Shown: positions 1-64,000 of the stretch, piece after piece | Position numbering within the stretch: position 1 is the first letter of the stretch | Layout of the letters: each line of letters starts with the position of its first letter | Assembly: GCF_038632915.1 (NCBI RefSeq) | Contig: NZ_CP152050.1 | Location: forward strand, 1,581,001 to 1,645,000 | Source: Paenisporosarcina sp. FSL H8-0542 | GTDB taxonomy: Bacteria; Bacillota; Bacilli; Bacillales_A; Planococcaceae | Length of the DNA stretch: 64,000 nt | Direction: 5' to 3' | Position numbers and translations under genes: made by a program | Notes under the pieces: model-generated | Seen by the model: only the letters and a program-made list of their open reading frames with translations | The model's database searches: none | What the model was told of the DNA's origin: nothing

Positions 1-2
1 TC

Positions 3-911
3 AATGTGAGCCGGAATGAAAATGCAGAGTTGTTTAAACTAGTAATCGGTGGCTACGGGCTTTTCGGAGTTATCTTAGATGTGACCTTGGAATTGACAGA
101 AGACGAACTTTATCAAGTACATACAGAATCAATTTCTTACGATGAATACACATCGTATTTCACAAAAAATGTTTTGCAAAATGATGATGTAAAAATGCAT
201 CTTGCCAGAATCTCAGTAGCACCAGATAGCTTTTTAACGGATATGTATGTAACTGATTTTTCTACTGCTTCTGATCAATCAAATTTAGAAGATTACACTT
301 CGTTGAAACGGGAAAGTATCATTGCCATCCCTAAATTTTTCCTTGGTCTTTCGCGTCTGAGTGGTTGGGGTAAAAATACGTTCTGGAATATCCAAGAAGG
401 ATATAATGACCGGTTGGAGCATTCATATATGTCCAGAAATAATGTTATGCGGTCTGAGACAACTTTTATGGATTATGATAATGCTACAAACACAGAAGTG
501 CTACAGGAATATTTTGTTCCGATTGATCAGTATTCTTCGTATATCGATGATTTGAGAAAATTGCTGAAAGATGAAAAAGAGATAAACTTATTGAACATCA
601 CAGTGCGCTACGTGGGGCAAAATGAAGAATCTGTCATGTCTTACACAAAAGATGACATGTTTGCACTCGTGATTCTTATTAATCAAGGCAAGAGTGAAGA
701 GAGTATAGAATCCACAGGTCAAATCATCAGAAAAATGATTGATGTAACGCTGGACCATGATGGGAGCTATTATTTGCCTTATTATCACTATCCGACCAGG
801 AAACAGCTGGAAAAAGCATATCCGAGAACAAATGAATTCTTCGAGATGAAAGAAAAATACGATCCAGAAGAGCGCTTCATGAATCTTTTCTATGAGGAGT
901 ATCACAAATGA
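3..911 (+). CDS. FAD-binding oxidoreductase, C-terminal part
   Basis: The reading frame is open from the window edge, so the N-terminus lies outside and the GTG at 6 is probably internal. The visible 302 residues begin with an IGGYGLFGVI segment typical of the end of the FAD-binding (PCMH-like) fold of GlcD-type oxidases. A long substrate domain follows and ends in YDPEERFMNLFYEEY, close to the usual KYDPxxxF ending of flavin oxidases. The substrate cannot be told. The stop codon overlaps the next ATG (ATGA at 908), so it is translationally coupled to the MFS-type gene, which may handle the same compound. Confidence 0.75.
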   Translation, partial: NVSRNENAELFKLVIGGYGLFGVILDVTLELTEDELYQVHTESISYDEYTSYFTKNVLQNDDVKMHLARISVAPDSFLTDMYVTDFSTASDQSNLEDYTSLKRESIIAIPKFFLGLSRLSGWGKNTFWNIQEGYNDRLEHSYMSRNNVMRSETTFMDYDNATNTEVLQEYFVPIDQYSSYIDDLRKLLKDEKEINLLNITVRYVGQNEESVMSYTKDDMFALVILINQGKSEESIESTGQIIRKMIDVTLDHDGSYYLPYYHYPTRKQLEKAYPRTNEFFEMKEKYDPEERFMNLFYEEYHK

Positions 912-1447
912 ATGCAAGAAAATTTATACTTTATCAAGGTACAGTTGGAATGGCAGCAAGCATGATTTTTCCGTTTTATATATTGCTGCTAAAAAATGTG
1001 GGGAACAGCTACGTCCAGTTCGGATGGGCTTATGGGCTTTTCGCATTAACTGCTGCGCTAAGTTATCCTGTAATAGGGAAATTCGCTGACAAAGCAGGAG
1101 ACAAAATTCTTTTAATGATTTATTCATGGGGGATGGCATTGATTTTGCTGGTGTTCCCATTGGCTTTTGAAATCTGGCATATCTACGTACTTCAAATAAT
1201 CATGGGTTTACTAGGTGCCGTCCAAAAAAACTCTGAAAAAACGATTCTGGCACGTACCGTTCAAAAAGAAACGGCTGGGAAGGAAATCGGTCGTTATCAT
1301 GTTTGGACCTCTATAGGAGCTGCCGTTGCCGTGATTGGAACAGGCTATTTAGTCGATTTTCTGACGATTGGCAGTATCTTTTATCTGGCATCAATCGTTT
1401 TTGCATGGAGCGGGTTTTATGTGATGAGGCTTGATACGAAGGTTTAA
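908..1447 (+). CDS. Short MFS-type membrane protein (half-size)
   Basis: 179 residues with about five or six hydrophobic segments. The stretch VIGKFADKAGDK matches the loop 2-3 motif of major facilitator transporters (GxxxDxxGxR-like). Usual MFS proteins have 12 helices and about 400 residues, so this is one six-helix half, either a natural half-transporter or a truncated copy. No second half follows, because a terminator starts 12 bases after the stop. The start overlaps the upstream oxidoreductase by four bases. The family is fairly clear; activity is uncertain. Confidence 0.65.
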   Translation: MNARKFILYQGTVGMAASMIFPFYILLLKNVGNSYVQFGWAYGLFALTAALSYPVIGKFADKAGDKILLMIYSWGMALILLVFPLAFEIWHIYVLQIIMGLLGAVQKNSEKTILARTVQKETAGKEIGRYHVWTSIGAAVAVIGTGYLVDFLTIGSIFYLASIVFAWSGFYVMRLDTKV

Positions 1448-1458
1448 ACTTGGATTTT

Positions 1459-1496
1459 ACAAACACTGGGGTCTCGCTCCGGTGTTTGTTTTTTTT
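1459..1496 (+). terminator. Rho-independent terminator
   Basis: An 11-bp stem (ACAAACACTGG with CCGGTGTTTGT, one G-T pair) around a 9-base loop, followed by eight T. It closes the oxidoreductase–MFS operon. Confidence 0.85.
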
Positions 1497-1581
1497 GATG
1501 TCAATTCATTCAGAATAAAAAAATTAATTACTGTTCTTTTCTTACTGTGTTTTATATAAAATACACATAGTAGGTCTTAGA

Positions 1582-1974
1582 TTATGCTTGTTGTCCTATG
1601 AAGATAATTAAAAATATTACTAAAATCAAAATTGAACCTAACCATTCATAATAGTAAGCCTTTTCTTCCCGATGTAAAAGCCATTCCTCAAATCCGCGAG
1701 TTATCCCCAGTAAAAAAAACAGAGCAAACATGGGAGTAGTCAAAATTAATCCTAAATTTGTTTGATTGGATGTCTTCTCAGCCAAGCTCATCATACTTGC
1801 AAAAAATAAAAAACAAATAACAAACTCGAAAGCAAGTATATAACGGTTTCTATCTTGAGAAATCATTCCTCTCCATTTGCTTTTTATATTCAGTCTTTTT
1901 TTAAAGTAAAATTGGGTAATAAATAGATAACTGGCAAAGGCAATGAATAACCCTGTTAACGTAAAAGCATCCAT
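1582..1974 (-). CDS. DUF4181-like membrane protein
   Basis: 130 residues from the ATG at 1974, chosen because AGGAGGT lies five bases upstream (1980–1986); a longer frame to 2019 lacks such a site. Three or four hydrophobic helices alternate with a basic loop (FKKRLNIKSKWRGMI) and an acidic one (GFEEWLLHREEKAYYYEW). This layout resembles the DUF4181 family of small Bacillus membrane proteins. Function is unknown. It is a single-gene unit convergent with the operon to its left. Confidence 0.65.
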   Translation of the reverse strand: MDAFTLTGLFIAFASYLFITQFYFKKRLNIKSKWRGMISQDRNRYILAFEFVICFLFFASMMSLAEKTSNQTNLGLILTTPMFALFFLLGITRGFEEWLLHREEKAYYYEWLGSILILVIFLIIFIGQQA

Positions 1975-2140
1975 GAAGCACCTCCTAATATTTGTAATTG
2001 TCACTATAATATTCTTCATCCCTATTCAACAATCCTGCAAACTTAAATGTATTTTAAATTTGTACTGCATCACAGCGGTTGAAAATAGAAGCAGTATGGA
2101 TTTGTATTTATTTTTCCAAAAATGAAGGGAAGGGATTAAA

Positions 2141-2323
2141 TTGGGTTGGTTTTTTGGAGTTATATTAGGTTTGCTTTTCGGCATGGGCGTTTACATTGAC
2201 TGGAAAAGAAAGAAAATCAATAATTATCCACTTCGATTAACACACCCACATGCAAAGCCAGGGGATGATTCGAATTACCGGATGGGTGATAACAACAACT
2301 ATACTGGTGGCGGGATGGATTGA
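2141..2323 (+). CDS. Small single-helix membrane protein
   Basis: 60 residues starting at TTG 2141, with a GAAGGGAAGGG site about six bases upstream. An N-terminal helix (WFFGVILGLLFGMGVYI) is followed by a basic stretch and a polar tail rich in Gly, Asn and Asp. No family recognised. It is followed 32 bases later by another tiny membrane protein gene and a shared terminator, so the two look like one transcript. Confidence 0.55.
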   Translation: MGWFFGVILGLLFGMGVYIDWKRKKINNYPLRLTHPHAKPGDDSNYRMGDNNNYTGGGMD

Positions 2324-2355
2324 TACCTTTAGATTTATAGGAAGGAAGTGAATTT

Positions 2356-2469
2356 ATGTGGTGGTTATTAATCGTACCTATTTTTTATCGCATTCATAGA
2401 CGACTTCATGTAATGGAAGAAGAAGTAGCAAGATTGGATCAATTAAAGAAATCTATATTAATAAAATAA
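2356..2469 (+). CDS. Tiny membrane-associated protein (37 aa)
   Basis: ATG at 2356 preceded by GGAAGGAAGTG at good spacing. The product starts MWWLLIVPIFYRIHRRLHV, a short hydrophobic helix, followed by an acidic then basic amphipathic stretch (EEEVARLDQLKKSILIK). It lies between the 60-aa gene and a strong terminator. The clear ribosome site and the hydrophobic-to-amphipathic design argue it is real. Function unknown. Confidence 0.5.
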   Translation: MWWLLIVPIFYRIHRRLHVMEEEVARLDQLKKSILIK

Positions 2470-2472
2470 TTA

Positions 2473-2501
2473 AAAAAACCATCCGCATGGATGGTTTTTT
2501 T
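2473..2501 (+). terminator. Rho-independent terminator
   Basis: Perfect 12-bp stem (AAAAAACCATCC, GGATGGTTTTTT) with loop GCAT and a T run. It ends the two small membrane protein genes. Confidence 0.85.
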
Positions 2502-2540
2502 ATGTTTCCAGAGTTGGCTTTCACTTTGTTAAGCTAACCA

Positions 2541-3797
2541 TCATTTTGAAGGATAAAAGGAGTACGGTCCGATATCTTGTATCCATATTTGTGCATTTTC
2601 CCCATTCGGTTCGGCTACCCACAAATCCCCTTTGGTAGAAGCGATATCGATTTGTCTTACCCAAGTGATTTTGTTTATCAAGGGCAGGAATTGTGGGTTA
2701 TAATCTCCTTGATCTTTAGAAGGCATTGTTATTTGGATTTGTTTCTGACTGTCTAGAGTTACAAAATATAATGTTGGTTTGGGTCGTTTTTTAGGGTCAT
2801 TTGACCAGTCAGTTTCTTTTACTCTGGATACGATAAGAGAACGGTCGTTGACCCATGTAAATCCCATGTCTGCATAGTTTTTGGGAGTAAGGGTCAAAGT
2901 ATGGTATGCAGGGAGTTCAGTTACTTTTAAATCTTTATCTTTGAAACCAAATACGATTCGTCCTCCGCCTGCGATATAACCGAGTAAACTGTCCTTAAAT
3001 GACCACTTCGACTGGAACTCGAGGATTACCTCATCGAGTACGGTGAATTCTTTCCCTTCTGCAGAAATTACACAAAGCATATCACTGTCCATAGAAAAGG
3101 AAGCAGTTGGTGACACAATAAAAGATATCCATTTGTTATTTGGTGAATAAGCAAACGATTGGGCATTGATTGAAGGGATTTTTACATCATTTTTCTTAAG
3201 TTCTTTTGGAATAACTAAAAATTTTTTCACGTGTTTTGTTAAGTCGCTGATGTTTTGATAACCACCCTTTAATGAAATGGTATAGAGGATTGGATGTGTC
3301 CATCCATCTGGCCTCAAGGAAGCACTTGATGATGCGATAAAGCCCTTTCCATTCGGCTGCCATTCATAAGCGTCGACTCCTAGAGCGATATTATAAAAAC
3401 TGGTTAAGTCAGATATATTTAAAACACCGCCACTTTGAAAAGCCACAATATTTTCTGTTGGCGACCATTTTGGATCGTGTCCATCATAAAAAATTTTACG
3501 GTGCTTTTTGGTTTGTAAATCATAGACCCACAATTCATTTTCAGTACCTTGACTTTCATTAATGGTAGCCCGTACTTCTTTTTGATAAAGAAGCATTTTA
3601 CCATCAAAAGACCATTGTGGGGGATAAGGATAATTTGATTTTTGATCTGTCACTTTTTTGTCTAAACCTTTATCGTTTATCCACAAAAAGCCGTCCTTAA
3701 TGTAGGCGACTTTAACTGTAGAATCAGTTGGTGTCGCATTCGATATAGAAGGAGATAAAAAACAGAATATCACTAACATATGAATAAGTTTAACCAT
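2541..3797 (-). CDS. Secreted TolB/PD40-type beta-propeller protein
   Basis: 418 residues with an N-terminal signal peptide (MVKLIHMLVIFCFLSPSISNA). Repeated blades carry signatures such as PPQWSFDGKMLLYQ, DPKWSPTENIVAFQ, FAYSPNNKWISFI and YNPQFLPLINKITWV, the PD40/WD40-like pattern of TolB-family propellers. No catalytic motif is seen, so a binding or scaffold role at the cell surface is likely. The ATG is preceded by AAGAGGTGAT. It stands alone on the minus strand. Confidence 0.7.
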   Translation of the reverse strand: MVKLIHMLVIFCFLSPSISNATPTDSTVKVAYIKDGFLWINDKGLDKKVTDQKSNYPYPPQWSFDGKMLLYQKEVRATINESQGTENELWVYDLQTKKHRKIFYDGHDPKWSPTENIVAFQSGGVLNISDLTSFYNIALGVDAYEWQPNGKGFIASSSASLRPDGWTHPILYTISLKGGYQNISDLTKHVKKFLVIPKELKKNDVKIPSINAQSFAYSPNNKWISFIVSPTASFSMDSDMLCVISAEGKEFTVLDEVILEFQSKWSFKDSLLGYIAGGGRIVFGFKDKDLKVTELPAYHTLTLTPKNYADMGFTWVNDRSLIVSRVKETDWSNDPKKRPKPTLYFVTLDSQKQIQITMPSKDQGDYNPQFLPLINKITWVRQIDIASTKGDLWVAEPNGENAQIWIQDIGPYSFYPSK

Positions 3798-3919
3798 ACA
3801 ATCACCTCTTAGTTCATATATTGTGCCTTATTAAAAAACTTACACTTAAGTAAATGGGAAAGTTTTTCACGTTTTCTATACTATTATGCCGTGACTTAAA
3901 GAATATAAAATGATTGAAT

Positions 3920-3946
3920 TTGCCATTTTGTAAAAAGTGATATAAT
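3920..3946 (+). promoter_or_regulatory. Possible promoter upstream of speD
   Basis: TATAAT at 3941–3946 with TTGCCA at 3920–3925. The 15-base spacer is short of the usual 17, so the -35 assignment is uncertain. Transcription would leave a leader of about 125 bases containing a weak GTGAAAAA/CTTTTTCAC hairpin near 3990. Confidence 0.35.
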
Positions 3947-4077
3947 TGACTGTATGTTTCACAATAATGAATTCTTTAAAAATATAGCATGTGAAAAATA
4001 TGGCTTTTTTCACAAAAAAATTTTTAATTACTGTGCAAAATTTGTCTAAAATTTAGTTGAGAAGGGGATTACATAAT

Positions 4078-4884
4078 ATGAGTTTAACGCCAAATGAAAG
4101 AATTAAATTACATGGTTTTAACAATCTAACCAAAACATTAAGTTTTAACATGTACGATATATGCTACACAAGAACTAAGGAAGAGCGCGAGGCTTATATC
4201 AACTATATTGACGAACAATATAATGCAGAGCGTCTTACGAACATCTTGACCAACGTGTCAGATATGATTGAGGCAACCATTTTAAATATTGCGCAACAAG
4301 ATTATGAGCCTCAAGGTGCGAGTGTGACGATTCTTGTTTCTGAAGGACCGGTCGATGAATCACCATTGGAATCATTCAAGCAATCTCCTGGGCCGTTTCC
4401 TGATACAGTAGTAGGTCATTTGGACAAAAGTCATATAACGGTTCACACATATCCTGAGTACCATCCTGACGAAGGAATCAGTACATTCCGTGCAGATATC
4501 GATATTTCAACATGTGGAGAGATTTCTCCTCTTAAAGCTCTGAACTATTTGATTCACTCTTTTGAAACAGACGTAATGGTCATGGATTACCGCGTGCGTG
4601 GCTTTACGAGAGACGTGAAAGGTCATAAACTTTTCATAGACCATGACATCAATTCCATTCAAAATTTCATTCCTAAAAGCGTTCAGGACGTTTTCCAAAT
4701 GATCGATGTGAATGTCTATCAGGAAAACATTTTCCATACAAAATGTAAACTGAAGAAATTCGACCTTAACAATTACTTATTCGGGTACAAGGAAGATGAG
4801 TTATCTGAAGAAGAAAAGATTGAGATTACGAAGAAACTGAAAAAAGAAATGGATGAAATCTTCTACGCGAAAAATATGTCTTAA
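4078..4884 (+). CDS. speD: S-adenosylmethionine decarboxylase, long bacterial type
   Basis: 268 residues. Makes decarboxylated AdoMet, the aminopropyl donor for spermidine. The motif [15 protein letters not shown] matches the self-processing site of E. coli-type SpeD: cleavage before Ser118 would generate the pyruvoyl group. Length also fits the 260-residue class, not the 120-residue SpeH of B. subtilis. The start is ATG 4078 because the ribosome site AGAAGGGGAT lies just upstream, inside a longer frame that begins at TTG 4057. No speE is nearby, so spermidine synthase must be encoded elsewhere. Confidence 0.92.
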
Positions 4885-4978
4885 ATAGACAAAAAAAGGT
4901 CCCCCAAAAAGGGTACCGTGTTCCGTATTGATGTACAAAAGAAGAACTAACATATTAAAACGTTAATCAAATAACAAC

Positions 4979-5014
4979 AAAAAGCACTGCAATTCAAATT
5001 GCAGTGCTTTTTTA
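4979..5014 (+). terminator. Terminator after speD
   Basis: Long stem AAAAAGCACTGCAATT with AATTGCAGTGCTTTTT and a T-rich tail, about 95 bases after the speD stop. Confidence 0.85.
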
Positions 5015-5260
5015 TTTTTATGCGACTCGATTTCTACAAGGTAAATTGGACTAAGAGCTCTCGTGGGTTTGGCATCCAATAAATCCGACTGAATTGATAA
5101 CAGTATCTTCAAACTAACAATCCAAATTATTGGAGGTTAAAAAATAGGACAAGTTTCACTCTTAATTAAGTTGGGTGCTTTTTCTTCTGCTCAAGAATAT
5201 AACAAAATAACAACCTTGCAATCATAAAACATTTTTTTATTTAATAAAAAAAAATAGTCA
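5015..5260. other. Non-coding gap before the multicopper oxidase operon
   Basis: About 245 AT-rich bases between the speD terminator and the promoter of the next operon. I see no gene, repeat of the 15–35 kb families or structured RNA here. Confidence 0.5.
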
Positions 5261-5290
5261 TTGACAAAAAGATTACTTCAGGAATAAAGT
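5261..5290 (+). promoter_or_regulatory. Candidate promoter of the multicopper oxidase–Tat operon
   Basis: A consensus TTGACA at 5261–5266 and a weak TAAAGT at 5285–5290 with an 18-base spacer. A short imperfect hairpin (TTTCC-TAAG-GGAAA) follows at about 5310–5323, before the AGGAGG ribosome site of the oxidase gene. Confidence 0.5.
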
Positions 5291-5345
5291 ATGTGTAATA
5301 ACAATAAACTTTCCTAAGGGAAACTTTTTTGAGGAGGGTCAAACA

Positions 5346-6362
5346 ATGAGCGAAGAAAACAACGTTTCTAGACGCGACATCTTAAAGTTGGGATCTGCCG
5401 GGGTCATTGGGGTAGCAGGCAGTTATTTGTTAAGTACAATGACTGGATTAAATCCCGTCATTAAAGCAGCTACACACAGTGGTAATAAGCACGGCAACAT
5501 GAATCACAGTAATACAATGACGGATGTTTCAAAAAGCGAAGGCTATAAGATGGCTGAAAAAGCACTTACAACGTTTGATTATGGCACAGTGAGTGTGCTA
5601 CCAAATGGGCAAACGTTACGTGTTTATGAAGTTGAAGCTATTGATAAAGAAATAGAAATTGCAAAAGGGATAAAATTTCCTGGTTGGACGTATAACGGAA
5701 CGATTCCTGGACCGACGTTTCGTTGTACAGAGGGTGATCTTTTACGTTTCAACTTTATTAATAAAGGCAGTCATCCTCACTCGATTCATTTTCATGGAAT
5801 TCACCCACCAGAAATGGATGGATTGGAGTCTATATATCCCGGACAGACATTCACGTATGAATTTGAAGCAAAACCATATGGATTACAAATTTACCATTGC
5901 CATGTCATGCCTTTAGCTCGACATATTCATAAAGGGTTATATGGTAATTTTATTATCGATCCAAAAAAGCCAAGAGAACCGGCGTTAGAATTGAACATGG
6001 TCATGAATGGATTTGATTTGGATTTAGACGGCGAAAACGAATTTTATACGGTGAATGGATATGCGAATGCATTTATGAACCATCCGATTAAAATCAAGAA
6101 AGATCAACTTGTCCGAATATACTTAAGTAATTTAACTGAATTCGACTTATTAAATTCTTTCCACTTGCATGCTAATTACTTTACGTATTATCCAACAGGT
6201 CGAAATGATAACCCTTCACAGTTTACAGATACAATTATGCAATGTCAGGGTGAGCGAGGGATTCTGGAAGTGCGTTTTCCGTATAAAGGGAAATATATGT
6301 TTCATGCTCATGTAAGTGAGTTCGCTGAGTTAGGCTGGATGGGATTTTTCGAAGTAGAGTAA
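5346..6362 (+). CDS. Tat-exported two-domain multicopper oxidase
   Basis: 338 residues. The N-terminus carries a twin-arginine signal (SRRDILK, then a hydrophobic stretch to about residue 33). A His/Met-rich linker follows (HSGNKHGNMNHSN). Domain 1 has HPHSIHFHG (H148, H150) and YHCHVMPLARHIHKGLYG (H184, C185, H186, H193), the signature of type 1, 2 and 3 copper sites with Leu198 where nitrite reductases have the axial Met. Domain 2 keeps FHLH (H273, H275) and FHAHV (H320, H322), but Ala321 replaces the type 1 Cys. So the type 1 copper should be in domain 1 only. Likely oxidises a metal ion or phenolic outside the membrane. It heads an operon with a ZIP transporter and its own tatA and tatC. 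Confidence 0.85.
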   Translation: MSEENNVSRRDILKLGSAGVIGVAGSYLLSTMTGLNPVIKAATHSGNKHGNMNHSNTMTDVSKSEGYKMAEKALTTFDYGTVSVLPNGQTLRVYEVEAIDKEIEIAKGIKFPGWTYNGTIPGPTFRCTEGDLLRFNFINKGSHPHSIHFHGIHPPEMDGLESIYPGQTFTYEFEAKPYGLQIYHCHVMPLARHIHKGLYGNFIIDPKKPREPALELNMVMNGFDLDLDGENEFYTVNGYANAFMNHPIKIKKDQLVRIYLSNLTEFDLLNSFHLHANYFTYYPTGRNDNPSQFTDTIMQCQGERGILEVRFPYKGKYMFHAHVSEFAELGWMGFFEVE

Positions 6363-6376
6363 AGGAGGGTTAATAG

Positions 6377-7546
6377 ATGAAAGTTAAATGGATTATATCG
6401 GGATTAGTACCCCTATTGTTACTTGTGGCAGTAGTTGCTTGGGTGATGATCAATGGTGCTGGTATTGAGAAAGACCCTGCCGCCCCAATCGAAGTACTAA
6501 ATATTGAACGAATTAACACAACATACAGTGGGTTTGAAATATCAATCAGTAATACTGGGCCAGAGCCCCTAACGATATCTCAAGTAATAGTGAATGATTC
6601 GATATGGAATTTTGGTGTCTCTCCATCAGAAACATTAAAACGATTTGAAGAAGGGGAAATTACGATTAATTACCCTTGGGTGCAAGGCGATCCACATGTA
6701 ATTAAGATAATTACTGAAAATGGAATTATTACAGAAGGTGAAATTGCAGCTGCGACACTCACTCCAGAAAGAAGCTGGAGCAATTTTCTTAATTACGGGT
6801 TTATAGGGTTTTATGTTGGTATCGTACCCATTACATTAGGTTTATTGTGGTATCCATTCATGAAACGTTTCTCACGAAAATGGATTAACGCTATTCTTGC
6901 TCTTACCGTTGGGTTACTTCTATTCTTATTTATTGGTACATTGGCTGATGGCTTTGAAATGGGTGCTGAAGCGCCTGCAGTCTTGCAAGGTACTATGGTG
7001 GTAGTGCTAGGTGCAGTTCTTACTTTCTTATTATTAATTGGATTTGACCAGTATTCACAGAAAAAACAAGCATTGAAAGTTTCTTCTCCTTTTAATATCG
7101 CTTTATTAATGGCTGTCGGAATCGGGCTCCATAACTTTGGGGAAGGGCTGGCTATCGGTACTTCGTTCTCTCTTGGCGAAGCTGCACTAGGCACATTCTT
7201 AGTCATTGGCTTTACTCTTCATAACATTACTGAAGGTATAGGAATAGCAGCTCCCTTGTTGAAGATTAAACCTAGAATAAGAGACTTTGTATTATTAGGC
7301 GTAATAGCAGGTGCTCCAGCAATTATTGGTACCTGGGTTGGTGGCTTCATTTTCTCTCCGATTCTCGGCGCATTGTTCTTAGGGATTGGTGCAGGTGCCA
7401 TCTTACAAGTAATTTATGTCATCACTAAAATGTTAATTAACGATCATAAGAAACATTTGGAACCTACTGTTTCTTGGTTAAACTTCAGTGGTTTCACAAT
7501 CGGTCTGCTAATCATGTATCTTACAGCCTTTTTCGTTAAATATTAA
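6377..7546 (+). CDS. ZIP-family metal transporter with extra N-terminal domain
   Basis: 389 residues. One N-terminal helix is followed by an extracytoplasmic beta-rich domain of about 110 residues, then about eight membrane helices. The metal-site motifs HNFGEG (H252) and HNITEG (H282) are the TM4 and TM5 signatures of ZIP transporters. The substrate could be iron, zinc or manganese; the sequence does not decide. It starts 15 bases after the multicopper oxidase with AAAGGAGGG upstream, so oxidase and transporter probably act together, by analogy with ferroxidase-coupled metal uptake. Confidence 0.85.
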   Translation: MKVKWIISGLVPLLLLVAVVAWVMINGAGIEKDPAAPIEVLNIERINTTYSGFEISISNTGPEPLTISQVIVNDSIWNFGVSPSETLKRFEEGEITINYPWVQGDPHVIKIITENGIITEGEIAAATLTPERSWSNFLNYGFIGFYVGIVPITLGLLWYPFMKRFSRKWINAILALTVGLLLFLFIGTLADGFEMGAEAPAVLQGTMVVVLGAVLTFLLLIGFDQYSQKKQALKVSSPFNIALLMAVGIGLHNFGEGLAIGTSFSLGEAALGTFLVIGFTLHNITEGIGIAAPLLKIKPRIRDFVLLGVIAGAPAIIGTWVGGFIFSPILGALFLGIGAGAILQVIYVITKMLINDHKKHLEPTVSWLNFSGFTIGLLIMYLTAFFVKY

Positions 7547-7566
7547 ATTTTTCTGAGGTGAAGACG

Positions 7567-7791
7567 TTGCAAAAGGACCTTAATAATAACAGGAGTAATT
7601 TTGGTGCTTGGCTCGATAAACAAGAAGATATAAATATTTATTCGTTAGAAAAAGCATCAAACATCGGTTATGCAACCATTAAAAAATTATGTAACAACCA
7701 AAACTACTCACCTAGATTTTCAACCATTGCGAAAATAAATCATGGCTTAAAAATGCTCGGAAAGAATATTGAAGTGAATGATTATCTTTGA
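7567..7791 (+). CDS. Small HTH DNA-binding protein
   Basis: 74 residues from TTG 7567, chosen because GAGGTG lies six bases upstream; GTG 7558 would sit on that site. The segment SLEKASNIGYATIKKLCNN is a helix-turn-helix of the XRE/Cro type, followed by TIAKINHGLKMLG. No sensor or metal-binding domain is seen. It lies between the ZIP transporter and tatA in the same direction, so it may regulate the operon. Confidence 0.65.
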   Translation: MQKDLNNNRSNFGAWLDKQEDINIYSLEKASNIGYATIKKLCNNQNYSPRFSTIAKINHGLKMLGKNIEVNDYL

Positions 7792-7850
7792 GTACCTTTA
7801 CCTTGCTTAGATACAGCTATTCAAAACATAACAATTAATAGGAGGAAATC

Positions 7851-8042
7851 ATGATGCAAAATATAGGAATTCCAGGATTGATTTTGGTATTGGTTATTGC
7901 TCTTATCATTTTCGGACCATCTAAATTGCCTGAAATCGGAAAAGCTTTCGGTTCCACATTAAGAGAGTTCAAGAATTCAACTAAGGATCTTTTATCAGAA
8001 GAAAAAAGCGCGACTCCCAAAGAACAAGTAAATAAAGAGTAA
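7851..8042 (+). CDS. tatA: Sec-independent translocase subunit TatA
   Basis: 63 residues: a short N-terminal helix ([22 protein letters not shown]) with the FGPxKLP hinge and an amphipathic helix ([16 protein letters not shown]), then a charged tail. This is the complete TatA/E layout. GGAGG lies five bases before the ATG. TatA oligomers form the passage for folded, RR-signal proteins; the multicopper oxidase at the head of the operon is the obvious cargo. Confidence 0.93.
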
Positions 8043-8079
8043 ATATTAGATAATGAAGTACGTTTAAGGAGGATTGTAG

Positions 8080-8808
8080 ATGAAAGGTCAAAGCATGAAT
8101 GTTGTTCAACATTTAGAAGAATTACGCAAGGCAATTATGATTACTCTAGGAATTTTTCTACTGTTTTTTGTGCTGGCCTTCATTTACGTTCAGGATATAT
8201 ATCACTTGCTGGTCAAAGACTTGCCATTTAAGCTAGCTTTATTGGGTCCAAGCGATATATTGATGGTTTATTTAATGATTTCAAGTGTTGTCGCGTTAGC
8301 TGCTACTATGCCTGCTGCTGCACATCAAGTTTGGCGATATATTAGTCCAGGTTTGACAGAGAAGGAGCGTAAAGTGTCGCTTGCGTATGTACCGGCACTA
8401 TTTATTCTATTTATAATAGGTATCAGTTTTGGGTACTTTATTTTATTTCCTCTAGTGATGAGTTTTTTAATGTCATTGTCCAATGACATGTTTACTACTT
8501 TTTTCACAACAGAAAAATATTTCCGGTTTTTGTTGAATATGACTTTACCTTTTGGGTTTCTATTTGAACTGCCAGTCGTGATAATGTTTTTAACAAGTTT
8601 AGGAATAATTAATCCGTATGTTTTACAAAAAATAAGAAAGTATGCTTATTTTGTGTTGATTGTTACTTCCGTATTGATTACACCACCAGATTTCTTGTCA
8701 GATATTCTTGTGATTATTCCTTTACTCCTGTTATATGAAAGCAGTATCACATTGTCTAAATTTGTGATTAAACGACAACAAAAAATGTTAGATAAATTAG
8801 TTACGTAA
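8080..8808 (+). CDS. tatC: Sec-independent translocase subunit TatC
   Basis: 242 residues and six membrane helices. The N-terminal VQHLEELRK motif (twin-arginine recognition), SPGLTEKERK in the first periplasmic loop region and the FGFLFELPVV segment are TatC hallmarks. It follows tatA by 37 bases with AAGGAGG before the ATG, giving a minimal TatA–TatC system like TatAyCy of B. subtilis, which also sits next to its substrate gene. Confidence 0.95.
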   Translation: MKGQSMNVVQHLEELRKAIMITLGIFLLFFVLAFIYVQDIYHLLVKDLPFKLALLGPSDILMVYLMISSVVALAATMPAAAHQVWRYISPGLTEKERKVSLAYVPALFILFIIGISFGYFILFPLVMSFLMSLSNDMFTTFFTTEKYFRFLLNMTLPFGFLFELPVVIMFLTSLGIINPYVLQKIRKYAYFVLIVTSVLITPPDFLSDILVIIPLLLLYESSITLSKFVIKRQQKMLDKLVT

Positions 8809-9052
8809 GAACACACTTTTCACTAAAAGTCTAATTACCATTTCATATTTCACCCAGTAAACAAGAAAAGCCCTCAGAAAGAATTCTGTTGGCTGTGAAT
8901 TTATCGCTTTTGGTTAAGTCGATCTTACTTTACATGTAATCTTATTACTTTTCACCAATTTAACCGTGAAAAAAAGTGACACAGTTTATAGTTTATATGT
9001 GAAGTGAGCCACTCTAAATTAATGGGAAAATATTTATTCATCATAATGTAAT

Positions 9053-9105
9053 AGAGCCATTATCAATAACCCCCTGAGTAAAAGGTATTGGTAATGGCTC
9101 TTTTT
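9053..9105 (+). terminator. Terminator between tatC and cadA
   Basis: AGAGCCATTATCAATAAC pairs with GGTATTGGTAATGGCTCT over a 13-base loop, with T5 on the plus strand. It most likely ends the tat operon 250 bases after tatC. The 8809–9052 stretch before it holds no gene that I can see. Confidence 0.65.
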
Positions 9106-9120
9106 ATCTTCTCAAATATT

Positions 9121-11229
9121 TTAATATTTTGTTCGGATCAGTCTTAATGAATTGAGTACTACAATTAACGTTGCACCCATATCTGCAAAAATTGCCATCC
9201 ATAACGTTAACCAACCCGGAATAATTAACACGAGGGCCAATACTTTTAACCCAAAGGCAAATGCAACATTTTGGTAGATGATGTTCAACGTTTTTCTGCT
9301 TAATGCAATGGTATATGGGAGTTTCTCTAAATCATCGGCCATTAAAGCGATATCAGCTGTTTCGAGCGCCGTATCGGTTCCAGCACCTCCCATTGCGATT
9401 CCAACAGTTGCACTTGCTAAAGCAGGAGCGTCATTTACTCCATCTCCAACCATAGCAACTTTACCATGCTCTTCTCTGAGTGATTTAATCACACTTAATT
9501 TGTCTTGTGGCATCAATTCAGCTCTGACATCAGTTAATTCCAGTTGCTTACCAATAGCACTGCCTGTTGCCTGATTATCGCCCGTTAACATAATAGTCTT
9601 TTGAATACCCAATTTGTGAAGTTTTTTGATGACATTTAGGCTGTTTTCTCTCACTTGATCAGCTACTGCAATGAGTCCTTTGAGTTCATATTCAGTGCCC
9701 AGTAACATGACCGTCTTCCCGTCCATTTGAAGAGCTTTAACTTGGGCTTCAATTGTGCTTAATATAGAGTGAGTTTCTCTAAATAAATTTGGACTTCCAA
9801 TATAGATAACCTGGTCATCAATCGTCGCTTTGGCACCTTTTCCTGTGATCGATTGGAAATCCACAACCGGTACCAATTCGATTTTTTGTTTTTCAGCTTC
9901 TTTCATGATGGCTGATGCAAGTGGGTGTTGAGAAAACTTTTCGATGGATGCTGAAAGCTGCAGAATTTCCGAAATGTTCATTTCTGATAGGGAAACAACG
10001 GACGTTACTTCAGGTGTTCCTTTTGTCAGAGTTCCAGTTTTATCGAATGCAACAACCTTCAAGCGACCGGCTTCTTCTAAATGGATACCGCCTTTAATTA
10101 ACACACCATTTCTTGCGGCGTTTCCAATGGCAGTTACAATGGCTACTGGAGTTGATACTACTAAAGCACACGGGCATCCAACCACCAAGACTGCCAAGCC
10201 ACGATAAATCCACTCACTCCAATCTCCACCGAGGAATAGGGGAGGGAACACAGCAACTAATAATGAAATTAACATAATGGCTGGTGTGTAATATTTAGCA
10301 AACTTATCAACAAATTGTTGAGATGGCGCTTTTTCAGCCTGAGCTTCTTCGACCAAATGAATAATCTTGGCAATTGTAGTATCTTCTACACGTTTTGTTA
10401 CACGAACCTCTAATGAACCTTCTTCATTCAACGTTCCTGCATATACTTCGTCTCCGATCATTTTGTGAACCGGAACAGATTCTCCCGTAATTGATGCTTG
10501 ATTAATGGATGATTGGCCAAGAATGACCTCTCCATCCATGGCAATTTTTTGACCCGGCTTCAGAATCATGACATCGCCAATTTGAATGTCTTCAACCGCC
10601 ACGTCGAACTCGTTCTTTCCGCGTTTGATAATCGCAGTATTTGGTGCAATATCCATTAGAGTGCGAATAGATTGTCGTGCTTTATCCATCGAATAGCTTT
10701 CCAATGCCTCACTTATCGCAAAGAGAAAGACGACGACAGCTCCTTCTCCCCATTCACCGATAATAGCTGCACCAATCACGGCAATGGTCATCAATGTTTT
10801 CATATCAAATTGAAGTTTTGTTAAATTGACCAAACCTACTTTAATGAGATTGTAGCCACCAATTAAGATTGATAATCCGAAAATAAAGATGGTTTGATTA
10901 CTCTCTTCATCATATATTACTGAAGATATGTATCCCAGAAGAAGGAGTAACGCAGAAATAAACGTCCTTTGATTCTCTCTTTTTTTCCAGATCGACTCTC
11001 TTTTCTCTTGTACTTTCTGGTTTGCCGGAACTACTTTAATACCATCAAATGCACCTGCTTTTTCTAATTCTTCTATCGAAGCATTCCCGAGAACAGTCAG
11101 TTTTGAGGCACCAAAGTTTAACTGTACATCGTTGACCGTTTCGATATCCCGTAGGTTCTTTTCAAACTTGGCAGCACAATTTGTACAAGATAGTCCCTGC
11201 AATCTGTATACATTTTTGTCTTCACTCAT
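9121..11229 (-). CDS. cadA: Cadmium/zinc/lead-exporting P1B ATPase
   Basis: 702 residues. N-terminal heavy-metal domain with GLSCTNC, six-plus membrane helices, the metal-channel motif CPC (C352, C354), TGES, the phosphorylation site DKTGT (D396), SQHPLA and the GDGVNDAP hinge. CPC with the N-terminal GxSCTNC domain matches CadA-type Zn/Cd/Pb pumps. The start is ATG 11229 because it overlaps the cadC stop (ATGA); an in-frame TTG lies three codons upstream. It is the second gene of a cadC–cadA operon. Confidence 0.93.
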
Positions 11230-11603
11230 TTGTTCCAACCTTCTTTCGAATGATCAAGTGCAATACGAACCAACTGTAGGACGTGATTGTCGACAACTGA
11301 ATAAAAAACGAGTTTTCCTTCTTTTCGATATTTAGCTAATCCCATATCACGTAAATAGCGTAAATGATGAGAGGCAGTAGCTGTCGAAGTTCCAATAATA
11401 TTTGCCACGTCGCAAACACACAGTTCTTTTTCAATAGTCAATGCATACGTGATTTTTAATCTTGTTGCATCAGAAAGTGCTTTAAATATTAACTCGACAT
11501 TGTTGATTTCTTCAATTCTAGGTTTAACTCGCTTTATTACGTCTGTATCAAAACAAGTCGTTTCACATATATCTTTTGGACTTGTTTTCACTAATTTAGT
11601 CAT
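11226..11603 (-). CDS. cadC: ArsR/SmtB-family metal-responsive repressor
   Basis: 125 residues. A winged helix with [17 protein letters not shown] as recognition helix. The N-terminal Cys pair (ICETTC) and ELCVCDVA give the four-cysteine alpha-3N site of CadC that binds Cd, Pb or Zn. The ATG at 11603 follows GAGGTGGG. Its stop overlaps the cadA start. Palindromes close to those of the classical cad operator lie upstream. Confidence 0.93.
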
Positions 11604-11615
11604 TATACCCACCTC

Positions 11616-11634
11616 ATTCAAATATCTGTTTGAT
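11616..11634 (-). promoter_or_regulatory. CadC-type operator, proximal
   Basis: Imperfect palindrome TTCAAATATCTGTTTGA in the cadC leader, just before the ribosome site. CadC operators of staphylococci have the same ATTCAAA…TTTGAAT half sites. Confidence 0.6.
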
Positions 11635-11644
11635 TGTTACTGCT

Positions 11645-11674
11645 AGTGTATGCAAGGGACAGTAAATTGTCAAT
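11645..11674 (-). promoter_or_regulatory. cadCA promoter
   Basis: Read on the minus strand: TTGACA at 11674–11669, an 18-base spacer and TACACT at 11650–11645. It lies between the two CadC-type palindromes. Confidence 0.65.
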
Positions 11675-11678
11675 AATG

Positions 11679-11702
11679 ATATTCAAATGTTTGTTTGAAT
11701 AT
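11679..11702. promoter_or_regulatory. CadC-type operator, distal and perfect
   Basis: ATATTCAAA and TTTGAATAT separated by six bases form a perfect palindrome. It lies just upstream of the cadCA -35 and overlaps the likely -35 of the divergent copC-like gene, so CadC bound here could control both directions. Confidence 0.65.
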
Positions 11703-11722
11703 GAAATTTTTCTTGTTACAAT
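11694..11722 (+). promoter_or_regulatory. Candidate promoter of the copC–copD pair
   Basis: TACAAT at 11717–11722 with TTTGAA at 11694–11699 and a 17-base spacer. The -35 hexamer is itself half of the distal CadC-type palindrome. Confidence 0.5.
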
Positions 11723-11752
11723 CATGGAAAGAGACATTAGGAGGAATTAGAG

Positions 11753-12298
11753 TTGAAAAAATTAATCATCTTAACATTATTATTTCTTTTTATATTTAGT
11801 CCTTCTGCTTTGGGACATTCTGGACTTTCAAGTTCTACCCCTGCAAATGGAGAGGTCGTTAAAGAAGAATTATCAAGCATAACCTTACTGTTTAACACAA
11901 CAGTTGAGAATACAAGTATTCTTAAAGTAATCAATGAAGATGGGGGAGAGGTACATATTGAAGAACTCTTAATAAAACAGAATGAAATGATCGGTAGGTT
12001 TTCGGAACCTTTAGAAGAAGGAGAGTTCACTGTTAACTGGAAAATAATCGGGGCAGATGGGCACCCAATTGAAAATACCTTCTCATTTAGAGTGGAGCTC
12101 CCGAAGGAAACAGATTCTGAAGTTCCCAATCAACAGAGCCCTGAAGAGATTATTTCTCCCCCTAGTGACGTTAATGATCAAAAATTAGTTAAAGAGGCGA
12201 AAGACTCAAATAACATAATGATTAGCGCGGCTTTGTTATTGGTATTGATAGCAATTTGCACAACTTTTTGGTTGTTGAGAAAGGAAGAAAGTAAATGA
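11753..12298 (+). CDS. CopC-domain exported protein with C-terminal anchor
   Basis: 181 residues starting at TTG 11753 with AGGAGG nine bases upstream. Signal peptide, then HSGLSSSTPANGEVV (mature N-terminal His as in CopC), an Ig-like fold ending GADGHPIENTFSFRV, a polar linker and a C-terminal membrane helix before RKEESK. CopC proteins bind copper outside the membrane; the GHPI motif carries the second His. It overlaps the copD-like gene by four bases. In B. subtilis CopC and CopD are fused as YcnJ. Confidence 0.85.
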   Translation: MKKLIILTLLFLFIFSPSALGHSGLSSSTPANGEVVKEELSSITLLFNTTVENTSILKVINEDGGEVHIEELLIKQNEMIGRFSEPLEEGEFTVNWKIIGADGHPIENTFSFRVELPKETDSEVPNQQSPEEIISPPSDVNDQKLVKEAKDSNNIMISAALLLVLIAICTTFWLLRKEESK

Positions 12299-13392
12299 TT
12301 TTAATTTATTTATCTGAGACGCTATTATATTTGTGTTTTTCACTGATAACGGGTTCACTCATCTTGTCACTTATACCCGGTAGTAGAAAACCGGAAATAA
12401 CCATTCGAAAACGATGGATTCAGATTTCTATTTTAGGAATTGTGATCTTTTCCCTCTTTCCGGTAATACGACTCGTACTCTTTCTTTACGAGGACATTGG
12501 GTTATGGGTAACCATACAAAATGTAATTTCTACATTTGAAGTCGGGCAAGCATGGTCATTTACGCTGTTTGTATCAATTGCATTTTATCTGTATGTTTCC
12601 ATCTTCTCGATTTTCACTAAAAAAATTCACACGGTCATTTCATTGTCCTTCACCTTTGTTCTTCTCTTAGCGTTGGGATGGGCGAGTCATTCAGCCTCTC
12701 TGAACGAGTGGAGTGGATTTGTAGCGCATTGCATCCATTTCCTAGCGGTAACAATTTGGGTCGGCATATTGATAGTAGTCAGCTGGTTTTCGGTGAATTC
12801 TGCAAACTGGTTAACATTTTTAAAATGGTTTACGCCCGTAGCCATAAGCTGCTTATTGGTAGTAGCTGCGTCAGGGTACTTTCTGATGACTTTAGTTATT
12901 GATTTGAACAATTATGCAGATACTTGGATTCTCCCATATGGACAATCTTTGCTTATTAAGCACTTAATACTTATTCCCATAATCTTTTTTGCAATTATCA
13001 ACGGAATTTGGATGAAGCGAAAAATTCAAAAGGACTCAACTATTAATCCACGTAATTGGGTTAAAGCGGAGAGTTTTACTCTACTATTAATTTTCTCGGC
13101 GACAGCTGTCCTTGCACAACAAGAAGCACCACATGACATTGACTCAGTAGCTGCCAGTAATGGAATGGCGAGATTATTTAGTACAGTTTACTCCGAATCT
13201 ATTTCTTTACCCATCGATGCTTCCATGGATTTAAACATGTTAGGCATTCTCTTTTTTGGACTATCCATCTGTTTCTTATCCTTTGCTTGGTTTGCGACGG
13301 TGAAAAAGTTCTCGCCTCTTATAGCCTTTAGTATGAGCATTTTATGTATGATTTCCATGTATTTAGGGTTAATGAACAGTGTAGTTTTCTAA
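12295..13392 (+). CDS. CopD-family copper transport membrane protein
   Basis: 365 residues with about eight membrane helices. WASHSASLNEWSGFVAHCIHFLAVTIWVG matches the CopD core, in which His residues near the outer face (ASHS, HCIHFLA) are proposed copper ligands. Its start overlaps the copC-like stop (ATGA), so the pair is translated together, probably as a copper import system. The shared intergenic region with cadC suggests metal-responsive expression. Confidence 0.83.
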   Translation: MILIYLSETLLYLCFSLITGSLILSLIPGSRKPEITIRKRWIQISILGIVIFSLFPVIRLVLFLYEDIGLWVTIQNVISTFEVGQAWSFTLFVSIAFYLYVSIFSIFTKKIHTVISLSFTFVLLLALGWASHSASLNEWSGFVAHCIHFLAVTIWVGILIVVSWFSVNSANWLTFLKWFTPVAISCLLVVAASGYFLMTLVIDLNNYADTWILPYGQSLLIKHLILIPIIFFAIINGIWMKRKIQKDSTINPRNWVKAESFTLLLIFSATAVLAQQEAPHDIDSVAASNGMARLFSTVYSESISLPIDASMDLNMLGILFFGLSICFLSFAWFATVKKFSPLIAFSMSILCMISMYLGLMNSVVF

Positions 13393-13431
13393 TTAAAGTA
13401 TATAGCAGTGTTGAACTTAAAGAATTCCAAT

Positions 13432-13744
13432 ATGAAGTTTGCAGTAATCGAAACAATTGTTGCGGTAGCCTTACTGGCTGTGATTGTAGTTATGAGTTGC
13501 AATAAAAGTCAGGAACAAGTCTCGCGATATATAATTGATGTAATACAAAAAAGGCATGGATATTTTCATTGAAAATTGTAAAGTTTAAAGAGAACAAACC
13601 GAGGAAAAACTGCAAAGACAGTATATTCTCGGTTTTTCTATAGACAATGTATATTTCAAACTTAATAGCAATTTCATTCCTAAACTGAATCCAGAAATGA
13701 AACAATTCGCAAAATTAATGGAAGGTAATAAAATAGAAGATTGA
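13432..13744 (+). pseudogene. Decayed small exported protein gene
   Basis: A 46-codon frame from ATG 13432 encodes a hydrophobic N-terminus (VAVALLAVIVVMSC) then a polar part and stops at 13572. A second frame ending at 13744 reads QRQYILGFSIDNVYFK and KLNPEMKQFAKLMEG with no start of its own. Together they look like one small lipoprotein-like gene broken by a frameshift. Family unknown. Confidence 0.4.
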
Positions 13745-13854
13745 AAAAGCAGTTCATCAAAAAAGTGTTGGTCGTAATTTTGAAGATATACCTCAAATAC
13801 GCATAAGCCTGTCTTTATTGAACGAGGTTTAATACATGTAAAGGTGTGATTTTA

Positions 13855-14385
13855 ATGAAGAAGGCTATATTTTTGGATCGTGACGGAGTTATTAATGAAG
13901 TGCTAACGGATAGAGTTAAATTTGTAAATAAGCCACATGAGCTATACTTCTTACCTGGTGTTCCAGAAGCCATTAAAAAATTGAATCCTTTCTTTGATTT
14001 CATATTTGTAGTAACTAATCAAGGCGGTGTTGGATTGGGATTCATGAAGGAAACTGAGCTCAATAAAATACATGACCATATGATTTCTGAATTAAAGAAG
14101 GAAGGGGCCGTTATTCATGACGTGGCTTATTGTCCTCATAAACCAAAATCGGGCTGTGCCTGTCGTAAGCCAAATAGCAAATTAATTATAGATCTCAGTA
14201 AAAAGTATGATATTGATTTAATTCAATCCTACATGGTGGGAGACACCGATACAGATATTATTGCAGGGAAAAAGGCAGGGACAAAGGGAGTATTCTTGGG
14301 TAAGAGTGATCCGCTAGCAGATGCTGTTTTCCCGGACTTAATAAGTGCTGTGGATTGGATTATAGAAGATGCCACTTCGAAGTAA
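13855..14385 (+). CDS. HAD-IIIA phosphatase, GmhB type
   Basis: 176 residues. FLDRDGVIN is the HAD motif I with nucleophile and acid aspartates, VVTNQGGVG is motif II, and MVGDTDTDI is motif IV. CPHKPKSGCACRKP is the zinc loop (Cys-X-His…Cys-X-Cys) of D-glycero-D-manno-heptose bisphosphate phosphatases. No heptose genes are around, so the substrate may be another phosphosugar. AAGGTG precedes ATG 13855; the GTG at 13846 overlaps that site and was rejected as start. Confidence 0.85.
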   Translation: MKKAIFLDRDGVINEVLTDRVKFVNKPHELYFLPGVPEAIKKLNPFFDFIFVVTNQGGVGLGFMKETELNKIHDHMISELKKEGAVIHDVAYCPHKPKSGCACRKPNSKLIIDLSKKYDIDLIQSYMVGDTDTDIIAGKKAGTKGVFLGKSDPLADAVFPDLISAVDWIIEDATSK

Positions 14386-14451
14386 AACATGCTTGTTAGA
14401 CGCTTTAAGAAGATAGTGTCCGCTTTAGGCAACTGTTTGTTCTTCGATTCG

Positions 14452-14665
14452 GTATCATATATTGTGTAGCAGATTTAGGTGTTTTCGGGATGTTAGGTGA
14501 ATTTCTTGAGGATATGAAAATTGAAGATTACGGATGGATACATGTTAAAGGAACGCTTTCGTCGTCTATTATCAGCCTTTTATATCAACAATCCCTGTGT
14601 TAACTGTAAAAGGTTGAAAAAAAACAACAGATCCGAAAGACCAATATGTATATAGTACATATTAA
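14452..14665 (+). pseudogene. Remnant of a TIGR03943/YcgQ-like protein
   Basis: One frame reads VADLGVFGMLGEFLEDMK and then YGWIHVKGTL, resembling the CCxADA…WVxVxGxI core of TIGR03943 proteins. After a stop, another frame reads KVEKKTTDPKDQYVY, like the family's C-terminal KxEKIxxPxDPYVYP. No start and at least one frameshift. In B. subtilis YcgQ partners a permease (YcgR), which is absent here. The assignment rests on short matches read by eye. Confidence 0.4.
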
Positions 14666-14744
14666 TTTTTTGTGAAAAGAAACGTAGCTACTTATAAAGT
14701 TTCCATTACCACTTGTAATAAAATAGAAGAAAAAGGTGGACTTT

Positions 14745-14860
14745 TCAGATTATTACGTTGTTATGATAAATACGGATGGAAAAATAAATCAAGATAAGAT
14801 AGATGAGAACTTCATGAAAATAATTAACTCAAAGAAAATCTTGCTATGGATTCAAAAATG
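14745..14860 (+). pseudogene. Possible YxeA-like fragment
   Basis: A frame without a start reads DYYVVMINTDGKINQDKID, similar to the DYYVxxxTDGK core of YxeA (DUF1093) proteins, then runs out at a stop. Short and low confidence. It lies in the 14386–15286 stretch, which otherwise contains only the YcgQ-like remnant, a tandem repeat and a B-type hairpin. Confidence 0.25.
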
Positions 14861-14988
14861 ACTGCCTTTAATGGGCAGTCATTTCAGACTGTAGACAAAC
14901 AAAAAAATGAGTGAATATAAATGTATACTATTGAAAAAGAGCCTATGCAAGTAAATGTTGATTTCCATTGCGGCAGTAGCTTTGAAAT

Positions 14989-15059
14989 AAAGTTTGATAA
15001 TTTAAAACAAAGTCCGATAATTTCTAAAAAAGTTTGATCATTTATTAATAAAGTTTGAT
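14989..15059. repeat. 20-bp tandem repeat array, four units
   Basis: The core AAAGTTTGAT (second copy AAAGTCCGAT) starts at 14989, 15009, 15029 and 15050, a period of 20–21 bases. The array is preceded by TTTGAAAT, as is the related array at 24093. Confidence 0.7.
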
Positions 15060-15152
15060 TAAAATTATCTCACCTCTATCGTTTCTTAGAATTGAGGTGA
15101 TTTTTTGTTGGATATTTATGTTAATTTCACTATAAAGATTGTGAAAAAATGT

Positions 15153-15186
15153 ACTTAAACTAACGGAGCAGGTAAGTTCAATAAGA
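15153..15186 (+). repeat. Hairpin repeat B (variant)
   Basis: A copy of the B half, AAACTAACGGAGCAGG followed by TAAGTTCAATAAG. It lies about 100 bases before the start of a small membrane protein gene. Confidence 0.75.
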
Positions 15187-15286
15187 AGGCTTTTTTGGAA
15201 CGCCGTTGAATAAGTTAATATATGTAAATTTTCGAACAAAAGGGGAAGGTGTTTTAAGGAGTGCTTTATATCAAGGGGGAAATGGA

Positions 15287-15478
15287 GTGGATATTAATAT
15301 CTTAATCTTACCAATGATTAGTACACTGTTAGGTTTGTATTTAGTTTGTCTGGGACTTTGGGAATTAAGAGTTGGTTTAGATAGAAAAAGATTTATAACC
15401 TTCTCGTTTACAGGGCTATTTTTAATCTTCTTATTGCCTGATATTTTTGGGCTACAATTGATTTATAACCCTCAATAA
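15287..15478 (+). CDS. Small two-helix membrane protein
   Basis: 63 residues from GTG 15287, with AAGGGGGA six bases upstream; the same frame is open back to TTG 15206 but without a ribosome site. Two hydrophobic helices flank WELRVGLDRKRF. No family recognised. It sits directly after a B-type hairpin and is followed by another small membrane protein gene. Confidence 0.55.
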   Translation: MDINILILPMISTLLGLYLVCLGLWELRVGLDRKRFITFSFTGLFLIFLLPDIFGLQLIYNPQ

Positions 15479-15505
15479 GGGGGTTGGTTTCTAATTGGTA
15501 AATTA

Positions 15506-15514
15506 TGTTATAAT
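15506..15514 (+). promoter_or_regulatory. Extended -10 promoter element
   Basis: TGTTATAAT, a TG-n-TATAAT extended -10, 26 bases before the start of the 69-aa gene. No clear -35. Confidence 0.5.
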
Positions 15515-15539
15515 TTATTAATAACGGGGGGGTTGAGTG

Positions 15540-15749
15540 ATGAGAACTAAGATTTTTGAATGGATTGGTTTCATTATCGTTTGCGTCTCGATATATGCTA
15601 ATGCATCTTTTCGTGCAGATGGTACTAACACGGGGACAGGAATAAACTTAACAGTAATCGGGATGATTATGGGTGCAGTTCTTACTTTTACTTTTTTCTA
15701 TATTAGGAAGTTTGGAAATAAAGGGGTACATAATAAGTCGACAAATTAA
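15540..15749 (+). CDS. Small two-helix membrane protein
   Basis: 69 residues from ATG 15540 (GTG 15537 is also possible) behind a run of seven G and GAG. Helices at FEWIGFIIVCVSIYA and LTVIGMIMGAVLTFTFFYI, then a basic tail. The design matches short Bacillus integral membrane proteins of unknown function. It has its own extended -10 promoter and a B hairpin just downstream. Confidence 0.6.
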   Translation: MRTKIFEWIGFIIVCVSIYANASFRADGTNTGTGINLTVIGMIMGAVLTFTFFYIRKFGNKGVHNKSTN

Positions 15750-15770
15750 CCTGCTATTTTATCTCAACTT

Positions 15771-15802
15771 CTTTAACTAACGGGGCAGGTTAGTTCAATA
15801 AG
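15771..15802 (+). repeat. Hairpin repeat B
   Basis: TTTAACTAACGGGGCAGG then TTAGTTCAATAAG: the standard B half with loop GGGGCAG between CTAAC and GTTAG. Confidence 0.85.
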
Positions 15803-15835
15803 AGATATTAAATGATGATTAAAAAAATCAATATT

Positions 15836-15863
15836 AAAACCACCAAGTCCGATGGTGGTTTAG
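15836..15863 (-). terminator. Terminator of the minus-strand secreted protein gene
   Basis: Stem AAACCACC with GGTGGTTT over an 8-base loop, directly beyond the stop at 15869 in the minus direction, with a T-rich tail on that strand. Confidence 0.7.
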
Positions 15864-15868
15864 TTTGT

Positions 15869-16327
15869 TTATTTGTAAGGATTTTTGTACAAATGATAAT
15901 GATTTCCACCAAGCAGTACCTTTTTGGTTTCGGCGTCAATCACTACATATTTATGCCATTCTTCTTTTTCATTTTGTTGAAAAGATGCCATAAAATATAC
16001 TTGTCGGTTGGGATGAACATCAGTCTGATGTTTAAGATTCATTTTTTCACTTATAAAATTTGTCTTTTGGTTGAAAGTGAATTCTGCATCAGGAACATCT
16101 TTAAAAGAGAGTTTTTGACGTATACTAAATGCAGCATTCTTATATTCTTGATAGATATTTTTATCTACCTCGTTATAAAATTCATCTTCAACAATAAAAG
16201 ACATACTTTGATTATCCAGGTACTCTAACTTTGGATATGTTAAATCAGATGTTGATGCTTCAGAGATAGGTGTTGGTTGAAAGAGAACGTTAGAAAGAAC
16301 AGCTAAAGTCAGTAATATTATTTTCAT
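15869..16327 (-). CDS. Secreted protein of unknown function
   Basis: 152 residues with a signal peptide (MKIILLTLAVLSNVLFQ…SEA). The mature part contains FYNEVDKNIYQEYKNAA, YFMASFQQ, WHKYVVIDAETKKVLLGG and a C-terminal NHYHLYK. The VIDAETKKVL turn resembles PepSY-like or lipoprotein beta folds, but I do not recognise the family. AAAGGAGGTGAGAAA precedes ATG, a strong site. The plus-strand frame opposite is a shadow. It is one of two minus-strand genes in the repeat-rich region. Confidence 0.7.
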   Translation of the reverse strand: MKIILLTLAVLSNVLFQPTPISEASTSDLTYPKLEYLDNQSMSFIVEDEFYNEVDKNIYQEYKNAAFSIRQKLSFKDVPDAEFTFNQKTNFISEKMNLKHQTDVHPNRQVYFMASFQQNEKEEWHKYVVIDAETKKVLLGGNHYHLYKNPYK

Positions 16328-16431
16328 TTTCTCACCTCCTTTGTATTCACCTTATAATTCCCAGGCTTTTGTTGTTTATGCTAATGAACACAGGCTTTTA
16401 ATTGAATACATTGAGTTGCTTGATCGTTTTT

Positions 16432-16464
16432 TTATTCAACTAACGGGTGCTTTAGTTGAATAAG
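16432..16464 (+). repeat. Hairpin repeat A
   Basis: The best-preserved A half: TTATTCAACTAA, loop CGGGTGCT, then TTAGTTGAATAA, a perfect 12-bp stem. Two AATAAAGTT units resembling the 20-bp arrays follow at about 16484–16515. Confidence 0.9.
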
Positions 16465-16642
16465 AAAAAAGAAAAATGTAGAGTGACAATAAAGTTATTT
16501 AATTTATAATAAAGTTTTTTAAAAAGATAGTGTTAAGTTGGATTTTTATACTATCTTTTCTCATTTTTTTATATAATAACAGTATGATTATTTCGATATT
16601 CGTATAGTATAGGGCAAAATTTGCTTAGATGGAGTGTGTAAC

Positions 16643-17107
16643 GTGATTTTAGTTAGTTCTTGCTTAGCTGGCAATCCAGTAAGATATAATGGTACTTCTT
16701 GTTCAGATAGTACGATACAAAGATTAATTGATGAAAAGAAAGCAATCCCTATTTGCCCTGAGCTTTTAGGTGGGTTCGTTACACCTAGAGAACCTGCTGA
16801 AATTGTAGGGGGAAATGGATTGGATGTTTTAGTAGGCACAGCAAAAGTTATTGAACGATCAGGAAATGATGTGACGGAATTATATCTAATCGGTGCTAAA
16901 AAGACTTTAGAGATAGCAAAAGAAATGAACGTTAAATATGTAGTGTTAAAAGAGTATAGTCCATCTTGTGGCAGTAAAGAAATTTATAATGGTGCGTTTA
17001 TTGGAGAAAAAATAGATGGAATGGGCGTAACAACCGCCTTATTAGAAAGCAATGGCATCAAAGTTATATCTGAACTAGAATTAGCAAATTTAAAAGATGA
17101 AATTTAG
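16643..17107 (+). CDS. DUF523 family protein (YbbK-like)
   Basis: 154 residues from GTG 16643, eight bases after GGAG. The N-terminal ILVSSCLAGNPVRYNG, PICPELLGGFVTPREP and EYSPSCGSKEIYNGAF carry the conserved Cys residues of DUF523, a small soluble family that may bind a metal or iron-sulfur centre. Function is not established. The family normally begins M/V-ILVSACL, which supports this start over GTG 16634. Followed by terminator hairpins, so monocistronic. Confidence 0.88.
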   Translation: MILVSSCLAGNPVRYNGTSCSDSTIQRLIDEKKAIPICPELLGGFVTPREPAEIVGGNGLDVLVGTAKVIERSGNDVTELYLIGAKKTLEIAKEMNVKYVVLKEYSPSCGSKEIYNGAFIGEKIDGMGVTTALLESNGIKVISELELANLKDEI

Positions 17108-17205
17108 GGGGCTATGTTAAATTATTAGTCGTCCAAAATTAATCAACTTTATTATCCTTAAAAAGTCATAAAGCGAATGAAAAATTGAATTTTTTAAACA
17201 GTTCT

Positions 17206-17249
17206 AATAACCATCTATCATTTTATCAGATAGATGGTTATTGCTTTTT
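17206..17249 (+). terminator. Terminator after the DUF523 gene
   Basis: AATAACCATCTATC pairs with GATAGATGGTTATT, followed by a T7 run. Confidence 0.8.
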
Positions 17250-17288
17250 TTGGAACAAAATTAAACGACTTTATAATCTCTAGATAAA

Positions 17289-17320
17289 AAAGCTAACGTC
17301 TGAGAAAAGACGTTAGCTTT
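17289..17320 (-). terminator. Minus-oriented terminator hairpin without a gene
   Basis: Perfect 13-bp stem AAAGCTAACGTCT / AGACGTTAGCTTT with loop GAGAAA; the T tract is on the minus strand. No minus-strand gene lies to its right before 18892. Confidence 0.6.
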
Positions 17321-17380
17321 CAGTATTTACAGGTATGCTCCGCATGTACCGTTTTAACGCAAATAACCCACCATTCCTGT

Positions 17381-17421
17381 AACGCCCAAAACCCTTGATA
17401 TTAAAGGTTTTAGGCGTTTTT
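17381..17421 (+). terminator. Terminator-like hairpin
   Basis: AACGCCCAAAACC pairs with GGTTTTAGGCGTT (one mismatch) and T6 follows. Third hairpin in 220 bases; the stretch 17108–17648 holds no gene. Confidence 0.6.
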
Positions 17422-17465
17422 TGTTTAGGTGTTAAGGTTATAGAAAGAAGGATTAACGCTTTTTT

Positions 17466-17507
17466 TATTGAACTTATTGTACTAACAGGGCAGGTTAGTT
17501 CAATAAG
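17466..17507 (+). repeat. Hairpin repeat B (variant)
   Basis: ACTAACAGGGCAGGTTAG flanked by TTATTG and TTCAATAAG. It precedes the lipoprotein gene at 17649. Confidence 0.75.
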
Positions 17508-17648
17508 CAGGTATATTTAGAAGTACGCCGAAATAGGTAACATAAGGGGATTAGATTGAATTGAAGAATATTTCTATGTGCATTTTTATCATATGTTTAA
17601 AGAATAAACAGACGAAATAAAGGAGGAAATGTCATTTCAATTATTCGA

Positions 17649-18074
17649 TTGAAGAGAATAAGTTTTCTGTTGCTTGTCTTAGTTTTATTACTTTTAGGAT
17701 GTACAGAAGAAAAAGCTAATGATGGAGATTGGAATCTAAGTCCTACATTCAATGTCGATAATCTAACTTTGCATGGAACTGAAGGGAAATTTGGTGTTAT
17801 TAAAGTAAATGGAGAAAGCAATGAACCTGAGTTTCCAGCAAAACAAGGAAGACTTTATGCAGTTTATTTCTTGGATAGTCTCGAAGAAAATGGAAAAAAA
17901 TATAAAATGACAGCTACACATAAAAAAACTGGTGAATCTGTCAAACTTCATGAAAAAAATATTGAAAAGGAACAAAATGGAGCGAAATTCGGATTTGACA
18001 AATTAGGGTTATGGAAAATTGATGTAACTATTGATGAAAAGCCTTATACAAGTTTTGTTGTGGAAGCGAAATAA
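17649..18074 (+). CDS. Small lipoprotein
   Basis: 141 residues from TTG 17649. Signal MKRISFLLLVLVLLLLGC with lipobox LLGC, so a membrane-anchored lipoprotein; the mature domain is beta-rich (FGVIKVNGESNEPEF, GLWKIDVTIDEKPYTSFVVEAK). Family not recognised; possibly Ig-like. The start is uncertain: AAAGGAGG at 17619–17626 is 22 bases from the TTG but seven bases from an in-frame ATT at 17634, which would add SIIR before the lysine. Confidence 0.65.
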   Translation: MKRISFLLLVLVLLLLGCTEEKANDGDWNLSPTFNVDNLTLHGTEGKFGVIKVNGESNEPEFPAKQGRLYAVYFLDSLEENGKKYKMTATHKKTGESVKLHEKNIEKEQNGAKFGFDKLGLWKIDVTIDEKPYTSFVVEAK

Positions 18075-18082
18075 GGGATTGT

Positions 18083-18177
18083 GTTATTCAGCTAACGGAT
18101 GCTTTAGTTAAAGATCATCGTGCCACTTAGCCAACTCTATATCTTATTGAACTAACGAGGCAGTTTAATTCAATAAG
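18083..18177 (+). repeat. Composite hairpin repeat A–B
   Basis: A variant (TTCAGCTAACGGATGCTTTAG) nine bases after the lipoprotein stop, then the B variant TTGAACTAACGAGGCAG… ending TTCAATAAG 28 bases before the next start codon. Confidence 0.8.
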
Positions 18178-18204
18178 CATAAAACAATAAGAGGGGCTGA
18201 AAAA

Positions 18205-18636
18205 TTGGGGGACCATGAGAAATATATTAGTGAAAGGTTCATAGAAATTATTCGTCAACTTGCAGCAGGCGCTTTAGAGCAGGTAAAGTCCGAAATGCCA
18301 GGTTGTATAACCTGTGATTTACTTGTTGATTTTGAATCTTGGTATGAAGATTTCATTAAAATTAACACTTCAACATTATCTGAGAAACAAATGTACTTAC
18401 TTAATGAGATTAATCGCGTTTTTGATGAGATGCTTAAGGATGATGCCTTCAAGTGTTTGTACATTTATTCTGAAGAGGAAATAAAACAAAGCAACTATAA
18501 AGAAATATTAGAGTCTGTTAATTGGAGAACAATAAGATCATTGGCTAATGACTTGCTAATTACATTGGGGGAAGAAAATAAAAAGTTGCAGCAATTTGTC
18601 CAGATTAGTGACAATGTTTGGAGAAAAACAGAATAG
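18205..18636 (+). CDS. Hypothetical soluble protein
   Basis: 143 residues from TTG 18205, with AGAGGGG 12 bases upstream. Mostly helical and acidic; contains CITCDLLVDFESWYEDF and LYIYSEEEIKQ. No family recognised. It sits between a composite A–B repeat (28 bases before its start) and a B repeat (12 bases after its stop), the typical cassette-like position. A contact-dependent immunity-type protein is one guess only. Confidence 0.6.
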   Translation: MGDHEKYISERFIEIIRQLAAGALEQVKSEMPGCITCDLLVDFESWYEDFIKINTSTLSEKQMYLLNEINRVFDEMLKDDAFKCLYIYSEEEIKQSNYKEILESVNWRTIRSLANDLLITLGEENKKLQQFVQISDNVWRKTE

Positions 18637-18647
18637 ACAATGATTTT

Positions 18648-18683
18648 CTTCTTCAACTAACGGGGCAGGTTAGTTGAAGAAGA
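18648..18683 (+). repeat. Hairpin repeat B
   Basis: CTTCTTCAACTAAC, loop GGGGCAG, GTTAGTTGAAGAAG: a perfect 14-bp stem in which both arms differ from other copies in step (TTCTTC/GAAGAA instead of TTATTC/GAATAA). Confidence 0.9.
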
Positions 18684-18849
18684 GGAATGAAAATCCCTTT
18701 TTTAATGTCGCATTTGACACATTTAGCGTCGTTATGGGACCTGTAGGTATTTAGATACCTTTGTACCGGGCGCTTTCCTTTAGGAATGTGTCTTTTACTT
18801 TTTGACCAGAATAGGAAATGGATTTAAGGAAAAACTCATTTTAAATAGG

Positions 18850-18888
18850 GAAACAGACCAAGGGTAATGACTCGGTCTGTTTTTTTAA
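18850..18888 (+). terminator. Terminator hairpin beside the LOG gene
   Basis: AAACAGACC pairs with GGTCTGTTT over a 14-base loop; T7 on the plus strand. It abuts the minus-strand LOG gene stop and may work in both directions. Confidence 0.6.
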
Positions 18889-18891
18889 CTA

Positions 18892-19473
18892 TCAGATCTG
18901 TTTTTCAGTAATGTAAGTTTTTACAGTTGGTGGTTCATATGTATTGAATTTATCAAGAATCCCTTTTGGTTCACTATCGACTAATGCCATGTTACGGTAC
19001 TTTTCATGTAAAAACTGTTCCTCTGACATATGATTAAATACCGCAATAAGAGGATCATAATAATGATTTATATTTAAGAGACCACATGGTTTATGATGGA
19101 GCCCTAACTGAGCCCAAGTAAAAATTTCAAAGAACTCTTCTAAAGTTCCTGGCCCACCAGGCAAAGCTATAAATCCATCAGCAAGCTCTGCCATTTTCGC
19201 TTTTCTCTCATGCATTGAATCTACGATGATCAGCTCTGACAAGTTTTTATGAGCTATCTCTCTATTATCTAGAAAACTTGGCATAACACCAATTACGTAT
19301 CCTCCTTCATTCAGAACTGAATCTGCAACAGCACCCATAATTCCAACACTTGCTCCACCATAAACAAGTGCAATATTTCGTTTAGCTAGTTCTTTACCAA
19401 GTTTTTTCGCACCTTCTATATAGACATCAGATGCTCCGTTACTCGATCCACAAAATACGGCTAACTTTTTCAA
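18892..19473 (-). CDS. LOG-family nucleotide phosphoribohydrolase
   Basis: 193 residues. Rossmann-like fold with VFCGSSNGASDVY, VYGGASVGIMG and the catalytic PGGPGTLEEFFE motif (PGGxGTxxE) of LONELY GUY proteins, formerly annotated as lysine decarboxylases (YvdD in B. subtilis). They hydrolyse nucleoside 5'-monophosphates to base plus ribose 5-phosphate. Ribosome site GGAGG precedes the start. Divergent from the MazG-like gene; both act on nucleotides, so a house-cleaning pairing is possible. Confidence 0.9.
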   Translation of the reverse strand: MKKLAVFCGSSNGASDVYIEGAKKLGKELAKRNIALVYGGASVGIMGAVADSVLNEGGYVIGVMPSFLDNREIAHKNLSELIIVDSMHERKAKMAELADGFIALPGGPGTLEEFFEIFTWAQLGLHHKPCGLLNINHYYDPLIAVFNHMSEEQFLHEKYRNMALVDSEPKGILDKFNTYEPPTVKTYITEKQI

Positions 19474-19562
19474 TATATTCGCCTCCTAAAGAAACACACC
19501 ATTAAAGATTATATAATACTTTCATTTTTTTGATAAACTTAAAGTATTGAATTGGAGGTTAG

Positions 19563-19889
19563 ATGAAAATGAATGTAACTGAATTTCAACAATGGGTAAA
19601 GGATTATTATGAAAGTAGGGGCTGGTCTGAGTTAGACATATTTATTCGTATTGGCTTTTTAGCAGAAGAAACGGGCGAGGTTGCACGAGCTATAAGAGCT
19701 CTTGAGATTGGTAGGGATAGGCCTGATGAAATAAGGGGCTCTTATGAGGAAAATAAACAGGAGTTAACTGAAGAGTTAGGAGATGTACTGGGTAATTTAA
19801 TTGTGATTGCAAACAAGTACAATATCCCACTAGAAGAAGTGTTTCAGTCACATAAAAAGAAACTCTCAGATCGTTATTCTAATGATTAG
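19563..19889 (+). CDS. MazG-like nucleotide pyrophosphohydrolase
   Basis: 108 residues, a single MazG domain: FLAEETGEVARAI and ELTEELGDVLGNLIVIANKY give the EExxE…ExxD magnesium-binding set. Such proteins hydrolyse (d)NTPs to NMPs. GGAGG lies close upstream of the ATG at 19563; ATG 19569 is an equally good start. Followed by a composite A–B repeat carrying an insertion sequence. Confidence 0.85.
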   Translation: MKMNVTEFQQWVKDYYESRGWSELDIFIRIGFLAEETGEVARAIRALEIGRDRPDEIRGSYEENKQELTEELGDVLGNLIVIANKYNIPLEEVFQSHKKKLSDRYSND

Positions 19890-20026
19890 GAAAATAAACC
19901 TTTTTTCAACAATAGGGCGCATTTCTTGAGTAAGTGCGTCTTTTTGAATTTGGCCAGATAATTTAATAACACTTGGAAGATAATTTGGATACTTATGTTT
20001 AAAAGTAGAGATTGTGAAGAAATGTA

Positions 20027-20104
20027 CTTAAACTAACGGGTGCTTTAGTTAAAGATCATCGGGCTGATTATTCAGCCCTTTTTCTTATTGAACTAACGGG
20101 GCAG
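20027..20104 (+). repeat. Composite A–B repeat, B half split by an IS
   Basis: A half, then a GGGCTGATTATTCAGCCC terminator hairpin with T5, then the left part of B ending CGGGGCAG at 20104. The right part (GTTAGTTCAA) resumes at 21861, after the IS110-type element. Confidence 0.85.
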
Positions 20105-20210
20105 CATTCCTGTTTGAAGGATTTGTGCCATCTTGAAAGAAAAAAAGCCCTCTAGTATGATGTGAGTGTCAACGACCATTGACCCATCAGCTAACTAGGA
20201 GGACTTCTCT

Positions 20211-21488
20211 ATGCAGTTTAAATGCAATGAAAAAATTAATCAAGTGACTGAAAATACACTCGTTGTCGGTATGGATATTGCCAAGCGTGTTCATTATGCG
20301 TGCTTTGTCGATGAACGAGGGCGTGTGATTGAAAAATCCTTTGCAGTAAATCAATCAAAAGAAGGCTTTGAAAGTTTGTATGAAAAGATTCGTCAAACCA
20401 TGAAGGAAGCTAAGAAAACAGACGTTATCGTTGGAATTGAGCCTACAGGCCACTATTGGATGAACTTGGCTTATTTCTTAGGTAACTATGGCATTCCACT
20501 CGTCATGGTAAATCCAATGCACGTCAAACGTTCGAAGGAACTGGACGATAATTTACAAACAAAGAACGACAAAAAAGATGCGTTGGTCATCGCACGCTTA
20601 TTGAAGGATGGCCGTTTTAGTTATCCACGTTTGTTAAAAGAGGTAGAAGCTGAACTTCGTATCGGATCTACTCTCCGTTCAAAGTTAACGGAAGATTTAG
20701 CGAGTATTAAAAATCGAATCGTCCGTTGGCTTGATCGCTATTTTCCAGAGTTTACTCAAGTCTTTCCGTCTTTTGGAAAGATGGCGTTGGCGGCATTGGA
20801 AATGACTCCATTTCCACAGGATATTGAAGGGAAAACAGCTGAGGAGTTGGTTTTTCTATACCGTGAGGTAGAGGGTATGAGAACGCCACAGTTGCCGAAA
20901 GCAAAGCTTCTCATTGAAGCTTCGACTAACTCAATCGGCCTGAAAGAAGGAGAAAAGATGGCCCGACATGAAATCGCCACGCTCCTACGTCAGTATCGCT
21001 TATTAGAAACCGAAATTGCCTCTGTAAATAATCAATTAGCCGAAATGGCACAAACAACAATGGAATATGAGTTACTCAGTTCCGTTCCTGGTTTAGGAGA
21101 TGCGACGATTGTTGATTTACTTTCTGAAGTAGGGAGCTTTTCACTTTATGAAAATCCACGCCAACTTATCAAACTAGCGGGATTAACACTACGTGAAAAC
21201 TCGTCTGGTCAACATAAGGGACAAAAACATATCTCGAAAAGAGGGCGAAAGAAACTCAGATATATCCTCTTCAAAGTAATAGTTCCACTCATACGTCATA
21301 ACGCGGCGTTTAAACAGCTTCATGAATACTACACAACACGCAAACAAAATCCCTTACGGGGTAAGCAATCAATGGTGGTCTTGTGCGGTAAATTACTGAA
21401 AGTATTACATGGCATATGTAAAAAGAAAGTCCATTTTAATGAGCAGTATATGATGAAGGATCTTTACTGCCTCTCAGAGGCAGCGTAA
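20211..21488 (+). CDS. IS110-family transposase (bridge-RNA-type recombinase)
   Basis: 425 residues. The N-terminal RuvC-like DEDD domain has GMDIAK (D22), GIEPTGHYW and NDKKDALVIARLL. The C-terminal Transposase_20 domain has a helix-hairpin-helix (SSVPGLGDATIVDLLSEVG) and the ENSSGQHKGQ segment with the conserved serine used for strand exchange, then HISKRGRKKLR. Full length, no frameshift, AGGAGG before ATG: probably active. Members use an RNA from the element's non-coding end to choose the target. Confidence 0.93.
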   Translation: MQFKCNEKINQVTENTLVVGMDIAKRVHYACFVDERGRVIEKSFAVNQSKEGFESLYEKIRQTMKEAKKTDVIVGIEPTGHYWMNLAYFLGNYGIPLVMVNPMHVKRSKELDDNLQTKNDKKDALVIARLLKDGRFSYPRLLKEVEAELRIGSTLRSKLTEDLASIKNRIVRWLDRYFPEFTQVFPSFGKMALAALEMTPFPQDIEGKTAEELVFLYREVEGMRTPQLPKAKLLIEASTNSIGLKEGEKMARHEIATLLRQYRLLETEIASVNNQLAEMAQTTMEYELLSSVPGLGDATIVDLLSEVGSFSLYENPRQLIKLAGLTLRENSSGQHKGQKHISKRGRKKLRYILFKVIVPLIRHNAAFKQLHEYYTTRKQNPLRGKQSMVVLCGKLLKVLHGICKKKVHFNEQYMMKDLYCLSEAA

Positions 21489-21858
21489 ACATTTCGATGA
21501 TCGATTTATGACAAGAAGGATGACACGGAGAAGCCAGCAACATAACTAAACTAAGACCATGAGTCCCCGGGGCAGCTTAGCAGGCCTCTGCCTTATGAAT
21601 AGACCAAACGAAGGAATGTAAGCGCACTGACGCTAAGAGACATGGGAGGGTCCGTCATCATAAGTTTCGCAGAGATCCATTGTGCATCACATAATGGCAA
21701 AGAAAAGCTAATGATTTCCATTAGTTTTAGCGAAGCGTACTCTTAAGTTGGTAATAAAAACTATATATTCAAATCTATGTTTATTGAAACCGTCAAAAAT
21801 ATTTTTCCTCACATCACGAAGTGATGTAAACCGTTGATACATCAATGTTTATAGAGGG
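21489..21858 (+). ncRNA. Candidate bridge-RNA region of the IS110 element
   Basis: The 370-base non-coding tail is unusually long and richer in GC than its surroundings in its first 180 bases. It contains short stems (CTAAG/CTTAG, GCAG/CTGC, ACATCAC/GTGATGT). Bases 21568–21580 read CGGGGCAGCTTAG against the target CGGGGCAGGTTAG, 12 of 13 identical across the insertion point. IS110-type elements encode a guide RNA in a non-coding end; exact RNA ends and fold are not determined. Confidence 0.5.
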
Positions 21859-21870
21859 AGGTTAGTTCAA
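21859..21870 (+). repeat. Right remainder of the split B repeat
   Basis: AGGTTAGTTCAA, the right arm of the B hairpin whose left arm ends at 20104. Confidence 0.75.
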
Positions 21871-21906
21871 GATGAACAAAATTAAACGTAATTGAGGGAG
21901 AGAAAG

Positions 21907-22313
21907 ATGAACCTATTCGAAGATGATTTAATCAAGGAATACCAAGAATGGAAATTAGCAAATCCAAATTCATTTAATTGGTGGAGTTACGTTAATCTAA
22001 AAGCTGATTTACAAACTGCTTTGGCATTTGCTAAATTCTTTTCTCCTGAACTTATTGAAAAAGAAGACTGTTTAATATTAAAAGAAAGATATAAAGAAGG
22101 ACTGTTTAACAGCTGGATGGAAGATTGCCAAGGGAACAAAACTGAAATAGAAAAAATGATGAAGAAGAAATTCAATTAAGGGCATTAGGGGAAGTTCTTA
22201 AACATTTTTGGTCAATGACATTTAAACTGAACTATCCTAACAGAAATATTGTAATTGAGGTATTTGAAGAATATGACGAACAACTTTTCATCACTGTTTT
22301 TGAACAGTTATAA
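21907..22313 (+). pseudogene. Hypothetical protein gene with A-tract frameshift
   Basis: ATG 21907 after GAGGGAG starts MNLFEDDLIKEYQEWK. The frame stops at 22179, but the +2 frame continues the same composition: DEEEIQLRALGEVLKHFW, then NYPNRNIVIEVFEEYDEQ to a stop at 22313. One extra A in the A6 run at 22151–22156 would join both into one protein of about 135 residues. So the gene is frameshifted, slips, or holds a sequencing error. Family not recognised; size and acidity fit small immunity-like proteins. The A repeat begins eight bases after 22313, supporting this as the true end. Confidence 0.6.
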
Positions 22314-22320
22314 CTTCTTT

Positions 22321-22414
22321 CTTATTCAACTAACGGGTGCTTTAGTAAAAATCATCGGGCTGCTTAGGCAGCTTTTTTTCTTATTGAACTAACGTGGCAG
22401 TTTAGTTGAATAAG
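22321..22414 (+). repeat. Composite hairpin repeat A–B
   Basis: A half (CTTATTCAACTAACGGGTGC), a GGGCTGCTTAGGCAGCTT terminator hairpin with T run, then B (TTGAACTAACGTGGCAG…TTGAATAAG). Confidence 0.85.
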
Positions 22415-22508
22415 AAGGTTTTTTTTCGAATGTGTTGAATAAGTTAATAAATGTAAATTATTGAACAAAAGGGTGCATTACTTCAAGTCTGGGGAGTAGC
22501 ACTTTTTC

Positions 22509-22525
22509 TTGAACTAACGGGGCAG
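22509..22525 (+). repeat. Half B repeat fused to a coding fragment
   Basis: TTGAACTAACGGGGCAGG without its right arm; coding-like sequence follows immediately. Confidence 0.7.
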
Positions 22526-22812
22526 GCTATGGCATTGGTTTTAAATTTCAGGATAGAAGTAGTGGTATAACCTATTCGGGACATAAGGGTAGTGCTTGGA
22601 TGTATTTCACATGGTATAGTGGCACTCCTTACGGGTATGCGATGAATTACCGTTCAGTATATGCCCACACATGGAAAACCACATCACTCACGGGATTCGA
22701 GATAGGTCAAGAATCATTTGGCTTGACTTGGACATCTAAGGATTATAGATTTCCTAAAGAGGTGTACAGCGTGGTACAATATTGGAATAAAAAGGTAGGA
22801 TATGAGGTGTAG
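22514..22812 (+). pseudogene. 5'-truncated secreted-protein fragment
   Basis: An open frame runs from the B repeat to a TAG at 22812 without a start or ribosome site. It reads GYGIGFKFQDRSSGITYSG, then GSAWMYFTWYSGTPYGYAMN and ends VVQYWNKKVGYEV: Gly- and aromatic-rich like the C-terminus of an exported beta-rich protein such as a bacteriocin-type peptide. The family-like part begins exactly where the repeat ends, so the 5' part was lost by an event at the repeat. The next gene starts six bases downstream and may be its former partner. Confidence 0.5.
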
Positions 22813-22818
22813 TATATC

Positions 22819-23328
22819 ATGAATAAGAAAACGAAAACGATTAGTTTAATTATTCTTTTGCCGATTATTATTATCCTCTCTTTTTCAATCAAAAATCAAA
22901 CTAAAGCAGATAATGATGACTCTGTAGAGTATCAGGTATCTGAAATGCTTAATGAAAATATAAAGACCGATGACCTAATTGTGATTTCTGCCGAAAAGGA
23001 CAAAAATACGTTTGTATATTTAGATTCCAATTTACGAACAATTCACATTTTTGACTTTGTGGGAAACACTATGGAATATCATTCAAGTATTAGCTATGAT
23101 GTATGGGATACTGATGAATATGATGGCGATAAGTTCGAATGGAGATACCATGAACCAAATGGTGGTAGTACTAGTTTACTTTGGGCAATATCTCCGACTG
23201 ATGGTATTGTTAAAGTAAAAGGAAAATCCTATGAACAAGAAAATGTAAAACTAGAAAATGGATTGAATGTGTTTTTTATTAAAAACAAAACAACTCTTGA
23301 CCATCCTTTAGAGGTGGAACTGGAATAA
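22819..23328 (+). CDS. Membrane-anchored or secreted hypothetical protein
   Basis: 169 residues. N-terminal hydrophobic segment (ISLIILLPIIIILSFSI) and an acidic exported domain with DEYDGDKFEWRYHEPNGG and a C-terminal LEVELE. No family recognised. GAGGTG lies nine bases before ATG, inside the end of the truncated gene upstream, so the two were probably one operon. A terminator follows at 23381. Confidence 0.6.
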   Translation: MNKKTKTISLIILLPIIIILSFSIKNQTKADNDDSVEYQVSEMLNENIKTDDLIVISAEKDKNTFVYLDSNLRTIHIFDFVGNTMEYHSSISYDVWDTDEYDGDKFEWRYHEPNGGSTSLLWAISPTDGIVKVKGKSYEQENVKLENGLNVFFIKNKTTLDHPLEVELE

Positions 23329-23380
23329 AATGAGTGACCTTATAGGATACATGATATTGATCCTGCCGGTGCAGGGTGCG

Positions 23381-23410
23381 AGGGAGAGCAAAAAATGCTC
23401 TCTCTTTTTT
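23381..23410 (+). terminator. Terminator
   Basis: GAGAGCA, loop AAAAA, TGCTCTC with T6, about 50 bases after the 169-aa gene. Confidence 0.8.
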
Positions 23411-23460
23411 GTGCATATTTATATCAATATTAGGATTAGCGGAGTAGGAAAAGGACATAA

Positions 23461-23802
23461 CGTGACCGGATAGATCAATCAAAACAATGTTTAGTTGTTA
23501 GAGATCAAAAAGGGAAGATTATTGGATTTGGATTATCCATATTAGGACCCATAAATCTAATATTAGGACCAATTGTAGCACCAGATTCCCAAACAGCAGC
23601 ATTAATAATCAATATGTTAGCTCTTAATCATCAAGGAAAGTTAAGGATTGATGTGCCATCCAGTAATAACGAGTTAATGTTATTATTGGATAAAAATGGA
23701 TTTGAAAAAGTTAGTGAGCCTCCCATCATGATGAAAAACTCAGTAAATATGCCATTCAGAAACAAAGAATTATTCGCAATTGCTGCCCAAGTTTTTGCGT
23801 AG
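23461..23802 (+). pseudogene. 5'-truncated GNAT acetyltransferase fragment
   Basis: The frame is open after a TAA at 23458 and lacks a start. It reads CLVVRDQKGKIIGFGLSI, LGPIVAPDSQTAALIIN and GKLRIDVPSSNNELM, LLDKNGFEKVSEPPIMM, the C-terminal half of a two-domain GNAT protein (Acetyltransf_18 type). About the first 150 residues with the acetyl-CoA core are missing. The A repeat begins 20 bases after its stop. Confidence 0.6.
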
Positions 23803-23821
23803 GGATAATTAAATCCTTATT

Positions 23822-24010
23822 AAACTAACGGGTGCTTTAGTTGAAGTTTCGATTTCCGAAATAATAAAATATTTTTATAAAAGTGAATAGCAATAAACAG
23901 GTAAAACCTTGTATTTTGATCAAACTTTGTTCAAAATACGAGGTTTATTTTTCACCTAAAAATTGAGGATTCTCGCTAAATTTTAATCAATCTTTATTCA
24001 AAGGTTACAT
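23822..24010 (+). repeat. A hairpin plus long element (family 2)
   Basis: A half with stem TAAACTAA…TTAGTTGAA, then about 165 bases nearly identical to 35117–35310, including the hairpin with arms ACCTTGTATTTTGA and TCAAAATACGAGGT, and CTCGCTAAATTTTAATCAAT. Confidence 0.85.
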
Positions 24011-24092
24011 TGACGCCATCTAGCTCGAAGATAATAGATCACTCTCCATTTCTCGAATTTAACTTAGAGTATTGCAAGTGTAAATTTGAAAT

Positions 24093-24172
24093 AAAGTTGT
24101 ACTGTTTATAAAAAAGTCACACCGTTTTAAAGAAATTTTAACTGTTTGTAAAAAAGTTGTACCGTTTTGCTT
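24093..24172. repeat. 20-bp tandem repeat array, four units
   Basis: Units begin at 24093, 24113, 24133 and 24153, exactly 20 bases apart, with consensus AAAGTTGTACCGTTTTTAAA. TTTGAAAT precedes the first unit, as in the 14989 array. Confidence 0.75.
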
Positions 24173-24422
24173 TTTTTGATTATAAGATTCTAAATAGGTT
24201 TAACCAATTTTTTTTGTAGTTTGGACTTATAGCATATTGCAACAGAACCTTAATTATTATTGGATAAGAGGGTGAAGGGAATTTAAACTTACCACGTTAT
24301 TGATATCAAAGTTGTATGAATGGTGCCTAAAACCATACCGCTGGTTAAAGAAAATACATACGTTGTGGACCTTTTGGGATAGATATAGTTATGTAAAAAT
24401 GATAGCAAGGGGGGGCAAGGAA

Positions 24423-25880
24423 GTGTTTAATGATTTTAAGCTTGTGTATGATCGTCCGGTTTATATTCAATTAAAGGATCATTTTAAAAAAATGATAATG
24501 AAAGGACATCTGCTGGAGCACCAGAAGCTTCCATCTACCCGGGAACTTAGTAAATTATTATCGGTCAGCAGGACTACCGTTCTCACTGCTTACGCGGATT
24601 TAGAACAAGAAGGTCTAATCTATGCAATAAAGGGAAAAGGAAATTTTGTAGGGAAAGTCGAAACATCTAAAACTCCTTCCATTCAACTAAACTGGAAAGA
24701 AAAGCTCAATGAAGTTTCCTTGCTAGCCGATGAATTAGACTTAATGAAGCACGGTGTTCGCTGGAAAAAAGGCATGATTTCATTCAATAGCATTGCCCCA
24801 GACGAAAAGCTTTTTGATGTTGAAAATTTTAAAAGAGCTTTTTTGACCCGGATGTCCATTGAAGGAGATATCGTTTTGAACTACGGATATGCAAAAGGTT
24901 ATAAACCCCTAATTGATTACCTTCTTCACTATATGGAAATGAAAGGAGTAGATATTTCCAATAAGGATATTCTTATCACTAATGGATTCACCGAGGGTCT
25001 TGATATTTTATTGTCTGCCTTATCTAAAAAATCCGGGCGTATTATTTGCGAAAATCCTACCCATCATGCCGCATTAAACCTTTTTCGATTACATGGATTT
25101 GACATCCACGGGATAGAAATGAGGGATGATGGTATCGATATTTGTCAAGTTGAGAAAAGCTTATCCGAAACGGAGTTTGATTTTGCATATCTAATCCCGT
25201 CTTATCATAATCCTACCGGGATTGTCACCTCCTCTAAAAAAAGGACTGAAATCATGAAACTTTTTTCAAAATATCAAATTCCTATCGTGGAGGATGGATT
25301 TAATGAGGAATTACGTTATTCAGGTTCCCATTTAGCACCGTTATTGACTTTCGCGGGACCTGGAAACAATGTTATCTATATCAGCAGCTTTTCAAAAATT
25401 CTTTTTCCAGGCTTACGTGTTGGTTGGATTTTAGCAGATAAGGAATTAATCCACTGCTTGGAAAGTATGAAAAGGGCACGGACTATGCATACATCTACAC
25501 TGGATCAGGCAGTGTTTTATCAATATTTGCATGATGGTTATTTCGAAAAATATTTAAAAAAGGCCAAGTCAGTTTATAAGAAAAAATATGAACTAGCCCT
25601 TCATGCTTGCAATCAATACATTCTTTTTAAAAGAATGACAGGGGATGGCGGACTTCATCTTTTTATAGAGTTAGAAAAAGGAATTAATACCCGTACACTT
25701 TTGAAAAAATGCTATCAAAAGGGAGTTGTTTTTTCTCCTGGGGATGTTTTTTACACGGATGGAGGGGGAAGTAATACGTTTCGATTAGGATTTTCCCGGT
25801 TAAAAGAAGAGGATATTGTCCATGGAATTAGGATAATTGGGGATACCTTGAAAAATGAAAATTTGGAGTTGAAAAAATGA
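24423..25880 (+). CDS. MocR/GabR-type regulator, DdlR-like
   Basis: 485 residues from GTG 24423, seven bases after AAGGGGGGG; the frame is open back to 24300 but those residues (WCLKPYRWLKK…) are not typical. N-terminal GntR winged helix (LPSTRELSKLLSVSRTTVLTAY) and a fold-type I aminotransferase domain with YHNPTG and SSFSKILFPG, where K325 binds PLP. MocR regulators sense amino acids through PLP. The next gene, ddl, overlaps it by four bases; DdlR of Brevibacillus is a MocR protein controlling ddl, so the same role is likely here. Confidence 0.88.
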   Translation: MFNDFKLVYDRPVYIQLKDHFKKMIMKGHLLEHQKLPSTRELSKLLSVSRTTVLTAYADLEQEGLIYAIKGKGNFVGKVETSKTPSIQLNWKEKLNEVSLLADELDLMKHGVRWKKGMISFNSIAPDEKLFDVENFKRAFLTRMSIEGDIVLNYGYAKGYKPLIDYLLHYMEMKGVDISNKDILITNGFTEGLDILLSALSKKSGRIICENPTHHAALNLFRLHGFDIHGIEMRDDGIDICQVEKSLSETEFDFAYLIPSYHNPTGIVTSSKKRTEIMKLFSKYQIPIVEDGFNEELRYSGSHLAPLLTFAGPGNNVIYISSFSKILFPGLRVGWILADKELIHCLESMKRARTMHTSTLDQAVFYQYLHDGYFEKYLKKAKSVYKKKYELALHACNQYILFKRMTGDGGLHLFIELEKGINTRTLLKKCYQKGVVFSPGDVFYTDGGGSNTFRLGFSRLKEEDIVHGIRIIGDTLKNENLELKK

Positions 25881-26791
25881 GAGTTGGCGTTATTATGGGA
25901 GGAGTGTCCTCCGAAAAACAAGTGTCCCTCATGACAGGGGAAGAAATGATTGCACATTTGGATAAGAATAAGTACGAAGTTGTGCCTATTAAACTAAATG
26001 ACAAAAAAGAGCTTGTTGAAAAGACAAGAAATCTTGATATTGCCTTGTTAGCGCTTCACGGAAAATACGGGGAGGACGGCACGATTCAAGGTACACTGGA
26101 AACCCTTGGCATTCCATATACCGGAAGCGTCATGCTATCAAGCGGTATTTGTATGGATAAAAACATTTCGAAAAAAATTATTCGTTATGAAGGCATTCAA
26201 ACACCGGATTGGATTCATCTTTCGAATATGGAAGAGCTTCAGTTGGATGAATTAGACAAAATGGGGTATCCGTTAGTGGTAAAACCAAATTCGGGTGGTT
26301 CCAGTGTAGGGGTAAAAATAGTATACGATAAGGATTCTTTATTATCCTCGCTTGCGGATGTATTCGAATGGGATTCTGAAATAGTTATTGAAAAGTATAT
26401 AAAGGGCGAAGAAATTACGTGTTCTATTTTTGATGGAAAGCTTTTACCAATCATTTCGATTCAACATGCGGCTGAGTTTTTTGACTATAATGCGAAATAC
26501 GATAATGCCGCTACGATTGAAGAGGTTGTAGAACTTCCAGTTGCAATACATGAACGTGTCACCGAGGCTGCAATGGCCTGCTATAGAGCATTAAAATGCA
26601 GTGTTTATGCTAGAATTGATATGATCGTAAAGGATGAAATCCCATATGTCATGGAGGTTAATACATTGCCGGGGATGACAAAAAATAGCTTACTGCCAAA
26701 AAGCGCTCATGCGGCGGGAATCACCTATAGCAAGCTATTGGATATGATTATTGAAACCTCCTTACAGGTTAGGAGAAGTGAAGGCTTTTAA
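25877..26791 (+). CDS. ddl: D-alanine–D-alanine ligase
   Basis: 304 residues, ATP-grasp. MGGVSSEKQVSLMTG (HPG-like N-terminal signature), LHGKYGEDGTIQG, PYTGS, VKPNSGGSSVGV and EVNTLPGMT are all present. It makes the D-Ala-D-Ala dipeptide for peptidoglycan. Ends in NTLPGMTKNSLLPKSAHAAG as in complete enzymes. It is the second gene after the DdlR-like regulator and lies between repeat clusters, so it may be a second, accessory ddl copy; a D-Ala-D-Lac or D-Ala-D-Ser activity cannot be excluded by eye. Confidence 0.93.
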   Translation: MRVGVIMGGVSSEKQVSLMTGEEMIAHLDKNKYEVVPIKLNDKKELVEKTRNLDIALLALHGKYGEDGTIQGTLETLGIPYTGSVMLSSGICMDKNISKKIIRYEGIQTPDWIHLSNMEELQLDELDKMGYPLVVKPNSGGSSVGVKIVYDKDSLLSSLADVFEWDSEIVIEKYIKGEEITCSIFDGKLLPIISIQHAAEFFDYNAKYDNAATIEEVVELPVAIHERVTEAAMACYRALKCSVYARIDMIVKDEIPYVMEVNTLPGMTKNSLLPKSAHAAGITYSKLLDMIIETSLQVRRSEGF

Positions 26792-27214
26792 TAGAAACAT
26801 AATTAAATGCAGCGTTAAAATTTATTGTTAATTCAGAGAATTTAGATCTAGTGGAACCGTAGCTGCTCTAGTCTATCTGATATTTTAATAGTATGGGAAA
26901 ATATGATTTCGGACAAAGAACACTATGTCTTATATTCTTTCCAAGAATCATTCGTTTGTTTCAAGTGCCTTCGAATTCACACATTTAATTCAATTCCATA
27001 TTAATGCACCTAACGCATGATAGCTGTATGAGCAATAAATAGCCAGCGTTCTTCCATCATTTCCACCAAGTCACGAAAACTTAAATTGTACCATAGGTAC
27101 CATCTCAAAACTAATAAAATTATACCAGGCTGATAATGTTTCCATAGAAGAATATTATCTAAGCATTTGCAACTAGGAGTTCTAATCAAACATTTTTATA
27201 AATAATTCATCATG
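26792..27214. other. Gene-free stretch after ddl
   Basis: About 420 AT-rich bases. I see no convincing frame, ribosome site or repeat copy until the family-2-like hairpin at 27226. Confidence 0.5.
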
Positions 27215-27225
27215 GTGCGATGTAG

Positions 27226-27266
27226 AGGACCCATTTTGACCAATCTTTTTTCAAAATGGGTTTTTA
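27226..27266 (+). repeat. Family-2-like hairpin with terminator form
   Basis: Arms ACCCATTTTGA and TCAAAATGGGT around CCAATCTTTTT, then T4. Same design as the hairpins at 23910, 33211 and 35207 with different but complementary arm bases. Confidence 0.65.
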
Positions 27267-27350
27267 TATTTGCTATTAAATGAGGGTTATGGTGAAGTTT
27301 TTAATCAGTCTCGGCCAGGAAAATAAAAAAAGTTAAGGTATGTTTTTTCA

Positions 27351-27430
27351 TATTGAACTAACGGGGGCTTTACTTCAATAAGGAGTGAAGCCTTTTTTCT
27401 TATTGAACTAACGGGGCAGGTTAGTTGAAA
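27351..27430 (+). repeat. Composite hairpin repeat A–B (variant A)
   Basis: TTGAACTAACGGGGGCTTTACTTCAATAAGG, broken A half, then a GGAGTGAAGCCTTTTTT stretch and a full B (TTGAACTAACGGGGCAGG, TTAGTTGAA). Confidence 0.75.
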
Positions 27431-27550
27431 AGCGTAGTATGGTCGCACTGCGCTTTAACCGTTTGCTTAATGTGTTTTGATCCCAGTATGTGATACTATC
27501 ATCTAGTACATATTGAAAGGAATTTTGCCATGAATTTATTAATCAAGTTG

Positions 27551-27634
27551 ATCAGCTCTATACCGAGCTTGTAGGGAGTGCCGCTACATCCCTTGATGCT
27601 CCTTGCAAGCTCGGGTTTCTCAAGGGAGCTGATT
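27551..27634 (+). promoter_or_regulatory. Structured 5' leader that covers a ribosome site
   Basis: Nested pairings: ATCAGCT (27551) with AGCTGAT (27628); CCGAGCTTG (27563) with CAAGCTCGG (27606), nine perfect pairs; and AGGGA (27573) with TCCCT (27589). The AAGGGAGCT ribosome site of the 79-aa gene lies in the closing stem. A TGATACTAT extended -10 lies upstream at 27491–27499. Confidence 0.55.
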
Positions 27635-27637
27635 CAC

Positions 27638-27877
27638 ATGAAAAAACGCAACAAAGCCTATACTCGCCAACAGCGAGAGCGAATCATTCAAAAAAAGTGG
27701 TCGATTTTAAAAACTGTCTTTCAATGGGAAGACGACAGCATGCCGGTGCGTGGAAAATTAAGTAAAGGAAAAATTCACTGTTCTTGCAGGATGTGTCGAT
27801 ATCAACAGTATCACGCAATCCCAAAAGATAAACATAAAGCAAAATGGAAAGCGATGCAGAAGGAAATAGACGATTAA
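27638..27877 (+). CDS. Conserved small basic Cys-containing protein
   Basis: 79 residues. Starts MKKRNKAYTRQQRERIIQKK, then GKLSKGKIHCSCRMCRYQQY and a Lys-rich C-terminus. Three cysteines in CSCRMC could bind zinc; the high basic charge suggests RNA or ribosome contact. I recall similar proteins in Bacillus genomes without known function. ATG 27638 is chosen because AAGGGAGC lies upstream; the upstream frame is leader RNA. Its stop codon lies in the loop of its own terminator. Confidence 0.7.
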   Translation: MKKRNKAYTRQQRERIIQKKWSILKTVFQWEDDSMPVRGKLSKGKIHCSCRMCRYQQYHAIPKDKHKAKWKAMQKEIDD

Positions 27878-27889
27878 GTCTATTTTTTA
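27864..27889 (+). terminator. Terminator overlapping a stop codon
   Basis: AAATAGAC, loop GATTAA, GTCTATTT plus T4; the loop contains the TAA stop of the 79-aa gene. Confidence 0.65.
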
Positions 27890-28050
27890 TATCGCTTTAT
27901 GTGTCTTTTGCTTAATATTACCTGCATGTTCGACTAGGCAGAGCTGTTATAATATTTCATTGAAGAAGGTTGTACGTTCCACTTAAACCAAACTGTTGAC
28001 AATTAGATAACCAAAGAATGGTATCGAAGTCGTAAAATTAAAAGCGTACT

Positions 28051-28084
28051 AAAGAGTCTGCTGATCACAGGCTCTTTTATTTTT
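28051..28084 (+). terminator. Terminator-like hairpin
   Basis: AAAGAGTCTG pairs with CAGGCTCTTT (one G-T) around CTGATCA, T-rich tail. No gene immediately upstream; 27890–28050 appears empty. Confidence 0.6.
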
Positions 28085-28128
28085 GTTAACTTGACTAAAT
28101 GGACCTACAAATAAGTAGGTGAGCTGCA

Positions 28129-28257
28129 ATGAAGAATAAAGTATATATAATTTTTTACATATTATTTTTTATGAATAATCCAGTACGAATGTTAGATAAG
28201 ACCATTAGATTCCTTGTTAAACTAACGGGTGCTTTAGTTGAAGAAGGACTTATATAA
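28129..28257 (+). CDS. Possible 42-aa membrane peptide reading into an A repeat
   Basis: ATG 28129 follows TAGGTGAGCTGCA. The peptide starts MKNKVYIIFYILFFM, hydrophobic, and its last 12 codons are encoded by the A repeat (KLTGALVEEGLI). Either a real small peptide that acquired its end from the repeat, or chance. Low confidence. Confidence 0.25.
   Translation: MKNKVYIIFYILFFMNNPVRMLDKTIRFLVKLTGALVEEGLI
28213..28243 (+). repeat. Hairpin repeat A
   Basis: TTAAACTAACGGGTGCTTTAG then TTGAAGAAG: A half without B, 52 bases before the next start codon. Confidence 0.8.
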
Positions 28258-28294
28258 TATGCTGAATAATAATTTATGAAAAGGTGTTCTAACA

Positions 28295-29047
28295 ATGGAT
28301 AAAAGAATTCAAGCAGATGTTTTATGTGATTTTCACTCTGGAAAAATTAGTGACGTTAGCGAAACGGATAACGGCATAATGCTTACGATAGTTATGTTCG
28401 AATATTACACTTATCCATACACTGTCTTAAAATGCGAATTAATAAATTGCCGGGAGTTCTTATTAGAGCTTGAGGGTGGCGTGTATATAAAAGATTTGCA
28501 TGAGTTTAAGAAATATGAGATTGAAATGCAAAATGCCGAAATCAGAAACAGTAAGCTTGTTGTTAGCTGTGAAGTAGAAGGAAAATGGTCAAGCATTCAT
28601 ATAGAAACTGAAACCATAAAGGTTTATGACGAATTAAACACTGAAATTTCTCCCTTGGATCTTTATATTTTAACTGGAGATAGTAACGGGATAGACTTCC
28701 ATATTAGAGAAAAAACAAAAAAACGGACAAGTTATACAGGGGAGTCCGTAAAATTTGATGAAAGAGTGATGGATGATCTTCGGGATAAGGAACAGTATTG
28801 GCCACGATATGAGCAAAAGGGACCGAAAAAACCCGTTGATTTACTTATTGGATTAGATGAATATGGAGTAAAAATGTTTTATGAGCAAGAAATAAAGCAG
28901 TTAATAAACATTTGTGATGGTTTATTAAGTACATACATAACGGACAGTTTGTATGACCAAAAAATAAGATATTTTGCTGAAGAGTTAAAAAAACTTTGCG
29001 AACAAGCAGTACTGAATCACAAGTGGGTAGAAGCAATAGGAGATTGA
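28295..29047 (+). CDS. Hypothetical soluble protein, 250 aa
   Basis: No signal peptide or membrane helix. The N-terminal half is beta-rich (VLCDFHSGKISDV, NGIMLTIVMFEYYTYPYTVLKCE, VYIKDLHEFKKYEI); the C-terminal half is helical (EYGVKMFYEQEIKQLINIC, FAEELKKLCEQAVLNHK). A charged linker with KTKKRTSYTG joins them. I do not recognise the family. AAAGGTG precedes the ATG. The composite A–B repeat starts 22 bases after its stop. Confidence 0.65.
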   Translation: MDKRIQADVLCDFHSGKISDVSETDNGIMLTIVMFEYYTYPYTVLKCELINCREFLLELEGGVYIKDLHEFKKYEIEMQNAEIRNSKLVVSCEVEGKWSSIHIETETIKVYDELNTEISPLDLYILTGDSNGIDFHIREKTKKRTSYTGESVKFDERVMDDLRDKEQYWPRYEQKGPKKPVDLLIGLDEYGVKMFYEQEIKQLINICDGLLSTYITDSLYDQKIRYFAEELKKLCEQAVLNHKWVEAIGD

Positions 29048-29068
29048 GGGATTAATTTTTTTTTGTTT

Positions 29069-29152
29069 TCTTATTGAACTAACGGTGCTTTACATCAATA
29101 AGGGGTAAAGCCTTTTTCTTATTCAACTAACGGGGCAGGATAGTTGAAGAAG
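29069..29152 (+). repeat. Composite hairpin repeat A–B (variant A)
   Basis: TTGAACTAACGGTGCTTTACA variant A, GTAAAGCCTTTTTC, then B: TTCAACTAACGGGGCAGG, ATAGTTGAAGAAGG. Confidence 0.8.
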
Positions 29153-29200
29153 GAATGATATAATCTTATTAATAAAAATTAAGGAAAAGTAGGATAGAAA

Positions 29201-30067
29201 ATGAAGAATTTAAAAAAATTAATTCAAATCATCTTAGTAAGTACAACATTACTAATTCTTAGTGGATGTTCTGACTTCTCAAAAGAAGATTTAAAAAAAC
29301 CTATTCAAGATTATTTGAAAACTAACTATGGTATAAAAGATGAGTTTACTATTGTATATACAGATGATAATTGGTTTGAAGGGATTGACCATCAGACTAC
29401 AATAGAAATTAAAAAACCATATCATGCTTATCCGTATTTACTAATCGAAAGAGATACTTTGAGAATTCTGGGTGATGAAAGTGACGATATCTATTTAGAA
29501 CTATTTAAAGGTGCATATATCAAGCAACATCCAGAAGTAGTTCGGGTAGTTAAACAAATAATAAAAAATTACGGGTTAGTGAAATATCCTGGTAAAGTTG
29601 TCATGGATGCTGATGGACCTACATATATGTTTCCTTACGATAACATTCAGCTAAATATGATTTATTCACTAGAATTATTGGATGAGTTTAAAGAGACTCA
29701 AAAGATTGATACTATTGCTCTTTTACCTACATTAAAACCAAGTGACCCTAGAAATAATAACGCTAGATATTTAGGAGTGGTGAATTTTTCATTTGAATTT
29801 GACATTAATAAAAATAAACATCCTATTCCTAATGGGAAAGACATAATATCTGATTTTCAAAAAAGTGGTGTATTAAAGAAAGGGATTTATAATATCGACA
29901 TTTATGTATACAGTTCAAATTATGATGATTATGTAGATGAAGATAAACATACGTCGGCTTTATTCGAGGTAGATGAAAAAGGGAGATATACAATAATTGC
30001 GACACCTAAATGGGATGAATTAGACGATTCTTATTTTTATGGTGATTATGCTGGAAAGTTCCATTAA
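29201..30067 (+). CDS. Lipoprotein of unknown function
   Basis: 288 residues. Signal MKNLKKLIQIILVSTTLLILSGC with lipobox LSGC. The mature part has KPIQDYLKTNYGIKDEF, WFEGIDHQTTIEIKKP and a C-terminal HTSALFEVDEKGRYTI. The LKxNYGIKD segment is reminiscent of small Bacillus lipoproteins such as DUF1672, but this is not certain. AAGGAAAAG precedes ATG. It starts 49 bases after a B hairpin. Confidence 0.65.
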   Translation: MKNLKKLIQIILVSTTLLILSGCSDFSKEDLKKPIQDYLKTNYGIKDEFTIVYTDDNWFEGIDHQTTIEIKKPYHAYPYLLIERDTLRILGDESDDIYLELFKGAYIKQHPEVVRVVKQIIKNYGLVKYPGKVVMDADGPTYMFPYDNIQLNMIYSLELLDEFKETQKIDTIALLPTLKPSDPRNNNARYLGVVNFSFEFDINKNKHPIPNGKDIISDFQKSGVLKKGIYNIDIYVYSSNYDDYVDEDKHTSALFEVDEKGRYTIIATPKWDELDDSYFYGDYAGKFH

Positions 30068-30160
30068 AGGTATTAGTACGGATAAAACAATTGCTGTTGA
30101 AGATAACGGTAAATATATAAAGGCAAATAGGAACGGAAAATACGGAGAAAAGTGATTTTT

Positions 30161-30238
30161 CTTATTCAACTAACCGGTGCTTTAGCAAAGAACAATGAGT
30201 TGCGTAGGCAACTCATTTTGATTATTGAACTAACGGGC
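30161..30238 (+). repeat. Composite hairpin repeat A–B (B right arm missing)
   Basis: A (TTCAACTAACCGGTGCTTTAG), the hairpin ATGAGTTGCGTAGGCAACTCAT, then TTGAACTAACGGGCTT where B breaks off. 30068–30388 has no other gene; a short in-frame tail after 30067 is noise. Confidence 0.75.
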
Positions 30239-30388
30239 TTCCCCTGGCTTCGTGTGTCGCTTGCTTAGATAAAAAGGATTAAAAGCGTGTGAATTTAACG
30301 TGGTTTAATGAAACCCAAATCATTTAACTGTTTATTTTTACCTATATTCTTAATAGAAAAGGAAAATAATAAGTAATGGAGGATGAAA

Positions 30389-30739
30389 ATGAAAAAATTA
30401 GTTTCTGTTATTTTTATTTTGGTCTTTTTTGTTGCGGCAGGCGGTTACTATTATACAAGTGTAGATAACAATTATACTGTTTTAAAAGAATTTTATGATT
30501 TCCCTATCCCAAAAGATGCAAAACCTGAAAGTGAAAGTTCAAAAGGAAAAGGTTTTACTTGGGGAAAATCCAAAGGAACAGAAATACCACTTAGTTATGG
30601 TTTGGTAATTATTAAATCGGGGTGGGACCAGGTGGAAATAGACGGTCATAATGTTGTCTATGAAAAGGATGGCAAATTAATTAATCTTACACTTGCTCCA
30701 AAGTATTTAGGTATATTAGAGGTTGAAGATTTAAAGTAA
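30389..30739 (+). CDS. Small exported protein
   Basis: 116 residues from ATG 30389, six bases after GGAGG; ATG 30383 touches that site. N-terminal helix (LVSVIFILVFFVAAGGYYY), then an exported domain with FYDFPIPKDAKPESES, SYGLVIIKSGWDQVEIDGHNVVY. This resembles Bacillus proteins in which an N-terminal anchor carries a small alpha-beta domain. Family unnamed to me. Confidence 0.6.
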   Translation: MKKLVSVIFILVFFVAAGGYYYTSVDNNYTVLKEFYDFPIPKDAKPESESSKGKGFTWGKSKGTEIPLSYGLVIIKSGWDQVEIDGHNVVYEKDGKLINLTLAPKYLGILEVEDLK

Positions 30740-30776
30740 ATTGATTTTTACAGTCTTATTAAACATTCCATAATCA

Positions 30777-30842
30777 AAAGGCACTTCCATTAAGAAATGG
30801 TTTAATTAAAACCATTAGAATTACGGGGAGTGTCTTTTTTTA
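30777..30842 (+). terminator. Branched terminator hairpin
   Basis: GGCACTTCC pairs with GGGGAGTGTC (G-T pairs allowed), an inner AAATGGTTT/AAACCATT stem sits in the loop, and T7 follows. Confidence 0.6.
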
Positions 30843-30999
30843 TTCACTTCTATTAAAACAGTCTGAAAATAAATTCATTCGCTTAACTGTTTTTGAAATG
30901 CTAGATTATTATGCTGAAAAATTAAGGTTAAATAGACAAAATATCAAAGAAGATTCTATTTCACCAGCTCCTTGGGGACCTGAATTGAGTCCACAGTGA
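30840..30999 (+). pseudogene. Coding remnant without start
   Basis: Open frame ending TGA at 30999 reads SENKFIRLTVFEMLDYYAE, KLRLNRQNIKEDSIS and PAPWGPELSPQ. The composition is protein-like but there is no start or ribosome site. Likely the C-terminal scrap of a lost gene; family unknown. Confidence 0.35.
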
Positions 31000-31019
31000 A
31001 TAAACTTTCGAGAAGATCC

Positions 31020-31112
31020 TTATTAAACTAACAGGTGCTTTAGTTATAGTCCATCTGGCTGTTTACGCAGCCCTTTTCTTATTGAACTAACGGGGCAGGT
31101 TAGTTGAATAAG
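31020..31112 (+). repeat. Composite hairpin repeat A–B
   Basis: A (TTAAACTAACAGGTGCTTTAG), GGCTGTTTACGCAGCCC hairpin with T4, then a perfect B (TTGAACTAACGGGGCAGG, TTAGTTGAATAAG). Confidence 0.88.
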
Positions 31113-31182
31113 AAGGAAGTATTAAGAGAGTGCCAAATTGGTGTAAATGTAAATAATAGTTTTCGAATGGGGGGCTTTAATC

Positions 31183-31503
31183 TTGAAAAAAGATTATAAG
31201 AAAATTGGGTTAGGTTCGATTTCATTATTGCTATTTATAATTGGAATATTATTTTCCATTTCATTCGGTAATCGAGAGTCCTATGGAGATGGTTTATTAA
31301 GATTTTTAGGGTTAAATCCTTGGTCAAACGGTGACAATGGATTGCATTATACAATATTTTATTCACTTATTTTCTATATACCAGCATTGATTCTGGGTTA
31401 CAAGTTCAAAAATGACTTTGGAGCAAAATTAGGTAAAAACTTATCTTTGAGTTTGATTATCTTAATCTTAATTTTAGCCCTGTTGTTTTTTATAGGGGTT
31501 TAG
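31183..31503 (+). CDS. Small three-helix membrane protein
   Basis: 106 residues from TTG 31183 with GGGGGG nine bases upstream. Three hydrophobic helices (ISLLLFIIGILFSISF, YTIFYSLIFYIPALILGY, LSLSLIILILILALLFFIGV) and a Gly-rich loop RESYGDGLLRFLGLNPW. Family not recognised. It sits between two composite A–B repeats. Confidence 0.6.
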   Translation: MKKDYKKIGLGSISLLLFIIGILFSISFGNRESYGDGLLRFLGLNPWSNGDNGLHYTIFYSLIFYIPALILGYKFKNDFGAKLGKNLSLSLIILILILALLFFIGV

Positions 31504-31522
31504 TTCAACAGAAGTTTAAGTT

Positions 31523-31614
31523 GTTCAACTAACGGGTGCTTTAATTAAAGATGATCGGGCTGTTTAAACAGCCCTTTTTCTTTTTTGAACTAACGGGGCA
31601 GGTTAACTCAATAA
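31523..31614 (+). repeat. Composite hairpin repeat A–B
   Basis: A (TTCAACTAACGGGTGCTTTAA), GGGCTGTTTAAACAGCCC with T5, B (TTGAACTAACGGGGCAGG, TTAACTCAATAAG). A starts 20 bases after the preceding stop. Confidence 0.88.
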
Positions 31615-31741
31615 GGAAATTAATCAATAAATGGTTAATTTAATCAATTAAATAAGAACATAAACTCGTGAGTTTTGTTACAATTACTTACTTGAGCAGT
31701 TGATTAACATAGCAAGTTAAACAGCAGAAAGAGGCAATGCA

Positions 31742-32644
31742 ATGACAAAGTTTATGTATATATTTTGCTTAATCGTGTGGGGACTTAATTTTATTGCGGT
31801 GAAAATCCAAGGAACACCTGTCAGTTTGGAATTATCCTTAACCTATCGTTTAATTATTACAGCCTTATTATTTTTAGTTCTTGTATGGTTCCTTAGACCA
31901 AAGGGGAGACCAAAAAGAAAAGATATCCCGTTTGTAATAGTGTTCGGTATATGTAACTTTGCATTAAGCTACCTGTGCTTTTATTACGCCACCATTTTGA
32001 GTTCTGCGGCAATAGTAACATTGGTCTTCTCGTTAAAAGTGATACTGACTCCAATCGCTCTCCGAGTTTTTTTAAAAGAAAAATTACATTCACGCGTTTT
32101 AATTGGGGGGGTTTTTGGGGTATTGGGCGTATGTATTCTCATTTATCCCACATTGAACAATTTTCAAGGGTTTAATGAGATAAAAGGAATTGTGGTTGCT
32201 TTCATAGGTACGCTTCTTACAGCAGTTGGTGACGCCAGCTCGGCAAGAAATGCCAGTAGGAGGGTTGATCCTATCTATGCGAATGCCATTGGATTTACAG
32301 TAGCCAGTATATTAATGGGGTCCATTGTATTGATTCAAGGACAAGAAATAACAATTCCAACGTCTGTTTCATACGTATCCGCGTTGCTTTATTTAACCCT
32401 GGTTGCTTCGTTCGCTGCCTGGTTGTTCTACTTAAAGCTTATAGAAACAATTGGGGGATCTCAAAGTGGTTATATGGTCGCCCTTTTCCCGGTCATTGGA
32501 GGAATAGCTTCTGTATTAATCGGTGAATCAGATCCGTCATTGTTTTTGTTTGCTGGTTGTCTGTTTAGTTGCATTGGGGCTGCCATTGCTTTAGGTTTTG
32601 GAATTCGACGTCAGAATGTTAAGTTGCCTGTAAATGCTGATTAA
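31742..32644 (+). CDS. EamA-family (DMT) transporter
   Basis: 300 residues, ten helices in two EamA repeats. WGLNFIAVKIQG at the N-terminus, IVTLVFSLKVILTPIALRVFLKEKL in the first repeat and GGSQSGYMVALFPVIGGIASVLIGE in the second are typical. Substrate unknown; such proteins export amino acids or metabolites. AGAGG lies nine bases before ATG. Complete and apparently functional, flanked by composite repeats on both sides. Confidence 0.88.
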   Translation: MTKFMYIFCLIVWGLNFIAVKIQGTPVSLELSLTYRLIITALLFLVLVWFLRPKGRPKRKDIPFVIVFGICNFALSYLCFYYATILSSAAIVTLVFSLKVILTPIALRVFLKEKLHSRVLIGGVFGVLGVCILIYPTLNNFQGFNEIKGIVVAFIGTLLTAVGDASSARNASRRVDPIYANAIGFTVASILMGSIVLIQGQEITIPTSVSYVSALLYLTLVASFAAWLFYLKLIETIGGSQSGYMVALFPVIGGIASVLIGESDPSLFLFAGCLFSCIGAAIALGFGIRRQNVKLPVNAD

Positions 32645-32674
32645 GAATGGGCTTATTTATAAAAATCTTAAAAA

Positions 32675-32740
32675 GCTAACGGGTGCTTTAGTTAAAGATC
32701 GCTATTTTTCTTATTGAACTAACGGAGCAGGTTAGTTGAA
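32675..32740 (+). repeat. Composite hairpin repeat A–B
   Basis: A (AAGCTAACGGGTGCTTTAG) and B (TTGAACTAACGGAGCAGG, TTAGTTGAA) with a shortened spacer lacking the middle hairpin. Confidence 0.8.
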
Positions 32741-32841
32741 CCATGGAAGCGGTCAGGAAGAAATTACATGAGGTTATAACCTAAAAATAGAAGTATTCTA
32801 TAAAGGATATATTAATAGCCATCGAATAGGAGTAATCACCT

Positions 32842-33120
32842 TTGAATTATGTTAGATTTTTTATTTATCAATTCATCATATTTTCAGCACTTTTTGCTAT
32901 CAACATTCCCTTTGATAAATACATAAGTAAACCATTTACATTTGTTGATTTTATAGCAATATGTATAAAGTTACTTCTCATAGTAGTCGTTTATCGAGTA
33001 TTAAAAAATATATATAGACAATTCGATAATATTAGATTACGGAATAAAATATTAATTTCAATACCAATTGTAATATTGTCAATCCTGTTTATAGGGTTAC
33101 TGGAGCAACTGTTCGTTTAG
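32842..33120 (+). CDS. Small three-helix membrane protein
   Basis: 92 residues from TTG 32842 behind AGGAGTAATCACC. Helices at FFIYQFIIFSALFAINI, FVDFIAICIKLLLIVVVYRVL and ILISIPIVILSILFIGLL with a basic loop (KNIYRQFDNIRLRNK). No family recognised. The A repeat begins seven bases after its stop. Confidence 0.55.
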   Translation: MNYVRFFIYQFIIFSALFAINIPFDKYISKPFTFVDFIAICIKLLLIVVVYRVLKNIYRQFDNIRLRNKILISIPIVILSILFIGLLEQLFV

Positions 33121-33126
33121 TTTTCT

Positions 33127-33158
33127 TGTTCAACTAACGGGTGCTTTAGTTCAATAAG
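33127..33158 (+). repeat. Hairpin repeat A
   Basis: TTGTTCAACTAACGGGTGC, TTTAGTTCAATAAG. Instead of B, a family-2-like hairpin follows. Confidence 0.85.
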
Positions 33159-33210
33159 AACCAAGAAAATAATCAAACTTTTTTATAAAAACTTTATATT
33201 AAAATTACAA

Positions 33211-33255
33211 GAAAGAATCCATTTTGTTAAATCTTTTTTCAAAATGGATTCTTTT
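33211..33255 (+). repeat. Family-2-like hairpin with terminator form
   Basis: Arms GAAAGAATCCATTTT and AAAATGGATTCTTTT around GTTAAATCTTTTTTC, then T-rich. Further on, CGCTCATTCTTTATTTGAA and GTTACACTAA match the ends of the family 2 elements loosely. Confidence 0.7.
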
Positions 33256-33425
33256 TATTATTTTTAAATATTGAAGTTCTGTTTGAACTTTCGCTCATTC
33301 TTTATTTGAAAGTTACACTAAAGAGTAAATAACAAAAAATTCTAGAAATTTTTTGAGAATAAAATGTAAGACTGTTCGTTGTACATTATGAAAAAGCTTT
33401 TTCAATCACATAAGGAGCGAAGCAA

Positions 33426-33983
33426 ATGAAAAGTTCATCGACCAACAATAGATTAAAAAAACAAAAAGAAGATGCACTGGAGTATATCATTGATGCCTAT
33501 ATGCCACTCGTGAAAACGATTGCTTCAAAAATTTTACACAATATGAAGCGACCAGATATTGATGAATGTATCAATGATGTTTTTCTAACGGTATGGCAAA
33601 ATGCTCATCAGTTTCAAGGTGATACACTAGACTTTAAAAAATGGATTGGCATGATTACGAAATACAAAGCAATCGATCGATATCGGCACGCTGAAAAACA
33701 AATCGCACATGAACAATCTGATGCACCACTCGAACAAAAAGCAAGCTCCCTACAAACAGATATATCCGTCTTGCAACGAGAAGAAAAAAATGAATTACTA
33801 CTGGCAATCAGTCAACTAGAGGAAATTGATCGAGATATTTTTATGATGAAATATTATATGGAGCTACCAAACAGTGAAATTGCCAATGCACTCCGGCTAA
33901 CGAAAGCTGCTGTTGATAACCGCCTATATCGAGGTAAGAAGATACTAGCTAAAAACATGAATCTAAAGGAGCGATTCGTATGA
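33426..33983 (+). CDS. ECF-type RNA polymerase sigma factor
   Basis: 185 residues. Region 2 (IIDAYMPLVKTIASKILHNM…DIDECINDVFLTVWQNAHQF…WIGMITKYKAIDRYR) and region 4 (LEEIDRDIFMMKYYMELPNSEIANALRLTKAAVDNRLYRGKK) are intact. AAGGAGCG precedes ATG. Its stop overlaps the start of the DUF4179 gene (ATGA), the usual arrangement of sigma and its membrane anti-sigma partner. Confidence 0.9.
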   Translation: MKSSSTNNRLKKQKEDALEYIIDAYMPLVKTIASKILHNMKRPDIDECINDVFLTVWQNAHQFQGDTLDFKKWIGMITKYKAIDRYRHAEKQIAHEQSDAPLEQKASSLQTDISVLQREEKNELLLAISQLEEIDRDIFMMKYYMELPNSEIANALRLTKAAVDNRLYRGKKILAKNMNLKERFV

Positions 33984-35008
33984 GCATGAAAGAATGGATT
34001 GATTTAGATATCGATAAACTTGAGCTACTAGAGGTGACAGATATCGAGAAAGCACGAGTTAAACAAAATGTACTTAATAAGCGTAAAAAAGCACCAGTTT
34101 GGCGTCATATTGCAGTCGCTGCAGTTATGATTGTTGGTGCCACAACGGCAACCGGTTTTGCATTCCCGTCTTTTGCATCACAAATTCCATTTATGGACAA
34201 TGTCGTTAGTTATTTTAATAACGAAGAGCAAGACTACAAAAATTCCGAGTCCTTCTCTACTGATATTGGTCTTGCGCAGACGAGTAATGGTGTTACCGTC
34301 ATGATTGATAATGCGGTATATGACGGCACGAACATTACAGTTTCTTTTGCGATTGAAACTAATCATGATTTTGGAAAAGCGATGCATATGAGTGCTCCAA
34401 ATTGGTTTAATGCTGTCGGTGCAACCAGTACTAGTGGTGGCAGTAGTCAAATTACAAAGATTAGTGATACACGCTATGTGGGCATATCAACATTAACCCC
34501 AAGCTTCAAAAATGATGTATATCCTGAAAATGTAGAAGTCACTTGGACGCCTCATGCCTTTTATAGTATGTCTAATGATTTAGAGGTTGAGGGAGATTGG
34601 TCGTTCGCCTTTTCATTAAAGCGTTTAGAAGGAGATATACAGCTCGTGAATAAAACTGTACAGCAAAAAGACGTGAGCTTCACGCTTCAATCTGTTGAAT
34701 TTACAGATGTTTCAACCGTTATTTTATACGAACAAGTGGTAACTGATGAACTGTTAAAAGAGTGGCCAAGTGTGTCACCTGTTTTCTATGTAACCGATGA
34801 TCTCGGTCATGTGTATTTGAATGGCTCGGGTGGTTCAGGTATGTCACCTGATAGTGGAAAAACATTTAACGGAACGACCGCACTTGGCGCTATCCAAGAA
34901 GGTGCTAGCCAGCTCATCATTCAGCCTGTTGAAATTGCGAGTCTCATGTCCGGAAAAGGTCATATCGAAATTAAGCTTGATCCGATTATCGTTGACTTAA
35001 AAAAATAA
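33980..35008 (+). CDS. DUF4179 membrane protein, probable anti-sigma factor
   Basis: 342 residues. A cytoplasmic N-terminus of about 45 residues (LDIDKLELLEVTDIEKARVKQ), one helix (HIAVAAVMIVGATTATGFAF), then an extracytoplasmic DUF4179 domain (VSYFNNEEQDYKNSESFSTDIGLAQTSNGVTV, about 120 residues) and a second beta-rich domain. Such proteins sit next to ECF sigma genes and hold the sigma factor until a cell-surface signal arrives. Signal unknown. A terminator follows. Confidence 0.85.
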   Translation: MSMKEWIDLDIDKLELLEVTDIEKARVKQNVLNKRKKAPVWRHIAVAAVMIVGATTATGFAFPSFASQIPFMDNVVSYFNNEEQDYKNSESFSTDIGLAQTSNGVTVMIDNAVYDGTNITVSFAIETNHDFGKAMHMSAPNWFNAVGATSTSGGSSQITKISDTRYVGISTLTPSFKNDVYPENVEVTWTPHAFYSMSNDLEVEGDWSFAFSLKRLEGDIQLVNKTVQQKDVSFTLQSVEFTDVSTVILYEQVVTDELLKEWPSVSPVFYVTDDLGHVYLNGSGGSGMSPDSGKTFNGTTALGAIQEGASQLIIQPVEIASLMSGKGHIEIKLDPIIVDLKK

Positions 35009-35012
35009 CAGC

Positions 35013-35065
35013 GAAAGCCCCCGTAGAAATTCGGCTGTTGTCTAACATTTACAGGGGCTTTTTTG
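35013..35065 (+). terminator. Terminator after the sigma operon
   Basis: GAAAGCCCC … GGGGCTTTTTTG with a 30-base loop region that may branch. Confidence 0.7.
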
Positions 35066-35116
35066 CAATGAACTTCCACTATTAGAATCTGTTTTTGGTA
35101 TAGAAAATGCAGGTGG

Positions 35117-35312
35117 CTTATTCAACTAACGGGTGCTTTAGTTGAAGATTCGATTTCCGAAATAATCAATCTTTTTTATAAAAGTAAATAGCAATGAACA
35201 GGTGAAACCTCTTATTTTGATCAAACTTTGTTCAAAATAAGAGGTTTGTTTTTCACCAAAAAATTGAGGATTCTCGCTAAATTTCTATCAATCTTTATTC
35301 AAAGGTTACAGT
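35117..35312 (+). repeat. A hairpin plus long element (family 2)
   Basis: TTATTCAACTAACGGGTGC, TTTAGTTGAAG, then about 165 bases matching 23840–24010. Its hairpin arms are ACCTCTTATTTTGA and TCAAAATAAGAGGT. Confidence 0.88.
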
Positions 35313-35495
35313 GGCGGACGCGTTTCGCGGGCACGGCTTCAGTCTCCTCGTCACTAGAAAAACCGGTGCTCCTGCATCGCTTCGCTTGCTTCGTCGCAAA
35401 CGAATAGTGCAAACTTACATTTGCACTATCCGTTTCCTGCGGGGTCTTCAGCTTGTGCTGTTCCCGCTGAAAAGATTGGGTCCAATGGCAATTTG
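35313..35495. repeat. GC-rich intergenic repeat, unlike its surroundings
   Basis: Much richer in GC than the neighbours (GCGGACGCGTTTCGCGGGCA, CGCTTCGCTTGCTTCGTCGC) with a perfect hairpin ATAGTGCAAA/TTTGCACTAT near 35407. Frames here on either strand are not genes. It joins the inverted family 3 copy at 35496. Confidence 0.6.
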
Positions 35496-35790
35496 TTCCT
35501 AATCTTTGCGACGAGTAACCGCAGGAGCAGTTGTTTTCCGCCGCAACCACTCCAATCAAAAGAAATTGCTTCTGTAAGCGTGTCTCTGCAAAATATTTAA
35601 GTTGGAAGGTGGTTGGCTATTTCTGAAGACTCCTGCGGAAAAACGAAACAAGCTAGACCCCACAGGCTCAGCTGTCATAGACACCTGAGCCGAGGAGGCT
35701 AGCGTTCAGTCCGCGGAAATTTCGATAGAGTGCAAAAATAAGAACTCAATTTTTATACTTTTATATTAATTATTATTCTTTTGTCAACAA
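35496..35790 (-). repeat. Family 3 repeat, inverted copy of 41028–41350
   Basis: Contains TTTGCGACGAGTAACCGCAG, GACTCCTGCGGAAAAACGAA, TAGACCCCACAGGCTCAGCT and TGAGCCGAGGAGGCTAGCG; the reverse complement of each is found in order at 41.0–41.35 kb. Confidence 0.85.
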
Positions 35791-35794
35791 GCTG

Positions 35795-35827
35795 AAATGA
35801 CTGCCTGAAATCGGCAGTCATTTTTTG
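35795..35827 (+). terminator. Terminator-like hairpin
   Basis: AAATGACTGCC, loop TGAAATC, GGCAGTCATTT plus T3. A related TGACTGCC/GGCAGTCA hairpin lies at 14858–14884. Confidence 0.65.
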
Positions 35828-35946
35828 TTTGAGGGATTTTTGCAGATAATAGAATCCCCATGCACGTCTTCAATATATTGATAAGTTTCTATAGGTTGAC
35901 CAATTAAGTATACAATCTTCTTTTGCCATGGAATTAAATGACTCCT

Positions 35947-36588
35947 TTAATGATTGGGGTAGGGATTATTATTGGGATTATATTCTTGCGTTGGAAATAC
36001 ACGGCTATCGTATTGATTAATGTTACATGAATAAAGCGCATTGCTTTCTTCAGTCTTTATGCAGCTCGTAGGTGGTCCGATATAAGTAGGGGGATCAAGA
36101 GGGGCGATGGCTTTTTTCCATTCCCTTTTATCCAAGCAATAGGTATGTGCCATAATACTTGCAGGTGTCAGCTTCAAAATATCGGAACCAAGAATTACTT
36201 GAGGCGTTGGGGCATCAAAGATTGCAAGTATATGTGTGGAATCCTCTGTGGCAAATTCATAATGCCACCAGCCTTGGGGGATGTTGACAACTTCCCCTGG
36301 AGTAATTGAATAATTTTGAAATTGCCTAGTAAATGGATTTAGTAATGAAACAGCCACTGCTCCAGAAATGCAATAAACAAGCTCTTCAGCATTAGGGTGA
36401 TAATGTGGCTCGACGACATTAGTGGCACTAAGGTAGATATCAAGTAAAGATAAATTCTTCAAAGTATTTAATTGCTGTTTTCCTAAAATATTTATTAAGT
36501 TTTGGTTATCTTTTTTAAAGAAAGGACTTTTATTAACATCAAAAGCAAACTGCGTATTTTTTGAGGTGTAATCAATTGGTGAACTCAT
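35947..36588 (-). CDS. Cupin-domain protein
   Basis: 213 residues. EPHYHPNAEELVYCISGAVAV is cupin motif 1 (HxH, E, G) and PQGWWHYEF is motif 2 with the third His, so one metal-binding germin-like domain of the oxalate decarboxylase/spore-type branch. The C-terminus is unusual: Pro/Tyr/Asn-rich (DPPTYIGPPTSC…QEYNPNNNPYPNH). Enzyme or spore-structural role undecided. Single gene on the minus strand. Confidence 0.82.
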   Translation of the reverse strand: MSSPIDYTSKNTQFAFDVNKSPFFKKDNQNLINILGKQQLNTLKNLSLLDIYLSATNVVEPHYHPNAEELVYCISGAVAVSLLNPFTRQFQNYSITPGEVVNIPQGWWHYEFATEDSTHILAIFDAPTPQVILGSDILKLTPASIMAHTYCLDKREWKKAIAPLDPPTYIGPPTSCIKTEESNALYSCNINQYDSRVFPTQEYNPNNNPYPNH

Positions 36589-36812
36589 AAGTCGACCTAC
36601 CTTTAAACTATTGTAATATGCAGATTAAGCACATTCTTCGCATGATATGTTTTAAATTGAATTGTTGTGTAGTACGAACGAAAATTTCACAAAAAAAGAA
36701 GAAGTATTATTAACAATAAAACTAAGGCCGGGTAGAGTACCAATTCTTTTTGATTTACCTTTTGGTTGTCTAGAGATGAGAATTTTACAGAATAAACGTA
36801 ATAATAAAAAAT
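36589..36812. other. Gene-free stretch
   Basis: Upstream region of the cupin gene. No frame, repeat or clear promoter stands out before the hairpin at 36814. Confidence 0.5.
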
Positions 36813-36813
36813 A

Positions 36814-36853
36814 AGGGTTATCAATTCATATAGGAATTGATAACCCTTTTGCA
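36814..36853 (-). terminator. Terminator of namA, possibly bidirectional
   Basis: Perfect 15-bp stem AAGGGTTATCAATTC / GAATTGATAACCCTT, loop ATATAG; T-rich on the minus strand beyond namA and a short T run on the plus strand. Confidence 0.8.
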
Positions 36854-36926
36854 TTGCTTCTTATTTAAATTTTTGTATTTCGAAAATGAATCCGTTAGCA
36901 AAAGGTCCTTTTGCTATTCCATAATC

Positions 36927-37949
36927 TTATAGCCAGCCACGTTCGTATTGGATCGGTGATTTGATTTCCGTACGCAGTTCTTTTGCTGCACGATATGGCC
37001 AGTATGGATCGCGTAATAATTCACGTGCCAAAAAGATTAAATCAGCACGATTATTCTTCAGGATTTCCTCAGCTTGAAGTGGAGAAGTAATCATCCCGAC
37101 TGCACCTGTATCAATCGGAGTCCCATGTTTAATCGTTTCAGCAAACGTAACTTGGTAGCCAGGGAATGAATCGATGGATGCAGGAACGTTTGCTCCCGAA
37201 CTTACGTCAACCAAATCAACGTCTTGCTCTTTCATCCACTTGGTCATCGTTACATACGCTTCTGGTGTCATGCCGCCTTCCGTATAATCATGTGCGGAAA
37301 TGCGGACAAACAATGGACCTTCCCAAATGCTACGAACTGCGTCAATCACTTCGCGAAGCAAGCGGTAGCGGTTTTCGTCACTGCCCCCATATTCATCCGA
37401 ACGTTTATTTGTTAATGGAGATAAAAATTCATTGATTAAGTACCCATGTGCACCGTGCAGTTCAATGACTTCGAATCCAGCTTCTTTGGCACGAATTGCC
37501 CCTGCCTTAAAAGCATTGACTGTATTAGCAATATCATCTTTTGACATCTCAACTGGTGTTTTATATTGGTCATTAAATGCAAGAGGGGAAGGGGCGAAAA
37601 TGTCACCATCCACCGTTGATTTACGACCGGCATGTGCGAGCTGGATGCCCGTTTTCGCGCCATGTAATTTCATGGATTGAACAAGTTCAGTCAAACCTGC
37701 TGTGTGCTCATCACTCCATATGCCTAAATCCTTTACAGAAATTCGACCTTCGGGTAAGACTGCCGTTGCTTCTAGAATAATCAATCCTACTTGGCCAACT
37801 GCACGTGTTGGGTAATGGACGTGATGCCAATCTTCAACATGCCCATTTTGATTATGACTTGAATACTGGCACATCGGTGCCATCACGATTCTATTTTTGA
37901 ATGTTACATTTTTGATTGAATATTCTTCGAATAATTTAGCTTTTGCCAT
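36927..37949 (-). CDS. namA: NADPH dehydrogenase, old yellow enzyme family
   Basis: 340 residues, a TIM-barrel FMN enzyme. [14 protein letters not shown] near the N-terminus carries the Cys typical of YqjM-class OYE proteins, [26 protein letters not shown] is the family core and FVRISAHDY follows. It reduces activated C=C bonds and probably protects against electrophiles. AAAGGAGG precedes the start. Next to proC, yqjP and yqjQ homologues exactly as around yqjM in B. subtilis. Confidence 0.93.
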
Positions 37950-37999
37950 AAAATGCTATTCCTCCTTTTATGTATATGAGGTAGTATAGCAAATTTATC

Positions 38000-38812
38000 C
38001 TAAATATAGCGCTTCCCAAGCTCACGGGAACGTGTTTCGGCTTCGTTCAAACAACTTCCAAGCATGTCGATAAATCCTTTTTCCTGTAAAGCTTGGATTC
38101 CGGCTTCTGTTGTCCCTCCTGGACTTGTTACATGTTCTCGAAGCGTAGCTGGTGAATCGGTTGACTGTTTTAACATTTCTGCTGAACCAGCCAAAGTTTG
38201 GACAAGTAAGTTACGTGCAACATGTGGGGCAAGCCCACTTGCGACCGCCGCTTTTTCAAAGGCTTCCACAAAATAATAGACATAAGCAGGACCGCTGCCT
38301 GATAAAGCCGTAATGACATGCAGCTGATCTTCTTCCACTTCAATGACGGAGCCAATAGTACTCAGCAGTTGCATAATTTCCTCTTTATCAGTTTGATTCA
38401 TTTGTTCATTCCAGGCCACAGCACTTGCAGACATCCCGATGGTTGCGGAAGTGTTCGGCATACAACGGGCAAGTGGACGTTCGCCCAGACCTTGCTCGAT
38501 TGTCGCCATTGGAACTCCTGCTAGAATCGATAACACAACAGCAGTCTTCGAAAGGTAAGGGGCAACTGCCTGCATGCCCGCCTGGACGTCTTTCGGTTTC
38601 ATTGCCAAGATAATCAAATCGGCCGTTTTCAAAATTTCCTTGTCATCACAAACGAGTTGTACTCCGTATGTTTCATGAAGGGAAGTCAACTTCTTGCGAT
38701 CGGATTTGTTCATAACAAATACGTTCTGCGGGGCAACAGTTGCCTCTTTCATCCAGCCATGAATCATCGCTTGGGCCATCGAACCTGCTCCAACAAATAC
38801 AATCGTTTTCAT
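38000..38812 (-). CDS. proC: Pyrroline-5-carboxylate reductase
   Basis: 270 residues. GAGSMAQAMIHGWM is the NAD(P)-binding loop, MPNTSATIGMSASA and ALSGSGPAYVYYFVEAFEKAA and the C-terminal TSPGGTTEAGIQALQEKGF are ProC signatures. Last step of proline synthesis. AAAGGAGGAG precedes ATG. Its leader is a T-box, so expression should rise when tRNA-Pro is uncharged. Position between namA and a yqjP homologue matches proI of B. subtilis. Confidence 0.95.
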   Translation of the reverse strand: MKTIVFVGAGSMAQAMIHGWMKEATVAPQNVFVMNKSDRKKLTSLHETYGVQLVCDDKEILKTADLIILAMKPKDVQAGMQAVAPYLSKTAVVLSILAGVPMATIEQGLGERPLARCMPNTSATIGMSASAVAWNEQMNQTDKEEIMQLLSTIGSVIEVEEDQLHVITALSGSGPAYVYYFVEAFEKAAVASGLAPHVARNLLVQTLAGSAEMLKQSTDSPATLREHVTSPGGTTEAGIQALQEKGFIDMLGSCLNEAETRSRELGKRYI

Positions 38813-38830
38813 TGTTACTCCTCCTTTTTT

Positions 38831-39060
38831 GTATAAAAAAATGCGCTCCCGTCCTAATGAAAGGACGAAAACGCATGTTTCCGCGGTACCACCTTGTTTT
38901 GCCCCACATGGAACACAACTTGTTCCTTCTTATCGCGAAGGCACGGCCATGTTTGCATGGCGGCTCCAAAGTAGGTTCATCCTGTGAGAGGGAAGTGTGT
39001 CTTTCAGCCGGTGAACACACTCTCTACATTCCTTCAACATGATTACTGTTCTTTATCAAA
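38831..39060 (-). promoter_or_regulatory. T-box leader of proC, likely proline-specific
   Basis: On the minus strand the T-box AAGGTGGTACCGCGG (complement of 38881–38895) precedes a terminator (GCGTTTTCGTCC…GGACGGGAGCGC then T7). Upstream stem I contains GGCTGAAAG and, on its 3' side, GATGAACCTAC, where CCU (complement of 38973–38975) after GAA is the probable specifier, coding proline. Confidence 0.9.
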
Positions 39061-39084
39061 GCCTGAACGTTCTAAATTATTGAA

Positions 39085-39114
39085 ATTATAGGCTTGCTTA
39101 CGAAGAGTTGTCAA
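39085..39114 (-). promoter_or_regulatory. proC promoter
   Basis: Minus strand: perfect TTGACA (39114–39109), 18-base spacer, perfect TATAAT (39090–39085), about 30 bases before the T-box leader. Confidence 0.85.
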
Positions 39115-39302
39115 CTGATGAATAAAAATTCGAAAGATAATTATTTCATTGTATGCAGAGTTGGGTGCAACTTTTCCATTTTTGTTCAACTTTCGTGATT
39201 TCGTTGTTACTCCTCATTTTTCTCACTAATCTTAAAAGTGACGCGAACTTGTAAAAATTGTACAATAGAGTGAATAGTGATTCATTTTAAGGAGAATGCC
39301 AT

Positions 39303-40247
39303 ATGATCCACAAACTTATATTGCCTACACCTTTTGCTGTAGGGGACGTTAATGCTTATCTTTTAAAAGGAGATACGCTTTCATTAATTGATGCAGGTCC
39401 AAAAACACCCGAAGCTTATATTGCACTTGAACGAGGGATAAAAGAAGCAGGCTATTCGTTCAATGACGTCGAACAAGTTTTCTTGACGCACCATCACCCT
39501 GACCATGCAGGCTGGATTGACGCTTTTCCTAATGCAAAAGTATATGGGCATGTCTATAATGACCTTTGGTTGACTCGAGATCCAGCTTTTTTTGCCTATC
39601 ATGATGAGTTTTATTTGGAACGTTTAATTGAGGAAGGTGTTCCAGAGAAATATCATGCGTGGGTGGAGAAAATGAAACGTCCAGTTGCTTTCATGGGCAA
39701 TCGTCCACTTGATGTGACAGTGGAGGAAGGCGATGTACTTCCTGGACATCCTGGTTGGACGGTCGTTGAAACGCTTGGTCATGCACAGAGTCATGTTTCT
39801 TTTTGGCATGCTGAGAGCAAAGAGATGATTGGCGGGGACCATATATTAGAAAAAATCTCATCAAATCCTTTAATTGAGCCTCCACTTGATCCAAGTGCTA
39901 GACGTCCACAAGCCATGATTCAATACAACGAATCATTGAGAAAAGTCCTGACCATGCCAGTAGAGAAAATTTACAGTGGACATGGCAATGAAGTATTCAA
40001 TGTCCATGCATTGATTGCACATCGCTTAGAAAAACAACATGACCGTGCGATGAAAGTCCACGCGATGCTTGCTGAAGAACAGCTTACTATTTTCGAAATC
40101 ACACAAAAATTATTTCCATTTGTCTATGAGAAAGAACTGGGTCTGACACTTTCTGAAACCATCGGACAAGTAGACTATTTGCTTGCTGAAGAACTTGCCA
40201 TCGAGTCACGCGACCAAAATGGGGTATTCACTTATGGACAAGCCTAA
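39303..40247 (+). CDS. MBL-fold metallo-hydrolase (YqjP-like)
   Basis: 314 residues. HHHPDHAGW (residues 63–70) is the zinc-binding HxHxDH motif; ETLGHAQSHVSFW, IGGDHI and YSGHGNEVF supply the other ligands. Hydrolase of unknown substrate. AAGGAGAATG precedes the start. It overlaps the SDR gene by 14 bases and stands divergent from proC, the same order as yqjP in B. subtilis. Confidence 0.88.
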   Translation: MIHKLILPTPFAVGDVNAYLLKGDTLSLIDAGPKTPEAYIALERGIKEAGYSFNDVEQVFLTHHHPDHAGWIDAFPNAKVYGHVYNDLWLTRDPAFFAYHDEFYLERLIEEGVPEKYHAWVEKMKRPVAFMGNRPLDVTVEEGDVLPGHPGWTVVETLGHAQSHVSFWHAESKEMIGGDHILEKISSNPLIEPPLDPSARRPQAMIQYNESLRKVLTMPVEKIYSGHGNEVFNVHALIAHRLEKQHDRAMKVHAMLAEEQLTIFEITQKLFPFVYEKELGLTLSETIGQVDYLLAEELAIESRDQNGVFTYGQA

Positions 40248-40986
40248 AACGGTTTTGATCACAGGAGCGACAAGTGGTGTAGGGCTACAGGTTGCAAAAG
40301 ATTTATGCCAACAAGGATACACTGTGTATGCAACAGGTCGTTCTAAATCTGCTCTCGATGATCTTAGATCTCACGGAATTCATGCAATTGAAGCTGACTT
40401 GCTGACAGATCAAGGTCTAGAAACTGTATTGAGTCAATGTCCGGATCCTGAGGTTGTCGTCTTTTCCGCAGGTGTGGGAACGTTTGCTTTGGCACATGAT
40501 ACTTCTGACCAACAAATTGATGACATGATGCGTATTAATGTTACAGCTCCCATGAAATTGACAAGCAGGATTTTACCTTTAATGATAGCAAGGAAATCAG
40601 GACATCTTATTTATGTTGCGTCACAGGCTGGTAAAATCGCCACACCAAAAGCGTCTGTGTATGCAGCAACGAAGCACGCGCTTCTCGGTTACGCTAATGC
40701 TACACGAATGGAGGTCCAGCCACATGGGATTTACGTGACGACCATCAATCCGGGACCTATCGATACACCATTTCTGGATTTAGCGGATTCAACGGGTACA
40801 TATAAAAGTTCACTTAAAAAGTTCTTGTTATCAGTCGGGGAAGTTTCAAGTGCGATTGTCAGAGTAATTGAACGTCCTGTACGTGAAGTGGATTTGCCTT
40901 GGTATATGGGCATTTCGAGTAAAGCATACAATATGGCTCCCGGGCTAATTGAACGCGTAGGACGAAATTTTTTCATGAAGAAATAA
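40234..40986 (+). CDS. Short-chain dehydrogenase (YqjQ-like)
   Basis: 250 residues from ATG 40234; the longer frame to 40183 only overlaps the MBL gene. TGATSGVG is the cofactor loop and YAATKHALLGY gives the catalytic YxxxK with the Ser in VASQAGK; NPGPIDTPF follows. NAD(P)-dependent oxidoreductase, substrate unknown. Coupled to the MBL gene by overlap. Confidence 0.9.
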   Translation: MDKPKTVLITGATSGVGLQVAKDLCQQGYTVYATGRSKSALDDLRSHGIHAIEADLLTDQGLETVLSQCPDPEVVVFSAGVGTFALAHDTSDQQIDDMMRINVTAPMKLTSRILPLMIARKSGHLIYVASQAGKIATPKASVYAATKHALLGYANATRMEVQPHGIYVTTINPGPIDTPFLDLADSTGTYKSSLKKFLLSVGEVSSAIVRVIERPVREVDLPWYMGISSKAYNMAPGLIERVGRNFFMKK

Positions 40987-40999
40987 GAATGTAATCAAG

Positions 41000-41025
41000 A
41001 GCAACCAATGCGGTTGCTTTTTCAA
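41000..41025 (+). terminator. Terminator of the MBL–SDR operon
   Basis: AGCAACC, loop AATGC, GGTTGCT then T4. Confidence 0.8.
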
Positions 41026-41027
41026 CT

Positions 41028-41350
41028 TGTTGACAAAAGAATATTAATCAATATAAAAGTATAAAAATTCGCATTCTTATCTCTTGCACTCAATCGAAAA
41101 AAATTATGGTCGGCTATTTCTTTCGCTTTCCGCGGACGAAACGCTAGCCTCCTCGGCTTAGCTTTCTATGACAGCTGAACCTGTGGGGTCTAGCTTATTT
41201 CGTTTTTCCGCAGGAGTCTTCAGAAATAGCCGACCATCTTACTAATGAAATAATATGAAGGGATACGCAAACAGAAGCGAAATCCGTTGATTGGAGTGGA
41301 GGCGTCTGAAAACATCTGCTCCTGCGGTTACTCGTCGCAAAGATTAGATT
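41028..41350 (+). repeat. Family 3 repeat, inverted partner of 35496–35790
   Basis: GCTTTCCGCGGACGAAACGC, TAGCCTCCTCGGCTTA, GCTGAACCTGTGGGGTCTAG, TTTTTCCGCAGGAGTCTTC and GCGGTTACTCGTCGCAAAG. An internal palindrome joins TGGTCGGCTATTTCT with AGAAATAGCCGACCA. Similar long palindromic repeats are common in Bacillales genomes. Confidence 0.85.
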
Positions 41351-41397
41351 AGTATACAGTTATATTCACTCTTTTTATTTTTTGTCTACAGTCTGAA

Positions 41398-41425
41398 GAG
41401 CAACCATTACGGTTACTCTTTTTTT
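41398..41425 (+). terminator. Terminator-like hairpin
   Basis: AGAGCAACC, ATTA, CGGTTACTCT with T7. A near copy of the hairpin at 41000. Confidence 0.6.
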
Positions 41426-41448
41426 GAATAGTTAAACTTTATTAAATG

Positions 41449-41531
41449 TATGAGTATTCACTTGTATACATTTTTATAACATGTTATTATCTGTGTATAT
41501 TAATTCATTAATTGTGAATAAACATACATTC
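41449..41531 (+). promoter_or_regulatory. argGH upstream region with possible ArgR sites
   Basis: ATGAGTATTCAC at about 41450 and TGAATAAACATACATTCA at 41515–41531 resemble the TGAAT/ATTCA half sites of Bacillus ARG boxes bound by AhrC/ArgR. The spacing of the second is larger than the consensus, so this is tentative. Confidence 0.35.
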
Positions 41532-41545
41532 AGGAGGAATGACAA

Positions 41546-42754
41546 ATGAACAAAAAAGTAGTTCTCGCATACTCAGGTGGTCTAGATACATCCGTCGCAA
41601 TTCCGTGGTTAAAAGAACAAGGTTACGATGTAATAGCTGTTTGTCTAGATGTAGGTGAAGGAAAAGATTTAGAGTTCATTAAAAAGAAAGCCCTGCAAGT
41701 AGGTGCTGTTGAAAGTTACATGATTGATGCAAAAGAAGAATTTGCGAACGAATATGCATTACTTTCACTTCAAGCACACACATGGTATGAAGGGAAATAT
41801 CCATTGGTTTCGGCTTTATCCCGTCCGTTGATTTCAAAAAAATTGGTTGAAATCGCACACCAAACCGGAGCGGATGCCGTAGCACATGGCTGTACAGGAA
41901 AAGGCAATGATCAGGTACGTTTCGAAGTATCAATCAAAGCATTGGATCCTTCCTTGGAAGTAATCGCACCTGTTCGTGCGTGGGGTTGGTCTCGTGAAGA
42001 AGAGATAGACTATGCGAAGAAAAATAACATTCCAATTCCAATAAACTTAGATAGTCCATTTTCAATAGATCAAAACTTATGGGGTCGTGCAAACGAATGC
42101 GGTATTTTAGAAGATCCTTGGGCTAAACCACCAGAAGCTGCATATGATTTAACCGTTGCACTAGAAGATACACCAGATACAGCCGATTTGATTGAGATTA
42201 CGTTTGAACAAGGTGTACCTGTTGCGTTGGACGGAGTTTCCTATCCATTGGCTGAGCTCATTTCCGAGCTGAATGTAATCGCTGGGAAACATGGAATCGG
42301 ACGTATTGACCATGTCGAAAACCGTTTAGTCGGTATCAAGTCACGTGAAGTATATGAAGTGCCTGGTGCTCACACACTATTATTAGCGCATAAAGAACTT
42401 GAAGACATTACTCTTGTTAAAGAGCTGGCTCATTTCAAACCTGTTATTGAGAAAAAATTAACGGAACTGATTTATGAAGGATTGTGGTTCTCTCCATTAA
42501 AAGTGGCACTAGAATCTTTCCTTAAAGAGACGCAAGTGTATGTCAACGGTGTGGTGCGTGTGAAACTATTTAAAGGTCATGCAATTGTTGAAGGACGTAA
42601 ATCGCCAAATTCACTGTATGACGAAAAACTAGCTACCTATACTACGGATGATGAATTCAACCATGAATCTGCTGTGGGCTTCATCGAGCTATGGGGACTT
42701 CCGACAAAGGTTCATGCCATGGTTAACAAAGGAAAAGAGAAGGTGTCGGAATGA
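41546..42754 (+). CDS. argG: Argininosuccinate synthase
   Basis: 402 residues. [16 protein letters not shown] is the ATP P-loop of the N-type pyrophosphatase fold; [28 protein letters not shown] and [13 protein letters not shown] are diagnostic. Joins citrulline and aspartate. CAGGAGG precedes ATG. Overlaps argH by four bases. Confidence 0.97.
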
Positions 42755-44121
42755 CCAAACTATGGGGCGGCCGTTTTCAAAAGTCTGCTGAACAATGGGT
42801 TGATGAATTTGGCGCATCCATCGGCTTTGATCAACAACTCGTCATGGAAGATTTGACGGGCAGCATGGCACATGTAAAAATGCTTGGCGACTGCGGAATT
42901 TTACCTGCTGAAGATGTTAGCAAGATTGTCGACGGTCTGGAGCAATTGAAAGTAAAAGCAACGAATGATGAGTTGGTATTTGAAGTTGCAAATGAAGACA
43001 TTCATTTAAATCTTGAAAAAATGTTGATTGATTTGATCGGGCCAGTTGGTGGCAAAATGCATACTGGACGTAGTCGAAATGACCAGGTCGCAACAGATAT
43101 GCATCTCTTTTTAAAAATTCGTGTACAAGAAATTATTGAGAGCATCAAAGCGTTTCAACAAGCCATACTAATGCAAGCAGAGCAACATGTTGAAACCATT
43201 GCACCTGGCTATACGCATTTGCAACGTGCGCAACCCATTTCGTTTGCTCATCATTTGATGGCATATTTCTGGATGCTTGAGCGTGATCAGGAGCGTTTGT
43301 CTGAATCACTTAAACGTATTGATATTTCACCATTAGGTGCCGGCGCACTTGCAGGTACGACTTTCCCGATTGACCGTGAAAAAGCAGCCAATACCCTTGG
43401 GTTTGAGCAAGTGTACCAAAATAGCATGGATGCCGTGAGTGACCGTGATTTCATCGTGGAATTTTTAAGTAATGCCTCACTTGTGATGATGCACTTATCG
43501 CGTTTCGCTGAAGAAATCATCCTTTGGTCTAGCCAGGAATTTCAATTTATTGAACTCGACGATGCGTTCGCCACAGGCTCCAGCATCATGCCACAAAAGA
43601 AAAATCCTGATATGGCCGAGTTAATCCGCGGAAAGACGGGTCGTGTGTACGGGAACTTGTTTAGCCTGTTGACTACACTTAAAGGATTGCCACTCACGTA
43701 TAACAAAGATATGCAAGAAGACAAAGAAGGCATGTTCGATACGGTTCAGACTTTGAATGGATCTCTTCAAATTTTTGAAGGCATGGTAAGAACCATGACT
43801 GTCCACACAAAGCGATTAAATGAAGCGGTGCATCAAGACTTTTCAAATGCTACGGAACTTGCCGATTACTTGGCGACAAAAGGTATGCCGTTCCGAGAAG
43901 CACATGAAGTCACAGGGAAGCTCGTTTTCCTATGTATCCAACGTGGCATTTACTTGTTGGACCTTACGATAGAAGACTTGCAGGAAGCCAGTAGTTTAAT
44001 TCAACCCGATATCTACGATGTACTGTCACCCGAAGCGGCAGTTAAGCGAAGAAATTCGCTTGGGGGAACTGGTTTTGACCAAGTCCGTATGCAAATTAAA
44101 AAAGCAAAATCATTAGTATGA
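42751..44121 (+). CDS. argH: Argininosuccinate lyase
   Basis: 456 residues. LWGGRF at the start, [23 protein letters not shown] and the signature [12 protein letters not shown] with catalytic Ser are all present. Releases arginine and fumarate. ATGA overlap with argG and a terminator after it define a two-gene operon. Confidence 0.97.
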
Positions 44122-44169
44122 AAACATCCCGCTTGTTAAGCAGTAGCTGACAGGTGGGATGTTTTTTTT
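44120..44169 (+). terminator. Terminator of argGH
   Basis: AAAACATCCC with GGGATGTTTT, inner GCTTGT/ACAGGT pairs, and T8. Confidence 0.8.
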
Positions 44170-44286
44170 AGTTTTGTATTGCTCGTAGTTTTGAAAAGGG
44201 GGGAAAGAAGGACATAAGTGGATGATTATAGAAATTAATCCTTAACAATTTTATTTTGAATAATCATTCAAGAAAGGTGAGAAGTA

Positions 44287-44514
44287 ATGACGAAAAATAA
44301 TAGTAGTTTAATAAGTGACATTCCAACTTCTATAGGCGCACCAGCACGACGTGCACTGGTTGGAGCTGGATATCTCCAGCTTGAGCAATTAACCAAAGTT
44401 AGTGAGGCTGAGGTTTTGAAATTACATGGAATGGGTCCGAAAGCGCTTGATATAATCCGACGCGCATTAATTGAAAAAGGATTAACTTTCGCAAATGGTT
44501 CTGAGAATAAATGA
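44287..44514 (+). CDS. Small helix-hairpin-helix protein (RpoA C-terminal-like)
   Basis: 75 residues. IGAPARRALVGAGYLQLEQLTKVSEAEVLKLHGMGPKALDIIRRALIEKG matches the helix-hairpin-helix fold of the RNA polymerase alpha C-terminal domain, which binds DNA. Similar stand-alone proteins occur in Bacillales. AAAGGTGAG precedes ATG. Function unknown. Confidence 0.8.
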   Translation: MTKNNSSLISDIPTSIGAPARRALVGAGYLQLEQLTKVSEAEVLKLHGMGPKALDIIRRALIEKGLTFANGSENK

Positions 44515-44634
44515 CTCAATATTGATTTGAAACTTTTACTTTTTACTTTTCGTCTTCGTAGTAAGTGAAATAAAAAAATCATGTAATGGAATAGAAACGA
44601 ACAAATATTGTTTTAGATGCCAGGAGGCCAAAGG

Positions 44635-45195
44635 ATGGAACAAGTTAAAAAAGAAAAAAATGAGGTCTGGGAGTGGGCAAAAGCATTGCTCATTGCCTTT
44701 ATTGCAGCTTGGCTAATTCGTTATTTCTTATTCACCCCGATTGTTGTCGACGGGGAATCAATGATGCCGACTCTTGAAAATGGAGAGCGGATGATTGTTA
44801 ATAAAATCGGCTACGAAGTTGAAGGTCCAAATCGGTATGATATCGTAGTTTTCCACGCAACTGAAAAACAAGATTATATTAAAAGAGTGATTGGATTGCC
44901 AGGAGATCATGTCGCTTATAAAAATGATCAATTATTTATCAATGGTGAACCTCAAGAAGAACCCTATTTGGAATCAAATAAAAACGAAGTGAGCAGCGGT
45001 ACTTTAACAGAGGATTTCACCCTTGAAGAACTGACAGGAGAGAAAGTGATTCCAGATGGTTACTTGTTTGTGATGGGAGACAATCGGAGTAACAGTACAG
45101 ACAGCCGAATAATTGGTTTAGTCCCGATGGAGGAAGTCATAGGCAGCACAAGCGTTGCTTTTTGGCCACTAAATGAAATCGGTCGGGTTCAATAA
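44635..45195 (+). CDS. lepB: Type I signal peptidase
   Basis: 186 residues from ATG 44635 after AGGAGG (the in-frame ATG at 44617 lacks a site). One N-terminal helix (WAKALLIAFIAAWLIRYFLF), then VDGESMMPTLENGE with catalytic Ser42, YIKRVIGLPGD with Lys83, and VMGDNRSNSTDSR. Removes signal peptides of exported proteins outside the membrane; SipS/SipT type. Confidence 0.95.
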   Translation: MEQVKKEKNEVWEWAKALLIAFIAAWLIRYFLFTPIVVDGESMMPTLENGERMIVNKIGYEVEGPNRYDIVVFHATEKQDYIKRVIGLPGDHVAYKNDQLFINGEPQEEPYLESNKNEVSSGTLTEDFTLEELTGEKVIPDGYLFVMGDNRSNSTDSRIIGLVPMEEVIGSTSVAFWPLNEIGRVQ

Positions 45196-45221
45196 CTATA
45201 TATGATAGGGAGAAATTTATA

Positions 45222-45734
45222 GTGAAAAGGTGGCAAAAGAATCAATGGTTTTTCCTGATTCTATCGATATTTTTGGTGGGGTGTGCTCCAGATGTTCCCG
45301 AGATCAAGGATGGAAATTCACATGTGACAGAAGAAATGGATGAAGTTATTTCGGATTATATCGTAGAAAAATACAAGGGCATATACTATCCATCAGAGAA
45401 ACAATTTGAAGTCCACAGAATCTATGGGACCAGTGAAGAAAATGGAGTAATAAACGTAAACATGTGGTCATATTTCAGTGGATTCAATAAGGCAAATGGA
45501 GTCGAAAGTCAATCGGGGCACTCGCTACCTGCGTTGATACAATTGAAGAAAACTGATTCTGGTTATGAAGTTATCAAATACATTGAACCAAAGGAAGGTA
45601 ATCAGTACGCTTCTTCCATAAAGAAAATGTTTCCGGAAAAATACGCAAAAATAGCAGTGCATGATGCCGAAACCATCGAGAGTTTAGAAAAAGAGATGAG
45701 TGAAAAAGTGGAAGACTGGTTAAATGAAAAATAA
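45222..45734 (+). CDS. Lipoprotein of unknown function
   Basis: 170 residues from GTG 45222 after AGGGAG. Signal with lipobox LVGC, then an exported alpha-beta domain: VISDYIVEKYKGIYYPSEKQ, FEVHRIYGTSEENGVINVN and ALIQLKKTDSGYEVIKYIEP. The pattern of a domain ending in a KxxSGYEVIxxxxPxxG strand is found in other Bacillus lipoproteins and BlaR-linked proteins; no name is assigned. 26 bases after the signal peptidase gene. Confidence 0.7.
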   Translation: MKRWQKNQWFFLILSIFLVGCAPDVPEIKDGNSHVTEEMDEVISDYIVEKYKGIYYPSEKQFEVHRIYGTSEENGVINVNMWSYFSGFNKANGVESQSGHSLPALIQLKKTDSGYEVIKYIEPKEGNQYASSIKKMFPEKYAKIAVHDAETIESLEKEMSEKVEDWLNEK

Positions 45735-45817
45735 AGTAACGTTGTCTTTAAAAATGTAAGGCTTCTTGTTAGACGCTAGTAAACTTTTTATCGCTTAATC
45801 GAAAGGATTGAGTTCCA

Positions 45818-46342
45818 ATGAGAAAAACTAACATACAAACCTGGACTGAAGGTTGGCAAGAAGCATACAACCGAGAAGCGGAAATCCTCTTAAAAATATT
45901 TAAAGATGAATGGGTCGATGTTTACCACATTGGAAGTACGTCTATTCCTTCAATCGGATATGCAAAACCGATTATAGACATTTTGCTCGTAGTGAAAAAC
46001 GTCGAAAAAGTGGAAGACTTCAATGACAATATGGTGCTGATGGGTTATAAGCCAAGAGGTGAGAATGGCATCATGTACAGACGATACTTTACAAAAGGTA
46101 ACAGTAATAGAACTCACCACTTACATATTTATCAGATAGGACATGAAAATGTCAAAAGACATCTGGATTTTAAAGCATACTTGACTGCGCACCCATTGGA
46201 TGCCCAGAAATATGGAGAGCTTAAAATGAAATTAGCAGCACAGTTTCCTGATAACACATATGACTATCAGGAGGGAAAAGAAGCATTCATCAAACAATTG
46301 ATAAAAAAAGTTGAAAAGTGGACGACTTCGCAACAATTCTAA
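45818..46342 (+). CDS. GrpB-family (UPF0157) nucleotidyltransferase-like protein
   Basis: 174 residues. VYHIGSTSIPSIGYAKPIIDILLVV is the conserved GS…D.D-like nucleotidyltransferase core of GrpB, and THHLHIYQIGH plus FKAYLTAHPLDAQKYGELK follow as in the family. Role unknown; often CoaE-associated or stand-alone. AAAGGATTGAG precedes ATG. Confidence 0.88.
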   Translation: MRKTNIQTWTEGWQEAYNREAEILLKIFKDEWVDVYHIGSTSIPSIGYAKPIIDILLVVKNVEKVEDFNDNMVLMGYKPRGENGIMYRRYFTKGNSNRTHHLHIYQIGHENVKRHLDFKAYLTAHPLDAQKYGELKMKLAAQFPDNTYDYQEGKEAFIKQLIKKVEKWTTSQQF

Positions 46343-46352
46343 TCTGATTCTT

Positions 46353-46378
46353 GGGCTACATACGTAGCTCTTTTTCTT
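46353..46378 (+). terminator. Terminator after the GrpB gene
   Basis: GGGCTAC, ATAC, GTAGCTC then T5. Confidence 0.65.
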
Positions 46379-46512
46379 TTGTTCAAAATTCTTGTTGTTG
46401 AATAATAAATAATCAGAAAAGACAATTAATGTCTATTGAAATTAATGCTAGTATGGTAATGTTAACTTTAAGTGTAATTTTTTGGATTATTAACTTAAGG
46501 TGGAGAATTGAT

Positions 46513-47379
46513 ATGATTTCAAGTTTAGGAGTCTTAACACGTTTTCTTTATGTTGTACTCGGTATCGTTTTGTTGAGTGCTTTTGTAGGGTTATTTACAA
46601 ATGGTATCCAACTTGATTTCATTTTGTTTCTGGACAATGTGTGGTATATCGTCACGTCTCTTATTACCCCTGAAAAATTAATCATTTTAGGACCGACCAA
46701 CCATGAATATTCGATTTTCTTGAATTTTTGGGATTACTACTTTTACTCATTAACCATTTTTATTTCGGCATTATGTATAGCTATTATCTTCGGTTTATTA
46801 ATTACGTACTTCACAGTCCTGCTTCCCAAAAAAATAAACGATATGGTATCTAGAATCGTATCGTTGTTGGAATCCTTACCCGACTTATTCATCATTATGA
46901 CCATTCAATTTTCCGTTATTTTATATTTCAAGCAAAGCGGTCATTTGTTATTTCCTGTAGCAGGCTCATCCCAGAACCAAACTTATTTCTTACCGATTGT
47001 TACGTTGGCCTTGATTCCTGCATTCATGATTTTCAGAATCAACCTTCATTTAGTAAGCGAAGAATGGAATAAATCATACGTAGAATTGGCAAGAAGTAAA
47101 GGTTTTAATAAAACGGAAATCTTCTTTTTTCATGTGCTGAGAAATATCACACCAAGCATTTTTAGTCATAGTAAAACGATTGTTCTATATTTATTGTCCT
47201 CAATGGTAATTTTCGAGAAACTATTCAACATCTATGGAATCTTTACTTTTATAATGAGCTATCCAAATCCAAATGTGATCGCATTCACATTGATCATGTT
47301 TTTTGTTCCGATTTTCCTTATCTATGCAGTCATTACTAGCCTTATAGAAAAATATACTGGCCAAAGATTGGAATGGTGA
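46513..47379 (+). CDS. ABC transporter permease, OppB/DppB type
   Basis: 288 residues from ATG 46513, seven bases after AAGGTGGAG; a longer frame from ATG 46429 has no site. One N-terminal helix, then a permease domain with NDMVSRIVSLLESLPDLFIIM, and the EAA-like loop YVELARSKGFNKTEIFFFHVLRNI (ELARSKG). These motifs mark binding-protein-dependent peptide or nickel permeases. The partner permease starts five bases after the stop. No solute-binding or ATPase gene is near, and the protein lacks the usual first periplasmic domain sequence. Confidence 0.82.
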   Translation: MISSLGVLTRFLYVVLGIVLLSAFVGLFTNGIQLDFILFLDNVWYIVTSLITPEKLIILGPTNHEYSIFLNFWDYYFYSLTIFISALCIAIIFGLLITYFTVLLPKKINDMVSRIVSLLESLPDLFIIMTIQFSVILYFKQSGHLLFPVAGSSQNQTYFLPIVTLALIPAFMIFRINLHLVSEEWNKSYVELARSKGFNKTEIFFFHVLRNITPSIFSHSKTIVLYLLSSMVIFEKLFNIYGIFTFIMSYPNPNVIAFTLIMFFVPIFLIYAVITSLIEKYTGQRLEW

Positions 47380-47383
47380 TTAC

Positions 47384-48445
47384 GTGTTTATCATAAAAAG
47401 ACTTCTTTTAAACAAGTTGTTTCTTTCTGGCTTCCTCACCATCAGTGGCCTGTTATTAGTCAGCACGCTATATTTTTTCTTCTTTAATGATCGAATTCCT
47501 ACAGCTTCATTACTTTATGATAGCCAGGGGAAACCATTACCTGCACCTTACAGTTATAAAAACTTTCCACCCTTAGGAACTGACAATTTTGGACGTGATT
47601 TATTTATCGTCATGCTTGTAGGCGCAAAATATACAATTGCAGCGGCATTGATTATTACATTTCTCCGCGTTTTCCCATCCATTTGGATTGGGCTTATTAT
47701 TCATTTCTTCCTTCAGAAAATTGAAAAACCCCTTAAATCAATAGCGGATGCATTTAATTACTTCCCAATGACTTTATTGGCCTTTCTACTATTGAACGGA
47801 ATCTTAATTTCAGAAGTGGAGATGATTCTTGTAGATGGTGCCTTAATCAAAGGGCCGGAGCCATTGCCATATTTGAGCAGGATACTATTCTATTTCGTTA
47901 TTTTTGCCCTTCTATTTATTCCAACAAATTCGATCTTGATTGCAAATGAAGTAAAGTCCATTTATAAGAAGGAATTTATCGAAAGTTCAAGGACGCTTGG
48001 TGCCAGTAATTGGCGAATTGTCACCAAACATATCAAACCTTTTTTAGTTCCTCAACTGGCGATTATTTTCTTAAGGGATTTCATTCACACGCTGATTTTG
48101 ATGTCCCATTTAGCTGTTCTTGGGTTATTCATTGGAGGATATATGAGACGTGGAGATTTATTTGGCTTTACAAAACAAATCTCCAATTCAAACGAATGGG
48201 CTGGTTTGCTTGGAATGTGGTGGGAATTTTTATGGACATCCTATCCGTGGATTGCTTTCATTCCAATTCTGTTTATTTCGCTTCTAATCCTTTCTGCTAA
48301 AGGGATGATGGAAGGCTTGACGAGAGTATTAGCAGCTGTCGATAGCATGAGGGAGCCTGTTCAAAAACGAATTGAAATTGAAACCATTAAAGGTGATCGT
48401 CCATTTGAGAGGATTCATTTATCCAACGTTAAATTAATCAAATGA
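47384..48445 (+). CDS. ABC transporter permease, OppC/DppC type
   Basis: 353 residues from GTG 47384. LGTDNFGRDLFIVMLVGAKYTIAAA is the OppC signature and ESSRTLGASNWRIVTKHIKPFLVPQ is the ABC-coupling EAA loop. About six helices plus a long C-terminal extension (RVLAAVDSMREPVQKRIEIE). Works as a heterodimer with the gene before it; ATPase and binding protein must be supplied elsewhere. Its stop overlaps the next ATG. Confidence 0.87.
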   Translation: MFIIKRLLLNKLFLSGFLTISGLLLVSTLYFFFFNDRIPTASLLYDSQGKPLPAPYSYKNFPPLGTDNFGRDLFIVMLVGAKYTIAAALIITFLRVFPSIWIGLIIHFFLQKIEKPLKSIADAFNYFPMTLLAFLLLNGILISEVEMILVDGALIKGPEPLPYLSRILFYFVIFALLFIPTNSILIANEVKSIYKKEFIESSRTLGASNWRIVTKHIKPFLVPQLAIIFLRDFIHTLILMSHLAVLGLFIGGYMRRGDLFGFTKQISNSNEWAGLLGMWWEFLWTSYPWIAFIPILFISLLILSAKGMMEGLTRVLAAVDSMREPVQKRIEIETIKGDRPFERIHLSNVKLIK

Positions 48446-48606
48446 AGTGGTCTGAATATGATTTTATTCATAGTATCAAGGGAGACTTAGAATTTCTTTT
48501 TGAGAAGGGAACAGTTAGCACACCACAAAATATCTTGGTGAACGGGGCAATGGCGACTGTAAATTACAAAAAGGGCAAGGGTACCATTACTATGAAATAT
48601 ATTTAA
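48442..48606 (+). CDS. 54-aa protein coupled to the permease pair
   Basis: ATG 48442 overlaps the permease stop (ATGA). The product MKWSEYDFIHSIKGDLEFLF…MATVNYKKGKGTITMKYI is soluble and has no family I know. Overlap suggests real translation. It could also be the start of a longer lost gene. Confidence 0.45.
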   Translation: MKWSEYDFIHSIKGDLEFLFEKGTVSTPQNILVNGAMATVNYKKGKGTITMKYI

Positions 48607-48724
48607 TAACAATGATACATACGCTTATTAACTAATAGGACTTTACTTCAAAAGAGGAATGTCTTTCTTTTATCTTTTGGCAGAGGTATTCATTACAAAT
48701 TCGTAAAATGGATGTGAGAAGCCG

Positions 48725-49854
48725 ATGAAGAATTTTACGTATATCAATATCCTTCTAATGTTAATTATCCTTCTAGTTGGTTGCAACACGGTCGGTAATG
48801 ACAGTATCAAAGGAGGAACGCAAAAAGCTGATAGATATAAACTCGAGGTAAAGGGCGTAGATAATGTTGATGTTCTGGATACCCATGGAGGAGTTGAGGG
48901 CTGGGAACAAATGCAGGGTTTCTATGACAACATACAGAACGGGATTGCTTCAGATTTACGTATTGTCCACTACACGATTGAAGGAGCCCCAATAGTAACT
49001 GATTTAACATATAACGGAGAATCTCTTGAAGTGAAGAACGATTATAGCAGAGACACTTATGGAAGTGGCGAAATCATTACCAACAAATGTGGCAATATGG
49101 TTAAGGAAGCTAACGATACCAATCTTTCATATATCGCGATCGACTGTAATTGTATTCCTTATGGGATGGATACCATTTTACAAATAAGCTACGACAGCAG
49201 TGAGCAGGATCTTTTTGAGTTTGAGCTGATGTATGGAGAGGAGCTCGAAAATGAAATCAATACTTTAACAAAACAGGCGAAAAAAGAAATCACTGTAAAT
49301 GAAACAGAAGTAATGGCCGATTTTGATTTACCACCACATATAAAGCAAGAGGTGTTTAAAAGATTAGTGTTTGCAAATTACTTAGCTGAAAAAGATCTGA
49401 AGGCGATGTGTGATATTGAGGATATAATGAACTATCAATTAAAGGTGCACATTAACAGTGGTCAACGAGTATTTCGCTGGGCTGCATGCGACCAAAGCGT
49501 GGATGGTGTGAAATTAACAGAGGTTGCAGAATACATTATCGAGCAATCTGATAAGAAGCAAAGTGTTGAACCAGAAATCAAAGTTCAAGGTTATGTCCTA
49601 GAAATGACGAAGGATACAATGTTAATAGTTGAAGAAATTAATATGCTTGATTTTGAATGGATCAAGTTGAACTGCCTCAATCAGATATGAATTCGTTTGT
49701 GTTTGACTTTACCAATTTAGAAGGCGTCAATACCACGGAGTTCAGTATTGGCGATAAAGTTCAAGCAACCTTAAAAGGAACTGTAAGAGGATCCAAACCA
49801 GGATCTGCAAATGTGAAAGAAATTAAGAAGATAGAGATAAATGCAAACGACTAA
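48725..49854 (+). pseudogene. DUF4362/DUF3221-type lipoprotein, frameshifted
   Basis: From ATG 48725 a lipoprotein signal (LMLIILLVGC) leads into a DUF4362-like domain (NVDVLDTHGGVEGWEQMQGFYDN…RIVHYTIEGAPIVTDLTYNG) that runs to about residue 110. A DUF3221-like domain starts VQGYVLEMTKDTMLIVEEIN and the frame stops at 49690. Another frame from about 49657 continues it: SFVFDFTNLEGVNTTEFS, IGDKVQATLKGTVRGSKPG, ending 49854. A one-base difference near 49657–49680 splits the last domain. The first part (321 residues) could still be made. Confidence 0.65.
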
Positions 49855-49922
49855 TTTAGTGTCGGATTATTCTCCCTTTAAATGTAAAGGGGATTCTAGG
49901 ATTAAACAAAAGGAGTGAGAGA

Positions 49923-50447
49923 ATGTTTCCTATATTAGAAACTGAACGGTTAGTTTTGAGAGAACTCATTGAATCTGATGCATTAGATATATTAAATTGT
50001 TTCTCTAATTCAGATGTATTGCGTTATTACGGACAAAATCCATTAACAAGTGTAGATCAGGTAAAACAAATTGTCAGGAATTTTTCGAAGAATTACGATG
50101 AAAAAAGTGGTATTAAATGGGGAATTGAAATGAAAGGTACGGATGGAATTATCGGAACAATTGGGTTACAAGATTGGTCAAAAGGACATAAGCGAGCAGA
50201 TATAAGCTATGCACTTTTTCCTGAACATTGGGGCAAAGGATATGCGACTGAAGCTGTTAGTAAAGTGATTTCCTATGGTTTTAAAGAACTTGGTTTAATG
50301 CGGATTGGAGCAGTTGTTTTCGTTGAAAATAAAGCATCTAATGAGCTATTAACAAAATTAGGCTTTGTAAAAGAAGGAACTTTGAGAAATTATATGTATC
50401 AAAATGATGTTCCGTTTGATACTGATATTTATTCTTTGTTAAAGTGA
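49923..50447 (+). CDS. GNAT acetyltransferase, RimJ/RimL type
   Basis: 174 residues. ETERLVLRELIESDALDI at the N-terminus, the acetyl-CoA loop HWGKGYATEAVSKVI (Q/RxxGxG/A form) and VENKASNELLTKLGFVKEG are hallmarks of ribosomal-protein-type Ala/Ser N-acetyltransferases. The substrate may be a protein N-terminus or a small amine. AAAGGAGTGAG precedes ATG. Confidence 0.9.
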   Translation: MFPILETERLVLRELIESDALDILNCFSNSDVLRYYGQNPLTSVDQVKQIVRNFSKNYDEKSGIKWGIEMKGTDGIIGTIGLQDWSKGHKRADISYALFPEHWGKGYATEAVSKVISYGFKELGLMRIGAVVFVENKASNELLTKLGFVKEGTLRNYMYQNDVPFDTDIYSLLK

Positions 50448-50584
50448 AAACCATTGGGAATAACAAATTGTTATAGAACAAACGAGTGCTTATGAGATTA
50501 AGAGCTATGATACAAATTCGCATTCACAAATTTTTTCGTTTGAAAAAATGAAATGGATTAATTCCTTTAAGCAGGTGGAGCAGA

Positions 50585-50677
50585 ATGAAAACGTTATTAG
50601 AACTGCTACGTATCGTTATTATCTTTACATTTTTTGGTACTTTGGGTGGGGGTCATCAGGGCATGTCTATTTGTTGA
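50585..50677 (+). pseudogene. Truncated small membrane protein
   Basis: AGGTGGAGC leads to ATG 50585 and MKTLLELLRIVIIFTFFGTLGGG, then a premature stop after 30 residues. The N-terminus is like a family of small Bacillus membrane proteins in which this helix is followed by Gly-rich loop and a second helix, here missing. An overlapping frame from 50548 is a shadow. Confidence 0.4.
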
Positions 50678-50765
50678 AACAATATTTAAATGAATCTCAG
50701 AAAGTTGAATGTGTTGAGCTCTCTTTTTTGTAGATTGTGACTAATTATAAGAGGGGTAATGAATA

Positions 50766-51044
50766 ATGAAACTTCTACTATCAATAGTGTTATTTGCACT
50801 TTTAGGTTATTTTCTATTTATTATGGGTCCGATCATTGGTGGGTGCATTGCTTTTGGAATTGTTGTTGGTTCCTTGGTTAAAGGGGTCTCCTTACTTAAC
50901 GAAATTCACAAAAGACTTGGTATCCTTGCACCCACTCCTGATACAGACTCTAAAAATGTTATAGGAGATGATGGCTCATCAAATCATCTCAAAGATAAAG
51001 ATGCTTATTTAAAATATCTAAAAGAAAAAAACAACCTTTCTTAA
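50766..51044 (+). CDS. Small membrane protein with polar tail
   Basis: 92 residues. Two close helices (LLLSIVLFALLGYFLFIM, IIGGCIAFGIVVGSLVKGVSLL), then LNEIHKRLG and a polar tail (PDTDSKNVIGDDGSSNHLKDKDAY). AGAGGGGTAATG precedes the start. No family recognised. Confidence 0.6.
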   Translation: MKLLLSIVLFALLGYFLFIMGPIIGGCIAFGIVVGSLVKGVSLLNEIHKRLGILAPTPDTDSKNVIGDDGSSNHLKDKDAYLKYLKEKNNLS

Positions 51045-51360
51045 AGTAAAGAAAAGGCAAATTAGTTGAATAACAAATAAAGGGAAAATTGAGAATGTGG
51101 GCATCATTCAACTAAGTGCAGATGTTCTTGAACTAACTGATAGGTAAAAAGAGAATATACGACTTTATACACAAAATATGAGGTAACTTTTTGGGAGAGA
51201 AAATTTATAACTGTGATTATTAACGATCTAATTGATTCAAAATCAGAAGAACATGAAAGTTACGTTATCCAAGCTATTAATTTAGGGATATCAATTTAAA
51301 ACTTAAGGGGCATAAAAAACTTAAACGTTTAATTCCTTATACAACTAACGAATGCGTTAC
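51045..51360. other. Gene-poor stretch with decayed hairpin repeats
   Basis: Two degenerate A-like pieces (TTCAACTAAGTGCAGATG near 51107; ACAACTAACGAATGCGTTA near 51341). A 28-codon frame after 51213 is not supported by a ribosome site. No real gene seen. Confidence 0.45.
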
Positions 51361-51722
51361 TCTAACTCCTGTTTATAGAACAACTCACAGTGAAGATAGG
51401 CATCAACGGCATCTGTCTTCACTTTTCCTAAACTTAATCCTCTTGCTTTGTATGAAATCAACGGATGATAATAATTAATAAATATCCTCGTTCTTCCAAG
51501 TAATGACAACAGGAGTTTGATAATACCCTGTAACTTCTAAAACTAGTGATGGCCTCTTACCAGTCACTCTTTTCACATCCTCAAGAAACGCTTTTCAAGA
51601 TAACTAAGCCCCTCAACAGTATGAGGCACTTTAAACTCTTACGATATGGTTTGCCTTTATCAAAAAAATGCTTGAACTTGACTTTCCCCTTTTGAAACAT
51701 CCAGACCAACGACTGGATTCAT
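51361..51722 (-). pseudogene. Degenerate IS110-family transposase, N-terminal part
   Basis: Read on the minus strand from ATG 51722: NPVVGLDVSKGESQVQAFF, then in shifting frames RPSLVLEVTGYYQTPVV, and LSLGKVKTDAVDAY. These are the GxDVSK, EVTGxY and KTDxxDA motifs of the RuvC-like IS110 domain. Several frameshifts and loss of the C-terminal domain make it dead. It is not a copy of the intact element at 20.1 kb. Confidence 0.7.
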
Positions 51723-52176
51723 TCTAAATCCTCCACATAAACTAGTAATTTGCCAGTAACACAGGCAGTCATTTATGCCGTACGAAATCAACTTGTTCCG
51801 TTTACTTATTTAAAAATCACTTATAAAAAAATGTCCTGTCCCTTATTATGTCACTCTTGGTATAGTACTTTTGTTTTAAGCAGGTATAGAACCAAGAACA
51901 GCACAAGATACATCCTATGTTTAATTTTCAGAAAAGTGGAAATGTGGGATGATGAGGGTTAATTGGGTGATGTTTCTGAATATTGAATAAACCCCCAGTT
52001 GATACTAGATTAGTTGAAAAATTTTAATAACTTGATGTTGAAAGACAGATCAGTGTATTAAATGTGAAGTTAAGTCATCAGCACGAAACCTTTACATTTT
52101 TACAAATATATTAATCTACTATTTAGTTAGGCAGGGGAGAGGTTTAATGAGGAAAAGGAGAAACAAAAAAATTATT
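51723..52176. other. Gene-free stretch before the protease locus
   Basis: Likely the rest of the dead IS and the protease upstream region. Small frames here (for example at 51750) are not convincing. GGCAGTCATTTAT near 51764 recalls the hairpins at 14.87 and 35.8 kb. Confidence 0.4.
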
Positions 52177-52241
52177 ATTAGAATCATTGTTTCGTAAGTC
52201 ATTGCACTACATATGTAATAAAGTGACTGGGAGGAAAGAAA
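52177..52241 (+). promoter_or_regulatory. Conserved leader of the first protease gene
   Basis: ATTAGAATCATTGTTTCGTA and CACTACATATGTA through GGGAGGAAAGAAAATG are shared with 56981–57051 ahead of the second protease. TACATATGTA is a palindrome. Probably promoter and ribosome site. Confidence 0.6.
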
Positions 52242-55200
52242 ATGGAAAAAAAAGCAAACAACAAAAGTAAGGTCTTAAAAAGCTTAGCTGTATTTGCTCT
52301 ATCATCTAGTTTTATTTTAGGTTCTATTGTACAAGTACCTACTACTGCGAAAGCGGTTAGTTATTCTAATACTGAAAATATACTTGCTAATTTAACACCA
52401 GAACAAAGAGCAGCACTTAACCAGTTGACCACAAATGAATCAACAGGTCTTCAAATTTCTTCAGATACAGATTTAAATTCAACGAAACAGACTTCTGTCA
52501 TTATTGAGTTTGTAAATAAGCCTGCCAAAGTCGCACAAATTGAAGCAAGTGTAGAGGGAAAACAATTATCTGCGGAAGATGCATCAAATTTAGTTGATAA
52601 AGATCATGCTACTTTCAAAAAAGATGTCCAACAATTATTATCAGAGGATAATAATAAAAAGGTAGAATTTAAAATTAATCGTTCCTTTAAAAATGCATTT
52701 AATGGTGTTTCAATGAGTCTCCCAGCAAATCAAATTCAAAACCTATTAAAATCAAAAGTAGTAAAATCAGTTTGGAGCAACGAAACATTTACAATAGATC
52801 CACCTACCGCTGATAGCGAACAATTAAAAGCGGATGAAGCAAATGTGCCGAATTATGCGCCTTATGATGGACTAGATCGTCTACATGCAGAAGGCTTTAC
52901 TGGTGAAGGAATTAAAGTCGGGATACTTGATACAGGAATGGATTACAACCATCCTGACTTAAAGGATGCCTATAAAGGCGGATTTGATTTTGTCGATGAT
53001 GACAATGATCCAATGGAAACAACTTATGCCGATTGGAAAAAATCAGGTAAACCAGAAATAGGTAGTGGTCGTGCCTACTATACTGAACATGGTACACACG
53101 TTGCGGGTATTATTGGCGGCCGAGGTTTAGCTGATAGTGAATATAAAACATTAGGTGCAGCACCAGAAGCTGATCTTTATGCTTATCGTGTACTTGGTGC
53201 ATATGGGTCAGGTACAACTGATGACATTTTGGCCGGAATCGATCGTGCTGTGAAGGACGGTATGGATGTTATTAATATGTCTTTAGGCAATTCTTTAAAT
53301 GATCCCCTTTACGCGACTTCCATTGCTGTAAACAATGCCGTTTTAAGTGGGGTAACGACCGTTGTGGCAGCGGGGAATAGTGGAGATAAAATGTATACAC
53401 TAGGTTCACCTGGAGCTGCGGCATTGGCCCTAACGGTTGGTGCATCTACTGTTGCACTTGATGTCTATCAATATGCTGGTGTACAGAATGGGGTCAATTA
53501 TTCATTAAGACAGCTAGCAAGAAACTATAAAGATGATTTAACGCAATTAAAAGGAAAAACCTATCAACTTGTTGATGTTGGACTAGGTAGACCTGCTGAA
53601 TTTAATGGAAAGATCTTAGATGGTAATATCGCGCTCATTAAGCGGGGCTCGATTGCCTTAATAGATAAAATTAAAAATGCAAAAGCAAAAGGTGCCATTG
53701 GGGTACTTATGTATAATGATGAAATAAATAGTGCAGAAGGTTCCATCCAGACATTTTTAGGTGAATCAGTAGATGCGGTTCCTACATTCTCTGTCACAAA
53801 CACTGAAGGACTAGCTATCGTAGCAGCTGTTAAAGCGGGTAAAACAGATATTACTTTCGGCGATTATTCGAAAGTAAAAACGTCTGGCAATGAATTAGCA
53901 GCTTTCAGTTCAAGAGGTCCATCACGTGTAAATTATGATATTAAACCAGAGGTAGTAGCACCTGGTGCTGCCATTCTTTCCACTGTTCCATTTTATATAA
54001 ATGATAAAACAGTCGATGGGACTAAACCAGAGGACTATAAATATGGCTACTCCCGTTTATCTGGTACGTCGATGGCAACGCCTTATGTGGCAGGTGTATC
54101 CGCGTTACTATTACAAGCGAACAACAATCTGGAACCAGCAGACATTAAATCTATTTTAATGAATACAGCTGATCCGTTATCAAAAGATTATAGTGTATTT
54201 GAAGTCGGTAGTGGTCAAGTTGATGCCTATGAAGCCGTTCACTCAAATGTTGAGATTCAAGTAGATGATCGAACAGCTACTCTTAATCATAAAAATGAGA
54301 AAACAATAAGAGAATTAACTGGTGGATTTAGCTTTGGATCGATTGGGTTTGATGACCAGGATATTTCAGAAGTTAGAAATTTTAAGTTAAATAATCGAAG
54401 TGAAAAAGCTAAAACATTTAATGTAAATGTGAAATTCCAAACTGGAATAAGAGACTCAAAGGATGCTGCTTTAAATAATGTCACATTAGATGGGCCAACT
54501 TCAGTCAATATAGAAGGAAATAGCCAGAGAGTTATCAAATTTAATCTGTCTATTCCAAAGACAGCTGAAAAAGGAACGTATGAGGGATATATCGTATTGA
54601 CAAATAATGAAGATCCAACGGAAAACTACCAAATTCCATTTGGTGGTCGAGTAGTAAACGAAGGAATTGATACATTCTCGATTACTAATCCGATGTTCTC
54701 GGGTGATACAGCTTGGCCAGAAAATGCAGTGAATTACCTTGGATTTAAGTTCCAATTAAAGTCACATATGAAGACGTTAGATGTAATATTACAAGACGCC
54801 AAAACGGGTAAAGATCTTGGTTTATTAGGATCTTACAATGGGCATTTATTGCCTGAAAACCAACTATTAACTAATACAAGTGGATTTGCTGGGTCTTACT
54901 ACCCGTTCACAGGTGATGCGAAAAATCCGATTAGCGATCAATTTGTCATTGCAAAGATGGGTCATTACAAAATAAAAATGGTTGGAACAAATAATGCTGG
55001 GAAAACATTCACAAAAGAAGCTCCTTTTATCTACGAGTTTGGAGCACCGACGATGACTTCCACTTTTGATTCGTTAGATCAAAAGGTGATTGAATATGAT
55101 GTAAGTCAGCTTGATTCAAATGGACAAATGTTATATGACTTTAATATTCATCTTAATGATCCTGAAACAGAAGAGGCAAAAAGTTTAGGTATTCCTGTTG

Positions 55201-56423
55201 ATCAATCAAGCAATTCCGTTGTTTCCTTTTACAATGGACCATGGCCATATGATCCAATCTATACGGATAAAAATGGGGATTACAAGGATCAAATCCTAGT
55301 CAAACAACAAGCAGCACCTTTAAAAGTTCAGTTCTATGCCATGGATGCAGCAAGAAACTTTACTGCAGATGCTGGGACAATGCTACGGGTAGCTTTTGTT
55401 ACGAATACTCGCCCATACTATTATTTAAAAGCAAATAAACAATCTATTTCGAGTGGAGAAACGGTCAATTATTCTATCCGTTCGAACAATATTAAAAACT
55501 TAAAAACGGCAAAGATGACTATTCCGGTCATTAAAGACCATGGAGACTTAGGCACCATTAAAAATGTCGTTGTAAGTGATGCAGTGAAGCAATTTGGAGA
55601 TGCAGAAGTCGCTGTAACCACCACATCAGATACGTTAAATACGTATTATACGATTATATTTAACTATTTAGGAACGAAGGCTTTACCAGAAGATATGCAG
55701 TTAGTAAATTTCGACTTACAAACATCTAACCTATATTCGAAAGGTACGACTACCAACTGGTTTGATATGGAGATGAAAGGAACGACCATCGATCAATCAA
55801 ATGTACAAACAAACAATGTTTATACCTATATGGAGAGTTTTAAACTGAAACCAACCTACTCAAGGTTATGGGGTTCATTACAGTTTGAGGGTATGCTTAA
55901 TCCTTTAACAGGCGAAAGGAATTTCGCAATAGACCACAGAACCATTGACGCAAAGGTTTCAGTCACCTCTTATGATGGAAAAACAGTTGTTGACGCTCCT
56001 ATTACAAACAAAACGGGTAGTTACATTGCTGGTGGAATGAAAGCGGATAAAAATCCTTATACAGTGACGGTTGATGTACCAGGTCATTTTACGATGTCTA
56101 AGTCTATCGTTTTATCGTATGACGTTCGTGGTGAAATTATCGGAAGGGACATGAGTTATTTATTATCTCCAGGAAAAGCGGGAGATGTTAATAAAGATCA
56201 TGTAATTGATGTATTAGATGCAATCGAACTTCAAAAAAATTGGGGTAAAAATACATCAGGGTCCGATTTGAACTTCGACGGCACTGTTGATAAAAAGGAT
56301 ATGGACTATGTAATTAAAAACTATGGATTACAAAATGACTCTGTTCCAAAACCCCCTAAAGCGAAAGAAACGTATAAAGGTGTAACGTTAGATGATGTAT
56401 TAATTAAATTAGGATTAAAATAA
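52242..56423 (+). CDS. Large secreted subtilisin-family protease with dockerin
   Basis: 1393 residues. Signal peptide ending about residue 39 (TTAKAV), inhibitor-I9-like propeptide (SVIIEFVNKPAKVAQ…), S8 catalytic domain with Asp230 (GILDTGMDYNHPD), His283 (EHGTHVAG) and Ser610 (SGTSMATPYVAG), and an inserted PA domain (about 400–560). Then Fn3-like and beta-sandwich modules, a cohesin-like stretch from about 1055 (YYYLKANKQSISSGETVNY), a carboxypeptidase-regulatory-like module (about 1205–1300) and a type I dockerin (GDVNKDHVIDVLDAIELQ, LNFDGTVDKKDMDYVIKNYG, 1312–1370). Vpr-like core; degrades extracellular protein. No LPxTG or S-layer domain, so binding may be through the dockerin. Followed by a terminator and a tandem paralogue. 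Confidence 0.9.
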   Translation: MEKKANNKSKVLKSLAVFALSSSFILGSIVQVPTTAKAVSYSNTENILANLTPEQRAALNQLTTNESTGLQISSDTDLNSTKQTSVIIEFVNKPAKVAQIEASVEGKQLSAEDASNLVDKDHATFKKDVQQLLSEDNNKKVEFKINRSFKNAFNGVSMSLPANQIQNLLKSKVVKSVWSNETFTIDPPTADSEQLKADEANVPNYAPYDGLDRLHAEGFTGEGIKVGILDTGMDYNHPDLKDAYKGGFDFVDDDNDPMETTYADWKKSGKPEIGSGRAYYTEHGTHVAGIIGGRGLADSEYKTLGAAPEADLYAYRVLGAYGSGTTDDILAGIDRAVKDGMDVINMSLGNSLNDPLYATSIAVNNAVLSGVTTVVAAGNSGDKMYTLGSPGAAALALTVGASTVALDVYQYAGVQNGVNYSLRQLARNYKDDLTQLKGKTYQLVDVGLGRPAEFNGKILDGNIALIKRGSIALIDKIKNAKAKGAIGVLMYNDEINSAEGSIQTFLGESVDAVPTFSVTNTEGLAIVAAVKAGKTDITFGDYSKVKTSGNELAAFSSRGPSRVNYDIKPEVVAPGAAILSTVPFYINDKTVDGTKPEDYKYGYSRLSGTSMATPYVAGVSALLLQANNNLEPADIKSILMNTADPLSKDYSVFEVGSGQVDAYEAVHSNVEIQVDDRTATLNHKNEKTIRELTGGFSFGSIGFDDQDISEVRNFKLNNRSEKAKTFNVNVKFQTGIRDSKDAALNNVTLDGPTSVNIEGNSQRVIKFNLSIPKTAEKGTYEGYIVLTNNEDPTENYQIPFGGRVVNEGIDTFSITNPMFSGDTAWPENAVNYLGFKFQLKSHMKTLDVILQDAKTGKDLGLLGSYNGHLLPENQLLTNTSGFAGSYYPFTGDAKNPISDQFVIAKMGHYKIKMVGTNNAGKTFTKEAPFIYEFGAPTMTSTFDSLDQKVIEYDVSQLDSNGQMLYDFNIHLNDPETEEAKSLGIPVDQSSNSVVSFYNGPWPYDPIYTDKNGDYKDQILVKQQAAPLKVQFYAMDAARNFTADAGTMLRVAFVTNTRPYYYLKANKQSISSGETVNYSIRSNNIKNLKTAKMTIPVIKDHGDLGTIKNVVVSDAVKQFGDAEVAVTTTSDTLNTYYTIIFNYLGTKALPEDMQLVNFDLQTSNLYSKGTTTNWFDMEMKGTTIDQSNVQTNNVYTYMESFKLKPTYSRLWGSLQFEGMLNPLTGERNFAIDHRTIDAKVSVTSYDGKTVVDAPITNKTGSYIAGGMKADKNPYTVTVDVPGHFTMSKSIVLSYDVRGEIIGRDMSYLLSPGKAGDVNKDHVIDVLDAIELQKNWGKNTSGSDLNFDGTVDKKDMDYVIKNYGLQNDSVPKPPKAKETYKGVTLDDVLIKLGLK

Positions 56424-56501
56424 TCCTAAGCTAGTTTCTATAATCAAAGGAAGAACCATTTTATGACTTACTACACAGTAATTAAATAGGATTTTAAGTA
56501 G

Positions 56502-56536
56502 CCTTAACCCTTTATTTTATTGGGTTAAGGTTTTTT
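56502..56536 (+). terminator. Terminator of the first protease gene
   Basis: CCTTAACCC and GGGTTAAGG around an 11-base loop, then T6. Confidence 0.85.
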
Positions 56537-56590
56537 AATTACTTTTGAAATCAATCTCTCAGCTTTCAAAAAGCATCAGTTCCATAAGTG

Positions 56591-56980
56591 TGCATTTTAA
56601 ATATCTTCCACAATCGGGGTTCAGTTCATTGATAGGTTTTCTCTGTTTTTTATTATTTCTATAATAGTTCTTAATTGTTCTTAAGAATATAGATCGTATT
56701 GAAAAAATATTTTATACCAAATTAACAGTATTTAATAGTTTTGTACAATATTCCCCCAAATTTAGATTCCCTTCATTCATCATTTTCACAAAATAAATAA
56801 CATAATTTTGCACAACTACATCTTTACGACTAAAAAAACTGATGAAAAAAAGCTATTTTTACCATTTATTAATGAAATATTCCCCCAATTTACACAACTC
56901 AAAATATTCTCGATAATTAGCTTATGCAATTGTAATGAATCAACGAAAATAGATGAATTCTAAATAAATTCTTAAAACCT
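56591..56980. other. Spacer between the two protease genes
   Basis: No gene. AATATTCCCCCAAATTTA at about 56747 and AAATATTCCCCCAATTTA at about 56875 are near-identical and 128 bases apart. Confidence 0.45.
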
Positions 56981-57051
56981 ATTAGAATCATTGTTTCGTA
57001 AATCATTTCACTACATATGTATTAAAGAGACAGAGACTGGGAGGAAAGAAA
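56981..57051 (+). promoter_or_regulatory. Conserved leader of the second protease gene
   Basis: Same sequence as 52177–52241 with few changes, plus a six-base insertion repeating GAGACA/GAGACT before the ribosome site. Confidence 0.6.
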
Positions 57052-60000
57052 ATGGGGAAAAAAGCAAACAACAAAAGTAAGGTCGTGAAAAGCTTAGCTG
57101 TATTTGCTCTATCATCTAGTTTTATTTTAAGTTCTATTGTACAAGTACCAACTACTGCGAAAGCGGTTAGCTATTCGAATACTGAAAATTTACTTGCTAA
57201 TTTAACACCAGAACAAAGAGCAGCACTTAACCAAATGACTACAAATGAATCAACAGGTCTTCAAATTTCTTCTGATATTGATTTAACGACAACGGAACAA
57301 ACCCATGTAATTGTCGAGTTTGCAAATAAACCTGCAAAAGTTGCTAAGATTGAAGCGGCATCAGAAGGTCAACAACTATCATATTCTGAAGCATCAAATT
57401 TAGTTGATCAAGATCATGACATATTTCAAAAAGATTTAGGACAAATATTAGTTGATGAAAATAGTAAAAAAGTAAATTATAAGATTAATCGCTCATATAA
57501 AAATGCATTAAATGGTGTTTCAATGAGTCTCCCAGCAAATCAAATTCAGAATCTATTAAAATCAAAAGTTGTCAAATCAGTTTGGAGTAACGAAACGTTT
57601 ACGATTGATCCGCCTGTTCAAGGAAAAGATAATGATCAATTTAAAGCAGATGAATTCAATATTGCAAATTATACACCTTATGATGGATTAAACCGTTTAC
57701 ATGCAGAAGGCTATACCGGTAAAGGGATTAAAATCGGTATTCTAGATACTGGAATTGATTATAACCATCCAGATTTAAAGGATGCTTATAAAGGTGGATA
57801 TGATTTTGTAGATGATGATAATGATCCAATGGAAACAACTTATGCGGATTGGAAGAAATCAGGAAAACCTGAATCTAATGGATCATCGGTTTATTACACA
57901 GAACATGGTACACATGTTGCTGGGATTATTGGAAGCCGTGGAGTAACGGATAGTGAGTATACAACAATTGGAGCAGCACCAGAAGCAGATATTTATGCGT
58001 ACCGAGTGCTTGGACCATATGGCAGCGGACAAGGTGACGACATAATTGCAGCTGTCGATCGAGCTGTGAAGGATGATATGGATGTTATTAATATGTCATT
58101 AGGTAATTCACTTAATGATCCATTATATGCAACTTCAATTGCTGTAAACAATGCAGTATTAAGTGGAGTAACAACCGTTGTTGCAGCGGGGAATAGTGGC
58201 GATAAAAATTATACGCTAGGTTCACCAGGTGCTGCAGCCTTAGCGTTAACTGTCGGTGCATCATCTGTTGCAATTGATATTTATCAATATGCAGGTGCAC
58301 ATAATGGGGAGAATTACAATTTAAGACAATTATCAAAAAACTATAAAGATGATTTATCTACATTAAAAGGAAAAACTCTCCAACTTGTTGATGTGGGGCT
58401 CGGAGATCCAACGGGTTATGCGGGAAAAGACATAAAAGGGAAATTTGTACTCATGAGCCGAGGAGTTTATACATTGGACTCTAAAATTGCGTATGCCAAG
58501 GAACAAGGTGCTGCTGGCGTTATCATGTATAATGATGAAGCAAACAAGGCCGAGGGTGCAATTCAGTCCTTTTTAGGTGAATCAGTTAATGCGATTCCTT
58601 CATTCTCTGTTTCAAATGAAGAAGGATTAACGATCTTGGAAGCATTAAAAACTGGTAAAACTGATTTCACATTTGGCGATTTTACTAAGATACAAACAGC
58701 ATCCGATGAGTTAGCACCATTTAGTTCTAGAGGTCCTTCTCGTGTAAATTATGATATTAAACCAGAGGTTGTCGCACCTGGAGTATCAATCCTTTCAACC
58801 GTTCCATTTTATATAAATGATAAAACTGTTGATGGTTCAAAAGCTGAAGACTACAAGTATGCTTATCAACGATTATCAGGTACATCGATGGCAACACCTT
58901 ATGTGGCAGGTGTTTCAGCATTACTATTACAATCCAATAAGAGTCTCCAGCCTGAAGACATTAAATCAATTTTAATGAATACGGCTGATCCACTTTCAAA
59001 AAATTATAGTGTATTTGAAATCGGTAGTGGACGAGTAGATGCATATGAAGCAATTCATTCGAATGTTGAATTTGAAGTAGTAGATCAAACACCTACAAGT
59101 ATCAATGGAAAACAAAAGTTAATCAAAGAATTAACGGGTGGAATCAGTTTTGGTTCATATGGATTTGATGACCAAGATATTAATGATTCACGTAAGATTA
59201 CAGTGAATAATAGAAGTGAACAAGCAAAAACATTTAGTGTAAATGTTAAATTCCAAACAGGATTAAGAGGTTCCAAAGATGCAGCTCAAAATGGAGTGAC
59301 CTTAACAGGTCCAACTTCAGTTAAAGTAAATGGAATTAATCAAAAATCAATTAAATTTGACTTGAACATTCCGAAAACAGCCGAAAAAGGAACATATGAG
59401 GGATATATCGTCTTTACAAATAATGCAGATCCAAATGAGCAATATCAAATTCCTTTTGGTGGCCGTGTAGTGTACGAGGGAATCGATACATTAGAACTAT
59501 TTAATCCAATATATTCAAACAAAATAACAAACGTAACTGCATTTGATTATCCGTTTATGGCTGGTTCATTATCATTAAAATCACATATGAAAACATTAGA
59601 TGTTGTCATTCAAGATCCAAAGACAGGTGAAGATTTAGGGTTAATTGGAACATTCAATACAGGCGTAATGAATGAAAATCAAGTATATACTCTTTCAAGA
59701 CTAGTAGGTGCGATTTACTTCCCGTTTACAGGTGATTCAAAAAATCCGATCAGTAGTGATTATAAATTAATTAGACCTGGTCATTATAAATTGAAACTAG
59801 TAGGAACAAGTGAAAGTGGAAAAACATTCTCTAAGGCACAAGATTTTATGCTGGAGTATGGAACACCAAATTTTACATCTAGCTTTGATTCGTTAGACCA
59901 AAAGGTAATAGAGTATAGTGACAGCGATCTAGATTCAAAGGGACAAATGTTATATGACTTTAAGCTCAACATAAATGATCCTGAAATCGATGAGGCGATA

Positions 60001-61224
60001 AAGTACGGTATTCCCGTTGATCAATCAAGTAATTCATTTGGTTATTCGTATGCATCACCACTTCCTTCAAAACCTATTCGTGTTGATAAAAATGGTAACT
60101 ATTCAGATCAAATTTTAGTTGATAGTAAATATGCAAAATTACCGATAGTGTTCTATGCTTTAGATGCTGCAAGGAATGCTTCTTCCTTCAAACACGTTGT
60201 ATTTACAAAAAATACAACACCTTACTATTATTTGAAAGCAAATAAACAAAGTATAACTACTGGAGAGACGATAAATTATACAGTTCGTTCAAATAATGTT
60301 AAAAACCTAAAAACGACAAAATTAACAATGCAAGTAGAAAAGAATCAAGGTGCAATTGAAAATGTAATTGTTAACGATTCGGTTAAACAATATGGCGACG
60401 CACAAGTTTCAGTAACAACTGCACCAACAACTTGGGAAAACAAATTACAATATACGTTTACATTTACGTATTTAGGTGATAAAACATTACCTGAGGACCT
60501 ACAGTTATTTAATTTTGACGTAAAAAGTCTAGATAAAAGCTATACTACAGAACCTTCAATTGGATGGGATTTCTATGGAACGACTATTGACCAATCAAAT
60601 GTAGAAATGAAAAATGTTTTCACTTATATAGATAATTATTTTGTAAATGCAAAAGTTTCAAGATTAACTGGTTCAGTACAAATAGAAGGTGCGAAAAATC
60701 CAACTACAGGCGAATCGAATTATGCAATTGATCACAGGACATTAGGAACGAAAGTAACATTAACATCATTTGATGGAAAAGCTATACTTGAAGCACCAAT
60801 TACATCAAAACAAGGTGATTATGTTTTTGATGGTATTAAGGCAGATACAAAGCCGTATACGATTAAAGTAGATGTTCCTGGACACTTTACAATGTATGAA
60901 ACAGTAGACTACCTATTTGATGACATTCGTGGAGAATTAATAGGTAGATATTTCAGAGATTCTTTAAATGTTGCACCAGCTGGTGATGTTAATAAGGATG
61001 ATGTAATCGATGTATTAGACGCAATCGAGTTACAAAAACATTGGGGAACTAATAATGTAGCTACAGATTTTAACTTCGATAAGATTGTTGATAAAAAGGA
61101 TATGGATCTTCTTATTAATAACTATGAATTACAAAATAGTACAGTTCCAAATCCACCTAAAGCGAAAACTTCGTATAAAGGTTCTACATTAGATACTGTG
61201 TTAATTCAGTTAGGATTAAAATAA
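57052..61224 (+). CDS. Second large subtilisin-family protease with dockerin
   Basis: 1390 residues, same domain order as the preceding gene. Catalytic Asp232 (GILDTGIDYNHPD), His285 (EHGTHVAG), Ser612 (SGTSMATPYVAG); signal peptide, propeptide, PA insertion, Fn3-like, cohesin-like and dockerin (GDVNKDDVIDVLDAIELQ, FNFDKIVDKKDMDLLINNY) all present. Propeptide and catalytic domain are close to copy 1; the sandwich modules in the second half have drifted most. Third positions are more AT-rich in much of this copy. The last 25 residues (PPKAKxxYKGxTLDxVLIxLGLK) are kept in both. Confidence 0.9.
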   Translation: MGKKANNKSKVVKSLAVFALSSSFILSSIVQVPTTAKAVSYSNTENLLANLTPEQRAALNQMTTNESTGLQISSDIDLTTTEQTHVIVEFANKPAKVAKIEAASEGQQLSYSEASNLVDQDHDIFQKDLGQILVDENSKKVNYKINRSYKNALNGVSMSLPANQIQNLLKSKVVKSVWSNETFTIDPPVQGKDNDQFKADEFNIANYTPYDGLNRLHAEGYTGKGIKIGILDTGIDYNHPDLKDAYKGGYDFVDDDNDPMETTYADWKKSGKPESNGSSVYYTEHGTHVAGIIGSRGVTDSEYTTIGAAPEADIYAYRVLGPYGSGQGDDIIAAVDRAVKDDMDVINMSLGNSLNDPLYATSIAVNNAVLSGVTTVVAAGNSGDKNYTLGSPGAAALALTVGASSVAIDIYQYAGAHNGENYNLRQLSKNYKDDLSTLKGKTLQLVDVGLGDPTGYAGKDIKGKFVLMSRGVYTLDSKIAYAKEQGAAGVIMYNDEANKAEGAIQSFLGESVNAIPSFSVSNEEGLTILEALKTGKTDFTFGDFTKIQTASDELAPFSSRGPSRVNYDIKPEVVAPGVSILSTVPFYINDKTVDGSKAEDYKYAYQRLSGTSMATPYVAGVSALLLQSNKSLQPEDIKSILMNTADPLSKNYSVFEIGSGRVDAYEAIHSNVEFEVVDQTPTSINGKQKLIKELTGGISFGSYGFDDQDINDSRKITVNNRSEQAKTFSVNVKFQTGLRGSKDAAQNGVTLTGPTSVKVNGINQKSIKFDLNIPKTAEKGTYEGYIVFTNNADPNEQYQIPFGGRVVYEGIDTLELFNPIYSNKITNVTAFDYPFMAGSLSLKSHMKTLDVVIQDPKTGEDLGLIGTFNTGVMNENQVYTLSRLVGAIYFPFTGDSKNPISSDYKLIRPGHYKLKLVGTSESGKTFSKAQDFMLEYGTPNFTSSFDSLDQKVIEYSDSDLDSKGQMLYDFKLNINDPEIDEAIKYGIPVDQSSNSFGYSYASPLPSKPIRVDKNGNYSDQILVDSKYAKLPIVFYALDAARNASSFKHVVFTKNTTPYYYLKANKQSITTGETINYTVRSNNVKNLKTTKLTMQVEKNQGAIENVIVNDSVKQYGDAQVSVTTAPTTWENKLQYTFTFTYLGDKTLPEDLQLFNFDVKSLDKSYTTEPSIGWDFYGTTIDQSNVEMKNVFTYIDNYFVNAKVSRLTGSVQIEGAKNPTTGESNYAIDHRTLGTKVTLTSFDGKAILEAPITSKQGDYVFDGIKADTKPYTIKVDVPGHFTMYETVDYLFDDIRGELIGRYFRDSLNVAPAGDVNKDDVIDVLDAIELQKHWGTNNVATDFNFDKIVDKKDMDLLINNYELQNSTVPNPPKAKTSYKGSTLDTVLIQLGLK

Positions 61225-61300
61225 TCCTAAGCTAGTTTCTATAATCAAATGAAGAACCATAATATGACTTACTATAGTAATTAAATAGGATCTTACGAAG

Positions 61301-61335
61301 CCTTAGCCCTGTATTTTATTGGGTTAAGGTTTTTT
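61301..61335 (+). terminator. Terminator of the second protease gene
   Basis: CCTTAGCCC with GGGTTAAGG (one mismatch/G-T), T6, same position relative to the stop as copy 1. Confidence 0.8.
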
Positions 61336-61537
61336 ATTTACTTTTGAAATCAATCTCTCTGCGTTCAGAAAGTATCAATTCCATAAGGGGACATTTTAAA
61401 TATCTGACTGACTTAAATACGATCGGGGGCTTTTCTGGATTATCCATGCAGTGCGGATGTTCCATGACGAGCTTCTTCAGGAATGAGAAATGCGCTTTTT
61501 ATTTAACTAAAAGGAATTTAATAGAGGCCGGGAATTT

Positions 61538-61627
61538 ATGAAGGGTTTACTATTAGCTATTCTAGGTGCTTTTGCTAGTTGGGTGATTTGTGGTGGTAAA
61601 AAAAGGCATATCACTTATTATAAGTGA
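61538..61627 (+). pseudogene. N-terminal scrap of a membrane transporter
   Basis: ATG 61538 encodes MKGLLLAILGAFASWVICGG, like the first helix of DMT-type transporters (YdcZ/DUF606), then stops after 29 residues inside a terminator hairpin. Confidence 0.3.
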
Positions 61628-61640
61628 CACGCCTTTTATT
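61601..61640 (+). terminator. Terminator-like hairpin
   Basis: AAAAGGC..TCACTTAT pairs with ATAAGTGA..GCCTTTT; T-rich end. Confidence 0.7.
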
Positions 61641-61848
61641 CAGGATTGATTAGTAATTCCGCCATTATTAAAGCTTTATTAGTTTGATTTATTTTAATGT
61701 AATAGTTAAACAATTCTTTTATCAACAATGCAGCATTAAAAAGAGGCATACCAGTTATTGCCGGAGAAAATGCATGGTAACAACAAAACTTTTAAAAGCC
61801 TATTACCTCCATCTGATCCAACACTGACTAAAATATATACTTAATTGT

Positions 61849-63324
61849 TCATTCAATAGGTAACATGAGACGAAATATAGTTTCATGCGGTGAGGTTGAT
61901 ACCAAGAACAATTCACAATTATTAGCTTCAGCAAGTAATCGACTTAATGGTAACCCAAGTCCTAATCCCTGCTTCTTCTTTCTTTTACTGTCTCCTCGAT
62001 AATATCGTTCGAAAATATAAGGAATTTCTGGTTCTGCAATCCCTTTACCATTATCTAATATATCAAGGTATAGCTTTTTGTCTTCAATAGTCATGCTTAA
62101 GGTGATTTTAGTAGTTTCTGCTCCTGCACTATTCATTAAGAGATTAAGTAGAATTTGCTTAATTTGACCTCTATCTGCTACTATTTTCAGTGGTTTGATT
62201 AAAGGAGAGGCATCAAAGTCTATATCTTTAAAACCTTCTATAGAATGAACCTGTTGCATTACCTCTTCTATTACCTCCCAGAGAGGGAATAATACAAACT
62301 CTCCATGAACAGTGCTGGATTCTAATGACGCAAAATCTAATAAATCTTCTACCATTTTTTGCATTCTCTTAGCTTCTTCTAACGTTGTTAATAAAAATTG
62401 ATCTGCTGTTTCCCCTGTGACAATGCCTCCTTGGACGGCTTGAATCATCCCACGAATCGAAGTAACAGGGGTTCTTAATTCATGAGAAACGCCTGCAAGT
62501 AAATCAGTTCTCATTTGTTCAAGTTGTTGCAAACGCTTTGTCATTATCTTAAAAGAAGAAAATAGTTGTTGTAATTCAGCCTCTTTTACTTTCGATGCTG
62601 AAGGAAGATTCGGTGAGTAATCTCCTTCTGAAACTTTTCTCGCAGCTTCAGTTAATTGATGTAAGGGAAGTATTAATTTTCTAGAAAGATGATATATTAC
62701 AAGCCAACCTCCAAATGCGACACCTAAAATAATAAGTACAAGAAGTCCATAAGTTTCTATATTTTCCGAAAACAATTCTGGTGAAGGGGTACTTAAATAT
62801 AAAGCACCAATAACATTCCCATCTATACTTAGAGGCATGCCAACACGGAGCCATGTAACATCTTTATATTCAATTTTTTCTTTAGTTTTTTTACCGCTTA
62901 GAACACTTTCTATAGTAGGTGGTGTTTTAGCAAGAGTCTCGGATATTGATATATCTAGACTCGAAAAGTTAACAAGATTATGACCCTCTTCATTAAAAAT
63001 TTGCATAAAATCTTGAGCAACAGGACGGACTACTTCCGTTGGTAAAGCAGGTATAGGAACGGGAGTGGAAGGTACGCTAGGTATTTGACCTTGGTGAAAA
63101 CTGGGTTGTGATTGCACCATATTGGTAGCGTGTATGTATGAAGCGCTAAGTTGTTCAGCTCTCGCCTGGAGTATTTGAAAACTTTGTTGATTTTGATTTA
63201 CTTTTAGCAATACACCAGCGATAATCCCTAAAATGATAAGAATGGCTATTAGTACACCCGCATATCTTCGAGTCCAAAAACGAAGTAAAGGGATACTTTT
63301 ATCAGACTGTAAGCTAGTTAACAC
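61849..63324 (-). CDS. Membrane sensor histidine kinase
   Basis: 491 residues. Two helices (YAGVLIAILIILGIIAGVLL; YGLLVLIILGVAFGGWLVIY) enclose an extracellular sensor of about 150 residues with a Pro-rich part (PSVPSTPVPIPALPTE). HAMP (ILPLHQLTEAARKVSEGDY), H-box VSHELRTPVTSIR with His281, N-box LLNLLMNSAG, G-boxes DNGKGIAEPEI and GLGLGLPLSRLL. Autophosphorylates and passes phosphate to the response regulator, which it overlaps by 11 bases. Signal unknown. Confidence 0.93.
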   Translation of the reverse strand: MLTSLQSDKSIPLLRFWTRRYAGVLIAILIILGIIAGVLLKVNQNQQSFQILQARAEQLSASYIHATNMVQSQPSFHQGQIPSVPSTPVPIPALPTEVVRPVAQDFMQIFNEEGHNLVNFSSLDISISETLAKTPPTIESVLSGKKTKEKIEYKDVTWLRVGMPLSIDGNVIGALYLSTPSPELFSENIETYGLLVLIILGVAFGGWLVIYHLSRKLILPLHQLTEAARKVSEGDYSPNLPSASKVKEAELQQLFSSFKIMTKRLQQLEQMRTDLLAGVSHELRTPVTSIRGMIQAVQGGIVTGETADQFLLTTLEEAKRMQKMVEDLLDFASLESSTVHGEFVLFPLWEVIEEVMQQVHSIEGFKDIDFDASPLIKPLKIVADRGQIKQILLNLLMNSAGAETTKITLSMTIEDKKLYLDILDNGKGIAEPEIPYIFERYYRGDSKRKKKQGLGLGLPLSRLLAEANNCELFLVSTSPHETIFRLMLPIE

Positions 63325-63991
63325 GTATCATATACCCCGTTCCACGTACTGTTTTAATTTCGCCCTCATCTGAAGACCAATCACACAAGTGTTGACGAAT
63401 TCTTTTAATTGAAGCATCTACAGCTCTATCTGCACCGTTATAATTCATACCCCAAACATAATCCAAGAGTTGATCACGAGTAAAGCATTGATTTGGGTGT
63501 TTTCCTAGGAAAGCAAGCAGTCCCCAATCACGTGGTGACAAAGGAATTAATTCATCATAAAAAGAGGCAGTATGAGTTGTAAGATTTATTACAAGATGGC
63601 CTAATCTAATTAATTCATTATCTTCTAAATGTGAGGAACGGCGTAATACAGCTTGAACTCGAGCCACAACTTCCTCAGGATCGAATGGTTTTGTGATATA
63701 ATCATCAGCCCCTTGTCCAAGCCCTGCTAGTCTTTCGGGCACACTACCTCTAGCTGTTAGGATAATGACAGGACAACTACCATATTGACGGATTTGTTTT
63801 AGAATCTCTAGCCCATCATTTTGAGGCAACATCAAATCCAAAAGTACCAATGAAGGTTTATAATTTAAAAAAAATTGAACTACATTACCTTCGCCTGAAT
63901 GGGAAGCAACCGAAAAATCCTTTCTTTCCAAATATACTTTTAATATCTGAACAATTGGTAACTCGTCCTCAATAAGTAAGATGCGCTTCAC
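63314..63991 (-). CDS. OmpR/PhoB-family response regulator
   Basis: 225 residues from GTG 63991; nine bases remain to the window edge, so a ribosome site cannot be seen. Receiver domain with EDE near the N-terminus, phospho-acceptor Asp52 (LVLLDLMLP), ILTARG and TKPFDPEEV; C-terminal winged helix ending IKTVRGTGYMIRV. Probably a transcription factor for surface or stress genes; paired with the kinase that follows. Confidence 0.93.
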   Translation of the reverse strand: MKRILLIEDELPIVQILKVYLERKDFSVASHSGEGNVVQFFLNYKPSLVLLDLMLPQNDGLEILKQIRQYGSCPVIILTARGSVPERLAGLGQGADDYITKPFDPEEVVARVQAVLRRSSHLEDNELIRLGHLVINLTTHTASFYDELIPLSPRDWGLLAFLGKHPNQCFTRDQLLDYVWGMNYNGADRAVDASIKRIRQHLCDWSSDEGEIKTVRGTGYMIRVN

Positions 63992-64000
63992 TACAAAACA

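Follow-up and report, generated by a model that had tools for sequence, protein, structure and literature searches.

The region at 15.1-35.2 kb of the window (the whole 64,000-nucleotide stretch analysed here, from Paenisporosarcina sp. FSL H8-0542) is very probably one of several cassette arrays belonging to a Bacillales tyrosine-recombinase cassette system, in which a XerA-like enzyme would join segments within the sequence AACTAACGGG. In the proposed mechanism, every segment between two sites would act as a cassette, beginning with the right half of a site (..TGCTTTAGT for type A, ..GCAGGTTAGTT for type B) and ending with a common left arm (..AACTAAC). The recombinase would connect one segment's left arm with the right half of a different segment, exchanging within the shared stretch, and segments would be deleted, inserted or shuffled as a result. 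A-type cassettes would be short units (~49, 60 or 105 bp), many of them containing a terminator hairpin, or else a ~1-kb module in which the recombinase gene lies antisense. We infer that the array-borne recombinase catalyses the exchange, that it does so at one point only with circular cassettes as intermediates, and that gene cassettes bring their own promoters; since the window's genome yielded no intact recombinase, its array may by now be static or depend on an enzyme acting in trans. Comparison of sequences demonstrates site-bounded replacement, a 10-bp exchange interval, assortment of genes and spacers, and a recombinase residing in arrays. The replacement, the exchange interval and the array-resident recombinase family of relatives all support the suggestion of an earlier note on this DNA that it is a cassette array built on sites other than attC.

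The sites are ~20-bp imperfect palindromes with arms AACTAAC and GTTAGTT and a centre in two alternative forms, A and B. Allowing up to three mismatches, the A motif (searched as TTCAACTAA-N8-TTAGTTGAA) has 12 matches in the window against 0.16 expected, of which 11 lie at 16435-35146 and the twelfth, at 51107, is without the conserved centre. At the same threshold the B motif has 12 matches at 15160-32735 (0.04 expected) and none elsewhere in the window, and with up to four mismatches 14 A and 12 B matches are found on the plus strand, every one within 15.1-35.2 kb; the 221-match set of the four-mismatch site scan contains a few second-strand readings. The earlier description of about 20 loci here and almost none outside holds for the window but not for the chromosome, where the B pattern has 147 counted matches (up to three mismatches, both strands; reversed control 0) and the A pattern 134 (reversed control 0), many of them grouped in further clusters. 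Open reading frames do end just before A sites, as had been described, for the stops at 18074, 23802, 29047, 31503, 32644 and 33120. All nine A-B composites named previously are present in the sequence, with B interrupted by an insertion sequence at 20027 and truncated at 30161, and a tenth, degenerate composite lies at 22464/22512. A-B spacing, counted over the window and 20 further stretches of the same genome, is narrow: 33 of 52 composites fall at 58-61 bp, 13 at 48-50, 3 at 105 and 3 elsewhere. B-type segments carry genes; A-type segments are ~49, 60 or 105-bp units, many with a terminator hairpin, or the recombinase itself.

Features of the array in the window, with coordinates counted from the first letter of the window
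Feature	Coordinates	Strand	Basis or remark
B-type site, first of array	15158..15178	+	Motif match; 3.9-kb indel here vs paralogous HGH0030 segment
B-type site, left break point between two same-species strains	15775..15795	+	Motif and strain comparison
A-type site without following B	16438..16457	+	Motif match
B-type site	17480..17500	+	Motif match
A-spacer-B composite, 60-bp class	18090..18170	+	Spacing analysis
Gene of B-type segment, no Pfam hit	18205..18636	+	94.6% homologue in another array of the same genome
B-type site	18655..18675	+	Motif match
TIGR00730/LOG-like gene (-) plus MazG-like gene (+)	18892..19889	.	Annotation
A-spacer-B composite, B interrupted by IS110-family element	20031..20104	+	Motif match
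IS110-family element in centre of B site	20105..21857 (right end approximate)	+	
A-spacer-B composite, 59 bp	22328..22407	+	Spacing analysis
Degenerate A-spacer-B composite, 48 bp	22464..22532	+	Spacing analysis
A-type site, then ~200-bp repeat also present after A at 35124	23823..23842	+	
A-spacer-B composite, 50 bp; three others have an identical spacer	27356..27426	+	
A-type site immediately before gene	28220..28239	+	Motif match
A-spacer-B composite, 48 bp	29077..29145	+	Motif match
A-spacer-B composite, B truncated	30168..30237	+	Motif match, spacing analysis
A-spacer-B composite, 59 bp	31026..31105	+	Spacing analysis
A-spacer-B composite, 61 bp	31527..31608	+	Spacing analysis
EamA transporter gene of B-type segment	31742..32644	+	
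A-spacer-B composite, 43 bp	32674..32737	+	Spacing analysis
A-to-A unit: ECF sigma factor and DUF4179/DUF5643 protein	33124..35148	+	
A-type site	33132..33151	+	Spacing analysis
A-type site, last of array, right break point between two strains	35124..35143	+	Strain comparison

The A-to-A unit has a 94% copy, also A-bounded, in another array of the same genome, and the IS110-family element occupies the same position in the site in all seven copies within the array stretches fetched from this genome. By annotation alone, unaligned, a Metabacillus plasmid carries a LOG/MazG-type pair, annotated and oriented in the same way, at a distance of 2-3 kb from a recombinase match of 49% identity. The motif TTGTGAA-N7-ACTTAA stands in the left context of 17 of 308 and 104 of 589 sites, with only weak enrichment where arrays begin (3 of 33 and 28 of 112). 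A promoter scan of the window's array gave 66 matches against 79.7 in shuffles, which is uninformative on an array promoter Pc; an Rfam scan returned one T-box, outside the array, and a tRNA search found none.

The comparison strain, Paenisporosarcina sp. HGH0030, is of the same species and matches the window at 98.6% over 5046-15803 and at 98.8% over 35119-64000. The 19.3 kb between the sites at 15775 and 35124 is replaced in HGH0030 by 6.2 kb, almost all different, which holds an intact gene for a ~280-aa tyrosine recombinase. On both sides the breaks fall on sites (18 bp from the B centre and 15 bp from the A centre), and this is the gene swapping with breaks at A or B that had been envisaged, seen here in two members of the same species. 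Further block ends at sites come from other arrays of both strains; no recognised site lies at the breaks at 1724209, 1737866 and 1787915 or on the G000 side of 1726312. The 87 homologous blocks (171 rows, less 35 for IS110 and 49 for regions outside arrays) have 348 ends, of which 159 come within 25 bp of a site, compared with 21.4 ± 6.0 (maximum 49) in 500 shifted-site sets, and 189 do not lie at sites; all four ends are at sites in 10 blocks (control mean 0.004). A stricter indel screen placed 17 of 49 candidate indels at sites and 32 not, some of the 17 resting on ~100-bp blocks. A looser screen, in which 54 of 141 events seemed site-bounded, was discarded since these were mostly matches of the composite alone.

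Across 628 sites, the exchange maps inside the shared 10-bp stretch (this profile excludes 110 second-strand or overlapping readings and 10 sites flanked by insertion sequences). Pairs of sites sharing their upstream sequence agree just before the arm (0.75 vs 0.29) and show no agreement at the variable centre positions (0.59 vs 0.63), while pairs sharing their downstream sequence are random before the arm (0.28 vs 0.30), their agreement beginning at the part of the centre that differs. A switch of centre type is seen in 15 of the 253 upstream-sharing pairs that could be typed and in 0 of the 278 downstream-sharing ones, counts that leave out pairs with a centre of undetermined type (10 of 263 and 34 of 312, respectively). 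Judged from these pairs, centre type goes with the downstream side of the site. At the variable centre positions 8 and 9, agreement among the 19 downstream-sharing B pairs is no higher than in the reference, so the exchange point is placed no finer than AACTAACGGG. Of 20 composite pairs with a common flank, 3 share only the IS110 element, and 0 of the remaining 17 share both flanks; there are also 0 pairs with the same upstream gene and spacer, and spacers do not travel with the upstream gene. By this comparison, genes and spacers assort independently.

The array-borne enzymes form a family of XerA-like tyrosine recombinases of ~280 aa. Both intact proteins score above the cut-off of 220 bits for the XerA-type model NF040815 (223.1 and 225.3 bits) and well short of the 265 bits set for the integron integrase (IntI) family model TIGR02249 (97.0 and 93.0 bits). 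The closest solved structures are of XerA, 4a8e by sequence and 5hxy by fold. Compared by overall length rather than by residue mapping of the IntI-specific insertion, the recombinase has 279 aa against the 320-residue IntI4 chain, and Foldseek alignments run to 321-326 columns with IntI4 and 265-288 with XerA. Many Planococcaceae and Bacillaceae carry the gene antisense within arrays, with A and B sites on its flanks; of the 800 sites counted at 78 recombinase loci, 779 are oriented opposite to the gene (reversed control 28). By pattern, a B-type site lies within 130 bp before the recombinase start at 42 of the 78 loci; this attI-like site stands ~70-80 bp upstream of the divergent gene, and by eye the recombinase-side sequence is conserved up to it. 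A recombination site thus adjoins the recombinase beside a cassette array, which is a criterion for integrons. With the Paenisporosarcina pattern at least one flanking site goes unrecognised at 53 of the 78 loci, and at about a dozen loci none was seen by eye on the B side. On a plasmid whose recombinase is 67% identical (L139), the centres of the sites are different. The recombinase that the earlier note had sought was found as a family inside such arrays in relatives, with two intact members in HGH0030, but not as an intact copy in the window's genome, where only remnants were found.

Of 261 genomes sampled from the window's family, 77 have recombinase matches, partial genes included, and many Bacillaceae also have them, according to a set of 433 recombinase stretches; the matches counted include many incomplete or interrupted genes and, among the weaker ones, some longer proteins of 330-390 aa. 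The family tracks site-rich genomes, with at least 10 pattern matches in 38 of 77 recombinase-positive genomes versus 18 of 184 negative ones; the remaining 39 positives stay below 10. A third type of recombinase (L060) was rejected as a candidate enzyme, being present in array-poor genomes and having none in the array-rich G012.

The simpler reading offered in the earlier note was a MITE- or REP-like family, in which the A-B composites would be non-autonomous transposons or terminator repeats inserting at gene edges and the genes would not move as units. Short palindromes, some containing terminators and placed just after stop codons, are what it would lead one to expect; it also predicts conserved neighbours around an inserted repeat, however, and none of the 17 flank-sharing composite pairs keeps both flanks. 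Since, in addition, genes between sites are exchanged with breaks at sites in the same-species comparison and the exchange lies inside the site, we regard this reading as scarcely credible. Homologous recombination between dispersed repeats, aided by DNA uptake and with no site-specific enzyme acting now, could draw on the ~20 bp that the repeats have in common and on a window genome in which no intact recombinase was found. Against this, 20 bp is short for RecA-type exchange, the exchange is confined to ~10 bp, centre type never follows the upstream side in typed pairs, and the recombinase sits in arrays in one orientation, all of which makes it highly unlikely.

It is quite unlikely, too, that this is a true, diverged integron whose composites are attC sites recombining as folded single strands under an IntI. 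The layout is that of an integron, with a divergent recombinase, an attI-like B site upstream and a cassette array, and the sites are co-oriented with replication as judged by GC skew; the IntI scores and the XerA structures nevertheless speak against it, as do spacers that, unlike attC, do not move together with the upstream gene. No clear covariation is seen between the arms expected to pair if a composite folded: as a proxy for folding, the observed values were reached by 129 and 196 of 1000 shuffles for 142 composites and by 55 and 19 of 1000 for the 48-50 class. Alternatively, a trio of tyrosine recombinase genes (~2454073-2457420) or the host XerC/XerD could act on the sites, with the array-borne recombinase as a passenger. 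One array has its nearest site ~3.5 kb from the trio and XerC/XerD-like proteins are present in the window's genome, yet the array-borne family is the one that tracks site-rich genomes and is flanked by sites. Of 60 other genomes, just one (G019, with a single B match) has a strong match to the middle protein of the trio, and the other array-rich genomes tested have none; the trio was rejected as a general enzyme, and we consider this explanation very improbable.

The cassette system with its own XerA-like recombinase would explain how Planococcaceae and Bacillaceae swap small accessory genes, and a literature search (bioRxiv preprints not covered) found no description of it. It would represent an apparently independent origin of cassette shuffling for comparison with integrons, and would supply a recombinase whose sites are short and defined; in the same-species pair, two intact recombinases in one strain and none found in the other make the mechanism directly testable. 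On balance, we lean towards a broader view, that Bacillales evolved a second, independent integron, whose XerA-derived recombinase assembles >100 cassettes per genome from two interlocking classes (genes and terminators) and travels as a terminator-class cassette, and that this is a major pathway, as yet without a name, by which genes are exchanged across Planococcaceae and Bacillaceae.

As far as sequence can tell, the system works like an integron and by the integrase test is not one. In both, small genes, often unknown ones, are lined up in long arrays; the tyrosine recombinase gene is read away from the array and has a site immediately before its start; some arrays lack an intact recombinase (cf. 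CALIN); and an insertion sequence targets the recombination site. Here, however, the recombinase is a XerA-like protein of ~280 aa instead of IntI, the sites are simple, of ~20-27 bp and of two types, short spacers assort as their own units, cassettes lie on both sides of the recombinase, and the hosts are Bacillales. This would be integron-like logic with other parts, in a group where, in the partial text of the IntegronFinder 2.0 paper, integrons are extremely rare, all Firmicutes yielding one complete integron (Limnochorda pilosa) and a few CALIN (PMC9024848). The dif (pdif) modules of Acinetobacter plasmids are likewise small accessory modules between simple Xer-type sites, the sites being likened by description; excerpts from the literature report two module classes, C and D (PMC13141974), sites targeted by insertion sequences (PMC10132070) and the use of XerCD (PMC12907356). 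In contrast to these modules, the recombinase gene here lies in the array, which argues against host XerC/XerD, the sites of an array nearly all share one orientation, and one chromosome can carry >100 sites. RIT elements fall with the present recombinases within a broad simple tyrosine-recombinase group, and are transposable elements with three recombinases for which the available part of the source describes no cassette arrays (PMC8138268).

The two repeat types that the earlier note had placed between 15.1 and 35.2 kb, A and B (palindromic sites of ~20 bp with alternative centres), do cluster there: all copies in the window lie within this array, in counts far above chance. Across the genome, a single 3.63 Mb contig of which the window covers positions 1581001-1645000, 147 counted matches to the B pattern and 134 to the A pattern were found with up to three mismatches, and none with the reversed controls. 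The window and 20 further match-bearing stretches hold 221 A/B matches, typically in the order B, gene, A, short spacer, B along the strand. Spacing within the 52 A-B composites of these stretches is narrow (58–61 bp in 33, 48–50 bp in 13, 105 bp in three, other lengths in three). The strand of the sites tracks the GC skew of the stretch (plus where the skew is positive, minus where it is negative), the exceptions being two sites in stretch L037, four in L053 and one in L050.

The strongest evidence that units move with breaks at these sites comes from a comparison with Paenisporosarcina sp. HGH0030, a strain of the same species. Between two closely matching flanks, 19.3 kb of the window gives way in HGH0030 to 6.2 kb that includes an intact gene for the recombinase; what the two fillings have in common is limited to 155 bp at 94% identity and a repeat of ~200 bp adjoining the last A. 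The earlier note had asked whether genes swap as a unit with breaks at A or B, and this pair of strains suggests that they do. Block ends at sites recur in other arrays of the two strains, together with breaks of a different kind (see table). The arrays of this genome were also compared among themselves and against those of the congener Paenisporosarcina sp. OV554, giving 171 homologous blocks, of which 87 were kept after 35 IS110 blocks and 49 blocks outside arrays were left out. Of the 348 block ends, 159 fall within 25 bp of a site (21.4 ± 6.0 in 500 shifted-site controls), and ten blocks are bounded by sites at every one of their four ends.

Features of the window and of the rest of the genome (NZ_CP152050.1)
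Feature	Position	Remarks
Left flank	window 5046-15803	98.6% identity to HGH0030
Right flank	window 35119-64000	98.8% identity to HGH0030
Break points with HGH0030	window 15775; 35124	B site; A site
TTGTGAA-N7-ACTTAA left-context	window 15133-15157; 20006-20030	directly 5' of left arm; also many recombinase loci; 17/308 and 104/589 sites; before B of 105-bp composites
IS110-family element	window 20105-21857	also L039, L044, L049, L050, L052, L054
~200-bp repeat	window 23816-24015; 35117-35316	begins at A site, no recognised site at its end; also L044, L054
T-box leader	window 38858-39068 (-)	96.6 bits
Tandem ORF pair	window 52242-56423; 57052-61224	~1390 aa each; DNA 74% identical
Block ends at sites on both sides (own/HGH0030)	genome 1721396; 1765007, 1770008, 1786171	A; all B
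572-bp unit	genome 1729327-1729898	ends at A and B sites; second copy in HGH0030
Shared left part	genome 1783332	ends in B site, then two gene segments (one strain), or in A site (other); homology resumes 38 bp beyond A centre
Breaks with no recognised site (own/HGH0030)	genome 1724209, 1737866, 1787915; 1726312	last on this genome's side
Tyrosine recombinase trio	genome about 2454073-2457420	adjacent genes, 435/380/325 aa (L061, L052); RIT-like by layout, close to one array

The short spacers assort as separate units, since, among the 139 composites without IS110, 174 pairs have the spacer alone in common and none combines upstream flank and spacer. Seventeen pairs share a flank (upstream only in six, downstream only in nine, spacer and downstream in two), none of them both flanks. 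Spacers of identical sequence recur at up to four positions. Many spacers carry, by eye, a hairpin and T-run; terminator-like sites on both strands of the window array number 27, versus 11.4 ± 3.3.

The point of exchange was mapped in this genome, OV554, 16 named loci (L144-L159) and the Sporosarcina plasmid L138, with 628 sites kept after removal of second-strand readings and IS-flanked sites; in 312 pairs only the downstream sequence is shared, and in 263 only the upstream one. At the base just 5' of the arm, upstream-sharing pairs agree more often than reference pairs drawn from those sites (0.75 versus 0.29), with no excess at the variable centre positions (position 8, 0.59 versus 0.63; position 9, 0.69 versus 0.75). 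In downstream-sharing pairs, agreement is at the random level 5' of the arm (0.28 versus 0.30) and is raised from position 10 onward (0.87 versus 0.60); among the 19 such pairs in which both centres are B, neither position 8 nor position 9 is above reference. These profiles place exchange within the common AACTAACGGG, and no finer. If exchange took place at both ends of the centre, some downstream-sharing pairs should differ in centre type. None does among the 278 typed, many of which come from few sequence families, and 15 do among the 253 typed upstream-sharing pairs, which points to a single exchange point.

One family of the tyrosine recombinases in array-rich relatives sits within the arrays, antisense to them. 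In L104-L108 and plasmid L138 the gene or its remnant has an A site no more than about 70 bp beyond its stop codon and a B site about 70–80 bp 5' of its start; in stretch L109, which stops short of the stop codon, the B site alone is visible. One scan of genomes produced 497 stretches, 433 of them relatives, and the 78 best loci belong to Paenisporosarcina, Psychrobacillus, Lysinibacillus, Sporosarcina, Neobacillus, Bacillus, Oceanobacillus and others. By eye, at most loci shown conservation on the recombinase side extends as far as the sites and gives way to variable sequence past them, and about a dozen of those shown have no B-side site. Of the 800 site-like sequences in the 78 loci, 779 run opposite to the gene and 21 along with it (reversed control, 28); flanking sites were recognised on both sides in 25, on one in 32 and on neither in 21. 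Across 61 relatives, matches at E <= 1e-50, whether intact genes or broken ones, occur in six of the seven genomes with at least ten B matches and in one of the remaining 54, a distant one. Across 261 genomes (E <= 1e-70, partial genes counted), at least ten B matches are present in 38 of 77 with a recombinase match versus 18 of 184 without (odds ratio 9.0, p 1e-11). The earlier note had proposed a search for a recombinase; this family lies in the arrays of relatives, HGH0030 included. The window's genome has no match at E <= 1e-70 and only remnants: one piece of 293 bp that shares 96.6% identity with the start of the HGH0030 recombinase gene region (5' end) and, by eye, a second fragment resembling the family.

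Relatives of the recombinase are also encoded by 37 IMG/VR contigs (L221-L257; 27–69% identity) and by a plasmid labelled Arthrobacter citreus NEB 577 (L139; 67% identical to the Paenisporosarcina protein), whose array has different site centres and whose actinomycete label may be wrong. The middle protein of the recombinase trio has a strong match in one of 60 other genomes.

Of 20 ORFs compared with Pfam, ten had no match above cut-off and one was the IS110 transposase. The cargo matched includes a 2-thiouracil desulfurase-like protein, a LOG-like/TIGR00730 protein with a MazG-like partner, a 62-aa GNAT piece, a GntR/aminotransferase regulator with an ATP-grasp D-Ala-D-Ala ligase-like protein, an EamA transporter, and an ECF sigma factor with a DUF4179 protein.

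We found no account of this system in the open-access PubMed Central literature; for Firmicutes, IntegronFinder 2.0 lists one complete integron and a few CALIN (PMC9024848). The recombinase scores above the XerA model threshold and far under the integron-integrase models. XerA is the nearest match to its predicted fold (mean pLDDT 86.7; pTM 0.60, which leaves the packing of domains uncertain), and IntI4 ranks seventh. No clear covariation was found between the arms expected to base-pair if composites folded like attC, the 48–50 class giving a weak signal. The system would work like an integron, yet on these grounds we do not class it as one. In integrons, IS1111 elements target attC; there is a likeness here in the IS110-family element, all seven copies of which, in the stretches of this genome covered, interrupt the B-site centre at one and the same base.
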